From Ralstonia pickettii (GTDB taxonomy: Bacteria > Pseudomonadota > Gammaproteobacteria > Burkholderiales > Burkholderiaceae), in contig NZ_MCGB01000061.1 in assembly GCF_001699815.1 (NCBI RefSeq), positions 124,001 through 188,000 on the forward strand: a DNA stretch of 64,000 nt. The letters are read 5' to 3'. Below, piece after piece: positions 1 to 64,000 of this stretch (positions within the stretch are counted from its first letter, which is position 1; each line of letters begins with the position of its first letter). The translations under genes and the position numbers were made by a program. Below the pieces are notes generated by a model. It was not told where the DNA came from. It did not search any database and worked only from the letters and a program-made list of their open reading frames with translations.

Positions 1-1473
1 GCTGGTCGGGCAAGTGCCCTTGCCGTTGCAGGTAAGCAGCGTGCGGCTGCCCTGGCTGGTCAGGAATAATGCGCGCAGCATTTCACCAGCGCCGCCTTTT
101 TCGACGATCTCACCGTCGGGTGAGTCAAAGGCCCAACCCTTGCTGGACGGGCTGTTTTGCCAGAAACCCTTGGTCGGCCAATTGCTGATGCTGCTGCCAT
201 AACCGCTTGAGCCAAAGGACAGCGGCGGGTCGGCGGTCCAGAAGCTGATGGCGCTGGGCGACATGAACCCCGTGCCCGCATTGCTCAGCGCGGCCTTGCC
301 GACTGAATCCAGCAACTGCAGGTTACCGTTGGTGTCGAAGCCCACCTGGTACTGCTTGAGGTTGCCCATCCAGCGCGGGGCTGCCGTCGCATCGGGGCGA
401 AACATCCCGATGTACACCTGGTTCAGGAACTGGCCTTGCGCGTTCACGGCAGCCGGCAAGCTGACCGATGCGAACACACTGTTGACCGCCTGGATTTCAT
501 TGAGGATCGACAGCAGCGCATCCTGAAGGCCCGCCACATCGCCAAGCTGAACGGTGTAGGCCTTGCCGCCACCATTGGTGGCCATGCTGTTATCGAAGTT
601 GACGTAGTCCTGATTCTTGCCGTCCGTCACCGTGATGGCGTAGGTGATGACGTTCTGCGGGTTGGCCGTGTTGGCCGTGCCTTGCAGGTCGCTCTGGTAC
701 ATATAGCGCGACCACTCGTCACCCCAGTTCGACGCGTACTTGCTATTGATCGCGATTTGCGTCGTCTGTGCAGCCGTGGGCGTGGGCACGGCCGCTTGAA
801 GCGCCGCCAGCATCTTCGGATCGCTCTCGGCAGGGTGGCCGCTGTTGGTCGCGTTGCCAATGTAGATGACGAAATTTCGTTGGCAAGGGTTACTGATGGG
901 CGATGTGTACTGCGTGCCAGACAGGCCCGCCACCTTGGTGTTCTGGTAACCCGCGTAGAACGCCCAGGCTTCCTGCATGGCGCCGGCTGTCTGCACATTG
1001 TTGCCGCCGGTCAGGTCCGTAGCGAACTGGTTTTGGATGTACGACAGCAGGCTGTTGACGCCGTTGTTGTCCATCAATTGCAGCGTCTGCGCCGACCTGG
1101 GATTCGCAGAAGGGAACGTGAACAATCCGCCGGGGCTCTTGGGGTCAAACAACATCAGACCCAGATTGACGTTGCCCAGCAAAGACGGATTGCTCGCAAT
1201 CGACTGTGCGGCGCCGTAGAGGGCACACTGCTCAGCGCCGGAGCTCTTTGTTGGGTTGGCCACAGTCAGCCCAGTCGCCGAGCAGGTGAACGTCGCGTTG
1301 GCGTCTGAGTTAGAGCCATCGTCAAAGATGATCACAACGTTGGGCTTGCCGGCGTTCTGCTGCAGCCCCGTGTACAGATCAATGTCTTCGGCACTGGCAA
1401 GTTGAGCGCCTGACAGCGCGAGTGCAAAAGTTGCCGTCGCGGCAAAGGCAAGTCGTTGGGCAAAGGAGCGCAT
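1..1473 (-). CDS. pilY1: PilY1-like type IV pilus tip/assembly protein (N-terminal 491 codons, cut by window edge)
   Basis: Reading leftward from ATG at 1473 the frame stays open to base 1, so the C-terminal part (normally the calcium-binding beta-propeller) lies outside. A signal peptide rich in Ala/Leu is followed by a von Willebrand A-like segment with a MIDAS-type DGSNS motif near residue 50, then PilY1-type sequence. PilY1 is a pilus-tip adhesin that primes pilus assembly and modulates retraction. It is the last seen gene of the minor-pilin operon, 29 bp after pilX. The frame was read directly from the reverse complement. Family assignment rests on the motif and on operon position. Confidence 0.85.
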   Translation of the reverse strand, partial: MRSFAQRLAFAATATFALALSGAQLASAEDIDLYTGLQQNAGKPNVVIIFDDGSNSDANATFTCSATGLTVANPTKSSGAEQCALYGAAQSIASNPSLLGNVNLGLMLFDPKSPGGLFTFPSANPRSAQTLQLMDNNGVNSLLSYIQNQFATDLTGGNNVQTAGAMQEAWAFYAGYQNTKVAGLSGTQYTSPISNPCQRNFVIYIGNATNSGHPAESDPKMLAALQAAVPTPTAAQTTQIAINSKYASNWGDEWSRYMYQSDLQGTANTANPQNVITYAITVTDGKNQDYVNFDNSMATNGGGKAYTVQLGDVAGLQDALLSILNEIQAVNSVFASVSLPAAVNAQGQFLNQVYIGMFRPDATAAPRWMGNLKQYQVGFDTNGNLQLLDSVGKAALSNAGTGFMSPSAISFWTADPPLSFGSSGYGSSISNWPTKGFWQNSPSSKGWAFDSPDGEIVEKGGAGEMLRALFLTSQGSRTLLTCNGKGTCPTS

Positions 1474-1502
1474 ATGGGTTCTTCCTGGCTTTGCGCGTGG
1501 GC

Positions 1503-2072
1503 TTACGGACATGCCGCGCCGGTCAGCACGCGAACCGCAACGCCCTGATGCAGCGTCGTGTTCACGGCCGTACCGTTGGCATCGTTGACGGTGGCGGCAA
1601 CATCCCACTGCGTCGCACTGCAATTCGACATCCCGCCTGGCGTACCGGCGGCGGTGAGGATGCCCGTGTCCGAGTTGTTGTTTACGCCGCTGAAGCAGGA
1701 CGAGTCAGCGGCAAAGTTCGGGCTCGTCGTATTTGTAGTCAGCTGCGTATTTGCAATGGGCTTGGTGGCAACACAAGCAGGCGCAGCAACCTGCGCGGTG
1801 TAGTCCGCCTTGCCATCGCCGTTGACGTCCACCGGCACGTTGGTGGCGACCGGGTTGGAGGTGAAATCCGCGCTGATGACCTGCTCAATGCCCTGCTGCG
1901 CCGCGCTGCGGGCCTCCAGACCATATTGCTGGTTGGCGGCGATCTTGGTGTTGATCACGCCCGAGTTCATCATCATCACGACAATGCCCATGAAAATCGC
2001 CAGGAAGATCAGCGTGACAACGAGGGTCACGCCCGACTGACGTGCCGATTGGCGAACCGATAAGCGCCGCAT
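1503..2072 (-). CDS. pilX: Minor pilin PilX
   Basis: 189 residues. The start at 2072 is chosen because it lies 2 bp after the pilW stop; the open frame extends upstream but only inside pilW. The N-terminus carries a prepilin-like cleavage site (QSGVTLVVTL) and a long hydrophobic helix, followed by a PilX-type domain with several cysteines. PilX is a minor pilin packaged in the tip or priming complex with PilV, PilW and PilY1 in the inner membrane and periplasm. The glycine before the cleavage point is present, but the usual Glu at mature position 5 is replaced, as is common for PilX/GspK-like minor pilins. Confidence 0.85.
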   Translation of the reverse strand: MRRLSVRQSARQSGVTLVVTLIFLAIFMGIVVMMMNSGVINTKIAANQQYGLEARSAAQQGIEQVISADFTSNPVATNVPVDVNGDGKADYTAQVAAPACVATKPIANTQLTTNTTSPNFAADSSCFSGVNNNSDTGILTAAGTPGGMSNCSATQWDVAATVNDANGTAVNTTLHQGVAVRVLTGAACP

Positions 2073-2074
2073 GG

Positions 2075-3112
2075 CTACTCCCGTGGGCCGGCCACATTGG
2101 CGACGCGCGCGAGTTGCGCGTAGACGTGCCGTTTGTAGCCATCTTTGAAAGGTGGGGTGAGCGTACCGCGGCCCAGATCGTAGGACCGCGTATCCGTCCA
2201 GCCCGGTGACACGCCCAGCGTGCGCGCAAGCACGTTGATGCGCACGGCCGTCACGTTGCTCCAGTTGGTCGCGGCAGACGCGAGCCAGTTGTAGCCCCCC
2301 ACGTTGTTGCATGCAGTGCTGTTGTCGATGCCAGGATTGGCAACGTAACAATCGGGCGAACCGTTGCCGTCCATATCCACGCCATAGGCGAAATGCACGT
2401 CGTCGATGCCCTGGGCGACCGAGTTTGGGGGCTGCATTGCGCCGCTGGAAAACTCAACCATCTTGAGCGTGGGAATGCTGTCGCCGCCCGTGCCACAGCG
2501 GTCGCACGTGGCCAGGTAGAACGCACGCACACTGACCTGGCGAAGGTCTGCGGGCTTGCTGCAGGTCTTTTCCTTGAGCGTGAAGTCCGTTGCGGTGGCG
2601 CTGAATACAAAAGGCGCCGTGTCGGTGCCGCAGAACGAATCCTGCAGATAAGCCTGCCCTGCCGCTACGGCGCTCGCAGAAGTAATGGTGCTCGACACGC
2701 GACGCACCACCAGGATTTCCGAGTTGGGCGACAGGTTGGGCAAGCATGGCGCCGCATTCGCACCGGGCACGTAACCGTAGATGGCCACGGGCACCGTTGC
2801 CGGGCTATTGCTGAAGCCGAGCGCATTGATGGCAGCGGCGCAGACATCGGGCGTGGCAACGGCGGAGGTTCCCAGCAGATTCAGATCACCGAGGAAGCCG
2901 CCGAGCCCAACTTCCTGGCTGATGATGTCGAGCGCATAGCGCCCATTCTCGATCTGCGTGGCGCTGTTGCCCAGCTGCACGCGCGATTGCGAGGTCGAGG
3001 CATACAAGCTCGCCAGCGCGGTCAGCAGCAGCAGCCCCAGCGTCATGCCGACCATCAATTCGATCAGCGACATCCCGCGCTGCAGACGCCGCAGCGTGCG
3101 ATTGCCCATCAT
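2075..3112 (-). CDS. pilW: Minor pilin PilW
   Basis: 345 residues. The N-terminus has a textbook type IV prepilin peptidase site, RG|MSLIELM, with Glu at position 5 of the mature protein, followed by a hydrophobic helix. The long, cysteine-containing globular domain is the size expected of PilW. It overlaps pilV by 4 bp (ATGA) and sits 2 bp before pilX, so the operon is probably translationally coupled. Role: component of the minor-pilin priming complex for type IV pilus assembly. Confidence 0.9.
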   Translation of the reverse strand: MMGNRTLRRLQRGMSLIELMVGMTLGLLLLTALASLYASTSQSRVQLGNSATQIENGRYALDIISQEVGLGGFLGDLNLLGTSAVATPDVCAAAINALGFSNSPATVPVAIYGYVPGANAAPCLPNLSPNSEILVVRRVSSTITSASAVAAGQAYLQDSFCGTDTAPFVFSATATDFTLKEKTCSKPADLRQVSVRAFYLATCDRCGTGGDSIPTLKMVEFSSGAMQPPNSVAQGIDDVHFAYGVDMDGNGSPDCYVANPGIDNSTACNNVGGYNWLASAATNWSNVTAVRINVLARTLGVSPGWTDTRSYDLGRGTLTPPFKDGYKRHVYAQLARVANVAGPRE

Positions 3113-3705
3113 GACAGCACCCCCATGCGCACCTGCACGCTGATGGCGCGGCGGTAGCCATCGCTACCGAAATTGCCGCTGCCGCATGGCAGTGACGGCA
3201 CCACGGTCTTGACCAGGCCTTGCCACGCGACCGTCACGCGATAGACCTGGTTGACGGTGTCGATGGCTTCGATGCAGCCGCGCGCGCCAATCATGGCGCC
3301 CAGGGCAACGGTGCCGCTTGCAGCGGTCTCGGTATTGCCCAGCAGCGCATTGTTCCAAGCTGTGAGATCGGATGTGACAGTGGCTTGCTGTGCGGCCGAG
3401 CCCGTCGTGCAGCTGGGCGCCGAGATGCCACCCGTGCCGGCAGTGGTCATCGCGCCGGCCACAGCGTAGCAGGCGGCCACCTGGCGGTTGGCATTGAGCC
3501 GCGCCGCCATGTCCTGCAGCAGCGTCAGGGCCTGCACGCGCTGGTAGGACTCCATCTCGGACTGGTTCGAGCGGACCATCATTCCGGCCGCGCCCAACAG
3601 CGCCACCAGCAGGATCACCACCGAAATCAGGATCTCGATCAGGGTCGTGCCGCGCTGCCCGCGCTTGCCCAACCGGCGATGTGACAACCGTGCAATGGCG
3701 CTCAT
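3109..3705 (-). CDS. pilV: Minor pilin PilV
   Basis: 198 residues from ATG at 3705. That start gives a 4-bp ATGA overlap with the fimT stop and is preferred over a GTG two codons upstream. The prepilin motif RGTTLIEILISVVIL has the conserved Gly at -1 and Glu at +5, followed by a hydrophobic helix. The remainder is a small globular domain with cysteines. It is part of the tip/priming complex with PilW, PilX and PilY1. Gene order pilE-fimT-pilV-pilW-pilX-pilY1 supports the name. Confidence 0.88.
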   Translation of the reverse strand: MSAIARLSHRRLGKRGQRGTTLIEILISVVILLVALLGAAGMMVRSNQSEMESYQRVQALTLLQDMAARLNANRQVAACYAVAGAMTTAGTGGISAPSCTTGSAAQQATVTSDLTAWNNALLGNTETAASGTVALGAMIGARGCIEAIDTVNQVYRVTVAWQGLVKTVVPSLPCGSGNFGSDGYRRAISVQVRMGVLS

Positions 3706-4175
3706 GAGCACGTCCCCGAAACCACGGCGATGCGGCCGCTGCCGCCCACTTGCACGCAGCTAGGCGAGACCGATTGCGACGAACTCGTCGGCGTAACCTG
3801 GAACGTGACACCGCCTGCAGTGGGGCGACCATCGTTGCCGAACGACAGCGTGTTGCCGTTGCTCGCCGCAATGGTGACGCCGCTGTACGGCCCGAACGTG
3901 CGGATCACCGTGGCGGACGGGCCTACCTTCAGTGTCCAGCCGCTCGCCCAAGTGCTCGTGGTCGAAACGGTGGCGATGGCGTTCTGCTTGACCGCTTCCG
4001 CACGCGCCAACGACACGGCGGACGACAGGTCGAACGATGCATTGCGTGTTGCCTGGGTCGCGATCATGCCGGAGAACGACGGCACCGCAATCGTCACGAG
4101 GATGGCGAGCACAGCCAGCGTGACCATCAGCTCGGTGAGCGTGAAACCTTGAGTGGGCTTGCGCAGAGTAGTCAT
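3702..4175 (-). CDS. fimT: Minor pilin FimT/GspH-like
   Basis: 157 residues from ATG 4175, which has a purine-rich GAAGTGAGG about 7 nt upstream. A GTG at 4187 that overlaps the upstream stop is the alternative start. The prepilin site GFTLTELMVTLAVLAIL is typical of GspH/FimT pseudopilins. The C-terminal part is the small beta domain of that family. It lies between pilE and pilV in the operon and is predicted to act in pilus priming. Some FimT proteins bind DNA during uptake; that role here is inference only. Confidence 0.82.
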   Translation of the reverse strand: MTTLRKPTQGFTLTELMVTLAVLAILVTIAVPSFSGMIATQATRNASFDLSSAVSLARAEAVKQNAIATVSTTSTWASGWTLKVGPSATVIRTFGPYSGVTIAASNGNTLSFGNDGRPTAGGVTFQVTPTSSSQSVSPSCVQVGGSGRIAVVSGTCS

Positions 4176-4183
4176 GGCTCGCC

Positions 4184-4633
4184 TCACTTCCAGCAGTTGG
4201 AGGCGCCTGTGGACGCCACCTTGGCACCGGTGTTGGTCAGCGTGAGTGTGCCGCAGGCGGCGTCGTTCGCCTGTTGCGAGCCCTGCGGAGTCGCCGCCAG
4301 TTGGTAAGACGGCGGCACGCTGCTGGCGCTCAGCGTGAAGGTGTAGTTGGGTGAAACGTTCGCCGGGACGTTGCTGGCGTATTGCAGCGTTGTCAGGTCA
4401 GGCGCATAGGCGCGATTGTCGAGCAGGAAGCGCTCCTGCGCGGCCGCCACTTCCTGCATGAAGGATTCCGCCGCTGCCCGATTGGAGCGGACGATGTACT
4501 GGACGTAGCTGGGATACGCAATGATCGCCAGGATGCCGACAATGGCCACTGTGATCATGAGCTCAATCAGCGTAAAGCCCCGCGCCGCCCGCGCGCGCTG
4601 ACACCTCGGCTTGCTTGCCACGTTTTCACCCAC
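4184..4633 (-). CDS. pilE: Type IV pilin, PilE-like
   Basis: 149 residues from a GTG start at 4633. A short basic leader precedes GFTLIELMITVAIVGILA, the canonical type IV pilin cleavage site and N-terminal helix. The globular part ends with a Cys-containing D-region-like loop (two Cys, near residues 127 and 147). It heads the minor-pilin operon, so it may be a minor PilE-type pilin rather than the major subunit, which in related genomes is often encoded elsewhere as pilA. Confidence 0.85.
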   Translation of the reverse strand: MGENVASKPRCQRARAARGFTLIELMITVAIVGILAIIAYPSYVQYIVRSNRAAAESFMQEVAAAQERFLLDNRAYAPDLTTLQYASNVPANVSPNYTFTLSASSVPPSYQLAATPQGSQQANDAACGTLTLTNTGAKVASTGASNCWK

Positions 4634-4818
4634 CCGGATTTGCTGTTGCTTTTATCGTTTTGATGCGCGCCCGCCGATGACCTGGCAAGCCCACCCACCG
4701 CTTATACGGCAATTCTCAGCAAATATTAAGAAAAGTTAATGACGACGGGTGGGTACAGGGCGAAGCGCAAACGTTGCGCGCCGCAAATTACCTCAAATGG
4801 TGTAGCGCCTGGACCACA

Positions 4819-5958
4819 TCAGACGACATTCAAATGCTCGGTGCCGGCCGACAGGTCCGTCTGCCCGCCCCGCTTGCTGTGCAGTTTGATCTGCAGCCGC
4901 AGATCGTTGAGAGAGTCGGCATTACGCAGCGCGTCTTCGTACGTGATCTTGTTTTCTTCGTACAAATCGAACAGCGCCTGGTCGAACGAGATCATCCCTT
5001 GCTCGCGGGATTTCTTCATGACCTCCTTCAGCTCGTGCACCTCGCCCTTGAAGATGAGGTCTTGCACCAGCGGGGTCGCCAGCATGATCTCGACGGCCGG
5101 TACGCGCCCCTTCTTGCCCTGACGCGGCAGCAGGCGTTGCGCAATCATCGCGCGCAGGTTCAGCGACAGGTCGATCAGCAGCTGCTGACGCTTCTCTTCC
5201 GGGAAGAAGTTGATGATCCGGTCGATCGCCTGGTTCGAGCTGTTGGCGTGCAGCGTGGCAAGGCACAAGTGGCCGGTTTCCGCGTACTGGATGGCGTATT
5301 CCATCGTGTCGCGATCCCGGATTTCGCCGATCAGGATCACGTCCGGCGCCTGCCGCAGCGTGTTCTTCAGCGCCACGTGCCACGACTCGGTATCCACACC
5401 CACCTCGCGCTGCGTCACCACGCAGTTCTGGTGCGCGTGCACGTATTCCACCGGATCTTCAATGGTGATGATGTGGCCGTACGAATTCGCATTGCGATAG
5501 CCCACCATCGCCGCCAGCGAGGTCGACTTACCCGAGCCCGTGGCGCCCACGACGATCACGAGGCCGCGCTTGCTCATCACGATCTCATTGAGGATCGGCG
5601 GCAGGTCCAACTCGCCCAGCGTCGGGATCTTCGTGTTGATGGTCCGCAGCACCATGCCGGCGCGACCTTGCTGCATGAACGCCGACACGCGGAATCGCCC
5701 GGCGCCCGGCGCCGTGATGGCGAAGTTGCATTCCGAGCTGTCTTCGTACTCGCGCAGCTGCTTCTCGTTCATGATCGCCTTGACCAGACCGACGGCCTGC
5801 TGGGCATTCAGCGGCTGCTGCGAGATCGGCGTGACCTTGCCGTCCACCTTGATCGCGGGCGGAAATTCTGCCGTGATGAACAAGTCCGAGCCACGGCTGT
5901 TCACCATCAACTGCAAGAGTTCGTGGATGTATTTGGTGGCGGCTTCGCGGTCCAGCAT
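4819..5958 (-). CDS. pilU: Pilus retraction-associated ATPase PilU
   Basis: 379 residues. It is a type II/IV secretion ATPase of the PilT family. Walker A (GATGSGKSTS) and the Walker-B-region signatures LIGEIRDRDTME and TLHANSSNQAIDR are visible. The length and the extended C-terminus favour PilU over PilT, and PilT is encoded directly upstream on the same strand (66 bp gap). PilU is a cytoplasmic hexameric ATPase that assists PilT-dependent retraction under load. Confidence 0.93.
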   Translation of the reverse strand: MLDREAATKYIHELLQLMVNSRGSDLFITAEFPPAIKVDGKVTPISQQPLNAQQAVGLVKAIMNEKQLREYEDSSECNFAITAPGAGRFRVSAFMQQGRAGMVLRTINTKIPTLGELDLPPILNEIVMSKRGLVIVVGATGSGKSTSLAAMVGYRNANSYGHIITIEDPVEYVHAHQNCVVTQREVGVDTESWHVALKNTLRQAPDVILIGEIRDRDTMEYAIQYAETGHLCLATLHANSSNQAIDRIINFFPEEKRQQLLIDLSLNLRAMIAQRLLPRQGKKGRVPAVEIMLATPLVQDLIFKGEVHELKEVMKKSREQGMISFDQALFDLYEENKITYEDALRNADSLNDLRLQIKLHSKRGGQTDLSAGTEHLNVV

Positions 5959-6024
5959 GGCGTGCCCCTCCTGGAAAGAATTGGAAAGCGCGCTGACGTG
6001 TCAGTCAGCGCATCCGTTCGCGCA

Positions 6025-7068
6025 TCAGCTCACGAACGCGTCTGGGTTCTTGGCAATGGCGCGCGCGTCTGCGTAGTTGATCGCCGAGCGCTTGATCAGC
6101 TCCGACAGGCACTGGTCGAGCGTCTGCATGCCCATGCCGCTGCTGGTCTGCATCATCGAGTACATCTGCGAGATCTTGTTCTCGCGGATCAAGTGACGAA
6201 TGGCCGGCGTGGCAATCATGATTTCGTGCGCCGCGATCCGGCCCGAACCATCGCGCGTCTTGAGCAGCGTCTGCGAGATCACCGCCTCCAGCGATTCGGA
6301 AAGCATGGTCCGGACCATCTCTTTTTCGTCCGACGGAAACACGTCGACGACCCGGTCGATGGTCTTGGCTGCCGAGCTGGTGTGCAGCGTGCCGAACACC
6401 AAGTGGCCGGTTTCTGCGGCGGTAAGCGCGAGGCGAATGGTTTCAAGGTCACGCAATTCGCCGACCAGCACCACATCCGGGTCTTCACGCAGCGCCGACT
6501 TCAGCGCGTTGGCGAACGAATGGGTATGGGGCCCGAGTTCACGCTGGTTGATCAGGCTCTTCTTCGATTCGTGCACGAATTCGATCGGGTCCTCCACCGT
6601 GAGGATGTGGCCCATGTCGTTTTCGTTGCGGTGGTTGACCATCGCGGCAAGCGTCGTCGACTTGCCCGAGCCGGTCGGGCCCGTGACGAGCACCAGACCG
6701 CGCGGCTTCATCGCCAGATCGGCAAACACGGCCGGCGCTTTCAGGTCGTCCAGCGAGAGCACCTTCGACGGAATCGTCCGGAACACGGCCGAAGCGCCGC
6801 GATTCTGGTTGAACGCATTGACCCGGAAACGCGAGAGCCCCGGGATCTCAAACGAGAAGTCGACTTCCAGGTTTTCTTCGTAGACCTTGCGCTGCCCGTC
6901 GCTCATGATGTCGTACACCATGGAGTGCACATCTTGGTGCGTGAGCGGGGGCACGTTGATCCGGCGCATGTCGCCGTGGATCCGGATCATCGGCGGCAGT
7001 CCGGCCGACAGGTGCAAGTCCGACGCCTTGTTCTTGGCGGAAAACGCCAGAAGCTGCGCGATGTCCAT
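6025..7068 (-). CDS. pilT: Type IV pilus retraction ATPase PilT
   Basis: 347 residues, the usual PilT length. It contains Walker A GPTGSGKSTT, an AIRNLI-related C-terminal element (AIRHLIRENK), and the LVGELRDLETI Asp/Glu box. It powers pilus depolymerisation for twitching motility and DNA uptake from the inner-membrane platform. It is transcribed divergently from yggS, with about 120 bp between them, and is followed by pilU. Confidence 0.95.
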   Translation of the reverse strand: MDIAQLLAFSAKNKASDLHLSAGLPPMIRIHGDMRRINVPPLTHQDVHSMVYDIMSDGQRKVYEENLEVDFSFEIPGLSRFRVNAFNQNRGASAVFRTIPSKVLSLDDLKAPAVFADLAMKPRGLVLVTGPTGSGKSTTLAAMVNHRNENDMGHILTVEDPIEFVHESKKSLINQRELGPHTHSFANALKSALREDPDVVLVGELRDLETIRLALTAAETGHLVFGTLHTSSAAKTIDRVVDVFPSDEKEMVRTMLSESLEAVISQTLLKTRDGSGRIAAHEIMIATPAIRHLIRENKISQMYSMMQTSSGMGMQTLDQCLSELIKRSAINYADARAIAKNPDAFVS

Positions 7069-7190
7069 CTTATAATGACCCCCGACTTTTTTATGTCGCC
7101 CGGGCGTCGCAATGGCGCCTCCAGACGCGCTCCGAGCCGTTCATTCGACGTGCCGGAACCTTGTTTATTTGTAACAAACGTCGCCGGATT

Positions 7191-7907
7191 ATGTCTGTAA
7201 TCGCCGCCAACTTGCAAGCCGTGCGTCAACGGATCACAACGGCCTGCACACTGGCTTCGCGCGATGCTGCAGGTGTCACATTGTTGGCTGTATCCAAGAC
7301 GTTCGACGCCGATGCCGTACGTGCCGCACATGCCGCCGGGCAACGCCTCTTTGGCGAAAACTATGTGCAGGAAGGCATCGCCAAGATCGACGCGCTGGCC
7401 GACCTGCGCACGGGCGCCGACCCGATCCGCTGGCACTTCATCGGCCCCCTGCAGAGCAACAAGACACGCGCCGTGGCCGAGCAGTTCGACTGGGTGCACA
7501 GCATCGACCGCCTCAAGATCGCCGAGCGCCTGTCGGCCCAGCGCCCCAACACGTTACCGCCGCTGCAGGTCTGTCTTGAGATCAACATCAGCCGCCAGGC
7601 CAGCAAGCATGGCCTGCTGCCCGATTTCGATGAAGTGCTTGCCGTGGCACGAGCCGTTTCGGCGCTGCCACGTCTGCAATTGCGCGGCCTGATGGCCGTG
7701 CCCGAGCCGAGCGATGACCCCGCCGCGCAGCGCAAGCCCTTTGCTGATCTGCGAGCCCTGGCGGATCGGCTGCGCGAGACCGGCATCCCGCTCGATACGC
7801 TGTCGATGGGCATGTCCGCCGACCTGGAAGATGCGATTGCCGAAGGCGCCACGATTGTGCGCGTCGGCAGCGCCATCTTCGGCGCGCGGCATTATGCAAA
7901 CGCCTGA
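7191..7907 (+). CDS. yggS: PLP homeostasis protein, YggS/PROSC family
   Basis: 238 residues from ATG 7191 (MSVIAANLQAV); the longer upstream reading frame has no family resemblance. The PLP-lysine motif (LLAVSKTFDADAV) and the phosphate-site SMGMSADLEDAI element of the alanine-racemase-fold YggS family are present. It is a cytoplasmic PLP-binding protein that buffers vitamin B6 and affects amino-acid metabolism. It is followed after 31 bp by proC, a conserved pairing in proteobacteria. Confidence 0.94.
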   Translation: MSVIAANLQAVRQRITTACTLASRDAAGVTLLAVSKTFDADAVRAAHAAGQRLFGENYVQEGIAKIDALADLRTGADPIRWHFIGPLQSNKTRAVAEQFDWVHSIDRLKIAERLSAQRPNTLPPLQVCLEINISRQASKHGLLPDFDEVLAVARAVSALPRLQLRGLMAVPEPSDDPAAQRKPFADLRALADRLRETGIPLDTLSMGMSADLEDAIAEGATIVRVGSAIFGARHYANA

Positions 7908-7938
7908 ATTCCTGTCTTTTTTTCACACCACCACACTC

Positions 7939-8763
7939 ATGCTCGACACTCTGAAACTCGGCTTCATCGGCGGCGGTAACATGGCGGCGGCCCTCATCGG
8001 CGGCCTGATCGCCAAAGGCGCACACAGCGCCAACATCGTGGTGGTGGACCCGACCGAACCGGCCCGCAGCCGCGCCGAACACACCTGGGCCGCTCGCACC
8101 GCTGCCGCCCCCGGCGCAGAACTGGCCGACCGCGACGTGATCGTCCTGGCAGTCAAACCGCAGCAGATGCGCGAGGTCTGTGCGCAACTCGCGCCGCATC
8201 TGGGCGACAGCCTGGTGCTGTCGGTGGCGGCGGGCATCCGCATCCAGGATCTGTCGCGCTGGCTGAATGGCCATGCACGTGTGGTGCGGGCAATGCCGAA
8301 TACGCCGGCGCTCTCGGGGCTGGGTATGACCGGCTTGGCCGCCAACGCTGGCTTGTCCGACGCCGACCGCGCAACCGCCAGCGCCATCGCCAATGCCGTG
8401 GGCAAGAGCGTTTGGGTGCCAGCCGAAGCGCAGATTGATGCGGTGACTGCCATCTCGGGCAGCGGCCCCGCATACGTGTTCTATTTCATCGAGGCCATGC
8501 AGCAGGCGGCGCAGGAGCTTGGGCTGTCGGCTGAGGATGGGCGCACGTTGGCGGTGGAGACGTTTATTGGCGCGGCCACGCTGGCAGGCCAATCGTCCGA
8601 GCCGGTGGAGGTGCTGCGCGAGCGTGTGACGTCCAAGGGCGGGACGACGTATGCGGCGCTCACTTCAATGGAAGGCGCCGATATCAAGGCAGCCTTTGTG
8701 CGGGCCATGCATGCTGCGGCGGCTCGCGGCAAGGAGATGGGGGAGGAGTTTGGGCGGGATTGA
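7939..8763 (+). CDS. proC: Pyrroline-5-carboxylate reductase
   Basis: 274 residues from ATG 7939. The Rossmann GFIGGGNMAAALIGG motif is at the N-terminus and the ProC signature (SGSGPAYVFYFIEAM ... GTTYAAL) is towards the C-terminus. It reduces 1-pyrroline-5-carboxylate to proline with NAD(P)H, the last step of proline synthesis. It is co-directional with yggS. The first Met of the domain fits best; the upstream extension only overlaps yggS. Confidence 0.95.
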   Translation: MLDTLKLGFIGGGNMAAALIGGLIAKGAHSANIVVVDPTEPARSRAEHTWAARTAAAPGAELADRDVIVLAVKPQQMREVCAQLAPHLGDSLVLSVAAGIRIQDLSRWLNGHARVVRAMPNTPALSGLGMTGLAANAGLSDADRATASAIANAVGKSVWVPAEAQIDAVTAISGSGPAYVFYFIEAMQQAAQELGLSAEDGRTLAVETFIGAATLAGQSSEPVEVLRERVTSKGGTTYAALTSMEGADIKAAFVRAMHAAAARGKEMGEEFGRD

Positions 8764-8774
8764 GGGTACTGGTC

Positions 8775-8816
8775 CATCCCCGGTATCGTCCCCGGCAGGG
8801 GATGAAATCGGGGACG
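8775..8816. repeat. Interleaved inverted repeats between proC and ubiA
   Basis: CATCCCC (8775-8781) pairs with GGGGATG (8798-8804), and CGTCCCC (8787-8793) pairs with GGGGACG (8810-8816), so two alternative stems interleave. The site lies between two convergent genes (proC + and ubiA -). It may be a bidirectional terminator lacking a T-tract, or a REP-like palindrome. Confidence 0.5.
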
Positions 8817-8828
8817 CACCACCAACAC

Positions 8829-9704
8829 CTAGCGCAGCAAATACGCCCCCGCCACCCCGGCAAACAAACAGGCCCCCAGCCAATTGTTATGCCGGAAAAC
8901 AAAAAAGCACTTCATCCGATCACGCGTCTGTAGCATCGGGAAATACCAAAGCGACAACGCCACGGCAGCGGCAAACCCAATCCAGTACGCCACGCTGAGT
9001 GCCATCACATGGCCAGCCCAGGCCATGATCCCGAAGAACCCCGCGTAGCACAGCATGATCGCCGCCACGTCAAAACGTCCAAAAGTAATGGCTGAGGTTT
9101 TGATGCCGATGAGCAAATCGTCATCGCGGTCGACCATCGCGTACGCCGTGTCGTAGGCGACGGCCCAGAAGACATTGCCGGCAAGCATCAGCCACGCCAG
9201 CACCGGCACCTGATCCTGCACCGCCGCGTACGCCATCGGAATCCCAAACCCGAACGCAATGCCGAGGTACGCCTGCGGAATCGCGAAGAACCGCTTGAAG
9301 AACGGATACGTGCCGGCAATCACGATGGCGGCCACCGACATCCACTTTGTCAGCGCATTGAGTGGCAGGATCAACGTGAAGGCGATGAGCGAGAGCACCG
9401 CGGCTACCGCCAGCGCCTCCCAGGGGGCAATCAGGCCCGCGGTGATCGGCCGCTCCTTGGTGCGCTTGACGTGCTTGTCAAAGTCACGATCCGCCCAGTC
9501 GTTGACCGCGCAACCGGCCGAGCGCATCAGGAACGTGCCGACCGTGAAGATCACCACCAGCGACACCGGCGGATGGCCATCGGCGGCCATCCATAGCGCC
9601 CACAGCGTCGGCCACAGCAGCAGCAGCGTGCCGATCGGTTTGTCCATGCGCATCAGGCGCGCATAGAGCATGAGGCGGCTGGGTTGGGCAGCGGACGATT
9701 GCAT
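8829..9704 (-). CDS. ubiA: 4-hydroxybenzoate polyprenyltransferase
   Basis: 291 residues from ATG 9704; a GTG four codons upstream is possible. It is a multi-pass membrane prenyltransferase with both Asp-rich motifs: NDWADRDFD in the first half and DRDDD in the second. These bind the Mg2+-diphosphate of the polyprenyl donor. It attaches the isoprenoid tail to 4-hydroxybenzoate in ubiquinone synthesis in the inner membrane. Confidence 0.94.
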
Positions 9705-9718
9705 GGAAATCACCAAAG

Positions 9719-9754
9719 AAAAATGGCGCCTGCACGAGGCAAGGCGCCATTTTA
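9719..9754 (-). terminator. Rho-independent terminator after katG
   Basis: A perfect GGCGCC-containing stem (AAATGGCGCC ... GGCGCCATTT) lies between the katG stop and the ubiA start. On the minus strand it ends in a run of T, so it fits an intrinsic terminator for katG. The mirror-image A/T runs make bidirectional function possible. Confidence 0.75.
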
Positions 9755-9771
9755 GTCCCGCCGAAAGCAGC

Positions 9772-12054
<2,283 letters not shown>

Positions 12055-12065
12055 TCAGGCCAGCC

Positions 12066-12566
12066 TTAAGCCAGAAGCGAGCGCAGCATCCACGCGGTCT
12101 TTTCGTGAATGTCCATGCGTTGCGTCAGCAGATCGGCGGTCGGTTCGTCGGCGGCCTTGTCGACGTCGGGGAACAGGCTGCGCGCGGTACGCGTCACGGC
12201 TTCGTGGCCCGCCACCAGCTCGCGCACCATGTCCATCGCCTCGGGAATGCCCTTCGATTCCGGAATCGACGACAGCTTGGCGAACTCCGAATACGAGCCC
12301 GGCGCGGGATAACCCAGCGCGCGGATGCGCTCGGCCACCGGGTCGACGGCATTCCACAGTTCGTTGTACTGCGTCTCGAACATCAGGTGCAGCGTGTTGA
12401 ACATCGGGCCGGTGACGTTCCAGTGGAAGTAATGCGTCTTCAGGTAGAGCGAGTAGGTATCGGCCAGCAGGCGCGACAGGCCGTCGGCGATCTTCTTGCG
12501 ATCCTTGTCAGCAATGCCGATGTTGATCTGGGCTGCGGCAGTCGCGCCGCTGTTCTTCTTTGCCAT
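12066..12566 (-). CDS. dps: Dps-family ferritin-like DNA-protection protein
   Basis: 166 residues. The ferroxidase residues of Dps are in the segment [20 protein letters not shown] and in the following [20 protein letters not shown] helix. Dps forms a dodecamer that binds DNA, oxidises Fe2+ with H2O2 and stores iron. It is transcribed toward katG with about 130 bp between them, which fits a peroxide-response block. Confidence 0.94.
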
Positions 12567-12740
12567 CTGGATTCCCCTATGAAGTGGTGTGCAAAAACGC
12601 GATGCCGTCCGCTGGATTCAGCGTCGGGCCGCGCGTGCTTCCAGCCTTCTTTCGGTTGCCCCTCGCGCAGCAAGTTCCAATCGTCGCATCGTCCTGTGAC
12701 GAAACGCAAAGCGGATGGCAACCGAGCATCAGGCCGGTCA

Positions 12741-12983
12741 TCAGACCATGAGCTGCACCATACCGTGCAGGAACACGATCATAGCGCCGGCAGCCACGAT
12801 GGTTAGACCGACCTGCTTGCGCACCCACTTGCGTTGCAGGCGGGCGGATTCTGCGGCGCGCGTGCCGTGGCCGCCGGCCGCACTGCCCGGCATGCCCGAC
12901 AGCGTCAGCACCTCGACCTGCGAGGCGCGCACTGTGCCCGCAAACCCCTGCCATTCCGAAACAAACATCCGCACCATTGCCAT
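12741..12983 (-). CDS. Small single-helix membrane protein of unknown function
   Basis: 80 residues. The N-terminal half is polar with a Gly/Ala-rich stretch. The C-terminus is one hydrophobic segment (GLTIVAAGAMIVFLHGMVQL) preceded by basic residues, which suggests an inner-membrane protein with a cytoplasmic N-terminus. The start at 12983 has a GAGGAG-type ribosome site (revcomp of ctcctc, 12992-12997). It is the first gene downstream of the OxyR-like site and precedes dps, so it may belong to the peroxide response. I do not recognise the family. Confidence 0.6.
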   Translation of the reverse strand: MAMVRMFVSEWQGFAGTVRASQVEVLTLSGMPGSAAGGHGTRAAESARLQRKWVRKQVGLTIVAAGAMIVFLHGMVQLMV

Positions 12984-13183
12984 GCCTTTTCTCCTCGCGA
13001 CCCTGCACGTTCCTGGCGCCTACACCAAACGCGCAGGCAACTTCATGCATCCGTCAGGTCAGTGCGATTCACCATAGCTAGCGAGCCATGCCAGCACGGT
13101 CGTAACGGTGTTCGAGGCAAGCGGCAGGGACATGTCGGGCTCCACGGTGATTTAGGGAATGAGCGATGCGCTCAACATGGAAG

Positions 13184-13238
13184 ACAGTCTATTCAAATAC
13201 TATCGAAACGTATATTTGATTGTTTTTATCTATCAATT
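13184..13238 (-). promoter_or_regulatory. OxyR-like binding site upstream of the dps/katG block
   Basis: The stretch is unusually AT-rich for this genome. On the minus strand, 13233-13219 reads ATAGATAAAAACAAT, one mismatch from the OxyR half-site ATAGnTnnnAnCTAT. Further ATAG-type quarter sites follow towards 13184. It lies about 200 bp upstream of the small membrane gene and points to dps and katG. The second half-site is poor, so this is a candidate only. Confidence 0.5.
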
Positions 13239-13253
13239 AGGCGTGCGCTATAG

Positions 13254-13270
13254 CCGTCATGAGGTGACGG
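13254..13270. terminator. Hairpin at the transposon insertion point, probable oxyR terminator in the empty site
   Basis: CCGTCA-TGAGG-TGACGG is a perfect 6-bp stem. In the reconstructed uninterrupted sequence it lies about 20 bp after the oxyR stop. It would act on leftward oxyR transcription, but the following T-run is short. The transposon duplicated ACGGT inside its proximal arm. Confidence 0.4.
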
Positions 13271-13271
13271 T
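13267..13271. repeat. Left copy of 5-bp target-site duplication (ACGGT)
   Basis: ACGGT directly precedes the TGTC end of the transposon and is repeated exactly at 48305-48309 after the other end. A 5-bp duplication is characteristic of Tn7/Tn5053-type transposition. Confidence 0.9.
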
Positions 13272-13335
13272 TGTCCGCGTAGCGAAGATAATTAGAAAAT
13301 AGCGAAGTAGATTAGAAAATATCGAAGTTTGGATT
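13272..13335. repeat. Left transposon end with three direct 20-bp repeats
   Basis: After the terminal TGTCCGCG come TAGCGAAGATAATTAGAAAA (13280-13299), TAGCGAAGTAGATTAGAAAA (13300-13319) and a degenerate third copy beginning TATCGAAG (13320). They abut without spacers. The same repeat occurs inverted at the right end. They are probable transposase-binding sites. Confidence 0.88.
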
Positions 13336-13598
13336 GGGTGCTACCCAGCGAGAAGCCGCACTACAGAGCCATTCCCCTCACTTTTTCGGCTCTACGAAAT
13401 GATGCGCCGCACCATTTGATGCGCAGCGCATCCGCCCATCACGTCGTCCGACCACAACGTTCGCGGCTGCGAACCAAGTCCAGTACTTCGCCGGATAGCC
13501 TCAGCCTACCTGGTGTTGTATGGTTCAAGAACGTGGTTACACGAGCCGCATCACACCTTTCATACCTCCATGGCTGCCAAAGACACCTGCCGTCACCA

Positions 13599-13732
13599 AT
13601 CGACCCCAGCGGTCGATGTCGGCAGCCGCGCGTTCGCTCCGTCAGAGCGAACTCACTCGCGAATAGCTGACTGACCTCGGGCTTCTTCGGCTCCCGGCGT
13701 TGCCGGGTTCGATGGCTGCGGCTGCAAGCCAT
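13599..13732. other. Cluster of four short perfect inverted repeats upstream of the AAA ATPase gene
   Basis: This non-coding stretch (13336-13755, no credible gene) holds four hairpin candidates in 134 bp. They are ATCGACC/GGTCGAT (13599-13617), GTTCGCTC/GAGCGAAC (13632-13652), CCCGGC/GCCGGG (13693-13707) and ATGGCT/AGCCAT (13712-13732). They lie immediately before the ribosome site of the AAA gene. A structured leader RNA or attenuator is possible, but no known family was recognised. Confidence 0.45.
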
Positions 13733-13755
13733 TGATTCGCGTATGGAGAATCATC

Positions 13756-14976
13756 ATGTCTGCTCCCCGGCAACCTTCGGAGCACCCACCTGGATTTGTT
13801 CCTTTAGGGGATCTGTCCGAGCAGCGTAGTGCGGCGGCATGGCATCTGCTCATCCCCTCGAACACGCACACCGTCCTTGAGGCTGCCCGACAAGCCAAAC
13901 TGGACCTTGCGGTGATAAAAGAAGATGAGCATGAATCCTCATCTGCTGGACCGGCTGTGGCGACGCCGGCAGAAGTGGTTCCCGCTCCTCGCCGTGCTCG
14001 GCCCCGGCATATTCAGGTTTTTGGGCCTGAAGCGCTGGCGCTCGCCAACGAGCACATGCAAGGTGCAGACCGCAGCCAGCGGCGGTGCGCCGAGACATTG
14101 TTGGAGCGAGCCGGGAGCAATGAGGGCTACCGCGCACTACCTCGTGTTCGATCTGCCCTGAAGAAGCTCGAAACGGCGCGGAGCGTGTTCGGCAACCTGA
14201 GTGAGCCGATTGAGAAGCTCAGGATTGATCTCACGTTGAACAGTGCGATGCGGACAAAGGATTTCCGGATTCGGCCGATCCTGCTGACAGGACCACCAGG
14301 CATTGGAAAAACGCACTTTGCGCTGAAGTTGGCAGAGCTTCTGAATGTGCCAATGCGGAAGTGGTCCGCTGGAAGTGCCCAGGCAAGCTTCCAACTGACG
14401 GGCGGCGATAGCGCCTGGCACAGCGCTCGACCTGGGATGGTTATTGAGATGCTCGCCCGTGGCAGCTCGGCGACGCCTGTGCTCATCTTGGACGAAGTGG
14501 ACAAGATTGGTAGCGATGTCCGCTACCCGGTAACTCCTGTACTGCTGGATCTACTTGAGTCCGAGACAGCAAGCACATTCCAAGACATGTTCTTGCATAT
14601 GGCGTTTGACGCCAGTCGGATCATCTACGTCCTGACGGCCAATGATCTCAACGCTGTGCCTTCCCCGCTATTGAGCCGCGTAGAGGTGTTTGACATCCCG
14701 GCACCTGAGCCCGAGCAGCGGTTGCTGCTTGTTTTGGCGGAGGTGCAGCGGCTGCAGCGTGCCACCGGCAAGCGCATTGAGTTGGACGCCAGCGCGGCAG
14801 AAGCCTTGGCAGGACGGAGCGACCTAGATCTGCGCGCAACACATCGTTTGGTCCAGGATGCTTTTGCGACTGCGATGGCATCAGGAAAGCACGTCGCCGC
14901 GCCCAAGATGCCGCGGCGCGCCGGGCGGCAGGCGATCGGCTTCGTGGCAGACCGACAATCTGGTGAGCGGGCCTAG
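13756..14976 (+). CDS. AAA+ ATPase with Lon-like ATPase module, no protease domain
   Basis: 406 residues from ATG 13756, with GGAG 7 nt upstream. About 170 N-terminal residues of unknown fold precede the AAA+ core. Walker A is GPPGIGKT (179-186) and Walker B VLILDE (242-247), followed by a TANDLNAVPSPLLSRVE sensor/arginine-finger segment resembling Lon. The Ser-Lys protease domain of Lon is absent. It is the first cargo gene at the left end, co-directional with a small protein, a metallophosphoesterase and a DruA-like gene. A role in anti-phage defence or remodelling is inference from context. Confidence 0.75.
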   Translation: MSAPRQPSEHPPGFVPLGDLSEQRSAAAWHLLIPSNTHTVLEAARQAKLDLAVIKEDEHESSSAGPAVATPAEVVPAPRRARPRHIQVFGPEALALANEHMQGADRSQRRCAETLLERAGSNEGYRALPRVRSALKKLETARSVFGNLSEPIEKLRIDLTLNSAMRTKDFRIRPILLTGPPGIGKTHFALKLAELLNVPMRKWSAGSAQASFQLTGGDSAWHSARPGMVIEMLARGSSATPVLILDEVDKIGSDVRYPVTPVLLDLLESETASTFQDMFLHMAFDASRIIYVLTANDLNAVPSPLLSRVEVFDIPAPEPEQRLLLVLAEVQRLQRATGKRIELDASAAEALAGRSDLDLRATHRLVQDAFATAMASGKHVAAPKMPRRAGRQAIGFVADRQSGERA

Positions 14977-15079
14977 GGGCAATGAATCACCATGCCCGCG
15001 ACCTACGCTATTGCAATCGCCCTGTGGAGAGACGCGCTGCCGCGAAGGCGTGGACGGAGTAATCTGGGGGGCAGGACAA

Positions 15080-15319
15080 ATGGAGCAAGCCATGCCGGCA
15101 GACAAATTCGGCCGATTCATGACCAGCGATACATTTTTGACGCGCGCGGACGCGGCAGTTGCCGCGGCAGTACGCCGCCTCGAAAAGCAAGGCATCGTAC
15201 CGGCTTACATCCGACGCCAACCAGAGCCGCAGGCAAAATCTGAAGCGGCCCCAAGCGACATCCCTCCTGATGTGAGCCAGGACGTCACGAGTAAGCATGA
15301 ATCTCCTGGTTCTAAGTGA
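15080..15319 (+). CDS. Small hypothetical protein overlapping the metallophosphoesterase gene
   Basis: 79 residues from ATG 15080; an alternative Met lies at 15092. It is Ala- and Pro-rich with no membrane segment. Its 3' end overlaps the start of the metallophosphoesterase by 23 bp in another frame, which suggests translational coupling if both are real. No family was recognised. The upstream part of this open frame is antisense or out-of-frame material and was not included. Confidence 0.45.
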   Translation: MEQAMPADKFGRFMTSDTFLTRADAAVAAAVRRLEKQGIVPAYIRRQPEPQAKSEAAPSDIPPDVSQDVTSKHESPGSK

Positions 15320-16073
15320 CCTGCACCTCGAATTCACTACCCTCGACATCGACACGACGGGCGCTGATGTCATCGTGCTTGCTGGTGACATTCATATAGG
15401 CAAGCGAGGAATGCCTTGGATTGAAGCCCAGAGTCGTGGCCTGCCGGTCATCTATGTGCCTGGCAACCACGAGTTCTACAAAGGCGAGCACAGCAGAGTG
15501 CTGCGAGATCTGCGGGCGGCATGCGCGGCAACGTCGAACGTTCATCTCCTCGACATGGATAGATTCGTGATCGGGGACGTAGAGTTCCTAGGTGCCACGC
15601 TCTGGACAGACTTCGCTTTGTACGGGGGTACAGAAGAAAACGTGCGTACCGCCGAAGGCTACGCTGGTCGAGGCATGTCCGACTTCACCGGGGCCATTCG
15701 TTTTGAATCGCACGGGGTGTTCAGAAAGTTGCAACCGCGGGATACGACACGGATGCACCACGTCGCGCGCGACTGGCTCCGCACGGAACTAATGTCCCCT
15801 TCACAGCACAGGCGGGTGGTCGTTACCCATCACGCCCCTTCGGCCAAGAGTGTCTCGTCGCGCTATCAAGATGATCCGCTGACGTCTGCATATGCCAGCC
15901 GCATGGATGATGTGGTCCAACTGGCCGATCTATGGATTCATGGCCATATGCACGACAGCTTCGACTACAGCGTCGGCGCATGTCGCGTTATATGCAATCC
16001 ACGGGGATATGCACCGAAAGGACACCCAGCGGAAAATCAGGCCTTCAGTACTGGATTAGTGCTTGAGATATAG
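15297..16073 (+). CDS. Calcineurin-like metallophosphoesterase
   Basis: 258 residues. All five metal-binding blocks are visible: SDLHLE at the N-terminus, AGDIH, PGNHEFY, THHAP and GHMHDS. This defines a dinuclear-metal phosphoesterase of the calcineurin superfamily, about the minimal catalytic size. The substrate is unknown; such enzymes act on nucleotides, cyclic nucleotides or DNA ends. It sits between an AAA ATPase and a DruA-like gene on the same strand. A nuclease or nucleotide-signal-degrading role in defence is therefore inferred, not shown. Confidence 0.88.
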   Translation: MNLLVLSDLHLEFTTLDIDTTGADVIVLAGDIHIGKRGMPWIEAQSRGLPVIYVPGNHEFYKGEHSRVLRDLRAACAATSNVHLLDMDRFVIGDVEFLGATLWTDFALYGGTEENVRTAEGYAGRGMSDFTGAIRFESHGVFRKLQPRDTTRMHHVARDWLRTELMSPSQHRRVVVTHHAPSAKSVSSRYQDDPLTSAYASRMDDVVQLADLWIHGHMHDSFDYSVGACRVICNPRGYAPKGHPAENQAFSTGLVLEI

Positions 16074-16244
16074 CCCCGTAACCCATCGTTGGGGAATCAC
16101 ACCGATTGGTAGGCACTCTTGCGGCGCCGCACATTACCTCGGGCGATGAGGCTACACGCGTGAAAGTCGCATGCTGAGACACGGCACTAGCGTTGCTTTT
16201 CCCATGCTTGACTTCCGCGCGCACCTCTGGCCAAATAGCGCCCC

Positions 16245-17456
16245 ATGACCAGTAACGTGCGCCGAACTCCGTCCAATCTCATTGAAGGGGCATTCCATGC
16301 CCCTTCAGGCGCAGTCATATGGCTTGAATCTAGGAAACAACAGCTTGCCGCAGATATTGTTTCAGCCCACGCCGCCTGCACCAACGCTCTGACGTTCGGC
16401 AACAAGGACTTTGTCCGAGGATTGCATGTTGCTGCCCGCGGGCTTGGGGAGCGAATTGGATACAGTGGCAAGCTTGCGGCATTGTTCGAGCGCCACCGTC
16501 ACTGGTTCAAAAACGGCCAGAACATCGATGTTCATGCAATAAAGCCCGCGCTCCGACTGGTGCAAACGACAGAGGAAGAGCAGCTGTGGACGTTGGCTCG
16601 TGCGTGCTGGTCCATGCCGTACTCGAAAGGATACGGCCGCAGGTTACGCTTCCTTGTAGTGGACGAAACCCATGGCGGCCTGATTGGTATCCTGGGACTG
16701 CAATCCCCTCCGGCAGACCTTGCCTGCCGAGACACACTATTCGAGTTTCCCGCTGGTCGGAAACTCGAGCTGGTCAACCAAACGATGGACGCCTACACCA
16801 TCGGCGCGATCCCGCCTTATAGCTTCCTGCTAGGAGGCAAGCTTTGCGCGGGACTACTCGCAGCGGACGCAATCCGGGAGGCGTACTGGCTAAGATACGC
16901 GGCGAAGCGCACGACAATGCAACGCCAACAAATCCAGCAGCCGCTCGTAGCGATTACAACGACCAGCGCGTTTGGCAAGAGCGCGCAGTACAACCGCCTG
17001 CGATACGATAGCCGTCTGCTGGCGGAGCCGATTGGTTACACGAAGGGATTCGGGATGCTCCATTTGGAGCATCTCTACGATCGCATGTGCGATTTGCTGG
17101 TAGCCCATGGACAGCTGACACCCAACGGATATGGAAACGGCCCCAAGGTTCGCTGGCAAAACGTTACCAAAGCGCTGATGTTGCTTGGGTTACCGCTGGA
17201 CCTACTTGCACATGGCGTGCAACGTGAAGTCTATCTATTCAACCTAGTCAGCGACCTCCACTCTGGCATGGCAGGCGGTTCTTTCGGAGCCCCCCAAAGA
17301 CTATCTGTGGATGAGTACTCGGATTACTGGAAGCAACGATGGGCAGTACCTCGATCCCACCGCTACCCAGATTGGCGCGAAGTCGATGCACAAAATCTAG
17401 TGCGCGAGAAGGTCCAAGAATGGGACCTTCTCACAGCGCAAAAAAAACAGCGCTAA
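16245..17456 (+). CDS. DUF4338 (Druantia DruA-like) protein
   Basis: 403 residues. The central region matches the DUF4338 pattern as I know it: SKGYGRRLRFLVVDETHGGLIGILGL, then NQTMDAYTIGAIPPYSFLLGGKL, then TTTSAFGKSAQYNRLRY. DruA is the DUF4338 subunit of the Druantia anti-phage system, whose large helicase DruE is absent here. Stand-alone DUF4338 genes are common and their activity is unclear. It is 171 bp from the metallophosphoesterase and overlaps the convergent 405-residue gene by 4 bp. Confidence 0.8.
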   Translation: MTSNVRRTPSNLIEGAFHAPSGAVIWLESRKQQLAADIVSAHAACTNALTFGNKDFVRGLHVAARGLGERIGYSGKLAALFERHRHWFKNGQNIDVHAIKPALRLVQTTEEEQLWTLARACWSMPYSKGYGRRLRFLVVDETHGGLIGILGLQSPPADLACRDTLFEFPAGRKLELVNQTMDAYTIGAIPPYSFLLGGKLCAGLLAADAIREAYWLRYAAKRTTMQRQQIQQPLVAITTTSAFGKSAQYNRLRYDSRLLAEPIGYTKGFGMLHLEHLYDRMCDLLVAHGQLTPNGYGNGPKVRWQNVTKALMLLGLPLDLLAHGVQREVYLFNLVSDLHSGMAGGSFGAPQRLSVDEYSDYWKQRWAVPRSHRYPDWREVDAQNLVREKVQEWDLLTAQKKQR

Positions 17457-18670
17457 CAACTTGGACGTCTTTCACGTGACGTCTCAATTTTCGTTTCCAA
17501 TTCCAGCTCGCCGATCTGTTGAAGTCGGCCAAGAACCCCTGCCAAGTCTTCGAAGTGCAATCGCCACAGCGTCCCAACGCCACTGGAGTACTTGCCAGCG
17601 TTGAACTGCTTTGGGCGCGCCCGCAGAACTGTGACCTCGTTACGCACCTGCAGCGCAAGTGCGACGCCAACCGCCTGCAGTTTCGATCCCATGTGAATGA
17701 GCCAGACGTTCGATCCCGCGCTTTGATCAATCTGGCTGACCAGAGTGCCCAATGTCTGGCGATAGTCTCGCGTACTGCAAGTATGGTGGTTGCGCTCACA
17801 TAGTGACGGAGCGGTCGTATCAGAAGGCTCCTTACCTACCATTACTGCCAGCTGACGATTTACGATTCGACGCTGCAGATCCAATCGCCACCTCATGGAA
17901 GACGCGGGTGGCTCACCAAGGATCCAGAAGATGGATGACACTGGCGACACAAGTGGCTGATCGCTGATGTGAGCAAGGCAGCGCACCAACCGAGATGTGC
18001 GTAACGAGGGCAGCGCGATAACTCGATCAGGGCGATTCTCTGCGTTCAAACCAGGATACAGCTCGTTGACGTCCACATCGGAGACACCTTGCTCGGCAAA
18101 CGAGCTGTCGTCACCATCCGACAAGGCTTCTTGGACCAACTCCTCGAGCCTCGATTCATATTCGAAGCGCGGAGGAGCATATTCCTCTGGCTCTGCGTAG
18201 ACGATGTCGAGTACGAGTCGCGGTGCCTGTGGAATGAGCGTTGCAAGAACGGACAGGATCAACGTACTTGATGCGCCGCTAATATCGAAAGCGACGCGAA
18301 CTTTCTGTCGGCTTTGCCGAAGCTCCTGCAGCGCAGCTTGCACGGCGCATTGCACCTCATGCGGACTTTCGGCGCTGAAGGTGCGAATTTCGGAACAAAA
18401 ACGCGACAGAGCCCCGCGGATGGCATCCCCATTACCCTCGTTGTCCTGAGTATTGATGTCGTAGCAACCTAGCAAGGCAATAGCCGCCCCACCCTGAGGT
18501 AAGCGCTCAGCGAACAATTGGGGGATAGCGGAAGCTCGATCCTCAAAACCAAGGGCACTAATTAGCAGATCGGGAGAAACCTCATCTCCATCCCACGGTT
18601 CAACTTCGGGAAGAGACACCTGTACATCGTCAAAGCAAATTCGTTTGACGAAAGCCTGCTTGTCAGTCAT
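17453..18670 (-). CDS. Unrecognised partner of the kinase-ATPase protein
   Basis: 405 residues from ATG 18670, which overlaps the upstream kinase-ATPase stop by 8 bp (ATGACTGA). The two genes are therefore very likely co-translated. Longer upstream starts would lie inside that gene. The N-terminal half has Rossmann-like beta-alpha alternation (LLISALGFEDRASA, VRVAFDISGASSTLILSVL, LDIVYAEPEEYAPP). No catalytic motif was recognised. Such proteins next to ORC/CDC6-like ATPases look like sensors or effectors of conflict systems; that is inference. Confidence 0.7.
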   Translation of the reverse strand: MTDKQAFVKRICFDDVQVSLPEVEPWDGDEVSPDLLISALGFEDRASAIPQLFAERLPQGGAAIALLGCYDINTQDNEGNGDAIRGALSRFCSEIRTFSAESPHEVQCAVQAALQELRQSRQKVRVAFDISGASSTLILSVLATLIPQAPRLVLDIVYAEPEEYAPPRFEYESRLEELVQEALSDGDDSSFAEQGVSDVDVNELYPGLNAENRPDRVIALPSLRTSRLVRCLAHISDQPLVSPVSSIFWILGEPPASSMRWRLDLQRRIVNRQLAVMVGKEPSDTTAPSLCERNHHTCSTRDYRQTLGTLVSQIDQSAGSNVWLIHMGSKLQAVGVALALQVRNEVTVLRARPKQFNAGKYSSGVGTLWRLHFEDLAGVLGRLQQIGELELETKIETSRERRPSC

Positions 18671-21371
18671 CTGTATCCTCGAACAATTCCCCACTGAACC
18701 GATCCGCGCCGCTCTTGGTGGCATACGACATCCTTGCTCGATCCGCAAAACGCTCCGGAGCCGTCAGGAATGTTTGCAGCTCCTCAATGTCGCGCACCCC
18801 TAGATAACTATCACGCTTGAGCGAAAGTCCGAATGCTGGATTGAATATTCGCCGCAACTCCCAACGCATAGTTTGCTTTGAAAGCCCCTCCTTGGCGCGA
18901 CTGTCTTGTAGCTCAATAAAGATCGCTCGCCGGAGAAGCTCGCGCGCGAGAGATCCTAGCTCTGGGTCAAGATCACGTAACAAGGCAATCGTCGATCTCG
19001 GTTCATCCTTGGTCATCTCCAGACGGTAAAGTCGATACGGCTCCTTCGCAGAGTTCAGTCGCCCCTTAACCATCACGTCACGGACGGCCGCTCCGTACTG
19101 TCCAAGAATCTTGGCCATTAGCGCTCCGAATGGATGCAAACCATCCACGCGCTCCTTGAACGCCTTTGAGATAGAAACGATCGCCTCGTGTTGAGCAGCC
19201 TTGGTAATGGGTGCCGTGGTATCGCGCTGCACGCTTCCCTTGACGAACATCTCACGAACGATCTGTAAAACCGTGGCGGTATCGCCACTCCATAGCCGCC
19301 CAAGAGCGTGCAACCCATGATAGTAGTAGCGACGCCCCTGAGTACTGCCATGCTCGCGAATATAGCTGGCAAGCTGAACATCATCAGCATATGGTTCCGA
19401 AGATCCAATAAGCTTCTCTGCCCGCCCCGCCCAACCAGCTCTGCTCAGCCGTCGATCAATCAGGTTCGTCACAAACCGTTTCGCAGCATGATCATCGACG
19501 TCCGCCAAAGCTCGGCTACCTGCGTCGATAGTGGTGAACTCGCGCGTCTCCTCTAGTGTGACCCCATCGATATCGCCCGGATCAAAACCGAACTTCTCGC
19601 AGGAAATCTTGAAGTAGTGAGTTGGAACGCGCTCAAAAATTATCTTATTAAGTATTCGTTGAATTTCTTCCTGCACTCGGTTTGACGAGTAGTCATCCAA
19701 CAGGAATACCACTTGATGCCTCTTGAAGTAAGGGAAGACAGATCCCAACTTTCCAGTTAGATCAGCAAGGAACGTATCCGGAAGATGATCGTTCCATTCG
19801 CCATCTCGAAGCAAAGTTCCATGGAGCTGAACCCGTAAGGCATCAAGGTCATCTGCGAAATGAAGGATGCGACTGCGATTGGTCAGTCTTGCCGATTCAA
19901 CGGGACGACTGAAGTACGACGAGATAAGTGCAACGATATTATCGAAACCAGCTTCATCTAGTCGAAAAGCGCGGTTCGCCACTGAATCGGCATAGGCCAT
20001 ACCAAGAGATTTTAGAAGCTCACGAGCAACTATCAATTGGAAGTAAGTTGCAATCTCATGCGCCCTCTGCTCAGCGCGCCCCTCCTTGCGAGCCAACCAG
20101 CTAAGGTTGTTTTGAAGATGTGCAGCGCAACTGATATATACCCCAAAAGAGTCAAAAGGGCTTGCACGTCCGCGTTCCGCATTCTGAGCACGTAAGCCCA
20201 AATGTGTTCTTACTGCAAGATAGCGGAATATCATTGACTTACCGCACCCGCGTGGACCAGTGAGCACGATAGGTTTACGCTCCTGGATGTCCTGCATCCA
20301 CGGCAATGTTTCAACGAAAAGCTCCAGCAGCGTCGCGTCGTCGGCTAAATGCTCGGCCGAAATGGCCTCAAACGGCTGGAACTTTGACTCATCAATCTCC
20401 ACCTCTTCGAGTTCACGCTGAAGAACTTGCAACTCCTGGGCAATTTGGTTCTCAATCGGAAAATGCCTCGCCTGGTCCTCATCCACCAACTTTTCGATGA
20501 ACTGCAGGAACCGGCGCATGAAGTGAGGGTGACTGGAGGCGACACGACGGTTCCGATGTAGACCGTTGTAAAGCTCCACCAATATCTGAACAAAACAGAT
20601 TTTGTCGTCTCGGCTCTTGCTTGTAGTCTGATTGGATGGTTTTAGACTACCCAAATCGATAATTGATACTTCCAATCGATGCTCGTCATCAGCGAGCAGA
20701 GCCAATTCCGCTGGCACCTGAGAAATCATGACGTTGCCCACGTGCAGATCGTCATGTTTCAACTCAACCCGCTTGAGGTAGGTGATAGCTCGAAGCACCT
20801 GCATTGCTACACTGCAGACAAAATCGATCTCGAGCGAGTCCTCTTGGAGATACTGCTCCAAGGTCCTCCCCGTAACCCAGGGGGCTATAAAGCAAACAAA
20901 GTCTTCTTCGGCATCCGGCATACCCGGCGGCGGCGCAGAAAGGCCGACTGACATCGGGCAAACAAAGAGCGATTTAGCTGGACGAAGTTTGGATGTATAC
21001 AGCAGCTCTTGCTCGAGCCGTGGCTGCTTGTAGTCGCCGGGGACTGCAAGCTTGGCAGCAAACTCCTCATGGGTCGCCGGGTCGCGAACCCTCAAGACGA
21101 ACCCCTTCCACCCGCGGCGTTTGTGCAAACCGTGCACACGCCCCTCCGCATCTCGATCCAGAACTTCATAGGTATGCGTTGACTGGCCATCGAGTGCTCG
21201 TACCGTCAACGTGGCAGGAATAATGGGAGCGCCATCTATCCAGTTGCGCTGTGCCTCACTAAGTGCGTCCATTGTTTTGTTGCCTATGATCTGCGCTACG
21301 TCGACCATCGCCGAAGTTGCAATCGCCATCCCCACTACCGTACGGCCGGCACACGTAGGCCTGACCTGCAC
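18663..21371 (-). CDS. Fusion of eukaryote-like protein kinase and ORC/CDC6-like P-loop ATPase
   Basis: 902 residues from GTG 21371; ATG starts at 21329, 21308 and 21272 are possible. The N-terminal domain is a protein kinase with candidate ATP Lys107, catalytic loop HDDLHVGN (Asp208, Asn213) and DLG (Asp239) in place of DFG. All key residues are present, so an active kinase is expected. The second domain has Walker A GPRGCGKS (372-379) and Walker B VVFLLDD (554-560). The C-terminal ~300 residues resemble those of bacterial ORC/CDC6-family conflict ATPases. It heads a two-gene operon with the 405-residue protein. An anti-phage signalling role is inferred. Confidence 0.75.
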   Translation of the reverse strand: MQVRPTCAGRTVVGMAIATSAMVDVAQIIGNKTMDALSEAQRNWIDGAPIIPATLTVRALDGQSTHTYEVLDRDAEGRVHGLHKRRGWKGFVLRVRDPATHEEFAAKLAVPGDYKQPRLEQELLYTSKLRPAKSLFVCPMSVGLSAPPPGMPDAEEDFVCFIAPWVTGRTLEQYLQEDSLEIDFVCSVAMQVLRAITYLKRVELKHDDLHVGNVMISQVPAELALLADDEHRLEVSIIDLGSLKPSNQTTSKSRDDKICFVQILVELYNGLHRNRRVASSHPHFMRRFLQFIEKLVDEDQARHFPIENQIAQELQVLQRELEEVEIDESKFQPFEAISAEHLADDATLLELFVETLPWMQDIQERKPIVLTGPRGCGKSMIFRYLAVRTHLGLRAQNAERGRASPFDSFGVYISCAAHLQNNLSWLARKEGRAEQRAHEIATYFQLIVARELLKSLGMAYADSVANRAFRLDEAGFDNIVALISSYFSRPVESARLTNRSRILHFADDLDALRVQLHGTLLRDGEWNDHLPDTFLADLTGKLGSVFPYFKRHQVVFLLDDYSSNRVQEEIQRILNKIIFERVPTHYFKISCEKFGFDPGDIDGVTLEETREFTTIDAGSRALADVDDHAAKRFVTNLIDRRLSRAGWAGRAEKLIGSSEPYADDVQLASYIREHGSTQGRRYYYHGLHALGRLWSGDTATVLQIVREMFVKGSVQRDTTAPITKAAQHEAIVSISKAFKERVDGLHPFGALMAKILGQYGAAVRDVMVKGRLNSAKEPYRLYRLEMTKDEPRSTIALLRDLDPELGSLARELLRRAIFIELQDSRAKEGLSKQTMRWELRRIFNPAFGLSLKRDSYLGVRDIEELQTFLTAPERFADRARMSYATKSGADRFSGELFEDTDD

Positions 21372-21420
21372 GATATCCCCTCGACCATTTCTCAGAACCC
21401 TAAGATTCTTGGCTGAGGAG

Positions 21421-21462
21421 TGTACCCTCAGACGGTTAGATAGCTCAGTGATCTAGCCCCCC
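21421..21462. repeat. Candidate left boundary of an inner tns module
   Basis: TGT at 21421 is followed by GCTCAGTGATCTAGCCCCCC (21433-21452). That stretch and its continuation to about 21474 match, inverted, the sequence near 28402-28434 beside tnsA at roughly 24 of 33 positions with one gap. No target duplication was found. The intergenic stretch 21372-21714 otherwise holds only the stem-loop at 21585. Confidence 0.35.
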
Positions 21463-21584
21463 CCAATTAGAGGGATATTTAATCTCATACATCACTGGAT
21501 TGGCGCAGATACCTCCCATACTGGGCTCCAAGAAAATTTGGCAACCACAATTAAAATACTCTTACACCTGATATAGATATCTCG

Positions 21585-21626
21585 GAATTCGCCTCCCTTC
21601 GGGCGAGGGGTGCGGCAAGCGAATTC
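21585..21626. other. Stem-loop with perfect GAATTCGC/GCGAATTC arms
   Basis: The 8-bp arms at 21585-21592 and 21619-21626 enclose a smaller CCTC/GAGG stem. The structure lies in the AT-rich gap between the divergent kinase-ATPase and 117-residue genes. It could be a regulatory RNA element or the edge of a past insertion; no T-run follows. Confidence 0.45.
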
Positions 21627-21714
21627 GCCGCCGTTAAATGTACGTTGGGCATCGCGGCAACCCACGAACGGCCCGCGTGCATTTTCGATTCGTACCCGCA
21701 AATCAGATTGACTT

Positions 21715-22068
21715 ATGAATACGTTGTTCGCAAAAACCTTTGGTGGCCTCTCTCGTGCTTACTACTTCCGCCATTTCCTGTTTGGCGTGATTTTTCCCGC
21801 GTTCATATTCCTCTTCGCGAGCAACGCCGGAAAACCGCTCCCCTACCAGATGGTTCTGTTCGCCCTCATCAGCACCGTGCTCTATCCATATGCCCGGTTC
21901 GTGTACGAAGGCGTGATGAACTTCATTCTCGGCAACAACGTCTTCTTCGTGAACGCAATCGTGATGCTGTTCGCCAAGTTCAGCACGATGCTGATCTGTT
22001 GGGCTTTCGCGATCTTCATTGCGCCGATCGGACTGGTGTATCTGTACCTCCGTCATAGCCGGGCGTAA
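21715..22068 (+). CDS. Small integral membrane protein of unknown function
   Basis: 117 residues with three to four hydrophobic segments: around residues 20-35, 45-58, 68-88 and 92-112. Aromatic residues are plentiful (AYYFRHFLFG). No family was recognised. It lies between the kinase-ATPase operon and the TnsE-like gene, on the same strand as the latter. It may be the membrane effector or immunity component of a defence cargo, or transposon baggage. The ribosome site is weak. Confidence 0.55.
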   Translation: MNTLFAKTFGGLSRAYYFRHFLFGVIFPAFIFLFASNAGKPLPYQMVLFALISTVLYPYARFVYEGVMNFILGNNVFFVNAIVMLFAKFSTMLICWAFAIFIAPIGLVYLYLRHSRA

Positions 22069-22157
22069 GCAACAGCCAGAAATTCGTCATCGGCGCTCGG
22101 CCGCGGCCAGGTAGATCCCCGTGCCGGGCGACGCTTTGACGATCAGATCAGGATCAC

Positions 22158-23840
22158 ATGTTCCGCATAAACGCGTTTCCAAAAAGGGAAGGCCGTTGGC
22201 GCGTGGATTGGTTCGGCCCCATCGCCTTCCCCGATCGCATGGTGCGACGGCGCCATCCGTCCGTTCTGGTCTCCTTGTCCAAGGACAAGTGCCCTGAAGG
22301 CAGCAGTCGCTTATCGCTTCTCTCGCTCCGCGAAACCGAAAGGCAGCAGACCCGATGCTGGGTTTCAGTCGGAACCACAATGCTCCTGCGTATCGGCGAC
22401 GTGTGGCGCGAACAGAGCTTGGAATCCCGTGCCGCTGACGAAGAACTGCATTGCGAGAACCTGGAGATCAGCCAGGACACCTGCGAGCTAGTAAAAGCTG
22501 GATCGAGCTTCGAAGACGGCAGTTTCATGCTGCCGCTCCATGAGCATGCTGGACATCGCGAGAACACGCACTCCTATTGCGTTCGAGTCACCTTGCCAGA
22601 CGGGAAGCTCCTTGTCGTGCCCTGCATGGAGTTGATCCGTTTCTACTTCGGCTCGTCCAGTGAGCTCCTCAACAGGCTGTTCCACCCCCAACTCGATAGA
22701 GGGCATCTTTACACGGGGACGCCGGCAATAGATCGGCACAACCGGATGACGCTTCAACTTGCCGACCGTATTCCGCGCGCAAGCGCCGAGGACGTCGCAA
22801 GAATCGCCGGCAGTCGGCTGGCATGGCGCGCGGCCAAAATGATTGGAGCCTCCTGCGTACGCGCCGCTCAGGCTCGCCAAGAGGTTTACCCGCAGACCCT
22901 ATTTCCGTTCGAAGGAACGACAACACTGCGAGCCGCTGGGAAGTGGCTGTCGCGAGGCAATGATCCCAAAGGAACGTTCCTCGTCTATCAACTCCTGAGT
23001 TGCTCGCACCCGTTCCCCTTCAAGTCACTGCGGTTCCATGTGACGGGTGGAAAGAAAGCTCACACTACCGGAATGGTGCCCGATACCCCGCCACAGGAAG
23101 CACCGCCCACAGCCCGGAAAGCCAAGGAACCCGCCCAAGTCAGCCTGGAGGAGCATGACCCTTCGTCGCAGCTTGCTCCGGCTACGATGCCCGTGCGCGG
23201 CAATCGGCGATTCACCGACCTGGAAAACAAATACGTCTTCGCCGACCGAACAATAGCCGGACAAAAGCCTCGCGCTAGTGCCTCGTCCGGCGAACCGATC
23301 AACGAGCACGCGATCGGCGAACCGGGCTCCACAAAGCGCATCCGCGAAACACAGATCGTCGACGATGACAGCGAGATTCCAGACCCGCCGGCATTCCTCG
23401 AACACGCTGTCAAAGCGCTATCCACGCTGAATGATGCTTCCGTGCGAGTCCTGACGGCGAGCCGCGACGATGGCTGGACCGTCCCGATGCCACTGATCTC
23501 AGACGAGGACGGTGTGCTGAACGAGCACCTCTTGATGCCTGAAGACAATCACCGGCTCAAGCGTGTAGCTGCCTTTGCTGTTTCCTCAAAGGAAGCATCC
23601 ACGTTGCTCATGGTTCACGAAGCCAACCCGCCTATATCGTTTGCGGTTCCCTTGAAAAACCAGAGCGATGAAGCGATACAACGTGCAGTCCAGGCCGCGA
23701 CGGGAGCATTCATCTCAGTACAGGACGGTGGCGACCATCGTGTGATGGCGTTGGAACACACGCAGGCCAGTACTCCCGACGAACTGCGCTCCTGGATCTC
23801 AATGCAGCTATACCACGCAGCCATCGCGTATCTGCGGTGA
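22158..23840 (+). CDS. TnsE-like transposition target-selection protein (divergent)
   Basis: 560 residues, close to the ~540 of Tn7 TnsE. The N-terminus (RWRVDWFGPIAFPDRM) corresponds to the TnsE N-terminal motif, and a VPCMELIRFYFGSSSELL block parallels the TnsE PQLELARSLF region. The last 150 residues (LKRVAAFAVSSKEASTLLMV and onward) parallel the TnsE C-terminal DNA-binding domain. These are by-eye comparisons from memory. TnsE directs Tn7 to replicating DNA and conjugal plasmids. Unlike Tn7, the gene is convergent to tniQ and overlaps its 3' end by 33 bp. Confidence 0.55.
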   Translation: MFRINAFPKREGRWRVDWFGPIAFPDRMVRRRHPSVLVSLSKDKCPEGSSRLSLLSLRETERQQTRCWVSVGTTMLLRIGDVWREQSLESRAADEELHCENLEISQDTCELVKAGSSFEDGSFMLPLHEHAGHRENTHSYCVRVTLPDGKLLVVPCMELIRFYFGSSSELLNRLFHPQLDRGHLYTGTPAIDRHNRMTLQLADRIPRASAEDVARIAGSRLAWRAAKMIGASCVRAAQARQEVYPQTLFPFEGTTTLRAAGKWLSRGNDPKGTFLVYQLLSCSHPFPFKSLRFHVTGGKKAHTTGMVPDTPPQEAPPTARKAKEPAQVSLEEHDPSSQLAPATMPVRGNRRFTDLENKYVFADRTIAGQKPRASASSGEPINEHAIGEPGSTKRIRETQIVDDDSEIPDPPAFLEHAVKALSTLNDASVRVLTASRDDGWTVPMPLISDEDGVLNEHLLMPEDNHRLKRVAAFAVSSKEASTLLMVHEANPPISFAVPLKNQSDEAIQRAVQAATGAFISVQDGGDHRVMALEHTQASTPDELRSWISMQLYHAAIAYLR

Positions 23841-24869
23841 GCTGCTCATCGCAATTGGAAGCTCAGCGGGCAAGTCTCGACGCGCGTGAAGAGACGCCTC
23901 GCGCCGATACCCAGCCAAGATATCCTTAACAAAATGGTGGTGCAACGGAGCAGTGGGCTTGACAGGCTGCGCGTGCGCCTCGGGATCGTGCTGAAGCAGC
24001 CAAAGGGACCACAGCAATACTGCATGCCGAGCCAGTACAGATTGCAGTTCCAGCGCCGGCTTTCTGGTGCGCACAATCTCCAAGTCGGAGTAACCGAAGC
24101 GACAGGCTAGACAGTCACAGAGACGCGGCTTGACCTTGCACGACAACATCGTCACGGCCATAGCGTGCAAACGATCCAACAGGTCTCGCGGGCCCGCGGC
24201 GCCCAACGAAGAGAGATCGCGCGTCAGTTGCTGCAGCTCGGAAAGGAGACCACTGCCTCGATCATCTACGTTGGGCGCCTCCGCCATCCGAAGATCGAAG
24301 TCGCAGTTGTGGCAATGGCAAATGCCATCGATCTCCGCGTGACACAAGTTTGTATCGACGCGCTGAACAAACAAGCTCGCGCCACAACGGGGGCACCTAT
24401 CGAGCAACAAACGCTGGTGCCGCTCACAGAATGTTTGCAGTGCGACTCGCCAGCAGCGGCGGAAGTACGGTCTTGGATCAGTCCTTAGACAGTACGGGCA
24501 AAACTGAAGACCTGGGCCAAGCCGGGCGCTTCGCGGCAGCTTGATCGAGATCACCCACGGAAGAATTCCACCAACGTGGAACTCTGGATACAGCGTCCCT
24601 TCATAGAACCGCAGCGTCGTCTGACGAACTGCCTCCAACGGAGTCCCCGTGTGCAGTGCCAGCGACTCCAGAAGCCATTGTGGGCTGCGCCGGTCGATGT
24701 CCACTGTCAACACGCGTGCGTCAGCTCCGAGTGCCAGATTGCAGAATGACGTCAAACTCATTCCGTGGCCATGCGCCAATCGAACAACCCAGCTCGACAG
24801 CAACTCGCCCGGTATCGGTTTATACCGAATCGGCCAGAGCAGCACGTTGGCGCATGACCAGGTTTTCAC
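23808..24869 (-). CDS. tniQ: TniQ/TnsD-family target-site protein
   Basis: 353 residues. The TniQ N-terminal pattern (PIPGELLSSWVVRLAHGHG) is followed by zinc-finger elements FCPYCLRTDP, CERH and DRCPRCGASLF, with a later CHCHNC. TniQ/TnsD proteins bind a fixed chromosomal site or a guide complex and recruit TnsC. The start overlaps the tnsC stop by 4 bp (ATGA). The small size is closer to TniQ than to full-length Tn7 TnsD (~500 residues). Confidence 0.9.
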   Translation of the reverse strand: MKTWSCANVLLWPIRYKPIPGELLSSWVVRLAHGHGMSLTSFCNLALGADARVLTVDIDRRSPQWLLESLALHTGTPLEAVRQTTLRFYEGTLYPEFHVGGILPWVISIKLPRSARLGPGLQFCPYCLRTDPRPYFRRCWRVALQTFCERHQRLLLDRCPRCGASLFVQRVDTNLCHAEIDGICHCHNCDFDLRMAEAPNVDDRGSGLLSELQQLTRDLSSLGAAGPRDLLDRLHAMAVTMLSCKVKPRLCDCLACRFGYSDLEIVRTRKPALELQSVLARHAVLLWSLWLLQHDPEAHAQPVKPTAPLHHHFVKDILAGYRREASLHARRDLPAELPIAMSSSPQIRDGCVV

Positions 24870-25771
24870 AGCCTTCGCCTGTAGGTCTTGCGCTTGGAGG
24901 GCGGCACCCAGTCCAATGCTTCGAGCTGCTTTTCGGTAATCGCTTCCTCGCCGGAACGGATAGCGTCAACCGCCGCCGTTTTCACGAGATCGAAGATGTC
25001 ACCGAGAGTGGACTCGCTCTTCATATAGATCGCCTGCATCATCTCGGGGTAGTGCAGCCCTGATGGCTTGCGCAGCGGCGTCCGGCGCTCCAGCGTCTTC
25101 AGCAACGTCCCTAGCTGCCGGCCGGGCGTCCAACTGGGCATCTCGATCGGAACGAATCGACTCGACATCTGCGGATCGGCATTGAACGCGTTGTATGCCT
25201 CTTCGATCCCTGAGGCGACGATACTGACCTTCGCCTCATTGCTCAGGCTCTTGAGTGCGTTGCGAAACTCGCGTTGCTTGGTCAGGCCACCGGCAATTAG
25301 ATGGTGGATCTCGTCGATGATGAGGATGCGCACATCCATCTCGCCAAAGAGGCGTTTGACCTGCGAGTACTTTTCATAGACTGGGGCCGTCGGCTTATAT
25401 GGCGTCATCAGACTATCCATGATTCGACTGTAGAAGTCGGATAGGTCGGGCTTGGGTGGTGCGTCGACCATCACCACCGGACACCGTGTTGCCTCGTGCT
25501 CGGGATCCACGTCGGGAAGATGTTGATCGCGGAATCGCTCAAGAATGGATGTCTTGCCGCTATATGACGGACCAACAATCAGGTAACTCGGCATCCGCGT
25601 TACCTTTGGATAGTCGAGCAGATCCTCCAGCTTCTGGAGCGTGGTCGTCGCATGGTCGAGCTGTAGCCACGTGCCCTCCTGAATCTTCCGAATCCGATCC
25701 TTGGTTGGCAGGTCCAGGTACTCCTGTGCCTTTGGACTGAGGTGGCCATACTCAACCGTCGTGCTATTCAT
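24866..25771 (-). CDS. tnsC: TnsC/TniB-type AAA+ transposition regulator
   Basis: 301 residues. Walker A GPSYSGKT spans 67-74. Walker B VRILIIDEIHHLIAGG and a sensor-like SIVASGIEEAYNA follow. TnsC/TniB ATPases polymerise on target DNA and license the transposase. The gene overlaps the tnsB stop by 8 bp (ATGAATAG) and the tniQ start by 4 bp, forming a tight operon. The size is nearer TniB than the 555-residue TnsC of Tn7. Confidence 0.9.
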   Translation of the reverse strand: MNSTTVEYGHLSPKAQEYLDLPTKDRIRKIQEGTWLQLDHATTTLQKLEDLLDYPKVTRMPSYLIVGPSYSGKTSILERFRDQHLPDVDPEHEATRCPVVMVDAPPKPDLSDFYSRIMDSLMTPYKPTAPVYEKYSQVKRLFGEMDVRILIIDEIHHLIAGGLTKQREFRNALKSLSNEAKVSIVASGIEEAYNAFNADPQMSSRFVPIEMPSWTPGRQLGTLLKTLERRTPLRKPSGLHYPEMMQAIYMKSESTLGDIFDLVKTAAVDAIRSGEEAITEKQLEALDWVPPSKRKTYRRRL

Positions 25772-27686
25772 CGTCGCTCAGTGCCTGAATATCGTCTGGG
25801 TCGTACCCACGGACTGCCGGCGCAAGCCTGGACGGCTCGATCTTCGAGGCCCGTGGCAGGTCTTTAGATTTTTGCGCGCGAGCTTTGTCCTGCTGTTTGC
25901 GCTGCTGCTCAGCACGACGTGCCGCCTTGCTTTTTTCAGCGGCAGCTTCTTCGAGTTCGCGCTGCCGCGCGATCAGCGCAAACAAGTCCCGTTCGCTGTA
26001 TTCCTTCATGCCCGCAGCCTTCGCTGCATTGTTGGCTGCACGTATCTCCCAGATGCTTGCCGGCGGCAAGCTCGAATCTCGATAGGGAATCGCCTGATAC
26101 CGTTTGAGATCGGTATCGAAGAAGTACAACACGCTCATGTCGCGTGGGTCATAGCGGAACCGGAACTTCTTACCTCGCTTCGGATTGTCAGGATCGCGTT
26201 CCCCAATCCACGGTCTCAAGACATCGTGGAAGTAGTGGATGTTGTCGTTGACAACTCCATCTCCTCGGATCGCTCGCTCCTCGAATGGCATGAAGTCGAT
26301 GCGGACCTTCTCGGGATCGGCGACTATCGGTGGGATTCCACGGCCCATCTTTCCCCGTGTGCCGAGAATGCCTTCGGTCCATTTGGTCAGCGGCGTCGTG
26401 CCAATGCCCGCGTGAACGTCTCGATGATATCGAGCGAACATCAGGACAAGCCATTTCTCCAGCTCATCGATAGTCATGCAGGCATTGCCCTCGGCGTCGT
26501 ACTCTCCTTTCTGCTGGGGATTCGCGAACGTTGCCCCTTTGAGCTCTTTCAACTCCTCCGATACGGTGCCCATGAGCCGCTCGATGTGCGCACCGTAGCG
26601 AGGCTGCTTTACCGGCCGGAGGTGAATATCGATGTGGTACTCCCTCGCAGCGACGGCCAGCATCTTGCCTCTGAATTCCTTGGCGTTGTCCATATGGAGT
26701 ACGTCTATGGGGCCGCGGAAGGGCCACTCAATATCTCCGCACCCCAGCCGCGCCATCCATTCCCCCTTATCCAACATGGCGTGCGAGATGCACATGCCCG
26801 CGGACATCGCTGAAGGTGGATCCAGAGACAAGTACATGCCCAAACATGCGCGGCTGAAAACATCGATTGCCAAAGTGATCCAGGCCCGTCCGATCGACTT
26901 GCGGTGCTTGTCGTCCACGATGATGACGGGCAACAGAGTGTGATCGACCTGCACCATGGCAAGAGGCCACTCAGCATCCGGAATGGATCCCTTATTCACG
27001 CTAAATCGTTGCTCAGCGGCGCGGCGCCCCTCACGACGCTTGAGCGCTTCTTGTTCATCCAACCAACTTAGATGCCGGTGTATCGTCGACTCGGCCGGAA
27101 GAGGCTCAAGCTCCGCGACATAGCACAGGCGGCGAATTTCCCTGGCCGCCTTCGCTACGGACGGCTTTTGCATGGTCAGATAGTGCTCTTGAACGTAGTT
27201 GTCCAAGATCAGCTTCACTTCTGGCGCGAGGCGACTGCGCCCGCGGCCACCGCTCTTGCGCGTCGGTATTAGCGAAGACAGCTGTTCAGACGCAAGGTAG
27301 GTCCGCAGCCAGTTGTAGAGCGTCGCGATACTCACGTCTGCGTCGGCTGCCACAGCGACGTAGTCTGCTTTCTTTCGATTCCGCCGAAGAGCGAGCAGAG
27401 GACTAATGATGTCTAGGCGGCTTTGCGCCTCTTCCCAGTCGTCATCCGATACGTCTTCGAGGTCGATCTGGCCTTGGGGCTCGGGCGAGCCATCACTGCC
27501 TCTGAACGGAGGCTTGAGCGACCCTATGTTCAAAATGACAATCGCTCCCGACGCGTCCTCGCGTGCGAGAACCTGGTCCAAGGCGGCGTAGCGGAGAATT
27601 GTGTATGCGCGCCCATCGTGACTGTAGCTGCTGCCCTTCTTAATCGGCAGAAGAGTCGGCGTCTTTCCTAACGACTTGCTTGCCAT
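25764..27686 (-). CDS. tnsB: TnsB/TniA-type DDE transposase
   Basis: 640 residues. An N-terminal helix-turn-helix region (ADVSIATLYNWLRTY) precedes the retroviral-integrase fold. The DDE triad is Asp248 (VQVDHT), Asp333 (HMDNAKEF) and Glu369 (AHIERLMG), so the enzyme appears intact. A basic, Lys/Arg/Glu-rich C-terminal tail resembles the TnsC-interacting tail of TnsB. It binds the transposon ends and joins 3' ends to target DNA. It sits 2 bp after tnsA. Confidence 0.95.
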   Translation of the reverse strand: MASKSLGKTPTLLPIKKGSSYSHDGRAYTILRYAALDQVLAREDASGAIVILNIGSLKPPFRGSDGSPEPQGQIDLEDVSDDDWEEAQSRLDIISPLLALRRNRKKADYVAVAADADVSIATLYNWLRTYLASEQLSSLIPTRKSGGRGRSRLAPEVKLILDNYVQEHYLTMQKPSVAKAAREIRRLCYVAELEPLPAESTIHRHLSWLDEQEALKRREGRRAAEQRFSVNKGSIPDAEWPLAMVQVDHTLLPVIIVDDKHRKSIGRAWITLAIDVFSRACLGMYLSLDPPSAMSAGMCISHAMLDKGEWMARLGCGDIEWPFRGPIDVLHMDNAKEFRGKMLAVAAREYHIDIHLRPVKQPRYGAHIERLMGTVSEELKELKGATFANPQQKGEYDAEGNACMTIDELEKWLVLMFARYHRDVHAGIGTTPLTKWTEGILGTRGKMGRGIPPIVADPEKVRIDFMPFEERAIRGDGVVNDNIHYFHDVLRPWIGERDPDNPKRGKKFRFRYDPRDMSVLYFFDTDLKRYQAIPYRDSSLPPASIWEIRAANNAAKAAGMKEYSERDLFALIARQRELEEAAAEKSKAARRAEQQRKQQDKARAQKSKDLPRASKIEPSRLAPAVRGYDPDDIQALSDDE

Positions 27687-27688
27687 GG

Positions 27689-28336
27689 CTAGCTCGGTAG
27701 AAATAGCTGCGTGCTATCCGTCAACGGAATCTGCAAGTCCGCTTGGATTTCGCCGTGAGCAACAAGATGCCAAAGCACGGGAATCAGGCCTGCGCGCATC
27801 TCTAAGGTGTCCGCCAAACTACCAAGTAGTGTCTCGGGGGTCGTTGGACTGTCCAGCCGGCGCATCGCAGCAAGCAAGCGCTCCACTGCGACCGGGTCCG
27901 CGGGCGTATGGCGATACCGATGCAGAAACTTCAGGTTTTGAACGTGCTGCGTCCGGATGTCGATCTCTGTTCGGGTAACGAAGACCCAGCCTCTCTCTTC
28001 GGCGACGACAGTTGCCGCTGCAAACTTCTCGCGATACGTCTCGGCGTGTCGATCAAGGTATTCCCGCTTCTTGATTTCCACCAATTCTGGAGACCGCTGA
28101 TTGCCCGACGGAGAACAGCGGTAGGTCACCAGCAGATCTGGAACATAAACTCGGCCGCGAGACAGTGCAATTTTGACCGGCTGACATTCGTACGATTCCA
28201 CTTGGGGATCCGAGTCCAGCAGGAGCATGTACTCCTTCTCCAGAATCGACTCGAATTCAATGACCTCATCCGCCAGCGGGGAGGGATGACGTCCAGTGAC
28301 AAAGAGGTAGTTCTTAGGGATCCGGCGCACCGGCAT
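27689..28336 (-). CDS. tnsA: TnsA-type endonuclease
   Basis: 215 residues from ATG 28336, chosen for the GGAG ribosome site 6 nt upstream; a GTG at 28357 is the alternative. The restriction-endonuclease fold residues are visible: Glu in FESILEKEY (33/35), Asp67 (VPDLLV) and Glu87/Lys89 (VEIKK). TnsA cuts the 5' ends of the element, so transposition is expected to be cut-and-paste. It is the first gene of the tnsABC-tniQ operon. Its start is about 137 bp from a TGT/ACA end-like sequence at 28473, similar to Tn7 geometry. Confidence 0.9.
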   Translation of the reverse strand: MPVRRIPKNYLFVTGRHPSPLADEVIEFESILEKEYMLLLDSDPQVESYECQPVKIALSRGRVYVPDLLVTYRCSPSGNQRSPELVEIKKREYLDRHAETYREKFAAATVVAEERGWVFVTRTEIDIRTQHVQNLKFLHRYRHTPADPVAVERLLAAMRRLDSPTTPETLLGSLADTLEMRAGLIPVLWHLVAHGEIQADLQIPLTDSTQLFLPS

Positions 28337-28401
28337 AAAGCGCTCCACAAAGCACACATCCGTGGATTCTTGCTTTCCCCACCCTGACTTGTCGACCCTC
28401 C

Positions 28402-28473
28402 ATCGCGAGGGGGCTCAATGCACTGAGCGCGTTTCAGTCTAGGTCGCTGAGAGCAACTTATGTAGTGCACACA
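28402..28473. repeat. Candidate right boundary of the inner tns module
   Basis: Read on the minus strand from 28473 the sequence begins TGTGTGCACTACATAAGTTG, then CTCTCAGCGACCTAG, then GCTCAGTGCATTGAGCCCCC. Two related repeats sharing CTCAGYGA/C cores lie inward, towards tnsA. They do not resemble the outer-end repeats. They may be TnsB sites of a nested element, or the tnsA operator. A perfect GTAACGC/GCGTTAC hairpin follows at 28503-28519. Confidence 0.4.
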
Positions 28474-28652
28474 CGGGGCCCTCCTGACTATCGATCGGGG
28501 GTGTAACGCACCGCGTTACCGATGGCGTTGCGGGCCGGCGGCAAGAAATCCCGCTCGCGTCACGCAGTCGGACGTTTTCGCCGTCATATATGCAGAGGGC
28601 TACGTCCTTTGGTTCGGTGCAAATGTTGCTCCCTTGGCAGCCGAACTCAATG

Positions 28653-28674
28653 TAGTATACCCCCCTATAGTATA
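28653..28674 (+). promoter_or_regulatory. RcnR/FrmR/DmeR-type operator upstream of dmeR
   Basis: AGTATACCCCCCTATAGTAT has AT-rich inverted arms around a C6 tract, the hallmark of RcnR/CsoR/FrmR-family operators. It lies 17 bp before the dmeR ATG (28691), overlapping the probable promoter. Autorepression of dmeRF relieved by metal is expected. Confidence 0.7.
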
Positions 28675-28690
28675 TTTAATGAGGTGATCG

Positions 28691-28969
28691 ATGAGCCACA
28701 CCATCCGTGAGAAGCAGAAGCTACTCAACCGCGTTCGCCGGATTCGGGGCCAGCTGGATGCCATTGAGCGCGCACTGGAGGAGGAGCAAGGGTGCGCCCC
28801 CGTGCTCCAGCAGATCACGAGTTGCCGCGGCGCCATGAATGGCCTGCTGGCCGTCGTGCTGGAAGATCACATACGCACCCACCTGACCGAGGTGGATGAC
28901 GAACATGAACACGCCGAAGGCAGCGCCAAGGAGCAGCTGATCGAGGTCGTGCACAGCTATTTCAAATGA
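28691..28969 (+). CDS. dmeR: DmeR/RcnR-type nickel/cobalt-responsive repressor
   Basis: 92 residues of the CsoR/RcnR family, an all-helical repressor. His3, Cys35, His60 and His64 are all present; this is the Ni/Co ligand set of RcnR and DmeR and differs from copper CsoR or formaldehyde FrmR. The ribosome site GAGGTG precedes ATG 28691. The G/C-tract operator lies just upstream, and the CDF efflux gene starts 7 bp downstream. It represses the pair until Ni2+ or Co2+ binds. Confidence 0.85.
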   Translation: MSHTIREKQKLLNRVRRIRGQLDAIERALEEEQGCAPVLQQITSCRGAMNGLLAVVLEDHIRTHLTEVDDEHEHAEGSAKEQLIEVVHSYFK

Positions 28970-28976
28970 GCCAGCC

Positions 28977-30281
28977 ATGAGCAATTTCTACGACACGCCG
29001 TTCGGTATCGGTCATGACCACGTGTTCCTGGGCGCAGGGCACGAGAAAAACGAGCGCAAGACATGGGCCGTGATCGTGCTGTGCACGCTGATGATGGCCG
29101 CTGAGATCATCGGCGGCAGCATGTTTGGCTCGCTGGCCCTGGTGGCCGATGGGCTGCATATGTCGACGCACGCAGGCGCCATGCTGATCGCGGCGCTGGC
29201 CTACACATATGCGCGGCGCCACGCGAACGACTCACGCTTCGTGTTCGGTACAGGCAAGCTCGGCGACCTGGCCGGCTTCACCAGCGCCATCATCCTGGCG
29301 ATGATCGCGCTGCTGATCGGCTACGAGGCTGTGGTGCGATTCCTCTCGCCGGTGCCGATCCACTTTAGTGAGGCGATCCCGATTGCGGTGGTCGGCCTGC
29401 TGGTGAACATCGCCAGTGCCTGGCTGCTGAGCGGTGGCGACCACGATGGCCACAGCCATGGCCACAGTCATCACCATGGTCATGCCCACGGACACGATCA
29501 CGGCCCAGCCGGACTTGGCGACAAACATGCACACGGCAAGGAAGTGCAGCACATCAACGCGCCAGCAGGGGTGTTCGCGCTGTCGATCTTTGAAGACGAC
29601 GTACCGCCAGTTTTCCGCTTGGCTGGAGAAACCATCCCGCTGCCCAGCGACGTGGCGACGGTGACCACCATCCGGCCGGACGGCAGCCGCCAGGAATTCC
29701 TGATGGTCCGCAAGGCGAACTACCTAGAATCCACCACAGAGATTCCGGAGCCGCATGCCTTTACTGCCGTGCTCGGCATCGGCGGCCAGGAATACAGCGT
29801 GGCCTTCGAAGAGCATGAGCACGATCACGCCGATGGACACGGGGCGCACCATCGCGACCACAACATGCGCGCGGCCTATGTGCACGTCTTGGCCGACGCC
29901 GCCATCTCTGTCCTGGCCATCATCGGGCTGTTGCTGGCCAAAACCTTCGGCTGGCTCTGGATGGACCCGCTTGCAGGTATCGTCGGTGCGCTGGTCATCG
30001 CCAACTGGGCGTACGGACTGATGCGCGACACGGGTGGCATCCTGGTCGACATGACACCAGACAAGCAAATCGGCGGCCGCATCAAGACTGCACTGGAAAC
30101 CGATGGCGACGCGCTGCTCGATCTGCACGTCTGGCGCATCGGCCCTGGGCACCTGGGCGTGGTGGTCTCGGTCGGCACACGCCAGGCGCATCGCGGGCCG
30201 CAGTTTTATCACGAACGGCTGCGGCGATTCCAAGCGCTGTCACACGTTACGATCGAGGTTCATTCGTTACCGACCAAATAA
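28977..30281 (+). CDS. dmeF: DmeF-type cation diffusion facilitator (Co/Ni efflux)
   Basis: 434 residues with six predicted membrane helices. The helix 2 metal site is His61-x3-His65 and the helix 5 site His303-x3-Asp307. Between helices 4 and 5 are a His-rich stretch (155-187), an unusual ~90-residue insert (about 191-280) and a second His-rich stretch (280-295). DmeF pumps Co2+ and Ni2+ from cytoplasm to periplasm. Pairing with dmeR supports Co/Ni specificity. Confidence 0.88.
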   Translation: MSNFYDTPFGIGHDHVFLGAGHEKNERKTWAVIVLCTLMMAAEIIGGSMFGSLALVADGLHMSTHAGAMLIAALAYTYARRHANDSRFVFGTGKLGDLAGFTSAIILAMIALLIGYEAVVRFLSPVPIHFSEAIPIAVVGLLVNIASAWLLSGGDHDGHSHGHSHHHGHAHGHDHGPAGLGDKHAHGKEVQHINAPAGVFALSIFEDDVPPVFRLAGETIPLPSDVATVTTIRPDGSRQEFLMVRKANYLESTTEIPEPHAFTAVLGIGGQEYSVAFEEHEHDHADGHGAHHRDHNMRAAYVHVLADAAISVLAIIGLLLAKTFGWLWMDPLAGIVGALVIANWAYGLMRDTGGILVDMTPDKQIGGRIKTALETDGDALLDLHVWRIGPGHLGVVVSVGTRQAHRGPQFYHERLRRFQALSHVTIEVHSLPTK

Positions 30282-30412
30282 CCTGACGTCCGACCTGGAC
30301 ATATCCTCCGGACGATTAGAACGGGGGCGGTACCCCGCCATGTGGGTGCCGCATTCGCCCAACCAAAACAAGAAAACATTGTCGCGGCCTGACCGCGGAC
30401 GCTCTCCCGGCC

Positions 30413-31366
30413 ATGTACCACCCATCTAGATTTGCCCGCATTTGCGCGGCAGCGTTCGCTCTTGCTGCGCTCGTCTCCAGCCCATCACATGCGCATGGCA
30501 TTGCTGGCAACCGCTTCTTTCCGGGAACGCTGAATTTCGACGACCCCGCTGTTGCTGACGAATTTTCCATCACCGCCGGCGCTGTGCAGCACCCTGACAA
30601 CAGCCGCAACGTCACGGATCGCGGCGCGACAGTCTCATTCGCGCGGTTGCTGACACCTGAGGTCTCGATCGGCTTTGACAGCGGCTTCATCCGGCGCGAC
30701 TGGGACAGTGCACGCCAGCCAGGCGCAACCGGTTCCGACCTGATTCTCAAATCCCGGCTCTACGAAGACGATCTGAACGAGACGCTTGTTGCCGCCTCGC
30801 TGATCTATGGGCTGCCCCAGACCGGCGCCAGACGACTCGGCGCCAGCACGTCAGCGACCATTGCCCCCAGCCTGTATGTAGGTCAGGGGTTGGGTGCCTT
30901 GCCTGAGGCGTGGTCTTGGCTTCGGCCGTTGGGCATCACCGCTGGCGTCAGCGTGGCCGTGCCGACCAGCAAAACATCGGACAACTTGAGCTACGACCCG
31001 ATGACGCGACAGTTCAACCCTGTGAGGACAGCCAACGTCACCACGGTGCATTGGGGGTTCGCATTGGAGTACAGCACGCTCTATTTGACGGATCGGTTTG
31101 TACCAGGCGTGCTCCCCAAAGAGGAGCCGCTCCATCAATGGGTCCCGTTGGTCGAATTCGCATTCGACTCACCACGGGGCCAGCGTACGCGTGGCACCGT
31201 CAACCCAGGCTTCGCTTATGTCAAGGATACGTGGCAGGTGGCAGCGGAACTGGTCCTCCCCTTGACCCACGGATCAACGCGCGGTGTCGGCGCGAACGTT
31301 CAGGTGTTGTTCTTTCTGGACGATTTCCTGCCGGCGCTGTTCGGAAGGCCGATGCTGACTCACTAA
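30413..31366 (+). CDS. Exported protein, probably outer-membrane beta-barrel, of unknown function
   Basis: 317 residues. A clear signal peptide (FARICAAAFALAALVSSPSHAHG) is followed by alternating polar/hydrophobic strands and a C-terminus with aromatic residues. There are no cytochrome or metal-binding motifs beyond the HAHG near the mature N-terminus. It lies downstream of dmeF and upstream of a second CDF pump, so a link to metal export is inferred. I do not recognise a named family. Confidence 0.6.
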   Translation: MYHPSRFARICAAAFALAALVSSPSHAHGIAGNRFFPGTLNFDDPAVADEFSITAGAVQHPDNSRNVTDRGATVSFARLLTPEVSIGFDSGFIRRDWDSARQPGATGSDLILKSRLYEDDLNETLVAASLIYGLPQTGARRLGASTSATIAPSLYVGQGLGALPEAWSWLRPLGITAGVSVAVPTSKTSDNLSYDPMTRQFNPVRTANVTTVHWGFALEYSTLYLTDRFVPGVLPKEEPLHQWVPLVEFAFDSPRGQRTRGTVNPGFAYVKDTWQVAAELVLPLTHGSTRGVGANVQVLFFLDDFLPALFGRPMLTH

Positions 31367-31709
31367 CGAATTGTCTTAGCGTGCATGTTCAAAATGGTCG
31401 ATAGGGACTTAGATTCGCCCCTTGCCAATTGCATCTGGCATGAAGCACTCGGTTCGATGCAAATGGCTTTCTGACCCCGAGGCAATCTGATCCGGCTTGT
31501 GGCTGAAAACGCCGCTTTCCTAGATCAGGGATCCCGGTATTGCACTTGTGCCCACCAGTGCACCAGCGAATGCGAACGCCTCTCATGCGGATTCTTTTCT
31601 GCGGCTGCCGGTTATTCCCCAAACGGTCAATTCTCAACCTATGATCGCGGACAAATCCAGGCGCTCGCCCTCAAGGTGACCGGTCCTCGACCATCAGACA
31701 AACCAGACC
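31367..31709 (+). other. Intergenic stretch without a recognised gene
   Basis: 343 bp between the exported protein and the CDF gene. Short open frames here have no family resemblance or ribosome sites. It probably holds the promoter of the CDF gene. Confidence 0.4.
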
Positions 31710-32633
31710 ATGCAACAGCCAACCGAGATCGATTTCGACAGCGAGACACCGGCCATCAAGCGCGCGGCGAAACGCAGCACTCTCGTGAGCGTGGGTGTCA
31801 ATTTGGCCCTAACGGCCGCGCAACTGGTTGCTGGCGTTCTTGCCCATTCACAAGCGTTGATAGCCGACGCAATTCACTCGCTTTCCGACCTGGTTTCGGA
31901 TTTCGTCGTCCTCTTTGCCGGACACCATAGCCAGAAGGAACCGGACGCAGAACATCACTATGGTCACCTTCGGTTCGAGACAGCGGCATCCCTGGTTTTG
32001 GGCTTGCTGCTACTTGGCGTAGGCATCGGGATGCTTTGGAGTGCGGTGACAAAGCTGGAGCATCCGGAATCAATTTCACATGTGAAGTTGATTGGCTTGT
32101 GGGTCGCACTTGGCGCACTGGTGAGCAAAGAGCTGTTGTTCCGGTACATGCTGGCCGTCGCCGAGCGCGTGCGCTCCAGCATGCTGATAGCGAACGCCTG
32201 GCATGCTCGCTCCGACGCAGCCTCCTCGTTGGTGGTCGCACTCGGCATCATCGGCAATTTGCTTGGATTTCACCTGCTCGACCCGGTAGCCGCACTCATT
32301 GTGGGGCTGATGGTATCCAGAATGGGGTGGCAGTTTGGCTCGAATGCTCTGCACGATCTCATGGACAGAGCCGTCGATGAAGAGACAGCGACCGAAATTC
32401 GGCAAGTAATGCTCGGCACGCCAGGCGTGCTTGGCGTTCATGACGTTCGGACACGCAAGATGGGCGACATGATCCTGGTGGACGCGCACTTGGAGATCGA
32501 AAGCACCGCAACCGTGAAGGTCGGTCACGACATCGCGCTGGAAGCAAGGCGACGCGTCATGGAAAGACATGATGTTCTCAATGTCATGACCCACGTCGAT
32601 CCCGTAGACAGGCTCACAGCCGGTACAAGCTAG
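31710..32633 (+). CDS. Cation diffusion facilitator, FieF/MamM-like
   Basis: 307 residues, standard CDF length. The helix 2 motif is His56-x3-Asp60 in ADAIHSLSDLVSD and the helix 5 motif His165-x3-Asp169 in NAWHARSDA. The C-terminal cytoplasmic ferredoxin-like domain is present (VHDVRTRKMGDMILVDAHLEI). It exports a divalent metal (Zn, Fe, Cd or Mn class) by proton antiport. It converges on the histidine-kinase gene with a 4-bp overlap. Substrate not assignable by eye. Confidence 0.88.
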   Translation: MQQPTEIDFDSETPAIKRAAKRSTLVSVGVNLALTAAQLVAGVLAHSQALIADAIHSLSDLVSDFVVLFAGHHSQKEPDAEHHYGHLRFETAASLVLGLLLLGVGIGMLWSAVTKLEHPESISHVKLIGLWVALGALVSKELLFRYMLAVAERVRSSMLIANAWHARSDAASSLVVALGIIGNLLGFHLLDPVAALIVGLMVSRMGWQFGSNALHDLMDRAVDEETATEIRQVMLGTPGVLGVHDVRTRKMGDMILVDAHLEIESTATVKVGHDIALEARRRVMERHDVLNVMTHVDPVDRLTAGTS

Positions 32634-34237
32634 CCGTTCAGTCGCGGTAAGAACACGTTGAATCTTGAGCCTTTGCCTTCTTCGCTGGTCACAGTGATCG
32701 TTCCTCGGTGCAGTTCCACGACCAGCTTCACCAAGTAAAGCCCGACACCTGCTCCAACCGTCCCTGCAACGTTGCCGCCGCGCACGTAGCGCTCGAACAA
32801 GCGCTCGATATCGCGCTCTGGTATGCCCAGGCCCCGGTCTTCCACAGTTACCGACACACCGTCGGCATCGCTGCGCATACGCACACTGACCGGTGCGCCT
32901 GGCGGCGAATACTTAACGGCGTTGCCGACAAGATTGCTGAAGGCCTGGAATAAGAGCCGGGCATCGCCGAAGAATGTGTTCGGCTCATCCGTCTCTATGC
33001 ACACCTCGATCCGAGCGCTCGGCGTGCCTTCCAAGTGCATTTCGCAAACCTCGTGCAGAAGCGCTGCAAGCGGGAAATCGGTGCGCCGCATCGCTGCTGG
33101 CGTCGTGGAATCCAGCCACTGCGAAGAGTCGAGCAAGTGATCCATCAGGTGCGTCATGCGCTGCACGGCCGCCCGGATTTTCCCGCAGCGTTCTTCGAGC
33201 GCCTCGGGCTGCAACGCATCACGCGTGCGTATCAACCGCTGGGCCTGGCCGTCAATCACGCCCAGTGGCGTACGGAATTCATGCGACGCCATTGAGATGA
33301 AATTGCGTTGGAGTTCGGCCATGCGGCGCTCTTTGTCAAGCGTCTCCTGCAATACGGCCGCCTGGGCGGTCAGTACATCTTTGCTGCGCCCCAGTTCGAT
33401 TGTGTTTTCTCGAAAACGCGCCACGGCTTGCGCGATGTCGCCAATCTCGTCGTGGCGGTCCAAGCCTGGGATGTCGATCTGGGTATCGTTGTTGGCAACG
33501 CGGTGCATGCGATCCACTAGCACGGCAATCGGGCGCGACACGGCAAAGACAAGGTAGATCACGGCCAGCACGACCAGACATGCCGCCACAACGATCGCCC
33601 CAACGATGAGTTGCCGCGCATCGTGGTAGGCCTGCGCCTCTCGCTCGGTTTCTGCCGTGGCGCCAGCGACACTGCGTTCGGTCATCACGCCCAAGGTGTC
33701 GTTGGCCAAGTCGAATGCGTGTTTGGAATCCGCGTGATAGAGCCGCGCAGCACCCGCTACGTCGCCTGCCTTGGCAGAAATCATCAGCCGTCGCGCAAGC
33801 TCGCGATACGTGTTCCATTGGGTGACAAACTGGCTGTAAAGCTCGTGCTCGGCGCTGTCGTGTTCGATCTTGTCGTAGCGGGCCTGGGACGTGGCAATCG
33901 CTTTGTCGAGCATGGCGACCTGTTCGTCGGCGGCTCGCAGGTCAGCGCGTGATGAGGCGATCAGAAAATCGCCTTCGGCCGCGCGATAATCCGAGATGTA
34001 GTTGTTGAGGTCGCCCAGAATCCGGCTGTTCTGTAGCCAGCGCCCGCTGATCTGCGCAGATACGCTGTGGAAGCTCGCCAGTTGGTCGATACTGAAAGCG
34101 CCGACGCCGACCACCAGCAGTAAAAAGATCACGAACACCAGCGTCAGCCGGACCCGGATGGGACGCAGGATCAACGGCGATGCGATTCCAAAGCGCCGCC
34201 CGTCTGGCGCGGCTGTGACCGTTTTTGGCGATTGCAT
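32630..34237 (-). CDS. Membrane sensor histidine kinase
   Basis: 535 residues. Two membrane helices (about 30-50 and 210-232) enclose a four-helix-type periplasmic sensor. HAMP (about 233-285), a short coiled coil, the phosphoacceptor H-box SMASHEFRTP (His319) and the ATPase N-box NLVGNAVKYSP and G-boxes follow. The kinase is complete. It is divergent from the NarL-type response regulator gene. Regulation of the adjacent RND and CDF pumps by an extracytoplasmic signal is inferred. Confidence 0.9.
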   Translation of the reverse strand: MQSPKTVTAAPDGRRFGIASPLILRPIRVRLTLVFVIFLLLVVGVGAFSIDQLASFHSVSAQISGRWLQNSRILGDLNNYISDYRAAEGDFLIASSRADLRAADEQVAMLDKAIATSQARYDKIEHDSAEHELYSQFVTQWNTYRELARRLMISAKAGDVAGAARLYHADSKHAFDLANDTLGVMTERSVAGATAETEREAQAYHDARQLIVGAIVVAACLVVLAVIYLVFAVSRPIAVLVDRMHRVANNDTQIDIPGLDRHDEIGDIAQAVARFRENTIELGRSKDVLTAQAAVLQETLDKERRMAELQRNFISMASHEFRTPLGVIDGQAQRLIRTRDALQPEALEERCGKIRAAVQRMTHLMDHLLDSSQWLDSTTPAAMRRTDFPLAALLHEVCEMHLEGTPSARIEVCIETDEPNTFFGDARLLFQAFSNLVGNAVKYSPPGAPVSVRMRSDADGVSVTVEDRGLGIPERDIERLFERYVRGGNVAGTVGAGVGLYLVKLVVELHRGTITVTSEEGKGSRFNVFLPRLNG

Positions 34238-34314
34238 AGGTAATGTCCTGCGCAGTTTTTCTTGACGACGTCATGAGCGGAGCATCAGTCACCATACCAC
34301 CAGCTGAAATCCCC

Positions 34315-34920
34315 ATGAAGCCAGCCAACCCCAAGATCCTCTGCATTGAAGACGACGTTGAAACCGCCGAGTTGATCACCGAAGAACTGGCCGAACACGG
34401 CTACACCGTGATCACGGCGAACGATGGTGAGTCCGGGCTGGCGATGCTCCTGCGCGAAGCCCCCGATCTGGTGCTGTGCGACGTAGGCATGCCGGGCATG
34501 ACCGGGTTCGAGTTGCTGGAGCAATTGCGCACGCTCGCGCCACGTTATGCTGAAATTCCGTTCGTCTTTTTGACGGCGATGGCGCAACGCGACTCTGAAC
34601 TGCGTGGGCGTCGCCTGGGTGCTGATGACTATGTGACCAAACCGGTCGACTTCGAAATCCTGATGAGCATTGTGCAGACCCGGCTCGCCAGACGGCCGCG
34701 CACGCATACCGCACATCCGCCCGTACAACTGAGCGAGCGTGAGGTCGAGGTGCTAGCATGGTCTGCGCGCGGCAAGACATCGGGTGAGATCGCCACGATT
34801 CTTGGGCTCTCCAAGCGCACGGTCGATTTCCATATGGACAATGCGCGCGAAAAGCTGGGCGTCGCCACGCGCATCGAAGCCGTGGTCAGGGCTTCCAGCT
34901 CGGGCATTATCAAACCATAG
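34315..34920 (+). CDS. NarL/LuxR-type response regulator
   Basis: 201 residues from ATG 34315; upstream starts at 34243 or 34273 are possible but add unconserved sequence. The receiver domain has the acidic pair (EDD, 12-14), phospho-acceptor Asp56 (LCDVGMPG) and Lys in DDYVTKPV. The C-terminus is a LuxR-type HTH (LSEREVEVLAWSARGKTSGE ... VDFHMDNAREKL). It pairs with the divergent histidine kinase. Metal pumps of this type are more often controlled by OmpR-type regulators. Confidence 0.88.
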   Translation: MKPANPKILCIEDDVETAELITEELAEHGYTVITANDGESGLAMLLREAPDLVLCDVGMPGMTGFELLEQLRTLAPRYAEIPFVFLTAMAQRDSELRGRRLGADDYVTKPVDFEILMSIVQTRLARRPRTHTAHPPVQLSEREVEVLAWSARGKTSGEIATILGLSKRTVDFHMDNAREKLGVATRIEAVVRASSSGIIKP

Positions 34921-34921
34921 G

Positions 34922-34944
34922 GGCCGCCGCACGAAGCGGCGGCC
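34922..34944. terminator. Hairpin between convergent response-regulator and RND genes
   Basis: GGCCGCCGC-ACGAA-GCGGCGGCC is a perfect 9-bp GC stem right after the response-regulator stop and before the RND stop. No T-run follows, so it is a candidate bidirectional transcription stop. Confidence 0.5.
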
Positions 34945-34949
34945 ATCGC

Positions 34950-37900
34950 TCAGACCGGCGCTTCCTCAAGGGGCGAGTCTTCAGGCGGCTCCTTGCCGAG
35001 GAATACCATCCGCAACGCAGGCACGATCACCAGCAGCATCAACGGGCCCACCAACATGCCGCCCACAACCACGGTGGCTAGGGGCCGCTGCACCTGGCTG
35101 CCGATGCCCGTGGAAATCGCCGCCGGGAACAGGCCGATACACGCCGACAGGGCCGTCATCAGCATTGGCCGCATGCGCTGTTGCGCCGCATGGAACATCG
35201 CTTCAGTTGGCTGGAGGCCGCGCTCCCGGCGCAAGTCGTTGTAGTAGGTGATCATCAGGATGCCGTCCATGACCGATACACCAAACAACGAGACGAACCC
35301 AATGGCCGCCGAGACGCTGAAGTCCAGCCCCGTCAGGAACAGTGCCGCTACCCCACCGGTGATCGCAAACGGAATACCGGCCAGCGCCATCAGGCTATCG
35401 CGCAGCGAATTGAACAGTCCATAGAGCAGGACCAGAATCAACAGAATGCTGATCGGCACCATGACCGCGAGCCGCTGCTTGGCCTGTTCGAGTTCTTCAA
35501 ACTCACCCGCCCACTCGATGCGGTAGCCTTGCGGCAACTTGACGTGCTGGGCGATGCGCTGCTGCGCTTCTTCCACCGTGCCGCCCAGGTCGCGCCCGCG
35601 TACACTGAACTTGACCGGAATATAGCGGGCGTTCTTCTCGTGATAGATGTACGACGCCCCCGTATCCAGCGTGATGTCAGCCAGCGCCGAGAGCGGAATG
35701 TAGGCGTTGCCGCCATTCGCGTTCGAGTAGGCGACGCGGATGTTGCGCACCGCATCGATTGTGGCACGGTACTCCGGGGCCAGCCGCACCGTCAGTGCAA
35801 ACTGCCGATCGCCTTCCAGGATGGTGGTCGCCTGAGAGCCCGACAGGGCCGCTTGCACCACGGTGTTCACATCCCCAGTGTTGAGCCCATAGCGCGCGGC
35901 CGCCTCACGGTTGATGCGCACGTTCAGGTTCGGTTGACCGAGCACGCGGAAGATGCCCAGGTCTGTGATGCCTTTGACCTCGCTCATCTCGCCCTGTACC
36001 TGATCGGCAAGCCGCTCCAGCACCTGCAGGTCCGGGCCGATGATCTTGACCGAGTTGGCCCCCTTCACGCCCGACAACCCTTCTTCCACGTTGTCCTGGA
36101 TGTACTGCGAGAAGTTCAGGCCGACCCCGGTGAACTCACTGGTGAATTCTTTCTGGATCTGCGCGATCAGCTTCTCCTTGGTCATCCCCGCCGACCATTG
36201 GTCGAACGGCTTGAGGGGCACGAAGAATTCAGCGTTGTAGAAGCCCGCGGCATCACTGCCGTCGTCGGGGCGACCGTGGGCCGACACCACCGTGCGCACC
36301 TCGGGGTGCTTGAGCAAAATCTGGCGCATGCGCGCGACCGGTACCACGCCCGATTCCAGCGACGCCGTTTGCGGCATCGTCAGCCGAATCCACAGGTTGC
36401 CTTCTTCAAGCGCCGGCAGGAACTCCGTACCCAGCAGCGGCATGAGCGCCGCCGTTACCGCCAGCACGACCGCGCCGATCGTCACGGCAATGCGCCGGTT
36501 GGACAAGGACCACGTCAGCGCAGGCTGGTAGACCTTGTGCAACGCGCGAACGAGCCAGGTTTCCTTCTCTTCGATCTTCTTGGGCAGCAGGTACGAGCAC
36601 AGCGCCGGCGTGACCGTGAAGGTGGCGATAAGCGCGCCCGCCAACGCGTAGCCATAGGTACGCGCCATCGGGCCGAAGATCTGGCCTTCCACCCCCTGCA
36701 TGGTGAACAGTGGAACAAATGCGGCCACAGTGATCAGTGCGGAGAAGAACACCGCGCGATCGACCTGCAGCGCACTGACGAAAATCATGCGCAAGCGCTC
36801 CGGCACGCGGAAGCCCAGCATCTTCGCGTCACGGCTCATCAGCAGGCGCGTCTGCTCCGCCGCCGGCATCTGGAAGTTGCGGAAGATGTTTTCGACCAGG
36901 ATGACCGACGAATCCACGATGATCCCGAAGTCCACCGCGCCCACCGATAGCAGGTTGGCGGATTCGCCGGTCAGCAAGAGGATCAGGATGCTGAAGAACA
37001 GCGCAAACGGAATGTTGGCGCTAACGATGATGGCGCTGCGCAAATCGCCCAGGAAGATCCATTGGATGAAGAACACCAGCAGGCAGCCAAACAGCAGCGC
37101 ATGCATGACCGTGTGCGTGGTGACCGAGACGAGCTCCGAGCGGTCGTAGTAACGCTCGACCTTCACGCCTGCCGGCAGCGTGCCATCGGTGTTGATCTTG
37201 TCCAGCTCGGCCTTGACGCGCGCCACCACGTCGTTGGTCTGCATGGTGCGGTTCATCACCACGATGGCGGTGACGACGTCGCTTTCGTTGTCACGGCCGG
37301 CAATGCCCAGACGGGGCGCGAAACCAATCTTCGTCTTCGCGACATCCTTGACCTGCACGGGCACGCCATTGGTCTGCGTAAGGACGATCTTGTCGATGTC
37401 CTTCACGTCTTGGATCAGACCCACGCCGCGGATGTTGACTGACTGCTGGCCAAAGTTGATCGTGCGCCCGCCGACGTTGATATTGGCGTTACCGAGCGCC
37501 GTCATCATCTGCGGCAGGGTGACGCCATAGGCTTCCAGCTTCTTCGGGTCGACCTCGACGTCGTACTCCTTGGTCGTGCCTCCCCAACTGACGACCTGCG
37601 CCACGCCCGGTACGGTCTTCAGGCGGCGCTGCAACACCCAATCCTGCAAGGTGCGCAGGTTGGTCAGGCCAAAGTGGGGCGGGCCCTTCAACTGATAGCG
37701 CACCACTTCCCCGACCAGGCTGGACGCCTGAATTTGCGGCTGCACATTGTTGGGCAGGCTGACGTTCTGCTGGAGGGCAAGTGCCGCCTGCGTGTAAGCA
37801 AAGTAGTAGTCGATCCCGTACTTAAAGGTCACGCGCACGAACGACAACCCATAGAACGACGTGGAGCGGATGTTCTCCACACCGGGCGTCGCCGCGAGGC

Positions 37901-38114
37901 CGATCTCCATCGGCACGGTGTAGTACCGCTCCATTTCTTCGGCCGACAGACCGGGCGTTTGCGCCGTGATTTCGAGAATGACGGGAGCGGGGTTGGGGTA
38001 CGCCTCGATGTTGAGCTTGGAATACGCGAACAGCCCTGCCGTCACGAACGCCAGCAGGAACAACAGGATCAGCGGCCGTCGCAGCAGCGACAGCTTCAGA
38101 ATCGCTTTGAGCAC
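34950..38114 (-). CDS. Heavy-metal efflux RND permease, CzcA-like
   Basis: 1054 residues with 12 predicted helices and two large periplasmic loops. Helix 4 carries Asp395, Asp401 and Glu408 in DFGIIVDSSVILVEN, matching the proton-relay Asp/Asp/Glu of CzcA-type (HME) permeases. Helix 10-12 (GVSVMDGILMITYYNDLRRE) is also typical. It drives divalent-cation export across both membranes with the MFP and OMF subunits. The MFP gene is 12 bp upstream in the same direction. Exact metal unknown. Confidence 0.9.
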   Translation of the reverse strand: MLKAILKLSLLRRPLILLFLLAFVTAGLFAYSKLNIEAYPNPAPVILEITAQTPGLSAEEMERYYTVPMEIGLAATPGVENIRSTSFYGLSFVRVTFKYGIDYYFAYTQAALALQQNVSLPNNVQPQIQASSLVGEVVRYQLKGPPHFGLTNLRTLQDWVLQRRLKTVPGVAQVVSWGGTTKEYDVEVDPKKLEAYGVTLPQMMTALGNANINVGGRTINFGQQSVNIRGVGLIQDVKDIDKIVLTQTNGVPVQVKDVAKTKIGFAPRLGIAGRDNESDVVTAIVVMNRTMQTNDVVARVKAELDKINTDGTLPAGVKVERYYDRSELVSVTTHTVMHALLFGCLLVFFIQWIFLGDLRSAIIVSANIPFALFFSILILLLTGESANLLSVGAVDFGIIVDSSVILVENIFRNFQMPAAEQTRLLMSRDAKMLGFRVPERLRMIFVSALQVDRAVFFSALITVAAFVPLFTMQGVEGQIFGPMARTYGYALAGALIATFTVTPALCSYLLPKKIEEKETWLVRALHKVYQPALTWSLSNRRIAVTIGAVVLAVTAALMPLLGTEFLPALEEGNLWIRLTMPQTASLESGVVPVARMRQILLKHPEVRTVVSAHGRPDDGSDAAGFYNAEFFVPLKPFDQWSAGMTKEKLIAQIQKEFTSEFTGVGLNFSQYIQDNVEEGLSGVKGANSVKIIGPDLQVLERLADQVQGEMSEVKGITDLGIFRVLGQPNLNVRINREAAARYGLNTGDVNTVVQAALSGSQATTILEGDRQFALTVRLAPEYRATIDAVRNIRVAYSNANGGNAYIPLSALADITLDTGASYIYHEKNARYIPVKFSVRGRDLGGTVEEAQQRIAQHVKLPQGYRIEWAGEFEELEQAKQRLAVMVPISILLILVLLYGLFNSLRDSLMALAGIPFAITGGVAALFLTGLDFSVSAAIGFVSLFGVSVMDGILMITYYNDLRRERGLQPTEAMFHAAQQRMRPMLMTALSACIGLFPAAISTGIGSQVQRPLATVVVGGMLVGPLMLLVIVPALRMVFLGKEPPEDSPLEEAPV

Positions 38115-38126
38115 GGTGAACTCCCC

Positions 38127-39347
38127 TCAATTAGCGCTATTGACGCTGCCGGAGGCAGCCGTGCTCAGATACAGTGCCCCTTCGTTGGCGGCCAGCTCGC
38201 CTGCGTTCAGGCCTTCGAGCACCTGCACAAAGCCATCCTGCTCCAGGCCAAGCTTGATCACGCGCCGCGCAAAGCGCTTGCGGTCGGTCGTAACCCACGC
38301 GGTCATGGTGCCGTCGCCTTCGCGGACCACGCCGTCCATCGCCAACGCTGGGGATTGGATGGGCGCGCCGGTGGTGATGTCGAATGAAGTGAACATGCCG
38401 GGGCGCAGTTCGTGCTTCGGGTCGTCGATTTCCGAACGCACCAGGATGCGGTGCGTGTTGGCGTCGACCGATGCACCCACGGTGGTGATCTTGCCGTTGA
38501 AGACCCGGCTTGGGAACGCCATGACGTGAATCTTGACCGGCTGGCCGACGTGCAGCAGCGGTGCATCGGCTTCCGGCACGAACGCCTGCATCCACATGGT
38601 GGACACATCAGCCACCGTGAATGGCGCCGTACCGTTGCCGGGCTGCAAGAGCAAGCCTGGCTGCGCGCTGCGCGCGGTCACCTGGCCCGAGATCGGGCTC
38701 ACCACCGTCAGCAGCGAATCAGTCTTGCGCGTCTGCACGATCTGGTCCATCTGTGCGGGCGTCTTGCCGAACACAGCCAGGGCTTCACGCGCGGCCTTGT
38801 AGGCCGCCTCGGCGGCTTGCTGGTCGGAGATAGCCTGGTCCAGATCCTTCTGTGCCAGGCCCTGGATCTCATACAACTGGCGCGCACGAGCGAGCGCATC
38901 AGTCGTCAACTTGCGCGTACCAGCAGTGGAAATCAGCGTGGATTCCGCTTGCACCAGATCAGGGCTGTCGATATCGAACAGCGGCTTGCCCTTGGCAACG
39001 ATGTCGCCCACCTTGGCGTAGGTGTTGCGGATCTTGCCTTGGTACGACGTGAAGACCTGCACAGCGCGGTCCTCGTTGAAGTCGATATTGCCCACCGCCT
39101 CGCGCCGGTTGGCGAATTCGCGCAACTCTACGGGCGCAACCTTGATGTACTGCAATTGGCCCTGGCTCAAGGTCACGGCCTGCCCATCGCGTGAGGGTGG
39201 CGCTGGCACGGTGACCGGCGCGGCTGCATACGATGGTGTGGGCGCAGCTTCCGAGCGCTTTTGCCCCCAGATTCCCCACATCAGGCCGCCAACGACCAAC
39301 CCGGCGACAACGCCCCCAATGGCTGCGGACTTGTAATCAACCTGCAC
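38127..39347 (-). CDS. RND periplasmic adaptor (membrane fusion protein), CzcB-like
   Basis: 406 residues. An N-terminal membrane anchor (AAIGGVVAGLVVGGLMWGIW) is followed by a lipoyl/barrel-sandwich half (KIRNTYAKVGDIVAKGKPLF), an alpha-hairpin, a second lipoyl half (VSPISGQVTARSAQPGLLL) and a beta-barrel (MFTSFDITTG). It links the RND permease to the outer-membrane factor. It is divergent from the OMF gene by about 137 bp, which should contain both promoters. Confidence 0.9.
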   Translation of the reverse strand: MQVDYKSAAIGGVVAGLVVGGLMWGIWGQKRSEAAPTPSYAAAPVTVPAPPSRDGQAVTLSQGQLQYIKVAPVELREFANRREAVGNIDFNEDRAVQVFTSYQGKIRNTYAKVGDIVAKGKPLFDIDSPDLVQAESTLISTAGTRKLTTDALARARQLYEIQGLAQKDLDQAISDQQAAEAAYKAAREALAVFGKTPAQMDQIVQTRKTDSLLTVVSPISGQVTARSAQPGLLLQPGNGTAPFTVADVSTMWMQAFVPEADAPLLHVGQPVKIHVMAFPSRVFNGKITTVGASVDANTHRILVRSEIDDPKHELRPGMFTSFDITTGAPIQSPALAMDGVVREGDGTMTAWVTTDRKRFARRVIKLGLEQDGFVQVLEGLNAGELAANEGALYLSTAASGSVNSAN

Positions 39348-39484
39348 AGCAGTACCCCAGTTGATAGAAATTTTGCCCGCATGATGCTGCCCGCACGTGG
39401 AGCGGTCTACTGTGATGAATCACAGTTCGCAACGATTCGACGCCCCCATAGAATCGGCGCCATTCGACCAAACTGGGTGCTTCC

Positions 39485-41002
39485 ATGCCCGCCAACACTG
39501 CCCACGGCATGCCATCGTCCGCCACTGTTCTTCTGCGCCTGACCATCGTGGCGGCGGCATGCCTGTTGACCGCCGCCTGCGCGGTCGGACCGGATTTCAA
39601 GACTCCGGATGCTCCGAAAGTGACTGGCTATACGCCCAAGCCGCTGCCGCAGCAGACATCGGCTGCAGCCACGCAGGGCGGCGAAGCACAGCGCTTTGTC
39701 TCGGGGATGCCAGTTTCCGATCAATGGTGGAAGGCGTTCCAGTCAGAAAAGCTGAACAAGACGATTGCCGATGCGATTTCCGCCAGCCCCACGCTGGCCG
39801 CCGCCCAGGCTGCACTGCGCGTGGCGCAGCAGCAAACGCGCGCGCAACAAGGAGCGTTCTTCCCAATGCTGCAAGGCTCGTATCAACCGAGCCGACAGCA
39901 AAACGCCGTCGGCACGATTTCGCCCACGCTCACCTCTGGCGCACCGATCTACACCCTGCACACCGCGCAGCTCACGGTGAGCTATGCCCCAGACGTCTTC
40001 GGCCTGAACCGCCGGCAGGTGGAATCACTGAAGGCCACCGAAGAGGCACAGTACTTCCAGATGGAGGCGGCTCACCTCACCCTTGCGTCCAACATCGTGG
40101 TGGCGGCAGTGCAGGAAGCCTCGCTGCGCGCGCAGATTGAAGCGCAACAACGCATTGTCGGCATCAATACGCAGTTGCTCGACAACCTGCACAAGCAGTT
40201 CGCGCTGGGCGCGGTAACGGGGCTGGATATTGCAGCTGCCGAAACGGCGCTTGCGCAGGCCGAGCAGGCGCTACCCAACCTGCAAAAGCAACTGGCGGTT
40301 CAGCGCGATCTGTTGGCTGCACTGGCCGGCAAGCTGCCTAGCGAAGGCATCGCCGAGACGTTCACCTTTGCAGACTTCACGCTGCCGCAGGACTTGCCCG
40401 TGTCGCTGCCATCGGATCTCGTCCGGCAGCGCCCTGACGTGCGCGCAGCCGAAGAACAGCTGCACGCCGCAACAGCGCAGGTGGGCGTGGCGATCGCCAA
40501 TATGCTGCCCCAACTGACGATCACCGGCACCAAGGGCGGCACCGCAGAAATCTTCAGCCAGATGTTCCGGGACGGCAACGTCTTCTGGAGCCTGGTCGGC
40601 AATGTGGCGCAGACCTTCTTCGATGGTGGTGCGATGCTGGCGAAAAAACGGGCAGCCGATGCGGGGGTCGATCAAGCGGAGGCGCAGTACCGTGGCACCG
40701 TCATCACTGCATTCCAGAACGTCGCCGATACCCTGCACGCGCTAGATGCCGATGCCGACGTGCTGAAAGCCGCGCTCAGATCCGAACAGGCAGCACACCG
40801 AACTCTAAACATCACGGATAGGCAGCGCGCGATCGGCCAGGTCAACATCCTCGCTGTGCTGAATGCAGAACAGGCCTACCAGACTGCTGTGCAAGCCACG
40901 ATTGGGGCGCGTGCAAACCGATTCGCCGATACGGCAGCGCTGTTTCAAGCCCTAGGTGGCGGGTGGTGGAACCGGCCCAACGCTGACGTCGCACGGCGCT
41001 AA
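39485..41002 (+). CDS. Outer-membrane factor lipoprotein, NodT/CusC family
   Basis: 505 residues. A lipobox-like LLTAAC places the lipidated Cys at residue 32, followed by AVGPDFKTPDAP, the usual OMF lipoprotein start. Two OEP repeats of coiled-coil/barrel type (TLAAAQAALRVAQQQTRAQQ and NRFADTAALFQALGGGWW) are visible. It forms the outer-membrane channel of the tripartite pump. It is divergent from the adaptor gene. Confidence 0.9.
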   Translation: MPANTAHGMPSSATVLLRLTIVAAACLLTAACAVGPDFKTPDAPKVTGYTPKPLPQQTSAAATQGGEAQRFVSGMPVSDQWWKAFQSEKLNKTIADAISASPTLAAAQAALRVAQQQTRAQQGAFFPMLQGSYQPSRQQNAVGTISPTLTSGAPIYTLHTAQLTVSYAPDVFGLNRRQVESLKATEEAQYFQMEAAHLTLASNIVVAAVQEASLRAQIEAQQRIVGINTQLLDNLHKQFALGAVTGLDIAAAETALAQAEQALPNLQKQLAVQRDLLAALAGKLPSEGIAETFTFADFTLPQDLPVSLPSDLVRQRPDVRAAEEQLHAATAQVGVAIANMLPQLTITGTKGGTAEIFSQMFRDGNVFWSLVGNVAQTFFDGGAMLAKKRAADAGVDQAEAQYRGTVITAFQNVADTLHALDADADVLKAALRSEQAAHRTLNITDRQRAIGQVNILAVLNAEQAYQTAVQATIGARANRFADTAALFQALGGGWWNRPNADVARR

Positions 41003-41041
41003 AACCGATGAGGCGCCAGCCTTCTCGCTGAGGGCTGACGG

Positions 41042-41830
41042 TTAACTCAATGGGACTTCAAAGATCCATTTGAACGTCCACCGGTCGGTGGCGCGCGTTA
41101 AGCCTCTGCCCACGCCAAAGTTGAAAACGAACGGCTTGCGATCCACGTCAAACGCGAGAAAGGCCGTGTGCTGCTGTTCGTATAATGGCAAGACATGGTC
41201 GACGCGACCCAGACCGGCGTAGTACTCCAATCCGGCACGAATGCCTGTGGACACCGTACGGGCGATCTTGAGGGCCGGGGCGAATTCAGGCACGCCACTG
41301 CGATCCTGGCCGGAGAGATTCCAGTCGAGCACCGGGTTGAGCGCCCATAGCCATTGCTCATTCTGATAGCCATAAATCGGCCGGAGCTCTACCGCTTGTT
41401 GTGATTGCTCAAAGCGACTTGCAACATGAGCAAGCTCGACGTTGAGACCAGCGAAGTAACCGACACCGTCTTCGGGTCGGACGGGCATCCATTTGACGCG
41501 CACCTTTGGCCCGGTGACGTAGTAGGTATTTTCGCGCGTGAGCGCGGTTGGGACGTACACACCGAGTTCCACCGAAGGCGTCAAGCCGTAAGAGAATTCA
41601 GCAGTGCCCCGCCAGCCATGCGGTGTCGTGACCTCGCGCGGATAAGACGGTTCTCCAATGCCGCTTGGCGTCGTGTTCAGATGCAACTCCAGTCCAAACT
41701 CGCCGGGCGCGTTGATGTCACCGGTGTAGACCTGAATCTCATCAGGAAGGACGGCATACGCCGGAAGCGCAGTTAGACCCAGTACCGTTGCGATGACTCC
41801 AACAAGGCTGGATAAGCGAGTGTGTTGCAT
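41042..41830 (-). CDS. Exported beta-barrel-like protein of unknown function
   Basis: 262 residues from ATG 41830 (MQHTRLSSLVGVIATVLG); the longer frame upstream lacks support. The signal peptide ends near LPAYAVLPDE. Regular amphipathic strands and a C-terminal aromatic strand (WTFKWIFEVPLS) suggest an outer-membrane protein. It lies next to the RND outer-membrane factor, so a role in metal export is inferred. The family resembles hypothetical proteins found with such pumps. Confidence 0.6.
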   Translation of the reverse strand: MQHTRLSSLVGVIATVLGLTALPAYAVLPDEIQVYTGDINAPGEFGLELHLNTTPSGIGEPSYPREVTTPHGWRGTAEFSYGLTPSVELGVYVPTALTRENTYYVTGPKVRVKWMPVRPEDGVGYFAGLNVELAHVASRFEQSQQAVELRPIYGYQNEQWLWALNPVLDWNLSGQDRSGVPEFAPALKIARTVSTGIRAGLEYYAGLGRVDHVLPLYEQQHTAFLAFDVDRKPFVFNFGVGRGLTRATDRWTFKWIFEVPLS

Positions 41831-41901
41831 GGGGGGCTCCAATTTCTGGCAGCCGAAGCATAGACGTCGTGCATGCGTTTTTCCGAATAACCCGGTGACG
41901 C

Positions 41902-41936
41902 AAACGAAAACCTGCATGAGATGCGTTTTCGTTTTC
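41902..41936. promoter_or_regulatory. Long palindrome between divergent genes
   Basis: AAACGAAAA and TTTTCGTTT arms flank an inner GCAT-GAG-ATGC palindrome. It lies in the promoter region between the divergent 262-residue exported protein and the lipoprotein gene (41831-42111, otherwise empty). It may be an operator for a dimeric regulator, or a hairpin. Confidence 0.5.
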
Positions 41937-42111
41937 ACTCTGTCGGTCTTCCTCTTTTACCGCGTTCGACAAATAGCGCACTGTGATTTGTACGGTATCA
42001 CTGTGTGGGAGACGTGACCTACACTGAATGGAGGGCAGGACTTTTCAAGTATGCGCTATGCCTATCGAACAGGTTCGTGGCCATAGGTCCAAATGGAGTA
42101 TCAAGAGGCAG

Positions 42112-42552
42112 ATGATGGTAGGAGTTCTCAGAATGCGCTCTCTTCCTTCCGCACTGCAGATGCGCACCATGAGCACAATGCTGGTCATGTCCCTCGCCGG
42201 TTGCTCGACTATCTATGAAGGCAAATATGCCTACGACGAGGGATGGAGACTCGGAGAAATCGAAAAGATTGGTGCACCAGCGGATCTGGGGCGGTTCGGA
42301 GCGCTGTGCCGCCAAAGGCGAGACCTGTCTGCAGCGTATCCTCCGGTTGCTGTCGTAAGGTTCGACTTCGGAACCACGGCCGGCAGATATATGCATAGCA
42401 GCCATAAACTGCAACACGTGGTGGTGCAACTGCCTCTCGACAGCCCGTTGAAAAAGGACGCGCACGTATACGTGAACATCCGGGATTGCGAGCAACCCCT
42501 TGTCCCCGTTGGCAAACTGGACTCAAAACCGCTTCAGCTACCCGGCGCGTGA
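42112..42552 (+). CDS. Putative lipoprotein of unknown function
   Basis: 146 residues from ATG 42112, with AAGAGG just upstream; other Met codons follow closely. A short hydrophobic stretch ends in a lipobox (MSLAGC), then STIYEGKYAYDEGWRLGEIE. Three further Cys residues are present. No family was recognised. It is transcribed toward and ends about 30 bp before the convergent Nramp gene. Confidence 0.55.
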   Translation: MMVGVLRMRSLPSALQMRTMSTMLVMSLAGCSTIYEGKYAYDEGWRLGEIEKIGAPADLGRFGALCRQRRDLSAAYPPVAVVRFDFGTTAGRYMHSSHKLQHVVVQLPLDSPLKKDAHVYVNIRDCEQPLVPVGKLDSKPLQLPGA

Positions 42553-42583
42553 GGCAAGATGTATGTAGGCTGTTGGCCTAGCC

Positions 42584-44227
42584 TCATCCCGTCACCAGCC
42601 CAGCGATCCGCACCAGCACCAGTCCAGCGGCCACCACGAGATAAGCCCGCAGCACAAACATCCACGTGCGCTTGAGCGGTGTCCAACGTGCTGGCGTGAG
42701 CTGCTCCAGCGGCGGCATGGTCCAGTGGTCGCGATCGAGCACGCTCACGCGCAGTGGATGCTGGGGTCGATGACTGCGCCGCTCGATGTGCCACAACACC
42801 AGCGACATGACAATGGCGATGAGCGAACCGCCGATCAGGATCGCGCCGATCTCGAATTCGCCGATGCCGGGAAACAGCACCGCCGCCGTCAGGATGACGG
42901 AGAGCATCACCAGCACCGCCACCACACCGCCGGTGAAGATGTTCATCGCGCGGCCGTTCGTCCAGGGGCCCAGCACAGCCTTGTCATTGCACAACAGCAG
43001 CAGGAACACCGTCGCGCTCGGCAGCAGCACGCCGGCCAGTGATTGCACCGCGTTGGTCAACAGCCCGAGCGGCACACCCGGCGTCAGCACCAACCCTGCG
43101 GCCAGCAGCGTCAGCCCGAAGTAAATCGCATAGAAACCCTTGGCCTCCGTCGGCTTGCGATGCAGCGAATGCCGTACAGCGAACACATCGCCGATAGCAT
43201 AGGCCGTGGACAGCGACACCGCGCATGCGCCGATGATGCTGGCGTCCAACAGCGCGATCGCAAACAGCACACCGGCCCAGCGGCCCGAGTGCGCTTCCAA
43301 CCCTTTCGCCGTGCCCAGTGCATCGGTGTAGTTGCCAAACTCTGGCGTACCGTGGAAGGCCTGCGCGCTGAAGGCGATCATCGCCACGGCACCGGCAATC
43401 ACGAGCACGATGCCCAGCCACAGGTCCGCTCGCTCATAGCGGATGAAGCGCGCGGTGATCCGCTTGTCGATCACGTAGCTCTGCTGGAAGAACAACTGCC
43501 ACGGCGCCACCGTCGTCCCCACGATGGCGATGATCAGCAGCATTACCTCCGCCAGCGGTGCACCGGCCGGTAGAGCAGGCACGAAGAAGTCGCGCGCCAC
43601 CTGCCCCATCGGCGGGTGCACCATCACAAAGATGGGAATAAGCGTGAGGCTGCCCGCCACCAGCAGCAGCGCAAAGCGCTCGAAGCGGCGGAAGTCGCCC
43701 GTGGAGGCGGCCAGCATCACCAGCGCGGCCGCTGCACACACGCCCCAATGACGCGGGATGCCGAGATACTCCAGCGCCAGGCTGATGCCGATGAATTCCG
43801 TCACCAAGGTCAGCGCGTTCACCAGAAACAGGTCGATGACGGAGAAGCTGCCCCAGAACTTGCCGAAGCGCGCAAAGATCAGCCGCGCATGGCCGACGCG
43901 CGTGACGGCGCCCAGGCGCAGCACCATCTCCTGGTTCACGTACAGCACAGGGATCAGCAGCAGCAACGTCCAGAGCAGCGTGGTGCCGTAGTTCTGCCCG
44001 GCCTGCGTGTAGGTGCCGAAGGCGCCGGCATCGTTGTCGCCGACCATCACGATCAGGCCGGGCCCGAGGATGGCGAGCAATGTACGCAAGCGCGCACGCC
44101 AGCTATCACGCGCGCCGGTGTCATGGTGGGCGATGGTGCCGAGCGCCCCACGGATGTCGCCCACATGGGCGTCGTCGAGAGCGGCATGACGTGGTGGTGT
44201 GTCGATGCCCGAAGTCAGTTGGGTCAT
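42584..44227 (-). CDS. Divergent Nramp-family divalent metal transporter
   Basis: 547 residues from ATG 44227. It has about 11 predicted helices and overall Nramp topology. The helix 1 metal motif (DPGN in MntH) is replaced by GDNDAG (63-68), and the helix 6 MPHN-type motif by TTVAPWQLFFQQ. That places it in an atypical Nramp clade whose substrate is uncertain (Mn, Mg or other). It has an extended cytoplasmic C-terminus. A 68-residue small ORF with a strong ribosome site lies 43 bp upstream on the same strand. Confidence 0.82.
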   Translation of the reverse strand: MTQLTSGIDTPPRHAALDDAHVGDIRGALGTIAHHDTGARDSWRARLRTLLAILGPGLIVMVGDNDAGAFGTYTQAGQNYGTTLLWTLLLLIPVLYVNQEMVLRLGAVTRVGHARLIFARFGKFWGSFSVIDLFLVNALTLVTEFIGISLALEYLGIPRHWGVCAAAALVMLAASTGDFRRFERFALLLVAGSLTLIPIFVMVHPPMGQVARDFFVPALPAGAPLAEVMLLIIAIVGTTVAPWQLFFQQSYVIDKRITARFIRYERADLWLGIVLVIAGAVAMIAFSAQAFHGTPEFGNYTDALGTAKGLEAHSGRWAGVLFAIALLDASIIGACAVSLSTAYAIGDVFAVRHSLHRKPTEAKGFYAIYFGLTLLAAGLVLTPGVPLGLLTNAVQSLAGVLLPSATVFLLLLCNDKAVLGPWTNGRAMNIFTGGVVAVLVMLSVILTAAVLFPGIGEFEIGAILIGGSLIAIVMSLVLWHIERRSHRPQHPLRVSVLDRDHWTMPPLEQLTPARWTPLKRTWMFVLRAYLVVAAGLVLVRIAGLVTG

Positions 44228-44270
44228 AGCGACCTCCGATTTGTTATTGGGTGATTGGATGACCCACCGG

Positions 44271-44477
44271 TTACCAATAGGTGCGCGACAGCCGGACGGC
44301 AGCGGCAGCGTAGCCGTGGTTGGAGAGCGGCTGCCCACCGTCGTCAGCACGCCGGTTGGAGGTGGCGGGCACGGCGTTGGCACGCTCGGGCGCACCGGCC
44401 CGGGCCTGCACGAACGGCGAGCTGAACGGCAGCGCGATTGCCGAGAAACGACGGGCGGGGATGTTGAATTTGCGCAT
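44271..44477 (-). CDS. Small protein upstream of the Nramp gene, possible leader
   Basis: 68 residues from ATG 44477, with GAGGAG 5 nt upstream, an excellent ribosome site. The sequence is basic and Pro/Ala/Ser-rich (MRKFNIPARRFSAIALPFSS ...) with no clear membrane helix and ends in RLSRTYW. It ends 43 bp before the Nramp start, so it is probably co-transcribed. It may be a leader or an accessory small protein; no family recognised. The preceding 44502-44713 could hold a structured 5' leader. Confidence 0.5.
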   Translation of the reverse strand: MRKFNIPARRFSAIALPFSSPFVQARAGAPERANAVPATSNRRADDGGQPLSNHGYAAAAVRLSRTYW

Positions 44478-44713
44478 AGGTACTCCTCGCCACATGCGCA
44501 CGACGGGTGCATGGCATGCGGCAATCGCCGCACAGGGGTCGTCTTACCCTGGCGGCAGATTCAAACAATCAAGGAGCGATGCAGACACCGCTGCCTTGCC
44601 TGGGCGGCAAGTCAGCAGCAGGGAAAACCGTGCGGCGGACTGGCCTAGTGGGAAACTGATGTGGTTGTCGGATAAGGTCGACTCGGACTGTCCATATGGG
44701 TCCTCCGTAGGCG

Positions 44714-46162
44714 TTAGAACTCCGCGTGGGCACGAATGCCAAAGAACTTGGCAGGCCCGCGGTCCCGGTTGTAACCGGGGTTCTGGATCAACTGAAAATC
44801 GGGGCTGAGCGTGATGCCCTTGACCGGTTGAAAGCTGTAGAACACTTCGAGTATGCGCTCGTGGCCATAGTTCAGTGCGCCGTCACCCAGGAAGGCGCCG
44901 CTGCCGCCCGCCGCCAGATAGGCACGATGATCCGGGCCCAGCATGTTGAGCGAAAAGGCCGCCCCCAACACATCATTCGGCCGCCCCCAGGACGTGCCCT
45001 TGAGCAGACCGCCGAACGACACGTTGCGGCCCACCTCGGTAAAAGCATAGGTCTCGGTCTTGTCATCCGACCAGTTCAGGCGGGTGAACAGGCCCAGGTT
45101 TTCGCCCACTTTCTGCTCGAACGACAGGCCGACGCCCACCTTGGCGTGCTCGCGCCGCACCTGGCTCAGGTCTGGCGCGGCACCGGTGGCCTGCCCGAGC
45201 GCAATCGCATCATCAAAGCGGCCCATGCGCGCGAAGTTGCGCCAGCCCAGCAAGCGCACCTTGCCCTCCTGGCCGAACAGCGTGTAGCGCTTTTCAAGCT
45301 CCAGCATGTCGCCGTAGTGCTTCAGAAAACGCGTGTCGAGCGGCAAGCCGTTGGACTCAAGCGGTTGCAGGAATCGGCCCGCGCGGACGGCCCAGCCCAG
45401 CTCGCTGTCGATGTACTCCAGCGCAACGCCCCAGCTGTAGCCGCGCGCATCGGCCGCATAGTCGAACGACGGGTGCGTCATGAACGACCAGTTCAGGAAC
45501 TGCGTGCGCGGGTCGTGCGCGTACTCCACGGCATCAAAGACATCGAGCACCGGCAGATTGCCCGCGGTCAGCACCACGCGACGCTTGTCGACCACGTCAG
45601 CGAACTGGTTGAAGTCGGCGTCGACCTTTTCTGTGTCACCGCCCAGGCCCCAGGTCTGACGCATGAAAACGCGGGCGCGGTACAGCGTCGGGTCAGTGCC
45701 CGTGACCTTGGCCAACTCGCCGTTGGTGGGGCCACCCAGGCCATGCAGATCGGAGAACGCCTTGCCCATCACCACTTCCGGGTTGAAGTGGAATTCCGCG
45801 CCCTTCCACAGCCGCATGCCCAGGTCCAGCGTCGTGCTGAAGGAATAACTCGTGGCGCGGCCCGCCGTCAGGCTGTTGTCGCCGCTGTACGGCGACTTGA
45901 AGGCGGGCTTGGCTTGCCAGACCCACGTCGATTGGCCATGGAAGCCGAAGCGGTCGCCCAACTCACCACCGGCAGGCAGCGCATCTGCAGCCGGAGCAGA
46001 AGCCGGAGCTTCTTGCGCTTGGGCAGCATGCGTGAAAGCAGAGAACAAAGCCATCGCAGCCAGCAAGGCCGGACGACGGAGGGGACGCAGAGCAGCAGCG
46101 CGCACCAGAACGAGCGGACGCACTGCAACCCAAGCGTACTGCAGCATCGAGAAAAACAGCAT
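44714..46162 (-). CDS. Carbohydrate-selective porin, OprB family
   Basis: 482 residues from ATG 46162, with GGGAGG a few bases upstream; longer starts upstream look spurious. A long signal peptide ends near AAQAQEAPAS. The body has OprB/porin-type beta-strand repeats (FGFHGQSTWVWQAKPAFKSPYSG, VGVGLSFEQKVGENLGLF) and ends in Phe (RAHAEF), the outer-membrane insertion signal. In this context, next to Nramp, metal passage across the outer membrane is as plausible as sugar uptake. Confidence 0.82.
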   Translation of the reverse strand: MLFFSMLQYAWVAVRPLVLVRAAALRPLRRPALLAAMALFSAFTHAAQAQEAPASAPAADALPAGGELGDRFGFHGQSTWVWQAKPAFKSPYSGDNSLTAGRATSYSFSTTLDLGMRLWKGAEFHFNPEVVMGKAFSDLHGLGGPTNGELAKVTGTDPTLYRARVFMRQTWGLGGDTEKVDADFNQFADVVDKRRVVLTAGNLPVLDVFDAVEYAHDPRTQFLNWSFMTHPSFDYAADARGYSWGVALEYIDSELGWAVRAGRFLQPLESNGLPLDTRFLKHYGDMLELEKRYTLFGQEGKVRLLGWRNFARMGRFDDAIALGQATGAAPDLSQVRREHAKVGVGLSFEQKVGENLGLFTRLNWSDDKTETYAFTEVGRNVSFGGLLKGTSWGRPNDVLGAAFSLNMLGPDHRAYLAAGGSGAFLGDGALNYGHERILEVFYSFQPVKGITLSPDFQLIQNPGYNRDRGPAKFFGIRAHAEF

Positions 46163-46789
46163 GAGACCTCCCTCGTCTGCTTCTATGACAGACGTAGGCA
46201 TGGGCCGACCACGAGCCTCCCAGGAACCACGCACGCAAACGCGTACGCGGCCACATGGCCGTGTCGATAAAACGATCGAATGATGGGAGAGGCTTGTGCG
46301 GAGAACCCGCTCAAGATCCACTACCCGCCGTGCAATGCGGCTAGGCAGTGGTGAAGCGCAGCGATGCGCCCAAACTGTCTAGCCGTTCAACGTGCGACCC
46401 AAGGTCGACTAGAACAACTGTCCATGGAGATCACTCCGAGTTCTGACGGGGCGAAGGGTAACAAAGTCATACGTAAGCCTGCAAGCAGTTTTTCCGTTGG
46501 CTTTGAGCAACGCGTCGCAGCCGTCAAACAACGTGGAATGCCGGCCATGGAACGGGAGAACGCTGAACGCCAAGAGGGAAGAGAATCAAGTGGCGAATAG
46601 GAGCGCCTACAAAAAAGGGAATGCGGCGGAATTGGGCAAGTGTCTGCGCACCTCAAATTTCGGCGGGCCCTCTGGACAGACTACATAGGTAGCTGAGCTA
46701 AGCCGGACCTGACGGATCGATTCAAGCCGACTATCTCGCACACGGGATCTATCGCAGCGAGTGAGCGACATTGAGGCGTCTTTGTACTT
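46163..46789. other. Intergenic stretch without a recognised gene
   Basis: 627 bp between the divergent porin and exchanger genes. Open frames (for example 46364-46600) lack credible ribosome sites or family resemblance. The porin promoter should lie in its left part. Nothing else was recognised. Confidence 0.4.
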
Positions 46790-46818
46790 TTGCGTGCCAG
46801 GGGGGATGCTGATACACT
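46790..46818 (+). promoter_or_regulatory. Sigma-70-type promoter for the riboswitch-exchanger transcript
   Basis: TTGCGT at 46790-46795 and TACACT at 46813-46818 are separated by exactly 17 bp. Transcription would begin about 46825, just before the conserved start of the riboswitch. Confidence 0.6.
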
Positions 46819-46827
46819 CCGGCCCGT

Positions 46828-46957
46828 TGTCATTGGGGAGTAGCCATTCCGGGCGCAATGCTCGGAAGTCCACGTCAACAAACTTGAGACCTTGCCGTCT
46901 CATGGTGTGGACAGCCTCTGCTGCAAGCAGAGCCGCTAGGCGAGACCTTTGGCCGCG
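46828..46957 (+). ncRNA. yybP-ykoY manganese riboswitch
   Basis: The conserved GGGGAGTAGCC block (about 46835-46845) and the distal GCGAGACCTTTGGCC block (about 46940-46954) match those of the E. coli alx/mntP yybP-ykoY elements. The spacing and an intervening variable hairpin region also fit. Such RNAs bind Mn2+ (some also respond to pH) and increase expression of downstream exporters. It ends a few bases before the exchanger frame, so control at translation start or by early termination is likely. Confidence 0.88.
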
Positions 46958-46959
46958 AC

Positions 46960-48042
46960 GTGCACACCCAGGCCGGGCGACGCGCGTCGTTGCGCCATTG
47001 GTTTATCTCGTTCGCCTGGCTACCTCATTTCATGCTCCTCACAATCGGTCTTTTCCTGATATCGGCAGGCGCCATCTATTTGGCCTGCGAGTACTTCGTC
47101 AACGGCATTGAATGGTGCGGCAAGCGACTGAATCTCGGCGCCACAGCCGTCGGCTCGGTGTTGGCCGCCTTTGGCACAGCACTGCCTGAAAGTGCCGTCA
47201 CGTTCGTTGCCGTGGTCTTCGGTTCGACGCCTGAGCAGAAAGATCTCGGCGTCGGTGCTGCGATGGGCGGCCCGCTTGTTCTGGCCACACTCGCATATGC
47301 GGTAGTTGGTTTGGCGTTGATGATGAATCGACGCGAGCTTGGCCGTCCCACCGCGGAAGTCAAAGTCGACCATGCACGCATGAGCCGGGACCAGGCCGCT
47401 TTCCTGGGCGCCTTTGTTGTCAAGGTTGCCCTGGGGCTTGTTGCCTTTGCATACAAGCCTTGGCTGGGCATTCTTTTCCTGGTCGCCTATGCGATCTATG
47501 TCTGGCGCGAGATCAAGGACAGTGACACGGCACCTGAAGAAGAGGAACTGGAGCCCCTCTCGATTCGCCCGAAGTTGGCGGAACCTCCACTGGGGTGGGC
47601 CGTGCTGCAAGTGCTGCTCGCGCTGGTCGTGATTGGCGGCGCTTCACACGTCTTTGTGGCACAGCTTGAAGCGATTGGCACAGCGCTGCACTGGCCAGCA
47701 CACCTTGTCGCGCTATTGCTCAGCCCCGTTGCGACGGAGTTGCCCGAGACGATGAACGCTCTGATTTGGGTCCGCCGGGGCAAGGAACGCCTCGCCCTGG
47801 CAAACATCTCGGGGGCCATGATGATTCAGGCCACCATCCCGAGTGCACTGGGGATCTTCTACACTCCATGGCGATTTGACGGGCCGCTGCTTGCGTCCGG
47901 CATCATTACTGCGGTCGCCATCTTGTTCTTGTGGATGATGTTCCGGCGCGGAGTCGTGCATGGGCGAACCCTGGTAGCAGTCAGCTCTTTGTACGCGCTT
48001 TTTGCGTTTGTTCTCGCGATCGGGTTTCCAGTGACCCGCTAA
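46960..48042 (+). CDS. CaCA-family sodium/calcium exchanger-like transporter, probable Mn2+/Ca2+ exporter
   Basis: 360 residues from GTG 46960, or 336 from ATG 47032; the start is uncertain because the riboswitch lies immediately upstream. About ten helices in two inverted repeats carry the alpha-repeat motifs FGTALPES (71-78) and ATELPET in the second half. CaCA exchangers move Ca2+ or related cations against Na+ or H+. The preceding Mn2+ riboswitch argues that Mn2+ is exported. It is the last gene before the right end of the transposon. Confidence 0.88.
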   Translation: MHTQAGRRASLRHWFISFAWLPHFMLLTIGLFLISAGAIYLACEYFVNGIEWCGKRLNLGATAVGSVLAAFGTALPESAVTFVAVVFGSTPEQKDLGVGAAMGGPLVLATLAYAVVGLALMMNRRELGRPTAEVKVDHARMSRDQAAFLGAFVVKVALGLVAFAYKPWLGILFLVAYAIYVWREIKDSDTAPEEEELEPLSIRPKLAEPPLGWAVLQVLLALVVIGGASHVFVAQLEAIGTALHWPAHLVALLLSPVATELPETMNALIWVRRGKERLALANISGAMMIQATIPSALGIFYTPWRFDGPLLASGIITAVAILFLWMMFRRGVVHGRTLVAVSSLYALFAFVLAIGFPVTR

Positions 48043-48211
48043 CAGGACGCCTTGCATGGGTTCATACTGCCGACACTCAGCCGGGCATCTGAGGCGGTCG
48101 GCGATGGACATCCGGTGGCAAGACGACAATGCTTGACTCTCGCACCGCACTGGTTGCATGGCTGGGCAGGCTGGCGCCCCGGGGACGGGACACTCGCGCG
48201 CGCCTCTTTCA

Positions 48212-48304
48212 TGCTCCAGCCTACTTCGCTATTTTTTCTAACTTACTTCGCTATTCTCGCCAGTCAGGTCGGCGCTTTTTCTAATTTTCTTCGCTATGCC
48301 GACA
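48212..48304. repeat. Right transposon end with three inverted 20-bp repeats
   Basis: TTTTCTAATTTTCTTCGCTA (48277-48296) and TTTTCTAACTTACTTCGCTA (48234-48253) are reverse complements of the left-end repeat. A third degenerate copy ends at 48231. The first two are separated by 23 bp, whereas the left copies abut, an asymmetry typical of Tn7-like elements. The terminus is CCGACA, inverse of TGTCGG. Confidence 0.88.
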
Positions 48305-48309
48305 ACGGT
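48305..48309. repeat. Right copy of 5-bp target-site duplication (ACGGT)
   Basis: Identical to 13267-13271. It directly abuts the ACA end of the transposon, 19 bp from the oxyR stop codon. Confidence 0.9.
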
Positions 48310-48328
48310 CAACGCACCAATCAGGAGA

Positions 48329-49276
48329 TCAGTGAACGAGCGGTGTGGGCGGCAACAGCTTGATGCCGGGCAGGTTGCATTGCGCGACCGCCATGGCCAC
48401 CGCTTCGATCGCGGCGATGCGGGTGAAACTCTTGCGCCAGGCCAGCACAACGCGGCGGTCGGGCACCGGCTCCTGAAAGGGCACGTAGGTCAGCAGATCG
48501 GTGGCGGCAGGCTGCATGTTCGGCACCGAAGTACGCGGCAGGACGGTAATGCCCACGCCGCTGGCGACCATATGGCGAATCGTTTCCAGCGACGAACCCT
48601 CGAAGGTTTTCTGGATGCCGTCCGCATTCTGCGAGAAACGCGACAGCTCCGGGCACACGCCCAGCACGTGGTCGCGGAAGCAATGGCCGTTGCCGAGCAG
48701 CAGCATGGTTTGCTGCTTGAGCGCCGCTGGGTCCACCGACGACGCCTTCGCCAGTTCGTGGCCGCGCGGCACCGCCACGACAAAGGGCTCGTCGTACAGC
48801 GGCACCGTCATCAGGCCGGCTTCCGGAAACGGCTCGGCCATGATGGCGCAGTCGATCTCGCCCTGCTTGAGCAGCTCCACCAGCCGCACGGTGAAGTTCT
48901 CCTGCAGCATCAGCGGCATCTGCGGGACGGTGTCGATCATCTGCTTGACCAGCGCGGGCAGCAGATACGGGCCGATCGTATAAATCACCCCGAGCCGCAG
49001 CGGCCCGGCCAGGGGGTCCATCCCCTGCTTGGCGATCTCGCGGATCGCCATCGTCTGTTCAAGCACACGCTGCGCCTGCGTGACGATCTGCTCGCCGACA
49101 GGCGTGACGCTCACTTCCGACGCGCCGCGCTCGAAGATCTGCACGGCCAGCTCGTCTTCCAGCTTCTTGATGGCGACCGACAGCGTCGGCTGCGAGACGA
49201 AGCAGGCCTCGGCGGCACGCCCAAAGTGGCGTTCCCGCGCAACGGCGACGATGTATTTGAGTTCGGTGAGCGTCAT
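48329..49276 (-). CDS. oxyR: Peroxide-sensing LysR-type regulator OxyR
   Basis: 315 residues from ATG 49276; a Met three codons earlier is possible. An N-terminal winged HTH (TELKYIVAVARERHFGRAAE) and the LysR effector domain are present. The redox motif GHCFRDHVLGVC has both cysteines that form the regulatory disulfide. OxyR activates katG, dps and related genes on H2O2 stress. Its 3' end is 24 bp from the transposon, which now separates it from dps/katG. Confidence 0.95.
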   Translation of the reverse strand: MTLTELKYIVAVARERHFGRAAEACFVSQPTLSVAIKKLEDELAVQIFERGASEVSVTPVGEQIVTQAQRVLEQTMAIREIAKQGMDPLAGPLRLGVIYTIGPYLLPALVKQMIDTVPQMPLMLQENFTVRLVELLKQGEIDCAIMAEPFPEAGLMTVPLYDEPFVVAVPRGHELAKASSVDPAALKQQTMLLLGNGHCFRDHVLGVCPELSRFSQNADGIQKTFEGSSLETIRHMVASGVGITVLPRTSVPNMQPAATDLLTYVPFQEPVPDRRVVLAWRKSFTRIAAIEAVAMAVAQCNLPGIKLLPPTPLVH

Positions 49277-49435
49277 GGCGATCAATCGGCTTGGAGATGT
49301 CGATAGATTTTACCAAGGGACGTGCGATGTTGCTTGGGGTTCGAATGGCGGTCCGGCATTGACAACGCTGCCATCCGCCCCATCTTCCGTGAATGCGTTT
49401 CACCGAAATACAAAACAGTAAGGAGCCGCCCCAGC

Positions 49436-50599
49436 ATGCGTGACGAACCTAACGGAAGTCGATCCCTGCCCCGCGGCAGACGCCGCTTCCTGATGACGAC
49501 GGTCGGGCTCATGGCAGCGCTGCATGTCTACATTGGATGGCGGCTGCTGCCGGATCTGGGCTGGAATGGCGCCGGCTGGGCTGCGGGCATCATCTTCCTA
49601 CTCATATCGACGGTGATGATTCCCACTGGGATGGCGGCGCGCTTCGTGATCCGCCCCATCTCGCTGGCGGATCGCGTGTCTTGGTTCGGTGCGTTGCTGA
49701 TGGGCCTGTTCTCTTCGCTGTTCGTGCTGACGCTGCTGCGCGACATCGCGCTGATCGTGCTGCCACAGGCTTATCGGCATGACTCGGCCCTGCTCGTCGT
49801 CGCGCTCACCTTGCTGGTGACGTTGATCGGCTATGTCAACGCGCGTCGCATCCCCCGCGTCGCGCGGGTAACGGTGCCCATCGCGGGCCTGCCGGCGCCG
49901 CTGCACGGCTTCACCATCGCGCAAATCACCGATCTGCATGTCGGCCCCACCATCAAGCGTGCGTATGTGGCGGGCGTGGTCGACCGGCTCAATGCACTGC
50001 AACCCGATGTCATCGCCGTGACGGGCGATCTGGTGGACGGCGAGGTCGAAGTGCTGCGACCACATATCGCGCCGCTGGCCGGCATGTCGGCTCGGCACGG
50101 CGTTTTTGCGGTAACGGGTAATCATGAGTACTACTCGGGCGTCGGCCCGTGGGTATCCGAGTTCGAGCGGCTCGGCATGCGGGTGCTGATGAACGAGCAT
50201 GCGGTGCTCGAACATGACGGCGCGCCACTGGTGATCGCAGGCGTGACCGATTTCAGTGCGGGTAAGTTCGACACTGCCCACACGAGCGATCCGACGCGAG
50301 CGCTGGCGGGGTCGCCGTCCGGCGTGACGCCCACGATCCTGCTCGCGCATCAACCGCGTAGCGCCCCGGCCGCGGCAGAGGCCGGCTTCGACCTGCAACT
50401 GTCAGGACACACGCATGGTGGCCAGTTCTGGCCGTGGAGTTTGTTTGTCCCGCTGCAGCAGCCATTTACGGCCGGGTTGCACAAGCTGGGGCGTCTGTGG
50501 ATCTACACCAGCCGTGGCACCGGATATTGGGGCCCGCCCAAGCGGTTCGGTGCGCCGTCGGAGATCACGCTGATTCGGCTGGAGCCGACTATCGGCTAA
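49436..50599 (+). CDS. Membrane-anchored metallophosphoesterase, YaeI-like
   Basis: 387 residues from ATG 49436 with AAGGAG upstream. About four N-terminal membrane helices (residues 20-130) precede a calcineurin-type domain with motifs ITDLHVG, TGDLVDG, TGNHEYY, LAHQP and SGHTHGGQ. The motif order and GHTHGGQFWPW resemble YaeI/lipid-A-type phosphodiesterases. A cytoplasm-facing or periplasm-facing phosphodiesterase role is inferred. The 254 bp following it (50600-50853) hold no recognised gene. Confidence 0.85.
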   Translation: MRDEPNGSRSLPRGRRRFLMTTVGLMAALHVYIGWRLLPDLGWNGAGWAAGIIFLLISTVMIPTGMAARFVIRPISLADRVSWFGALLMGLFSSLFVLTLLRDIALIVLPQAYRHDSALLVVALTLLVTLIGYVNARRIPRVARVTVPIAGLPAPLHGFTIAQITDLHVGPTIKRAYVAGVVDRLNALQPDVIAVTGDLVDGEVEVLRPHIAPLAGMSARHGVFAVTGNHEYYSGVGPWVSEFERLGMRVLMNEHAVLEHDGAPLVIAGVTDFSAGKFDTAHTSDPTRALAGSPSGVTPTILLAHQPRSAPAAAEAGFDLQLSGHTHGGQFWPWSLFVPLQQPFTAGLHKLGRLWIYTSRGTGYWGPPKRFGAPSEITLIRLEPTIG

Positions 50600-50853
50600 G
50601 CCGTGAGGGCGAGCGTCGGACGAAGAGCGATGGGACATCAACGTCTCGCGCCCGGCCGAGTCCACCCGCGCCGTCGCAGAGCATACGAAAGTTGTAACGG
50701 CGCCTCATACGGGCGACATGCCGGTCCGTGTCGTTCAGCTGACGGAGAGACGGAGATCGCCGCCCCGCTCAAGCAGGCCGATCGTGCGATGGACACGGTC
50801 AAGCGCTTGCGCAAGCAGGCACAGCTGGCGTACCGAAGCGTGCGCCTCAGCCC

Positions 50854-53001
50854 TTAAACACGCAGGTAGTGCTCGCGCTCGCCCAGCCAGCGCTTGAGAT
50901 GGGTGTCGACGGCTTCAGGAAAGCGCGCGAGCATCTCGTCCGCGGTGCCCTGCGCAAACTCGACGAGCCACGCATCTTGGTTCAGGTCGGCAAAGCGCAG
51001 CATCGCTTCGCCCGATTGCCTCGCCCCCAGGAACTCGCCAGGGCCGCGGATCTCCAGATCGCGCCGGGCGATTTCGAAACCGTCGGTGGTCTCGCGCATG
51101 GTCTGCAGGCGTTGCTTGGCCGTCGGGGACAGTGGCGCCTGATACAGCAGCACGCAGACCGATTCCGCCGTGCCGCGCCCCACCCGCCCGCGCAGTTGAT
51201 GCAGTTGCGCAAGGCCAAAGCGCTCGGCGTGCTCGATCACCATCAATGAGGCATTGGGCACGTCCACGCCCACTTCGATGACGGTGGTGGCCACCAGCAC
51301 GTGCAGGTCGCCGCCGGCGAAGGCGCTCATCACGGCGGCCTTCTCGGCCGATGGCAGGCGTCCATGCACGAGGCCCACCTTCAGGCCTTGCAGACTTTGC
51401 GAAAGCGTCTCGAAGGTTTCAACGGCGGTCTGCAATTGCAGCGCTTCGCTTTCCTCGATCAGCGGGCAAACCCAGTAGACCTGTCGCCCTTCGCGTGCTG
51501 CGGCGTAGATGCGTTCAATCACTTCGTCGCGCCGCGCATCGTTGACCAGGCGCGTCACGATGGGCGTGCGGCCGGGCGGCAACTCGTCGATGGCAGAGAC
51601 GTCGAGATCGGCGTAATACGTCATCGCCAGCGTGCGCGGGATCGGCGTGGCGGACATCATCAGTTGGTGCGGCACCTGGACGTTGGCGGCGGGGCCGTCG
51701 CCGTTGCTCGCCTTGCCGCGCAGGGCGAGCCGCTGCGCCACGCCGAAGCGATGCTGTTCATCGACCACCGCCAGGCCGAGCCGCGCGAACGTGACCGCAT
51801 CCTGGATCAGCGCGTGCGTACCGATCACGAGTTGCGCCGTGCCGGCCGCCACGCGCGCCGCCGCCTCGTCCTTCTGCTTGCGCTTGAGGCTGCCGGCCAG
51901 CCAGACGATGTCCACGCCAAGCGGTTCGAGCCACGCAGAAAGCTTGCGATAGTGCTGCTCGGCCAACAGTTCTGTCGGCGCCATCAGCGCCGCCTGCCAG
52001 CCCGCATCGATGGCCTGGCAGGCTGCCAGCGCGGCAATGACGGTCTTGCCGCTGCCCACATCGCCCTGCAGCAACCGCTGCATCGGGTACGGGTGCGCGA
52101 GATCGGCGCGAATCTCTTCCCACACGCGGGCCTGGGCGCCGGTCAGCTTGAACGGCAGCGCATCCATGAAGCGCGCGAGCAGCCCATCCTTGCCGCTGTC
52201 GCGCAGGATGGGCGCGTTGCGCATGCGGCGCGCGGCCTGCGCACGCTTGAGCGACAACTGCTGCGACAGTAGTTCATCAAACTTGATGCGCAGCCACGCC
52301 GGGTGCGTGCGCTCGACGAGGCTGTGCTCATCGACATCGGGCATCGGCTGATGCAGCAGGCGCACGGCGTCGGCCGGCGTCATCAGCTTGAGCGGCGCGA
52401 GCGGGCCGGTGACGAGGCTGTTCGGCAGCGTTTCCGGCAGCGGCGTGCGCGTGAGCGCGTTCAGGATCGCCTTGCGCAGATAGGCCTGCGCCACGCCGGC
52501 CGTGCTCGGATACACCGGTGTCAGGCGATCGGGCAGCGGCTCATCGTCCGCCACGGCGCGCACGGTCGGGTGCACCATCTCGGCGCCGAAGAAGCCGCCG
52601 CGCACTTCGCCGCGCACGCGCAGGCGCACGCCTTCGGCCATCTGCTTGACCTGGCTGCCGTAGAAATTGAGAAAGCGCAGGACCAGCTCGCCCGAGTCAT
52701 CGGCGATATGCACGACGAGCTGCCGACGCGGCCGAAACGCCACTTCATTGCGCGTGACCGTGCCTTCCACCTGCGCAGCCCAGCCGGTGTTGGCGCGGGC
52801 CGTGGCCTCGGCAATGGTCAGCAGCGTGGTTTCATCCTCGTAGCGCATCGGCAGATGGAGGACGAGATCGACGTCGCGGTGCAGGCCGAGCTTGGCGAGC
52901 TTGTCTGCTGGGCGGGCAGTTTTGGCCGTTGCCTTGGCTGGCTTGTCTGCCGTGGCCGCGCGTTTTGGCTTCGGCGCCGGCGCAGTATCAGCGTCGGGCA
53001 T
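50854..53001 (-). CDS. recG: ATP-dependent DNA helicase RecG
   Basis: 715 residues from ATG 53001; the longer frame upstream lacks support. A Pro/Ala/Lys-rich N-terminal tail precedes the OB-fold wedge domain and the SF2 motor: Walker A GDVGSGKT, DEQH box (VVDEQHRFG), MSATPIPRT and the C-terminal HLQLRGRVGRG-like motif VI (HQLRGRVGRGTAES). RecG remodels stalled forks and Holliday junctions. It is divergent from queA with about 130 bp between them. Confidence 0.96.
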   Translation of the reverse strand: MPDADTAPAPKPKRAATADKPAKATAKTARPADKLAKLGLHRDVDLVLHLPMRYEDETTLLTIAEATARANTGWAAQVEGTVTRNEVAFRPRRQLVVHIADDSGELVLRFLNFYGSQVKQMAEGVRLRVRGEVRGGFFGAEMVHPTVRAVADDEPLPDRLTPVYPSTAGVAQAYLRKAILNALTRTPLPETLPNSLVTGPLAPLKLMTPADAVRLLHQPMPDVDEHSLVERTHPAWLRIKFDELLSQQLSLKRAQAARRMRNAPILRDSGKDGLLARFMDALPFKLTGAQARVWEEIRADLAHPYPMQRLLQGDVGSGKTVIAALAACQAIDAGWQAALMAPTELLAEQHYRKLSAWLEPLGVDIVWLAGSLKRKQKDEAAARVAAGTAQLVIGTHALIQDAVTFARLGLAVVDEQHRFGVAQRLALRGKASNGDGPAANVQVPHQLMMSATPIPRTLAMTYYADLDVSAIDELPPGRTPIVTRLVNDARRDEVIERIYAAAREGRQVYWVCPLIEESEALQLQTAVETFETLSQSLQGLKVGLVHGRLPSAEKAAVMSAFAGGDLHVLVATTVIEVGVDVPNASLMVIEHAERFGLAQLHQLRGRVGRGTAESVCVLLYQAPLSPTAKQRLQTMRETTDGFEIARRDLEIRGPGEFLGARQSGEAMLRFADLNQDAWLVEFAQGTADEMLARFPEAVDTHLKRWLGEREHYLRV

Positions 53002-53132
53002 AGGAGCAGCATCAGTGGCGGAACGGGCGCGAGACGGCACAGGACGTTTACAATGGCGAACTTTGCGAGTCGCCCGATTGTACCGGCGCCCGCGACCATC
53101 ACTTGGCGCAATCCACGTCTGCGCCACTTTTC

Positions 53133-55366
<2,234 letters not shown>

Positions 55367-55471
55367 CGCGCCTGCCCAGGGTGCCCGGCGCGCCCATTTG
55401 CCGCAGCATCGCAATGGTAGAATGTCGGGTCCGATTTTTGACCGATTGACGAACCATTACGGAGTTCTGAC

Positions 55472-55804
55472 GTGTTCCTGATTTCCGACGCTTACGCGCA
55501 AACTGCACCGGCAGCTGGTGGTGCCGCGGGTGGCCTGATGAGCTTCCTGCCCATCATCCTGATGTTCGTGGTGCTGTGGTTCATCATGATCCGCCCGCAA
55601 ATGAAGCGCCAGAAAGAAACCAAGGCGATGCTCGAAGCCCTGGCCAAGGGCGACGAAGTGGTCACCGCCGGCGGCATCCTCGGTAAGGTCAGCAAGGTGG
55701 CCGAGCAGTACGTCACCGTGGAAATCGCTGCCAACACCGAAATCACTGTCCAGAAGAGTGCCGTGACCACCGTGCTGCCCAAGGGCACGCTCAAGGCGCT
55801 GTAA
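55472..55804 (+). CDS. yajC: Preprotein translocase accessory subunit YajC
   Basis: 110 residues. One hydrophobic segment (FLPIILMFVVLWFIMIRPQM) is followed by the YajC motif QKETKAMLEALAKGDEVVTAGG. It associates with SecDF at the SecYEG translocon in the inner membrane. It precedes secD by 110 bp. Confidence 0.95.
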   Translation: MFLISDAYAQTAPAAGGAAGGLMSFLPIILMFVVLWFIMIRPQMKRQKETKAMLEALAKGDEVVTAGGILGKVSKVAEQYVTVEIAANTEITVQKSAVTTVLPKGTLKAL

Positions 55805-55914
55805 TCGCCACATCCAGGCGCCGCGCACGATTGTGCCGGCGCCGGAACCCCAGGCAGCGCCTATTCTAAGAATCCGCGCCCGCGCCCTTCGGCGTCGCCT
55901 CTCTGCATTCCAAG

Positions 55915-57804
55915 ATGAATCGCTATCCGCTCTGGAAATACCTTGTGATCCTGGTGGCGCTTGCCATTGGGTTCCTCTATACGCTGCCGAACTTCTTCGG
56001 TGAGGCGCCTGCTGTGCAGGTGTCTTCGGGCAAGGCCACCGTCAAGGTCGACCTGAACGTGCAAAAGCAGGTCGAGAGCCTGCTGGCTGCGGCCAGCATT
56101 CAGCCCGACGGCGTGTTCTTCGACAACAACGGCACCTCCGCCAGCGTGCGCGTGCGTTTTGCCGACACCGACACGCAGCTCAAGGCCAAGGACATCCTGG
56201 CCCGCGGCCTGAACACCGATCAAGCCGATCCGACCTACATCGTGGCGCTGAACCTGCTGCCCGGTTCGCCGCGCTGGTTGAGCGGGGCACCGTTCTTTGC
56301 CAAGCCCATGTTCCTGGGCCTCGATTTGCGCGGTGGCGTGCACTTCCTGCTGCAGGTCGACATGAACGGCGCCGTGACGAAGAAGCTCGACTCGCTGGCC
56401 GGCGACATCCGCACGCAACTGCGTGACAAGGGCATTCGACACAGCGGCATCGACCGCAACGGCAACACCATCACGATCAAGTTCAGCACCCCGGACGACG
56501 CCGACCGCGCCCGCACGCTGCTGGCCGATTCGACCCGCGAACTGGCCTACACCGTGGACAAGAGCGCCGACGGCGCCACGCTCACCGGCACCTTCACCGC
56601 CGCTGCGATGAAGGAAGTGCAGGACAACGCAGTCAAGCAGAACATCGTCACGCTGCATAACCGAGTGAACGAACTCGGCGTGGCCGAGCCGGTGATCCAA
56701 CAGCAGGGCCCGGACCGCATCGTTGTGCAATTGCCCGGCGTGCAGGACACCGCCAAGGCCAAGGACATCATCGGCCGCACCGCTACGCTGGAAGCGCGCC
56801 TGGCCGATCCGAACGCGCCGCTCGCGCCCCGCCCCGGCGACCCGGTACCGCTGGGCGACGAGCTGTTCACGCAAGGGCGCAGCGCTCCCGTCCTGCTGCA
56901 GAAGCAGGTGATCTTCACGGGCGATCGCATCACCAGCGCCTCGGCGGGCTTCGACCAAAACCACAATTCGTCGGTCGACATCACGCTCGACGGCCAGGGC
57001 GGCCGCATGCTGCGCGATGTCTCGCGTGACAACATCGGCAAGCGCATGGGTATCGTGCTCTTTGAAAAGGGCAAGGGCGAAGTGCTGACGGTGGCGACCA
57101 TCCAGTCCGAACTGGGCTCGCGCTTCCAGATCACCGGCATGGGCTCGACCGAGGCGGCTTCCGACCTGGCGCTGCTGCTGCGTGCAGGCTCGCTGGCCGC
57201 GCCAATGGAAATCATCGAAGAACGCACCATCGGCCCATCGCTGGGTGCCGATAACATCAAGAAAGGCTTCGATTCGGCGCTGTACGGCTTCCTCGCCATC
57301 TCGGTGTTCATGGTGCTGTACTACATGCTGTTCGGCGCGTTCTCGGTGGCGGCCCTCGGCGTCAACGTGTTCCTGCTGATCGCACTGCTCTCCATGCTGC
57401 AGGCCACGCTCACGTTGCCGGGTATCGCGGCCATCGCACTGGCGCTCGGTATGGCCATTGACGCGAACGTGCTGATCAACGAGCGCGTGCGTGAAGAGCT
57501 GCGCAGCGGCGCGTCGGCACAGATGGCCATCGCCGCCGGCTTTGACCGTGCCTGGGCGACCATCCTCGATTCGAACGTGACGACGCTCATCGCCGGTCTG
57601 GCGCTGATCGCCTTCGGTTCGGGCCCGGTACGCGGCTTCGCGATCGTGCACTGCCTGGGGATCGGCACGTCCATGTTCTCGGCGGTGTTCTTCAACCGCG
57701 GTCTCGTGAACCTCTGGTACGGCCGCAAGAAGAAGCTCCAGAGCGTCGCCATCGGGCAGGTGTGGAAGCCGGGCAATACGAACGCGGAATCGCCCGCCAA
57801 GTAA
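55915..57804 (+). CDS. secD: Protein translocase subunit SecD
   Basis: 629 residues. The conserved LGLDLRGGVHFLLQVDM motif follows the first membrane helix. Large periplasmic P1 domains and a C-terminal RND-like membrane block (GMAIDANVLINERVREEL) are present. It couples proton flow to late protein export with SecF. Residue count and order yajC-secD-secF are standard. Confidence 0.97.
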   Translation: MNRYPLWKYLVILVALAIGFLYTLPNFFGEAPAVQVSSGKATVKVDLNVQKQVESLLAAASIQPDGVFFDNNGTSASVRVRFADTDTQLKAKDILARGLNTDQADPTYIVALNLLPGSPRWLSGAPFFAKPMFLGLDLRGGVHFLLQVDMNGAVTKKLDSLAGDIRTQLRDKGIRHSGIDRNGNTITIKFSTPDDADRARTLLADSTRELAYTVDKSADGATLTGTFTAAAMKEVQDNAVKQNIVTLHNRVNELGVAEPVIQQQGPDRIVVQLPGVQDTAKAKDIIGRTATLEARLADPNAPLAPRPGDPVPLGDELFTQGRSAPVLLQKQVIFTGDRITSASAGFDQNHNSSVDITLDGQGGRMLRDVSRDNIGKRMGIVLFEKGKGEVLTVATIQSELGSRFQITGMGSTEAASDLALLLRAGSLAAPMEIIEERTIGPSLGADNIKKGFDSALYGFLAISVFMVLYYMLFGAFSVAALGVNVFLLIALLSMLQATLTLPGIAAIALALGMAIDANVLINERVREELRSGASAQMAIAAGFDRAWATILDSNVTTLIAGLALIAFGSGPVRGFAIVHCLGIGTSMFSAVFFNRGLVNLWYGRKKKLQSVAIGQVWKPGNTNAESPAK

Positions 57805-57883
57805 TCACGCCACCCACAACGAATCTCGCATAAAACCGGCACCGCCCCCAACATGAAGGGGCGGTCGCCACAAAGGGCAGACC

Positions 57884-58855
57884 ATGGAGTTTTTCCGCAT
57901 CCGCCGCGACATTCCGTTCATGAAGCACGCGTTGATCCTCAACGCGCTGTCGTTCCTGACGTTTATCGCCGCTGTCTTCTTCCTGTTCCACAAGGGGCTG
58001 CACCTGTCGGTGGAGTTCACCGGCGGTACGGTGATGGAAGTCGCTTACACCCAGGCCGCCGATCTGCCGAAGATCCGCGGCGACGTTGAGAAGCTCGGCT
58101 ACGCCGATGCGCAGGTGCAGAACTTCGGCACCTCGCGCGACGTGATGATCCGTCTGCCGCTCAAGACCGGCCCGGACGGCAAGCCCATCGCCTCGGCCGT
58201 GCAAAGCCAGCAGGTGATGACAGCCCTGAACGCTGTGAACCCCGACGCCAAGCTGCAGCGCGTTGAGTTCGTCGGCCCGCAAGTGGGCAAGGAGCTCGCC
58301 ACCGACGGCCTGCTGGCGCTCCTGTTCGTTGTGGTCGGCATCGTGATCTACCTGTCGATCCGCTTCGAATGGAAGTTTGCCGTTGCGGGCGTGATCGCCA
58401 ACCTGCACGACGTTGTGATCATCCTGGGCTTCTTCGCCTTCTTCCAGTGGGAGTTTTCGCTGTCGGTGCTGGCGGGGGTGCTGGCGGTGCTGGGCTATTC
58501 GGTCAACGAATCCGTGGTGATTTTCGACCGGATCCGCGAAGCCTTCCGCAAGTACCGCAAGATGAACACGCACGAGGTGATCGATCACGCGATTACCAGC
58601 ACCATCTCGCGCACGATCATCACCCACGGCTCGACCGAAATGATGGTGGTGTCGATGCTGGTGTTCGGCGGCCCGACGCTGCACTACTTCGCCCTGGCGC
58701 TGACGATCGGTATCCTGTTCGGTATCTACTCGTCGGTGTTCGTTGCCGCTGCGCTGTGCATGTGGCTCGGCGTCAAGCGTGAAGACCTGGTCAAGTCCGA
58801 GAAGAAGGCCGGTGGCCCGAAAGAAGACGATCCGAACTTCGGCGCGCAGGTCTGA
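57884..58855 (+). CDS. secF: Protein translocase subunit SecF
   Basis: 323 residues from ATG 57884. The SecF motif SVEFTGGTVMEV after helix 1 and the helix 4-5 block GYSVNESVVIFDRIREAFRK are present. It forms the SecDF complex. The gene is followed by an intrinsic terminator at 58899-58926. Confidence 0.97.
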   Translation: MEFFRIRRDIPFMKHALILNALSFLTFIAAVFFLFHKGLHLSVEFTGGTVMEVAYTQAADLPKIRGDVEKLGYADAQVQNFGTSRDVMIRLPLKTGPDGKPIASAVQSQQVMTALNAVNPDAKLQRVEFVGPQVGKELATDGLLALLFVVVGIVIYLSIRFEWKFAVAGVIANLHDVVIILGFFAFFQWEFSLSVLAGVLAVLGYSVNESVVIFDRIREAFRKYRKMNTHEVIDHAITSTISRTIITHGSTEMMVVSMLVFGGPTLHYFALALTIGILFGIYSSVFVAAALCMWLGVKREDLVKSEKKAGGPKEDDPNFGAQV

Positions 58856-58898
58856 AGACCTCGCTTCGCATCGCCCTGAAAGCGCATTCTCGGGCAAC

Positions 58899-58926
58899 AA
58901 AAAGCCCCGCAGCTGCGGGGCTTTTT
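58899..58926. terminator. Bidirectional rho-independent terminator between secF and yceI
   Basis: AAAAGCCCCGCAGCTGCGGG continues to GCTTTTT. The 9-bp GC stem with A-run before and T-run after can stop both the rightward secF and the leftward yceI transcripts. Confidence 0.9.
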
Positions 58927-58950
58927 CTTTGGTTGTAGCGGCTGCGTGGC

Positions 58951-59547
58951 TTATTGCTGCGCGACGCTGGCGTCTTGCTTGACGCCTTCCACCTGGATCT
59001 TCAGCTTGGTTTCCATGTTGAAGCCATAGGCCTTGCCGTAGTCCACGCCGAAGTCGTCGCGCTTGAACTTCATCTCGGCATCGGCGCCGCAGACTTCACG
59101 CTTGAGCATCGGGTGCTGCATGCACTTGAACGCGTCGATTTCCAGCTTGGCCGGCTTGGTCACGCCATGCAGCGTCAACTGGCCTTCGGCTTCGGTCGGC
59201 ACGTCGCCCTTGAACTTCGTGAAGTTGCCCTTGAACGTGGCGGTCGGGTACTTGGCCACGTCGAAAATCTCGGCGCTCTTGGCGTGCTCGTTCATCTTGG
59301 CGAGACCGAAGTCGATGCTGTCAGTCTGCACGGTCACGTCGATGCTGCCGGTCTTGGCGGCGCGATCCAGCGTCACGGTGCCGCTGGACTTTTCGAACTT
59401 GCCGCGCCACTTCGACAGACCGCCCATGTGGTCAGCTTCGAAGCTTGGGTAGGTGTGGCTCGGATCGAGTTGGTACGTGGCCGGTGCAGCAAAGGCGGCG
59501 GTGGCAGCAATGGCCGACAGTGCGGCAACGAGGGTACGCAATTTCAT
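58951..59547 (-). CDS. YceI-family periplasmic lipid-binding-like protein
   Basis: 198 residues from ATG 59547. A signal peptide ([15 protein letters not shown]) precedes [27 protein letters not shown], the YceI start motif. The family is a lipocalin-like barrel that binds polyprenyl chains. It is in tandem with a second yceI gene and a cytochrome b561 gene, a common association linked to respiratory/quinone or stress physiology. Confidence 0.93.
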
Positions 59548-59610
59548 GAGAACTCCTGCGGATAAAAGCGGCACACGAGGGCCGGAAAAACGTTGGGTTG
59601 GAACTGCTGA

Positions 59611-60183
59611 TTACTTCTTGGCGATGACGACGCGGAACTTGATCGTTACGTCGTCCGAGACGACCGACGTGTCCTTCCACTCACCGTCACCCACCTTGAA
59701 TGCGTTGCGCTTGACCGGCAGTGCGCCTTCAAATATCTGCGTGGCGCCTTCCTGCCTGAAGGTGAAAGGTGCCGTCACATCTTGCGTAATGCCCTTGATG
59801 GTCAGCTTACCGACCACGTCAACCTTGCCGCCCGCGCCGGGCTTGAACGCAGACGACACGAACGTCGCCTTCGGATACTTGGCGGTGTCGAACCAATCCT
59901 TCTTCTTGAGTTCGTCGTTGTATTCCTTACTGCCCACGTCGACGCTGGTGACATCGATGTCGACTTTGGCAGTCGATGCCGCCACGTTGGCCGGGTTGTA
60001 GTTCACCGCCGCGTCGAACTTGCCGAACTTGATGTCCATCGGCACACCGAGCTGCTTGCCGGTGGCGGTGACGCTGCTCTTGGCGGCATCCACCTGGGCG
60101 ATGGCCGATACCGACACGGCAGCGATCGCCAGCGCGCCGGCAGCAACCAGGGCGATGACGCGGGGGCGCACAAAACGTTTCAT
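59611..60183 (-). CDS. YceI-family periplasmic protein, second copy
   Basis: 190 residues from ATG 60183, with GGAG 7 nt upstream; a second adjacent ATG lies at 60186. The signal peptide ends near VSAIAQVDAAKSS. The YceI barrel sequence is present (VTAPFTFRQEGATQIFEGAL). It is more divergent in its start motif than its neighbour. It lies between the first yceI gene and the cytochrome b561 gene on the same strand. Confidence 0.88.
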   Translation of the reverse strand: MKRFVRPRVIALVAAGALAIAAVSVSAIAQVDAAKSSVTATGKQLGVPMDIKFGKFDAAVNYNPANVAASTAKVDIDVTSVDVGSKEYNDELKKKDWFDTAKYPKATFVSSAFKPGAGGKVDVVGKLTIKGITQDVTAPFTFRQEGATQIFEGALPVKRNAFKVGDGEWKDTSVVSDDVTIKFRVVIAKK

Positions 60184-60282
60184 CATCAGACTCCTTCGGT
60201 CAGGCCGGATCATGCCGGCAGTCTTGGTGAGGATGGCGAGGCAGAAGCACCGGCACACACCGTGCACCGGCACGTTTGGAAA

Positions 60283-60864
60283 TCAGCGGAGGAAAGGCAC
60301 CATGCGGCGCAGCGTGCCGTCACGCTCGACGACGTGGTGCTTGAGCGCAGCCAGGATGTGCACCACGACGATGGCCGCCATGGTCCAGTTCAGCCATTCG
60401 TGCGCCATGCTGAAGATGTCTTTCAGCGCGTCGCTCTTGTCGAACGGCATCGGCAGTTCCCACAGGCCAAGATAGACAACCTTGACGCCGGCCGCGACGC
60501 TGAGCAGATAGCCGGTCAGCGGCACCGCAAGAATCAAAAGATACAACCCGACGTGCGCGGCTTCCGCGGCGGCGTGTTGCCACTTCGGCATGCCCGGCAC
60601 AGGGCCCGGCGCGGGATGCGTCAAGCGCCACAGCACGCGCAGCACCGCAAAGATCAGCACCGTGATACCGATCCATTTGTGATACGAGAACAGTTTCAGC
60701 TTGGTAGGCGTAAAGCCCGGGATATCGGTCATGTACAGACCGAGCCCGAAGGCCGCGAAGATCAGCAACGCGACGATCCAGTGCATCGCAATCGCCGGCT
60801 TGGTATAGGCGCCGTGGTCAGCGGCGCCGCGCATGGCGGGATTCGAGTGGGCGGCTTGTGACAT
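60283..60864 (-). CDS. Cytochrome b561-family membrane protein
   Basis: 193 residues from ATG 60864, with GAGGGA upstream. Four membrane helices carry haem-ligand histidines: HWIVALLIF, YHKWIG, HVGLY and HEWLNW with a final HHVVERDG. This is the CybB-type quinone oxidoreductase. It is first in a leftward cluster with two yceI genes. It probably passes electrons between quinone and periplasmic acceptors. Confidence 0.92.
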   Translation of the reverse strand: MSQAAHSNPAMRGAADHGAYTKPAIAMHWIVALLIFAAFGLGLYMTDIPGFTPTKLKLFSYHKWIGITVLIFAVLRVLWRLTHPAPGPVPGMPKWQHAAAEAAHVGLYLLILAVPLTGYLLSVAAGVKVVYLGLWELPMPFDKSDALKDIFSMAHEWLNWTMAAIVVVHILAALKHHVVERDGTLRRMVPFLR

Positions 60865-61058
60865 CGGTTCCCTCGGTATTTTGGAGCGCTCGGTGGCGGC
60901 GCCTGTGGATAGGGCCACGGCGCCAAACAGTTGTGCATTATTTGCGCAATCCGACCGGTCAAGTCAGCGCGAAGTTCACCAAGCAATTCAAATTTTTTGA
61001 TTGACTAAGCATATTAATGCCAGCGGCTCAGCGGATAGCTCTGCGGAGGACGCCAACC

Positions 61059-61096
61059 AAAACGGCCCGCCCTCGGATTCGAGAGCGGGCCGTTCT
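61059..61096 (-). terminator. Rho-independent terminator after purB
   Basis: ACGGCCCGC and GCGGGCCGT arms enclose a short loop. On the minus strand the stem is followed by TTTT. It lies 31 bp beyond the purB stop. Confidence 0.8.
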
Positions 61097-61126
61097 TCAG
61101 ACCACACCACCAAATTTTTGCAACAA

Positions 61127-62641
<1,515 letters not shown>

Positions 62642-62739
62642 CTAAAGCAAGCCTCCGTTTGGTTGAGTTGGGGCCAGGCGCCGCCCAGCGCACTCGGGAA
62701 AGTGCGCGGCTATACTTCCGCCTCCAACATGACATGCCT

Positions 62740-63348
62740 ATGAAACTGATCGGATCGCACGCCAGCCCGTACACCCGCAAGGTGCGCGTCGTCCTGGCTG
62801 AAAAGAAAATCGACTACCAGTTCGTGCTGGAAGACGTGTGGAGCGCAGATACGCAGATCCACCAGTTCAACCCGCTGGGCAAGGTGCCCTGCCTGGTGAT
62901 GGACGACGGCGGCGCCCTGTTCGACTCGCGCGTCATTGCGGAATACGCCGATACGCTGTCGCCGGTGGCGCGCCTCATTCCGCCTTCGAGCCGTGAACGC
63001 GTAGAAGTGCGCTGCTGGGAAGCGCTGGCCGACGGCCTGCTCGACGCCGCGCTCATGCTGCGCATCGAACATACACAGCGCACGCCGGAGCAGCGCAGCG
63101 AAACGTGGCTCGCGCGCCAGAGCCACAAGATCGATCAGGCGCTGCAAGCCATGTCGCAAGGCTTGGCCGACAAGACCTGGTGCAACGGAAACCATCTGAC
63201 GCTGGCCGACATCGCCGTCGGTTGCGCACTTGCCTACCTGGATTTCCGCCAGCCGCAGATCGACTGGCGCGAGCGTCACGCCAACCTCGCCACGTTCTAC
63301 GCGCGCATTGAAAAGCGGCCGAGTTTCATGGAAACCCAGCCGCAGTAA
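62740..63348 (+). CDS. Glutathione S-transferase family protein
   Basis: 202 residues from ATG 62740. The thioredoxin-like N-terminal domain has SPYTRKVRVVLAEK and the cis-Pro/GSH-site region KVPCLVMDDGGALFDSRVI. The helical C-domain has LTLADIAVGCALAYLDFR. It is divergent from purB, the standard arrangement in this group. The substrate is unknown. Confidence 0.93.
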   Translation: MKLIGSHASPYTRKVRVVLAEKKIDYQFVLEDVWSADTQIHQFNPLGKVPCLVMDDGGALFDSRVIAEYADTLSPVARLIPPSSRERVEVRCWEALADGLLDAALMLRIEHTQRTPEQRSETWLARQSHKIDQALQAMSQGLADKTWCNGNHLTLADIAVGCALAYLDFRQPQIDWRERHANLATFYARIEKRPSFMETQPQ

Positions 63349-63368
63349 TCCATAGCAATTGGCGAGCG

Positions 63369-64000
63369 TTACACGGCCACCGGATCAAACCGTTCGGCCC
63401 GGGCCATCGGCCAGTAGCGTTCGTACAACTGGAAGCGATACCGCCCGGCCAGCAGGTCGCCGGGTTCGAGGTACTTGAGCAGAGCGGAGAGCAACTGCAC
63501 CTCGTTACCCGACACGCGCCGCACGATGTGGTGCGCGCGGAAATCCGCCGGATGCTGCAGGCCGGCCGCCTGCGTCAGTTCCAGCAGTGCATGCAGCGTG
63601 TGCGCGTGATATTGATGCACGCGCTCGGCCTTGTCCGGCACCACCAGCGCCTTCTGGCGAGACGGGTCTTGTGTCGCCACGCCGGTCGGGCAGCGGTCGG
63701 TGTGGCACTTCTGCGCCTGGATGCAGCCCAGCGCAAACATGAAGCCGCGCGCAGCGTTGCACCAGTCGGCACCCATCGCGAGCGTGCGGGCTACATCGAA
63801 CGCCGTGACGATCTTGCCTGACGCGCCAATCTTGATCTTGTCGCGCAGGTTAGCTCCCACCAGCGTGTTGTGCACCAGCAGCAGCCCTTCCTGCAGCGGC
63901 GTGCCGACGTGGTCGGTAAATTCCAGCGGCGCCGCACCCGTGCCGCCCTCCGCCCCGTCGACGACGATGAAGTCCGGCAGGATGCCGGACTCGAGCATTG
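63369..64000 (-). CDS. FMN-binding glutamate-synthase-family protein, C-terminal part
   Basis: The frame runs off the right edge, so only the last ~210 residues are seen. GAEGGTGAAPLEF, the FMN-phosphate site, and the iron-sulfur cysteines in CIQAQKCHTDRCPTGVATQ are present, as in the GltB synthase domain. In this genus a stand-alone GltB-like membrane-associated protein is usual. The reaction is not certain. Confidence 0.88.
   Translation of the reverse strand, partial: MLESGILPDFIVVDGAEGGTGAAPLEFTDHVGTPLQEGLLLVHNTLVGANLRDKIKIGASGKIVTAFDVARTLAMGADWCNAARGFMFALGCIQAQKCHTDRCPTGVATQDPSRQKALVVPDKAERVHQYHAHTLHALLELTQAAGLQHPADFRAHHIVRRVSGNEVQLLSALLKYLEPGDLLAGRYRFQLYERYWPMARAERFDPVAV

What the first reader, a model, noticed from the sequence alone, without database searches (positions are those of the whole stretch)
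13267..48309. A complete 35-kb transposon with exact ends and target duplication
The sequence shows a perfect ACGGT duplication, TGTC-type inverted ends matching at 25 of 28 bases, and three 20-bp repeats at each end. The left repeats abut, while the right ones are spaced. This defines an intact and probably recent insertion of 35,033 bp. The cargo combines putative defence genes and metal homeostasis. The repeat consensus (TAGCGAAGTARATTAGAAAA) is not one I recognise from Tn7, Tn5053 or Tn402.
Basis: seen in the sequence. Interest (0 to 1): 0.85.

Follow-up and report, generated by a model that had tools for sequence, protein, structure and literature searches.

The report
Tn7-like transposon homing beside oxyR
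A 35,033-base jumping element of the Tn7 type, carrying metal-handling and likely phage-defence genes, sits at one precise spot next to the bacterial peroxide-sensor gene oxyR, and a near-identical copy in another Ralstonia species appears to sit both at that spot and on a probably transferable megaplasmid.

Summary
The element is 13272-48304 (35,033 bp), with a 5-bp ACGGT duplication, TGTC/GACA ends matching at 25 of 28, and two good 20-bp repeats plus one degenerate copy at each end. It is an intact-looking Tn7-like transposon: tnsA-tnsB-tnsC-tniQ lie mid-element, and a convergent 560-aa gene is a remote TnsE by predicted fold. Of 16 Ralstonia genomes, 9 are empty at the junction; the closest (G008) has a single ACGGT. 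Ralstonia pickettii SSH4 holds the same element with 1 difference in 35,033 bp, apparently inserted beside oxyR 1 bp away (duplication GACGG), although its flanks are only 88-90% identical: an independent insertion after horizontal transfer. Two diverged sister elements share the site. The close TniQ clade occurs in exactly these 4 of 299 family genomes searched. SSH4 contig ends also point to a second copy (duplication TGCGT) in a megaplasmid whose near-identical relative carries conjugation genes and is uninterrupted there. This fits Tn7's two pathways: TniQ homing to a site 19-25 bp past the oxyR stop codon, and a TnsE-type route onto plasmids. No TnsF was found, unlike Tn6022. Eight searches of open-licence papers showed me no oxyR attachment site. 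New variant of a known kind.

The parts
13267..13271 (.). 5-bp target duplication ACGGT, left copy
   Evidence: empty site in G008 has one copy
13272..13328 (+). left end: TGTC terminus, abutting 20-bp repeats at 13280-13299 and 13300-13319, half-site from 13320 (presumed TnsB sites)
   Evidence: same layout in G003 and G013
13732..14976 (+). AAA+ ATPase (Lon-like module), next to the left end also in G003 and G004
   Evidence: PF00004; partial lon match, residues 176-324; 75% in G003, 72% in G004
15297..16073 (+). calcineurin-like phosphoesterase
   Evidence: PF00149; PADLOC candidate PDC-S10 E 1.5e-08
16245..17456 (+). DruA (Druantia family), without other Druantia genes seen
   Evidence: PF14236 E 3.4e-62
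17453..18748 (-). CARF-like protein
   Evidence: PADLOC CARF6 models, best E 4.4e-12; no Pfam family over cut-off
18663..21371 (-). kinase-like region (Pkinase below its cut-off) plus ORC-CDC6-like ATPase
   Evidence: PF24389 E 8.5e-42; PADLOC CARF_STK_AAA E 1.6e-34
21715..22068 (+). 117-aa hypothetical protein conserved in the sister element
   Evidence: 79% in G003
22158..23840 (+). remote TnsE (560 aa), convergent with tniQ
   Evidence: fold matches to TnsE C-terminal domain; 85% in G003
23808..24869 (-). tniQ (353 aa), presumed target selector for the oxyR site
   Evidence: PF06527 E 1.6e-26
24866..25771 (-). tnsC (TniB-type AAA+ regulator)
   Evidence: PF05621 E 5e-63
25764..27686 (-). 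tnsB transposase
   Evidence: PF09299; TnsB structures matched; D248, D333, E369 among the invariant columns of 5 relatives
27689..28357 (-). tnsA endonuclease
   Evidence: PF08722 and PF08721
28691..28969 (+). metal-sensing repressor (DmeR-like)
   Evidence: PF02583
28977..30281 (+). DmeF Co/Ni efflux transporter
   Evidence: NF033827, 497 bits against cut-off 250
31710..32633 (+). second cation-diffusion facilitator
   Evidence: PF01545 E 2e-47
32630..34237 (-). sensor histidine kinase
   Evidence: PF02518, PF00512, PF00672
34243..34920 (+). response regulator with LuxR-type output
   Evidence: PF00072, PF00196
34950..39347 (-). CusA/CzcA-type heavy-metal RND pump and its adaptor
   Evidence: TIGR00914 883.9 bits, cut-off 701.45; TIGR01730 141.6 bits, cut-off 94.9
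39485..41002 (+). outer-membrane efflux protein
   Evidence: PF02321 E 7.9e-39
42584..44533 (-). NRAMP-family metal transporter
   Evidence: PF01566 E 2.3e-82; NF037982 55.2 bits, cut-off 50
44714..46321 (-). OprB-family porin
   Evidence: PF04966
46823..46933 (+). manganese riboswitch (yybP-ykoY)
   Evidence: RF00080 61.7 bits, gathering 45
46960..48042 (+). Na/Ca-exchanger family transporter behind the riboswitch
   Evidence: PF01699
48212..48304 (-). right end: repeats at 48277-48296 and 48234-48253 (43 bp apart), a degenerate one at 48212-48231; terminus GACA
48305..48309 (.). target duplication ACGGT, right copy
48329..49285 (-). oxyR (host gene next to the right end); 24 bp lie between the element and its stop codon
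   Evidence: OxyR model best, E 8.4e-78, 261.7 bits, below its cut-off of 329; LysR domains
9772..12566 (-). katG and a dps-like gene on the left flank
   Evidence: TIGR00198 over cut-off (katG); NF006975 76.8 bits, below its cut-off of 114 (dps-like); ferritin-like domain

Best explanation
A complete Tn7-like cut-and-paste transposon. TnsA and TnsB cut the element at the end repeats; TnsC links this transposase to a target selector. The 353-aa TniQ sends it to one chromosomal site, 19-25 bp beyond the oxyR stop codon, with the tnsA-side (right) end toward oxyR, as Tn7 does at glmS. A divergent TnsE, on the opposite strand, is the probable second selector that sends it to replicating or transferring plasmids, which then carry it between species. 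Shown by sequence: genes, ends, duplications, empty sites, repeated insertion at the same site, shared orientation where it can be read, and contig-end evidence for a second insertion in a megaplasmid with conjugation genes. Inferred: that TniQ reads the site, that the 560-aa protein acts as TnsE and caused the plasmid insertion, and which bases are recognised.
Against: No experiment. In SSH4 the element is a contig of its own, so its presence at both places is inferred from contig ends and its orientation there is unknown. Three contig-end pairs shared a 5-mer, about 1.6 being expected by chance for 58 usable ends (my arithmetic); the megaplasmid insertion therefore rests on the G012 match. 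One plasmid insertion does not prove a TnsE pathway. TnsE homology has no sequence support: the profile found nothing in the PDB at E up to 10, and no Foldseek match reached E 0.001 in either search. A TrwC-type relaxase was found elsewhere in SSH4 (C38) and G012 (C1), not on this plasmid. Spacing to the oxyR stop varies (24, 25, 24, 19 bp), while a 37-bp intergenic box on the left, identical in all four occupied genomes, lies 18-21 bp from the element, so which side is read is open. G004 has left ends upstream of oxyR, off the site, and G014 and G012 have ends elsewhere.
Confidence: 0.85

Rival explanations
1. A Tn6022-type (comM, TnsF-guided) element that landed at oxyR by chance and is inherited there.
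For: Same gene set apart from TnsF, TnsE on the opposite strand as in Tn6022 (PMC10293859 passages).
Against: No gene fits between tniQ and the TnsE-like gene, which overlap by 33 bp (coordinates). The site was hit independently at least twice: 1-bp-shifted duplication with a 1-difference element in hosts whose flanks differ by 10-12%.
Confidence: 0.05
2. The site is a general insertion hot spot (a hairpin or an accessible intergenic region), not one chosen by TniQ.
For: The duplication falls at the right arm of an inverted repeat CCGTCA...TGACGG, present in 3 of 4 occupied and 4 of 9 empty sites.
Against: The inverted repeat is imperfect in the other sites, SSH4 among them. The ends seen at the junction belong to this element family and agree in orientation where readable, though G009's is degenerate and G012's and G009's left ends are decayed. 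The TniQ clade coincides with complete occupancy.
Confidence: 0.08
3. The exact 35,033-bp SSH4 contig reflects a mixed culture (filled and empty oxyR sites) rather than two insertions.
For: Either cause could break the assembly at the same bases; contig-end 5-mer sharing alone is near chance level.
Against: The C34/C31 join is found uninterrupted and identical over 500 bases in G012, with long matching flanks on both sides.
Confidence: 0.1

Closest known systems
Tn7
   Same: TnsA, TnsB, TnsC, a TniQ-domain selector, a TnsE; TGT/ACA ends, 5-bp duplication, insertion just past a conserved gene; chromosome plus plasmid pathways (Tn7 features from PMC11406308 passages, and recall)
   Different: Target is oxyR, not glmS; short TniQ (353 aa) instead of TnsD; TniB-type TnsC; TnsE on the opposite strand; transposition genes mid-element
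Tn6022 (AbaR backbone)
   Same: tnsA-tnsB-tnsC-tniQ with a remote TnsE on the opposite strand (PMC10293859 passages)
   Different: No TnsF found; inserts beside oxyR between genes, not in comM. TnsB is about 37% identical to Acinetobacter plasmid copies, a genus known for such elements (recalled; not identified here as Tn6022)
Type I-F3 CAST (Tn6677)
   Same: Related TnsB and TniQ
   Different: No cas effector hit in the proteins scanned and no CRISPR-like array; CARF-named models do hit one cargo protein
Tn5053/Tn402
   Same: TniB-type ATPase and TniQ
   Different: Has TnsA; no resolvase hit in the proteins scanned (family features recalled)

Membership tests
Tn7-like transposons | TnsB (DDE), TnsC and TniQ-domain protein together, usually with TnsA | tested here: met
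Tn7-like transposons | TGT...ACA ends with several repeats and a 5-bp duplication | tested here: met
Tn7-like transposons | Recurrent insertion at one chromosomal site in one orientation | tested here: met
   4 complete and 2 remnant occupied sites of 16 genomes; 5 readable orientations agree, SSH4's is not readable
Tn7-like transposons | Cut-and-paste transposition activity | not testable with these tools
   needs an assay
Tn7 proper | TnsD-directed insertion beside glmS | tested here: not met
   beside oxyR
Tn6022 group | TnsF encoded after tniQ | tested here: not met
   tniQ and the TnsE-like gene overlap; no recombinase family among the proteins scanned. A remote TnsF elsewhere in the element could have escaped
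Tn6022 group | Insertion in comM | tested here: not met
Tn6022 group | Remote TnsE on the opposite strand | tested here: met
   TnsE by predicted fold only
CRISPR-associated transposons | cas effector genes and a CRISPR array | tested here: not met
Tn5053/Tn402 | No TnsA; resolvase present (recalled) | tested here: not met
   TnsA present; no resolvase hit in the proteins scanned
TnsE family | C-terminal DNA-binding fold of TnsE | tested here: met
TnsE family | Directs insertion to replicating or conjugating DNA | tested here: inconclusive
   one inferred megaplasmid insertion in SSH4

The most novel reading that the evidence does not exclude
The short TniQ alone reads a non-coding sequence: the 37-bp box between oxyR and the dps-like gene (0-1 mismatches in 14 of 16 genomes, identical in all four occupied ones, 18-21 bp from the element), rather than the coding end of a gene. 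If that box is an OxyR-controlled promoter, the element homes to a peroxide-response control region while carrying manganese and cobalt/nickel handling genes, and uses a divergent TnsE to leave on conjugative megaplasmids.
Probability: 0.2. Interest if true: 0.75.

Novelty: new variant of a known kind. Interest (0 to 1): 0.6.

Why it matters
It adds a chromosomal attachment site (oxyR) to the few named for Tn7-like elements in the papers I saw. A review (PMC11406308, passages) calls TnsE almost universal among glmS- and comM-targeting elements; here it occurs with a different site and with no TnsF found. One element apparently at its homing site and on a megaplasmid in the same strain, and nearly identical in a second species, would be a natural example of Tn7's two-pathway life. 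The small TniQ makes it directly testable how a TniQ without a known partner recognises DNA.

Tried and rejected
CRISPR-guided targeting: rejected, no array and no cas effector hit. Plasmid collection: no close DNA copy of the transposition genes (9 records, all 60-80% identical over at most 9% of the query) and no match for the joined megaplasmid site. Viral contigs: 89 pattern matches, none a relative. TnsE by sequence against the PDB: nothing up to E 10; Pfam gave only a US22 hit at E 0.19. The AAA+ gene as a core transposition part: an unspecific family, matched in 382 of 399 order genomes at E up to 1e-20; of 5 closer homologues whose surroundings I fetched, 4 showed no tns gene and 1 (G514) only the TnsE-like gene. 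Left ends of relatives sought by a simple repeat scan of 34 loci: 4 hits, one plausible (L113). SSH4 contig pair C5/C31 shares TGCGT, but the C5 end looks like a terminator palindrome also seen at C6; treated as chance. Limits of the SSH4 end test: 37 of 38 contigs fetched, 7 of them masked, C38 left out. TnsE-like gene near tns genes: in 21 of 80 TnsB loci within the stretch held (some loci are short), opposite strand in 20 of 21. Of 17 other places in the order search I fetched 7: 4 showed tns or tniQ genes (G351, G535 twice, and G664 after extension), 3 did not. G002 and G014, counted as empty, have extra or diverged DNA further left of the junction.
Full report
WHAT IS THERE. ACGGT flanks 13272-48304 (35,033 bp); the ends match at 25 of 28. 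Two 20-bp repeats abut at the left and two lie 43 bp apart at the right; the third copies are degenerate. Of 59 inverted 28-mer pairs in the window this is the best, and among the 15 printed the only one with a 5-bp duplication. The repeat pattern, with up to 2 mismatches, has matches in 7 of 16 Ralstonia genomes and none for the reversed control pattern. GC is 59% against 63-64% in the flanks.

THE SITE. The right end lies 24 bp from the oxyR stop codon; beyond the left end are a dps-like gene and katG. With the two window flanks joined as a query, 16 of 16 Ralstonia genomes match. Nine are empty at the junction (G001, G002, G005, G007, G008, G010, G011, G014, G015); G008 has one ACGGT at the place. 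Four have complete ends and a duplication: the window's genome (ACGGT), G006 (GACGG, from contig ends), G003 (27,009 bp, GACGG) and G013 (21,557 bp, GACGG; its tnsB, tnsC and TnsE-like genes look incomplete). G009 (4.3 kb) and G012 (16 kb) hold remnants with a right end of this family toward oxyR, degenerate in G009. G004 is rearranged. Distances from element to oxyR stop are 24, 25, 24 and 19 bp for window, SSH4, G003 and G013. A TniQ search over 299 genomes of the family at E up to 1e-60 hits 4, exactly those with complete ends at oxyR. On the left, a 37-bp box has 0-1 mismatches in 14 of 16 genomes, 6 in G014, and is missing in G004; it lies 18-21 bp from the element in the four occupied genomes.

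HORIZONTAL AND RECENT. G006 is R. pickettii SSH4 by the matching record NZ_JFZG01000035.1. Its contig C35 is the element alone, 35,033 bp, with a single difference, at window position 46544. The SSH4 flanks are 88-90% identical to the window's and the duplication is shifted by 1 bp. So the two insertions are independent and the element moved between species recently.

SECOND COPY ON A MEGAPLASMID. An assembly contig that is exactly one transposon suggests more than one copy. Of 37 SSH4 contigs fetched (of 38; 7 masked), contig ends sharing a 5-mer in the right sense were C2/C26 (the oxyR site), C31/C34 and C5/C31; about 1.6 pairs would be expected by chance. C34 and C31 joined with one TGCGT give one open frame and match G012 contig C4 at 8519-9018 over 500 of 500 bases. 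C4 is a 341,809-bp replicon. The SSH4 stretches that matched it (parts of C34 and C31, all of C32) are 99.97-100% identical and in the same order except for one segment of about 1.1 kb; the C34 1-20000 stretch had no match in the parts of C4 that I held. C4 carries VirB4, TrbL/VirB6, a TraG-type coupling protein and a TraI_2 relaxase; a TrwC relaxase search hit other contigs. The SSH4 genome paper (PMC4155597, whole text) reports a megaplasmid above 230 kb and says the strain came from the Mars Odyssey orbiter surface during assembly; C34, C31, C32 and the element sum to about 276 kb. So SSH4 probably has one copy at the homing site and one on a probably conjugative megaplasmid, with an unrelated target sequence (TGCGT). 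This is what TniQ plus TnsE pathways predict; that TnsE did it is inference.

CARGO. The slot left of the tns genes holds defence-type genes: DruA, a CARF-like protein and a kinase-like/ORC-CDC6-like ATPase; in G003 the same slot holds different genes, two of which match candidate system PDC-M30 clearly. Right of tnsA are a DmeR/DmeF pair, a second CDF, a two-component pair, a CusA/CzcA-type pump with adaptor and outer-membrane protein, an NRAMP protein, an OprB porin and a Na/Ca exchanger behind a manganese riboswitch. G009's remnant keeps DmeR, DmeF and the exchanger at 94-97%.

LITERATURE. In eight searches of an open-licence library I saw no Tn7-like element assigned to oxyR. The review PMC11406308 (passages) names glmS, yhiN, comM, parE, tRNA genes, guaC, yciA, ffs and rsmJ as sites. 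PMC8649781 (passages) has no mention of Ralstonia or LysR in its main text; PMC10702557 (passages; no oxyR by the listing) describes a metal island of Tn7 type in Burkholderia. Subscription papers and supplements were not searched.

Noticed in passing
window 17453-21371: A CARF-like gene overlapping a kinase-like/ORC-CDC6-like ATPase gene looks like a split form of PADLOC's CARF_STK_AAA protein, in an element without CRISPR-Cas; possible ligand-sensing defence pair.
   Followed up: no
window 46823-48042: Manganese riboswitch (RF00080) ahead of a Na/Ca-exchanger gene, suggesting a Mn exporter, next to the right end and oxyR.
   Followed up: no
L047 10062-12120 (G004:C87): Two left ends of this element family 2 kb apart in the same orientation, the first about 70 bp upstream of the oxyR start, off the usual site.
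   Followed up: partly
L330 about 7220-7330 (G014:C28): Two end-like sequences of this family face each other across only 5 bp (ACGGA), 12 kb from oxyR.
   Followed up: no
L331 near 8260 (G012:C2): A right-end-like remnant on a second large replicon.
   Followed up: no
L296, L300, L302, L305, L336: SSH4 and G012, held as different species, share megaplasmid stretches at 99.97-100% identity: recent plasmid exchange.
   Followed up: partly
window 13215-13251: A 37-bp intergenic box between oxyR and the dps-like gene has 0-1 mismatches in 14 of 16 genomes; perhaps an OxyR-controlled promoter.
   Followed up: partly
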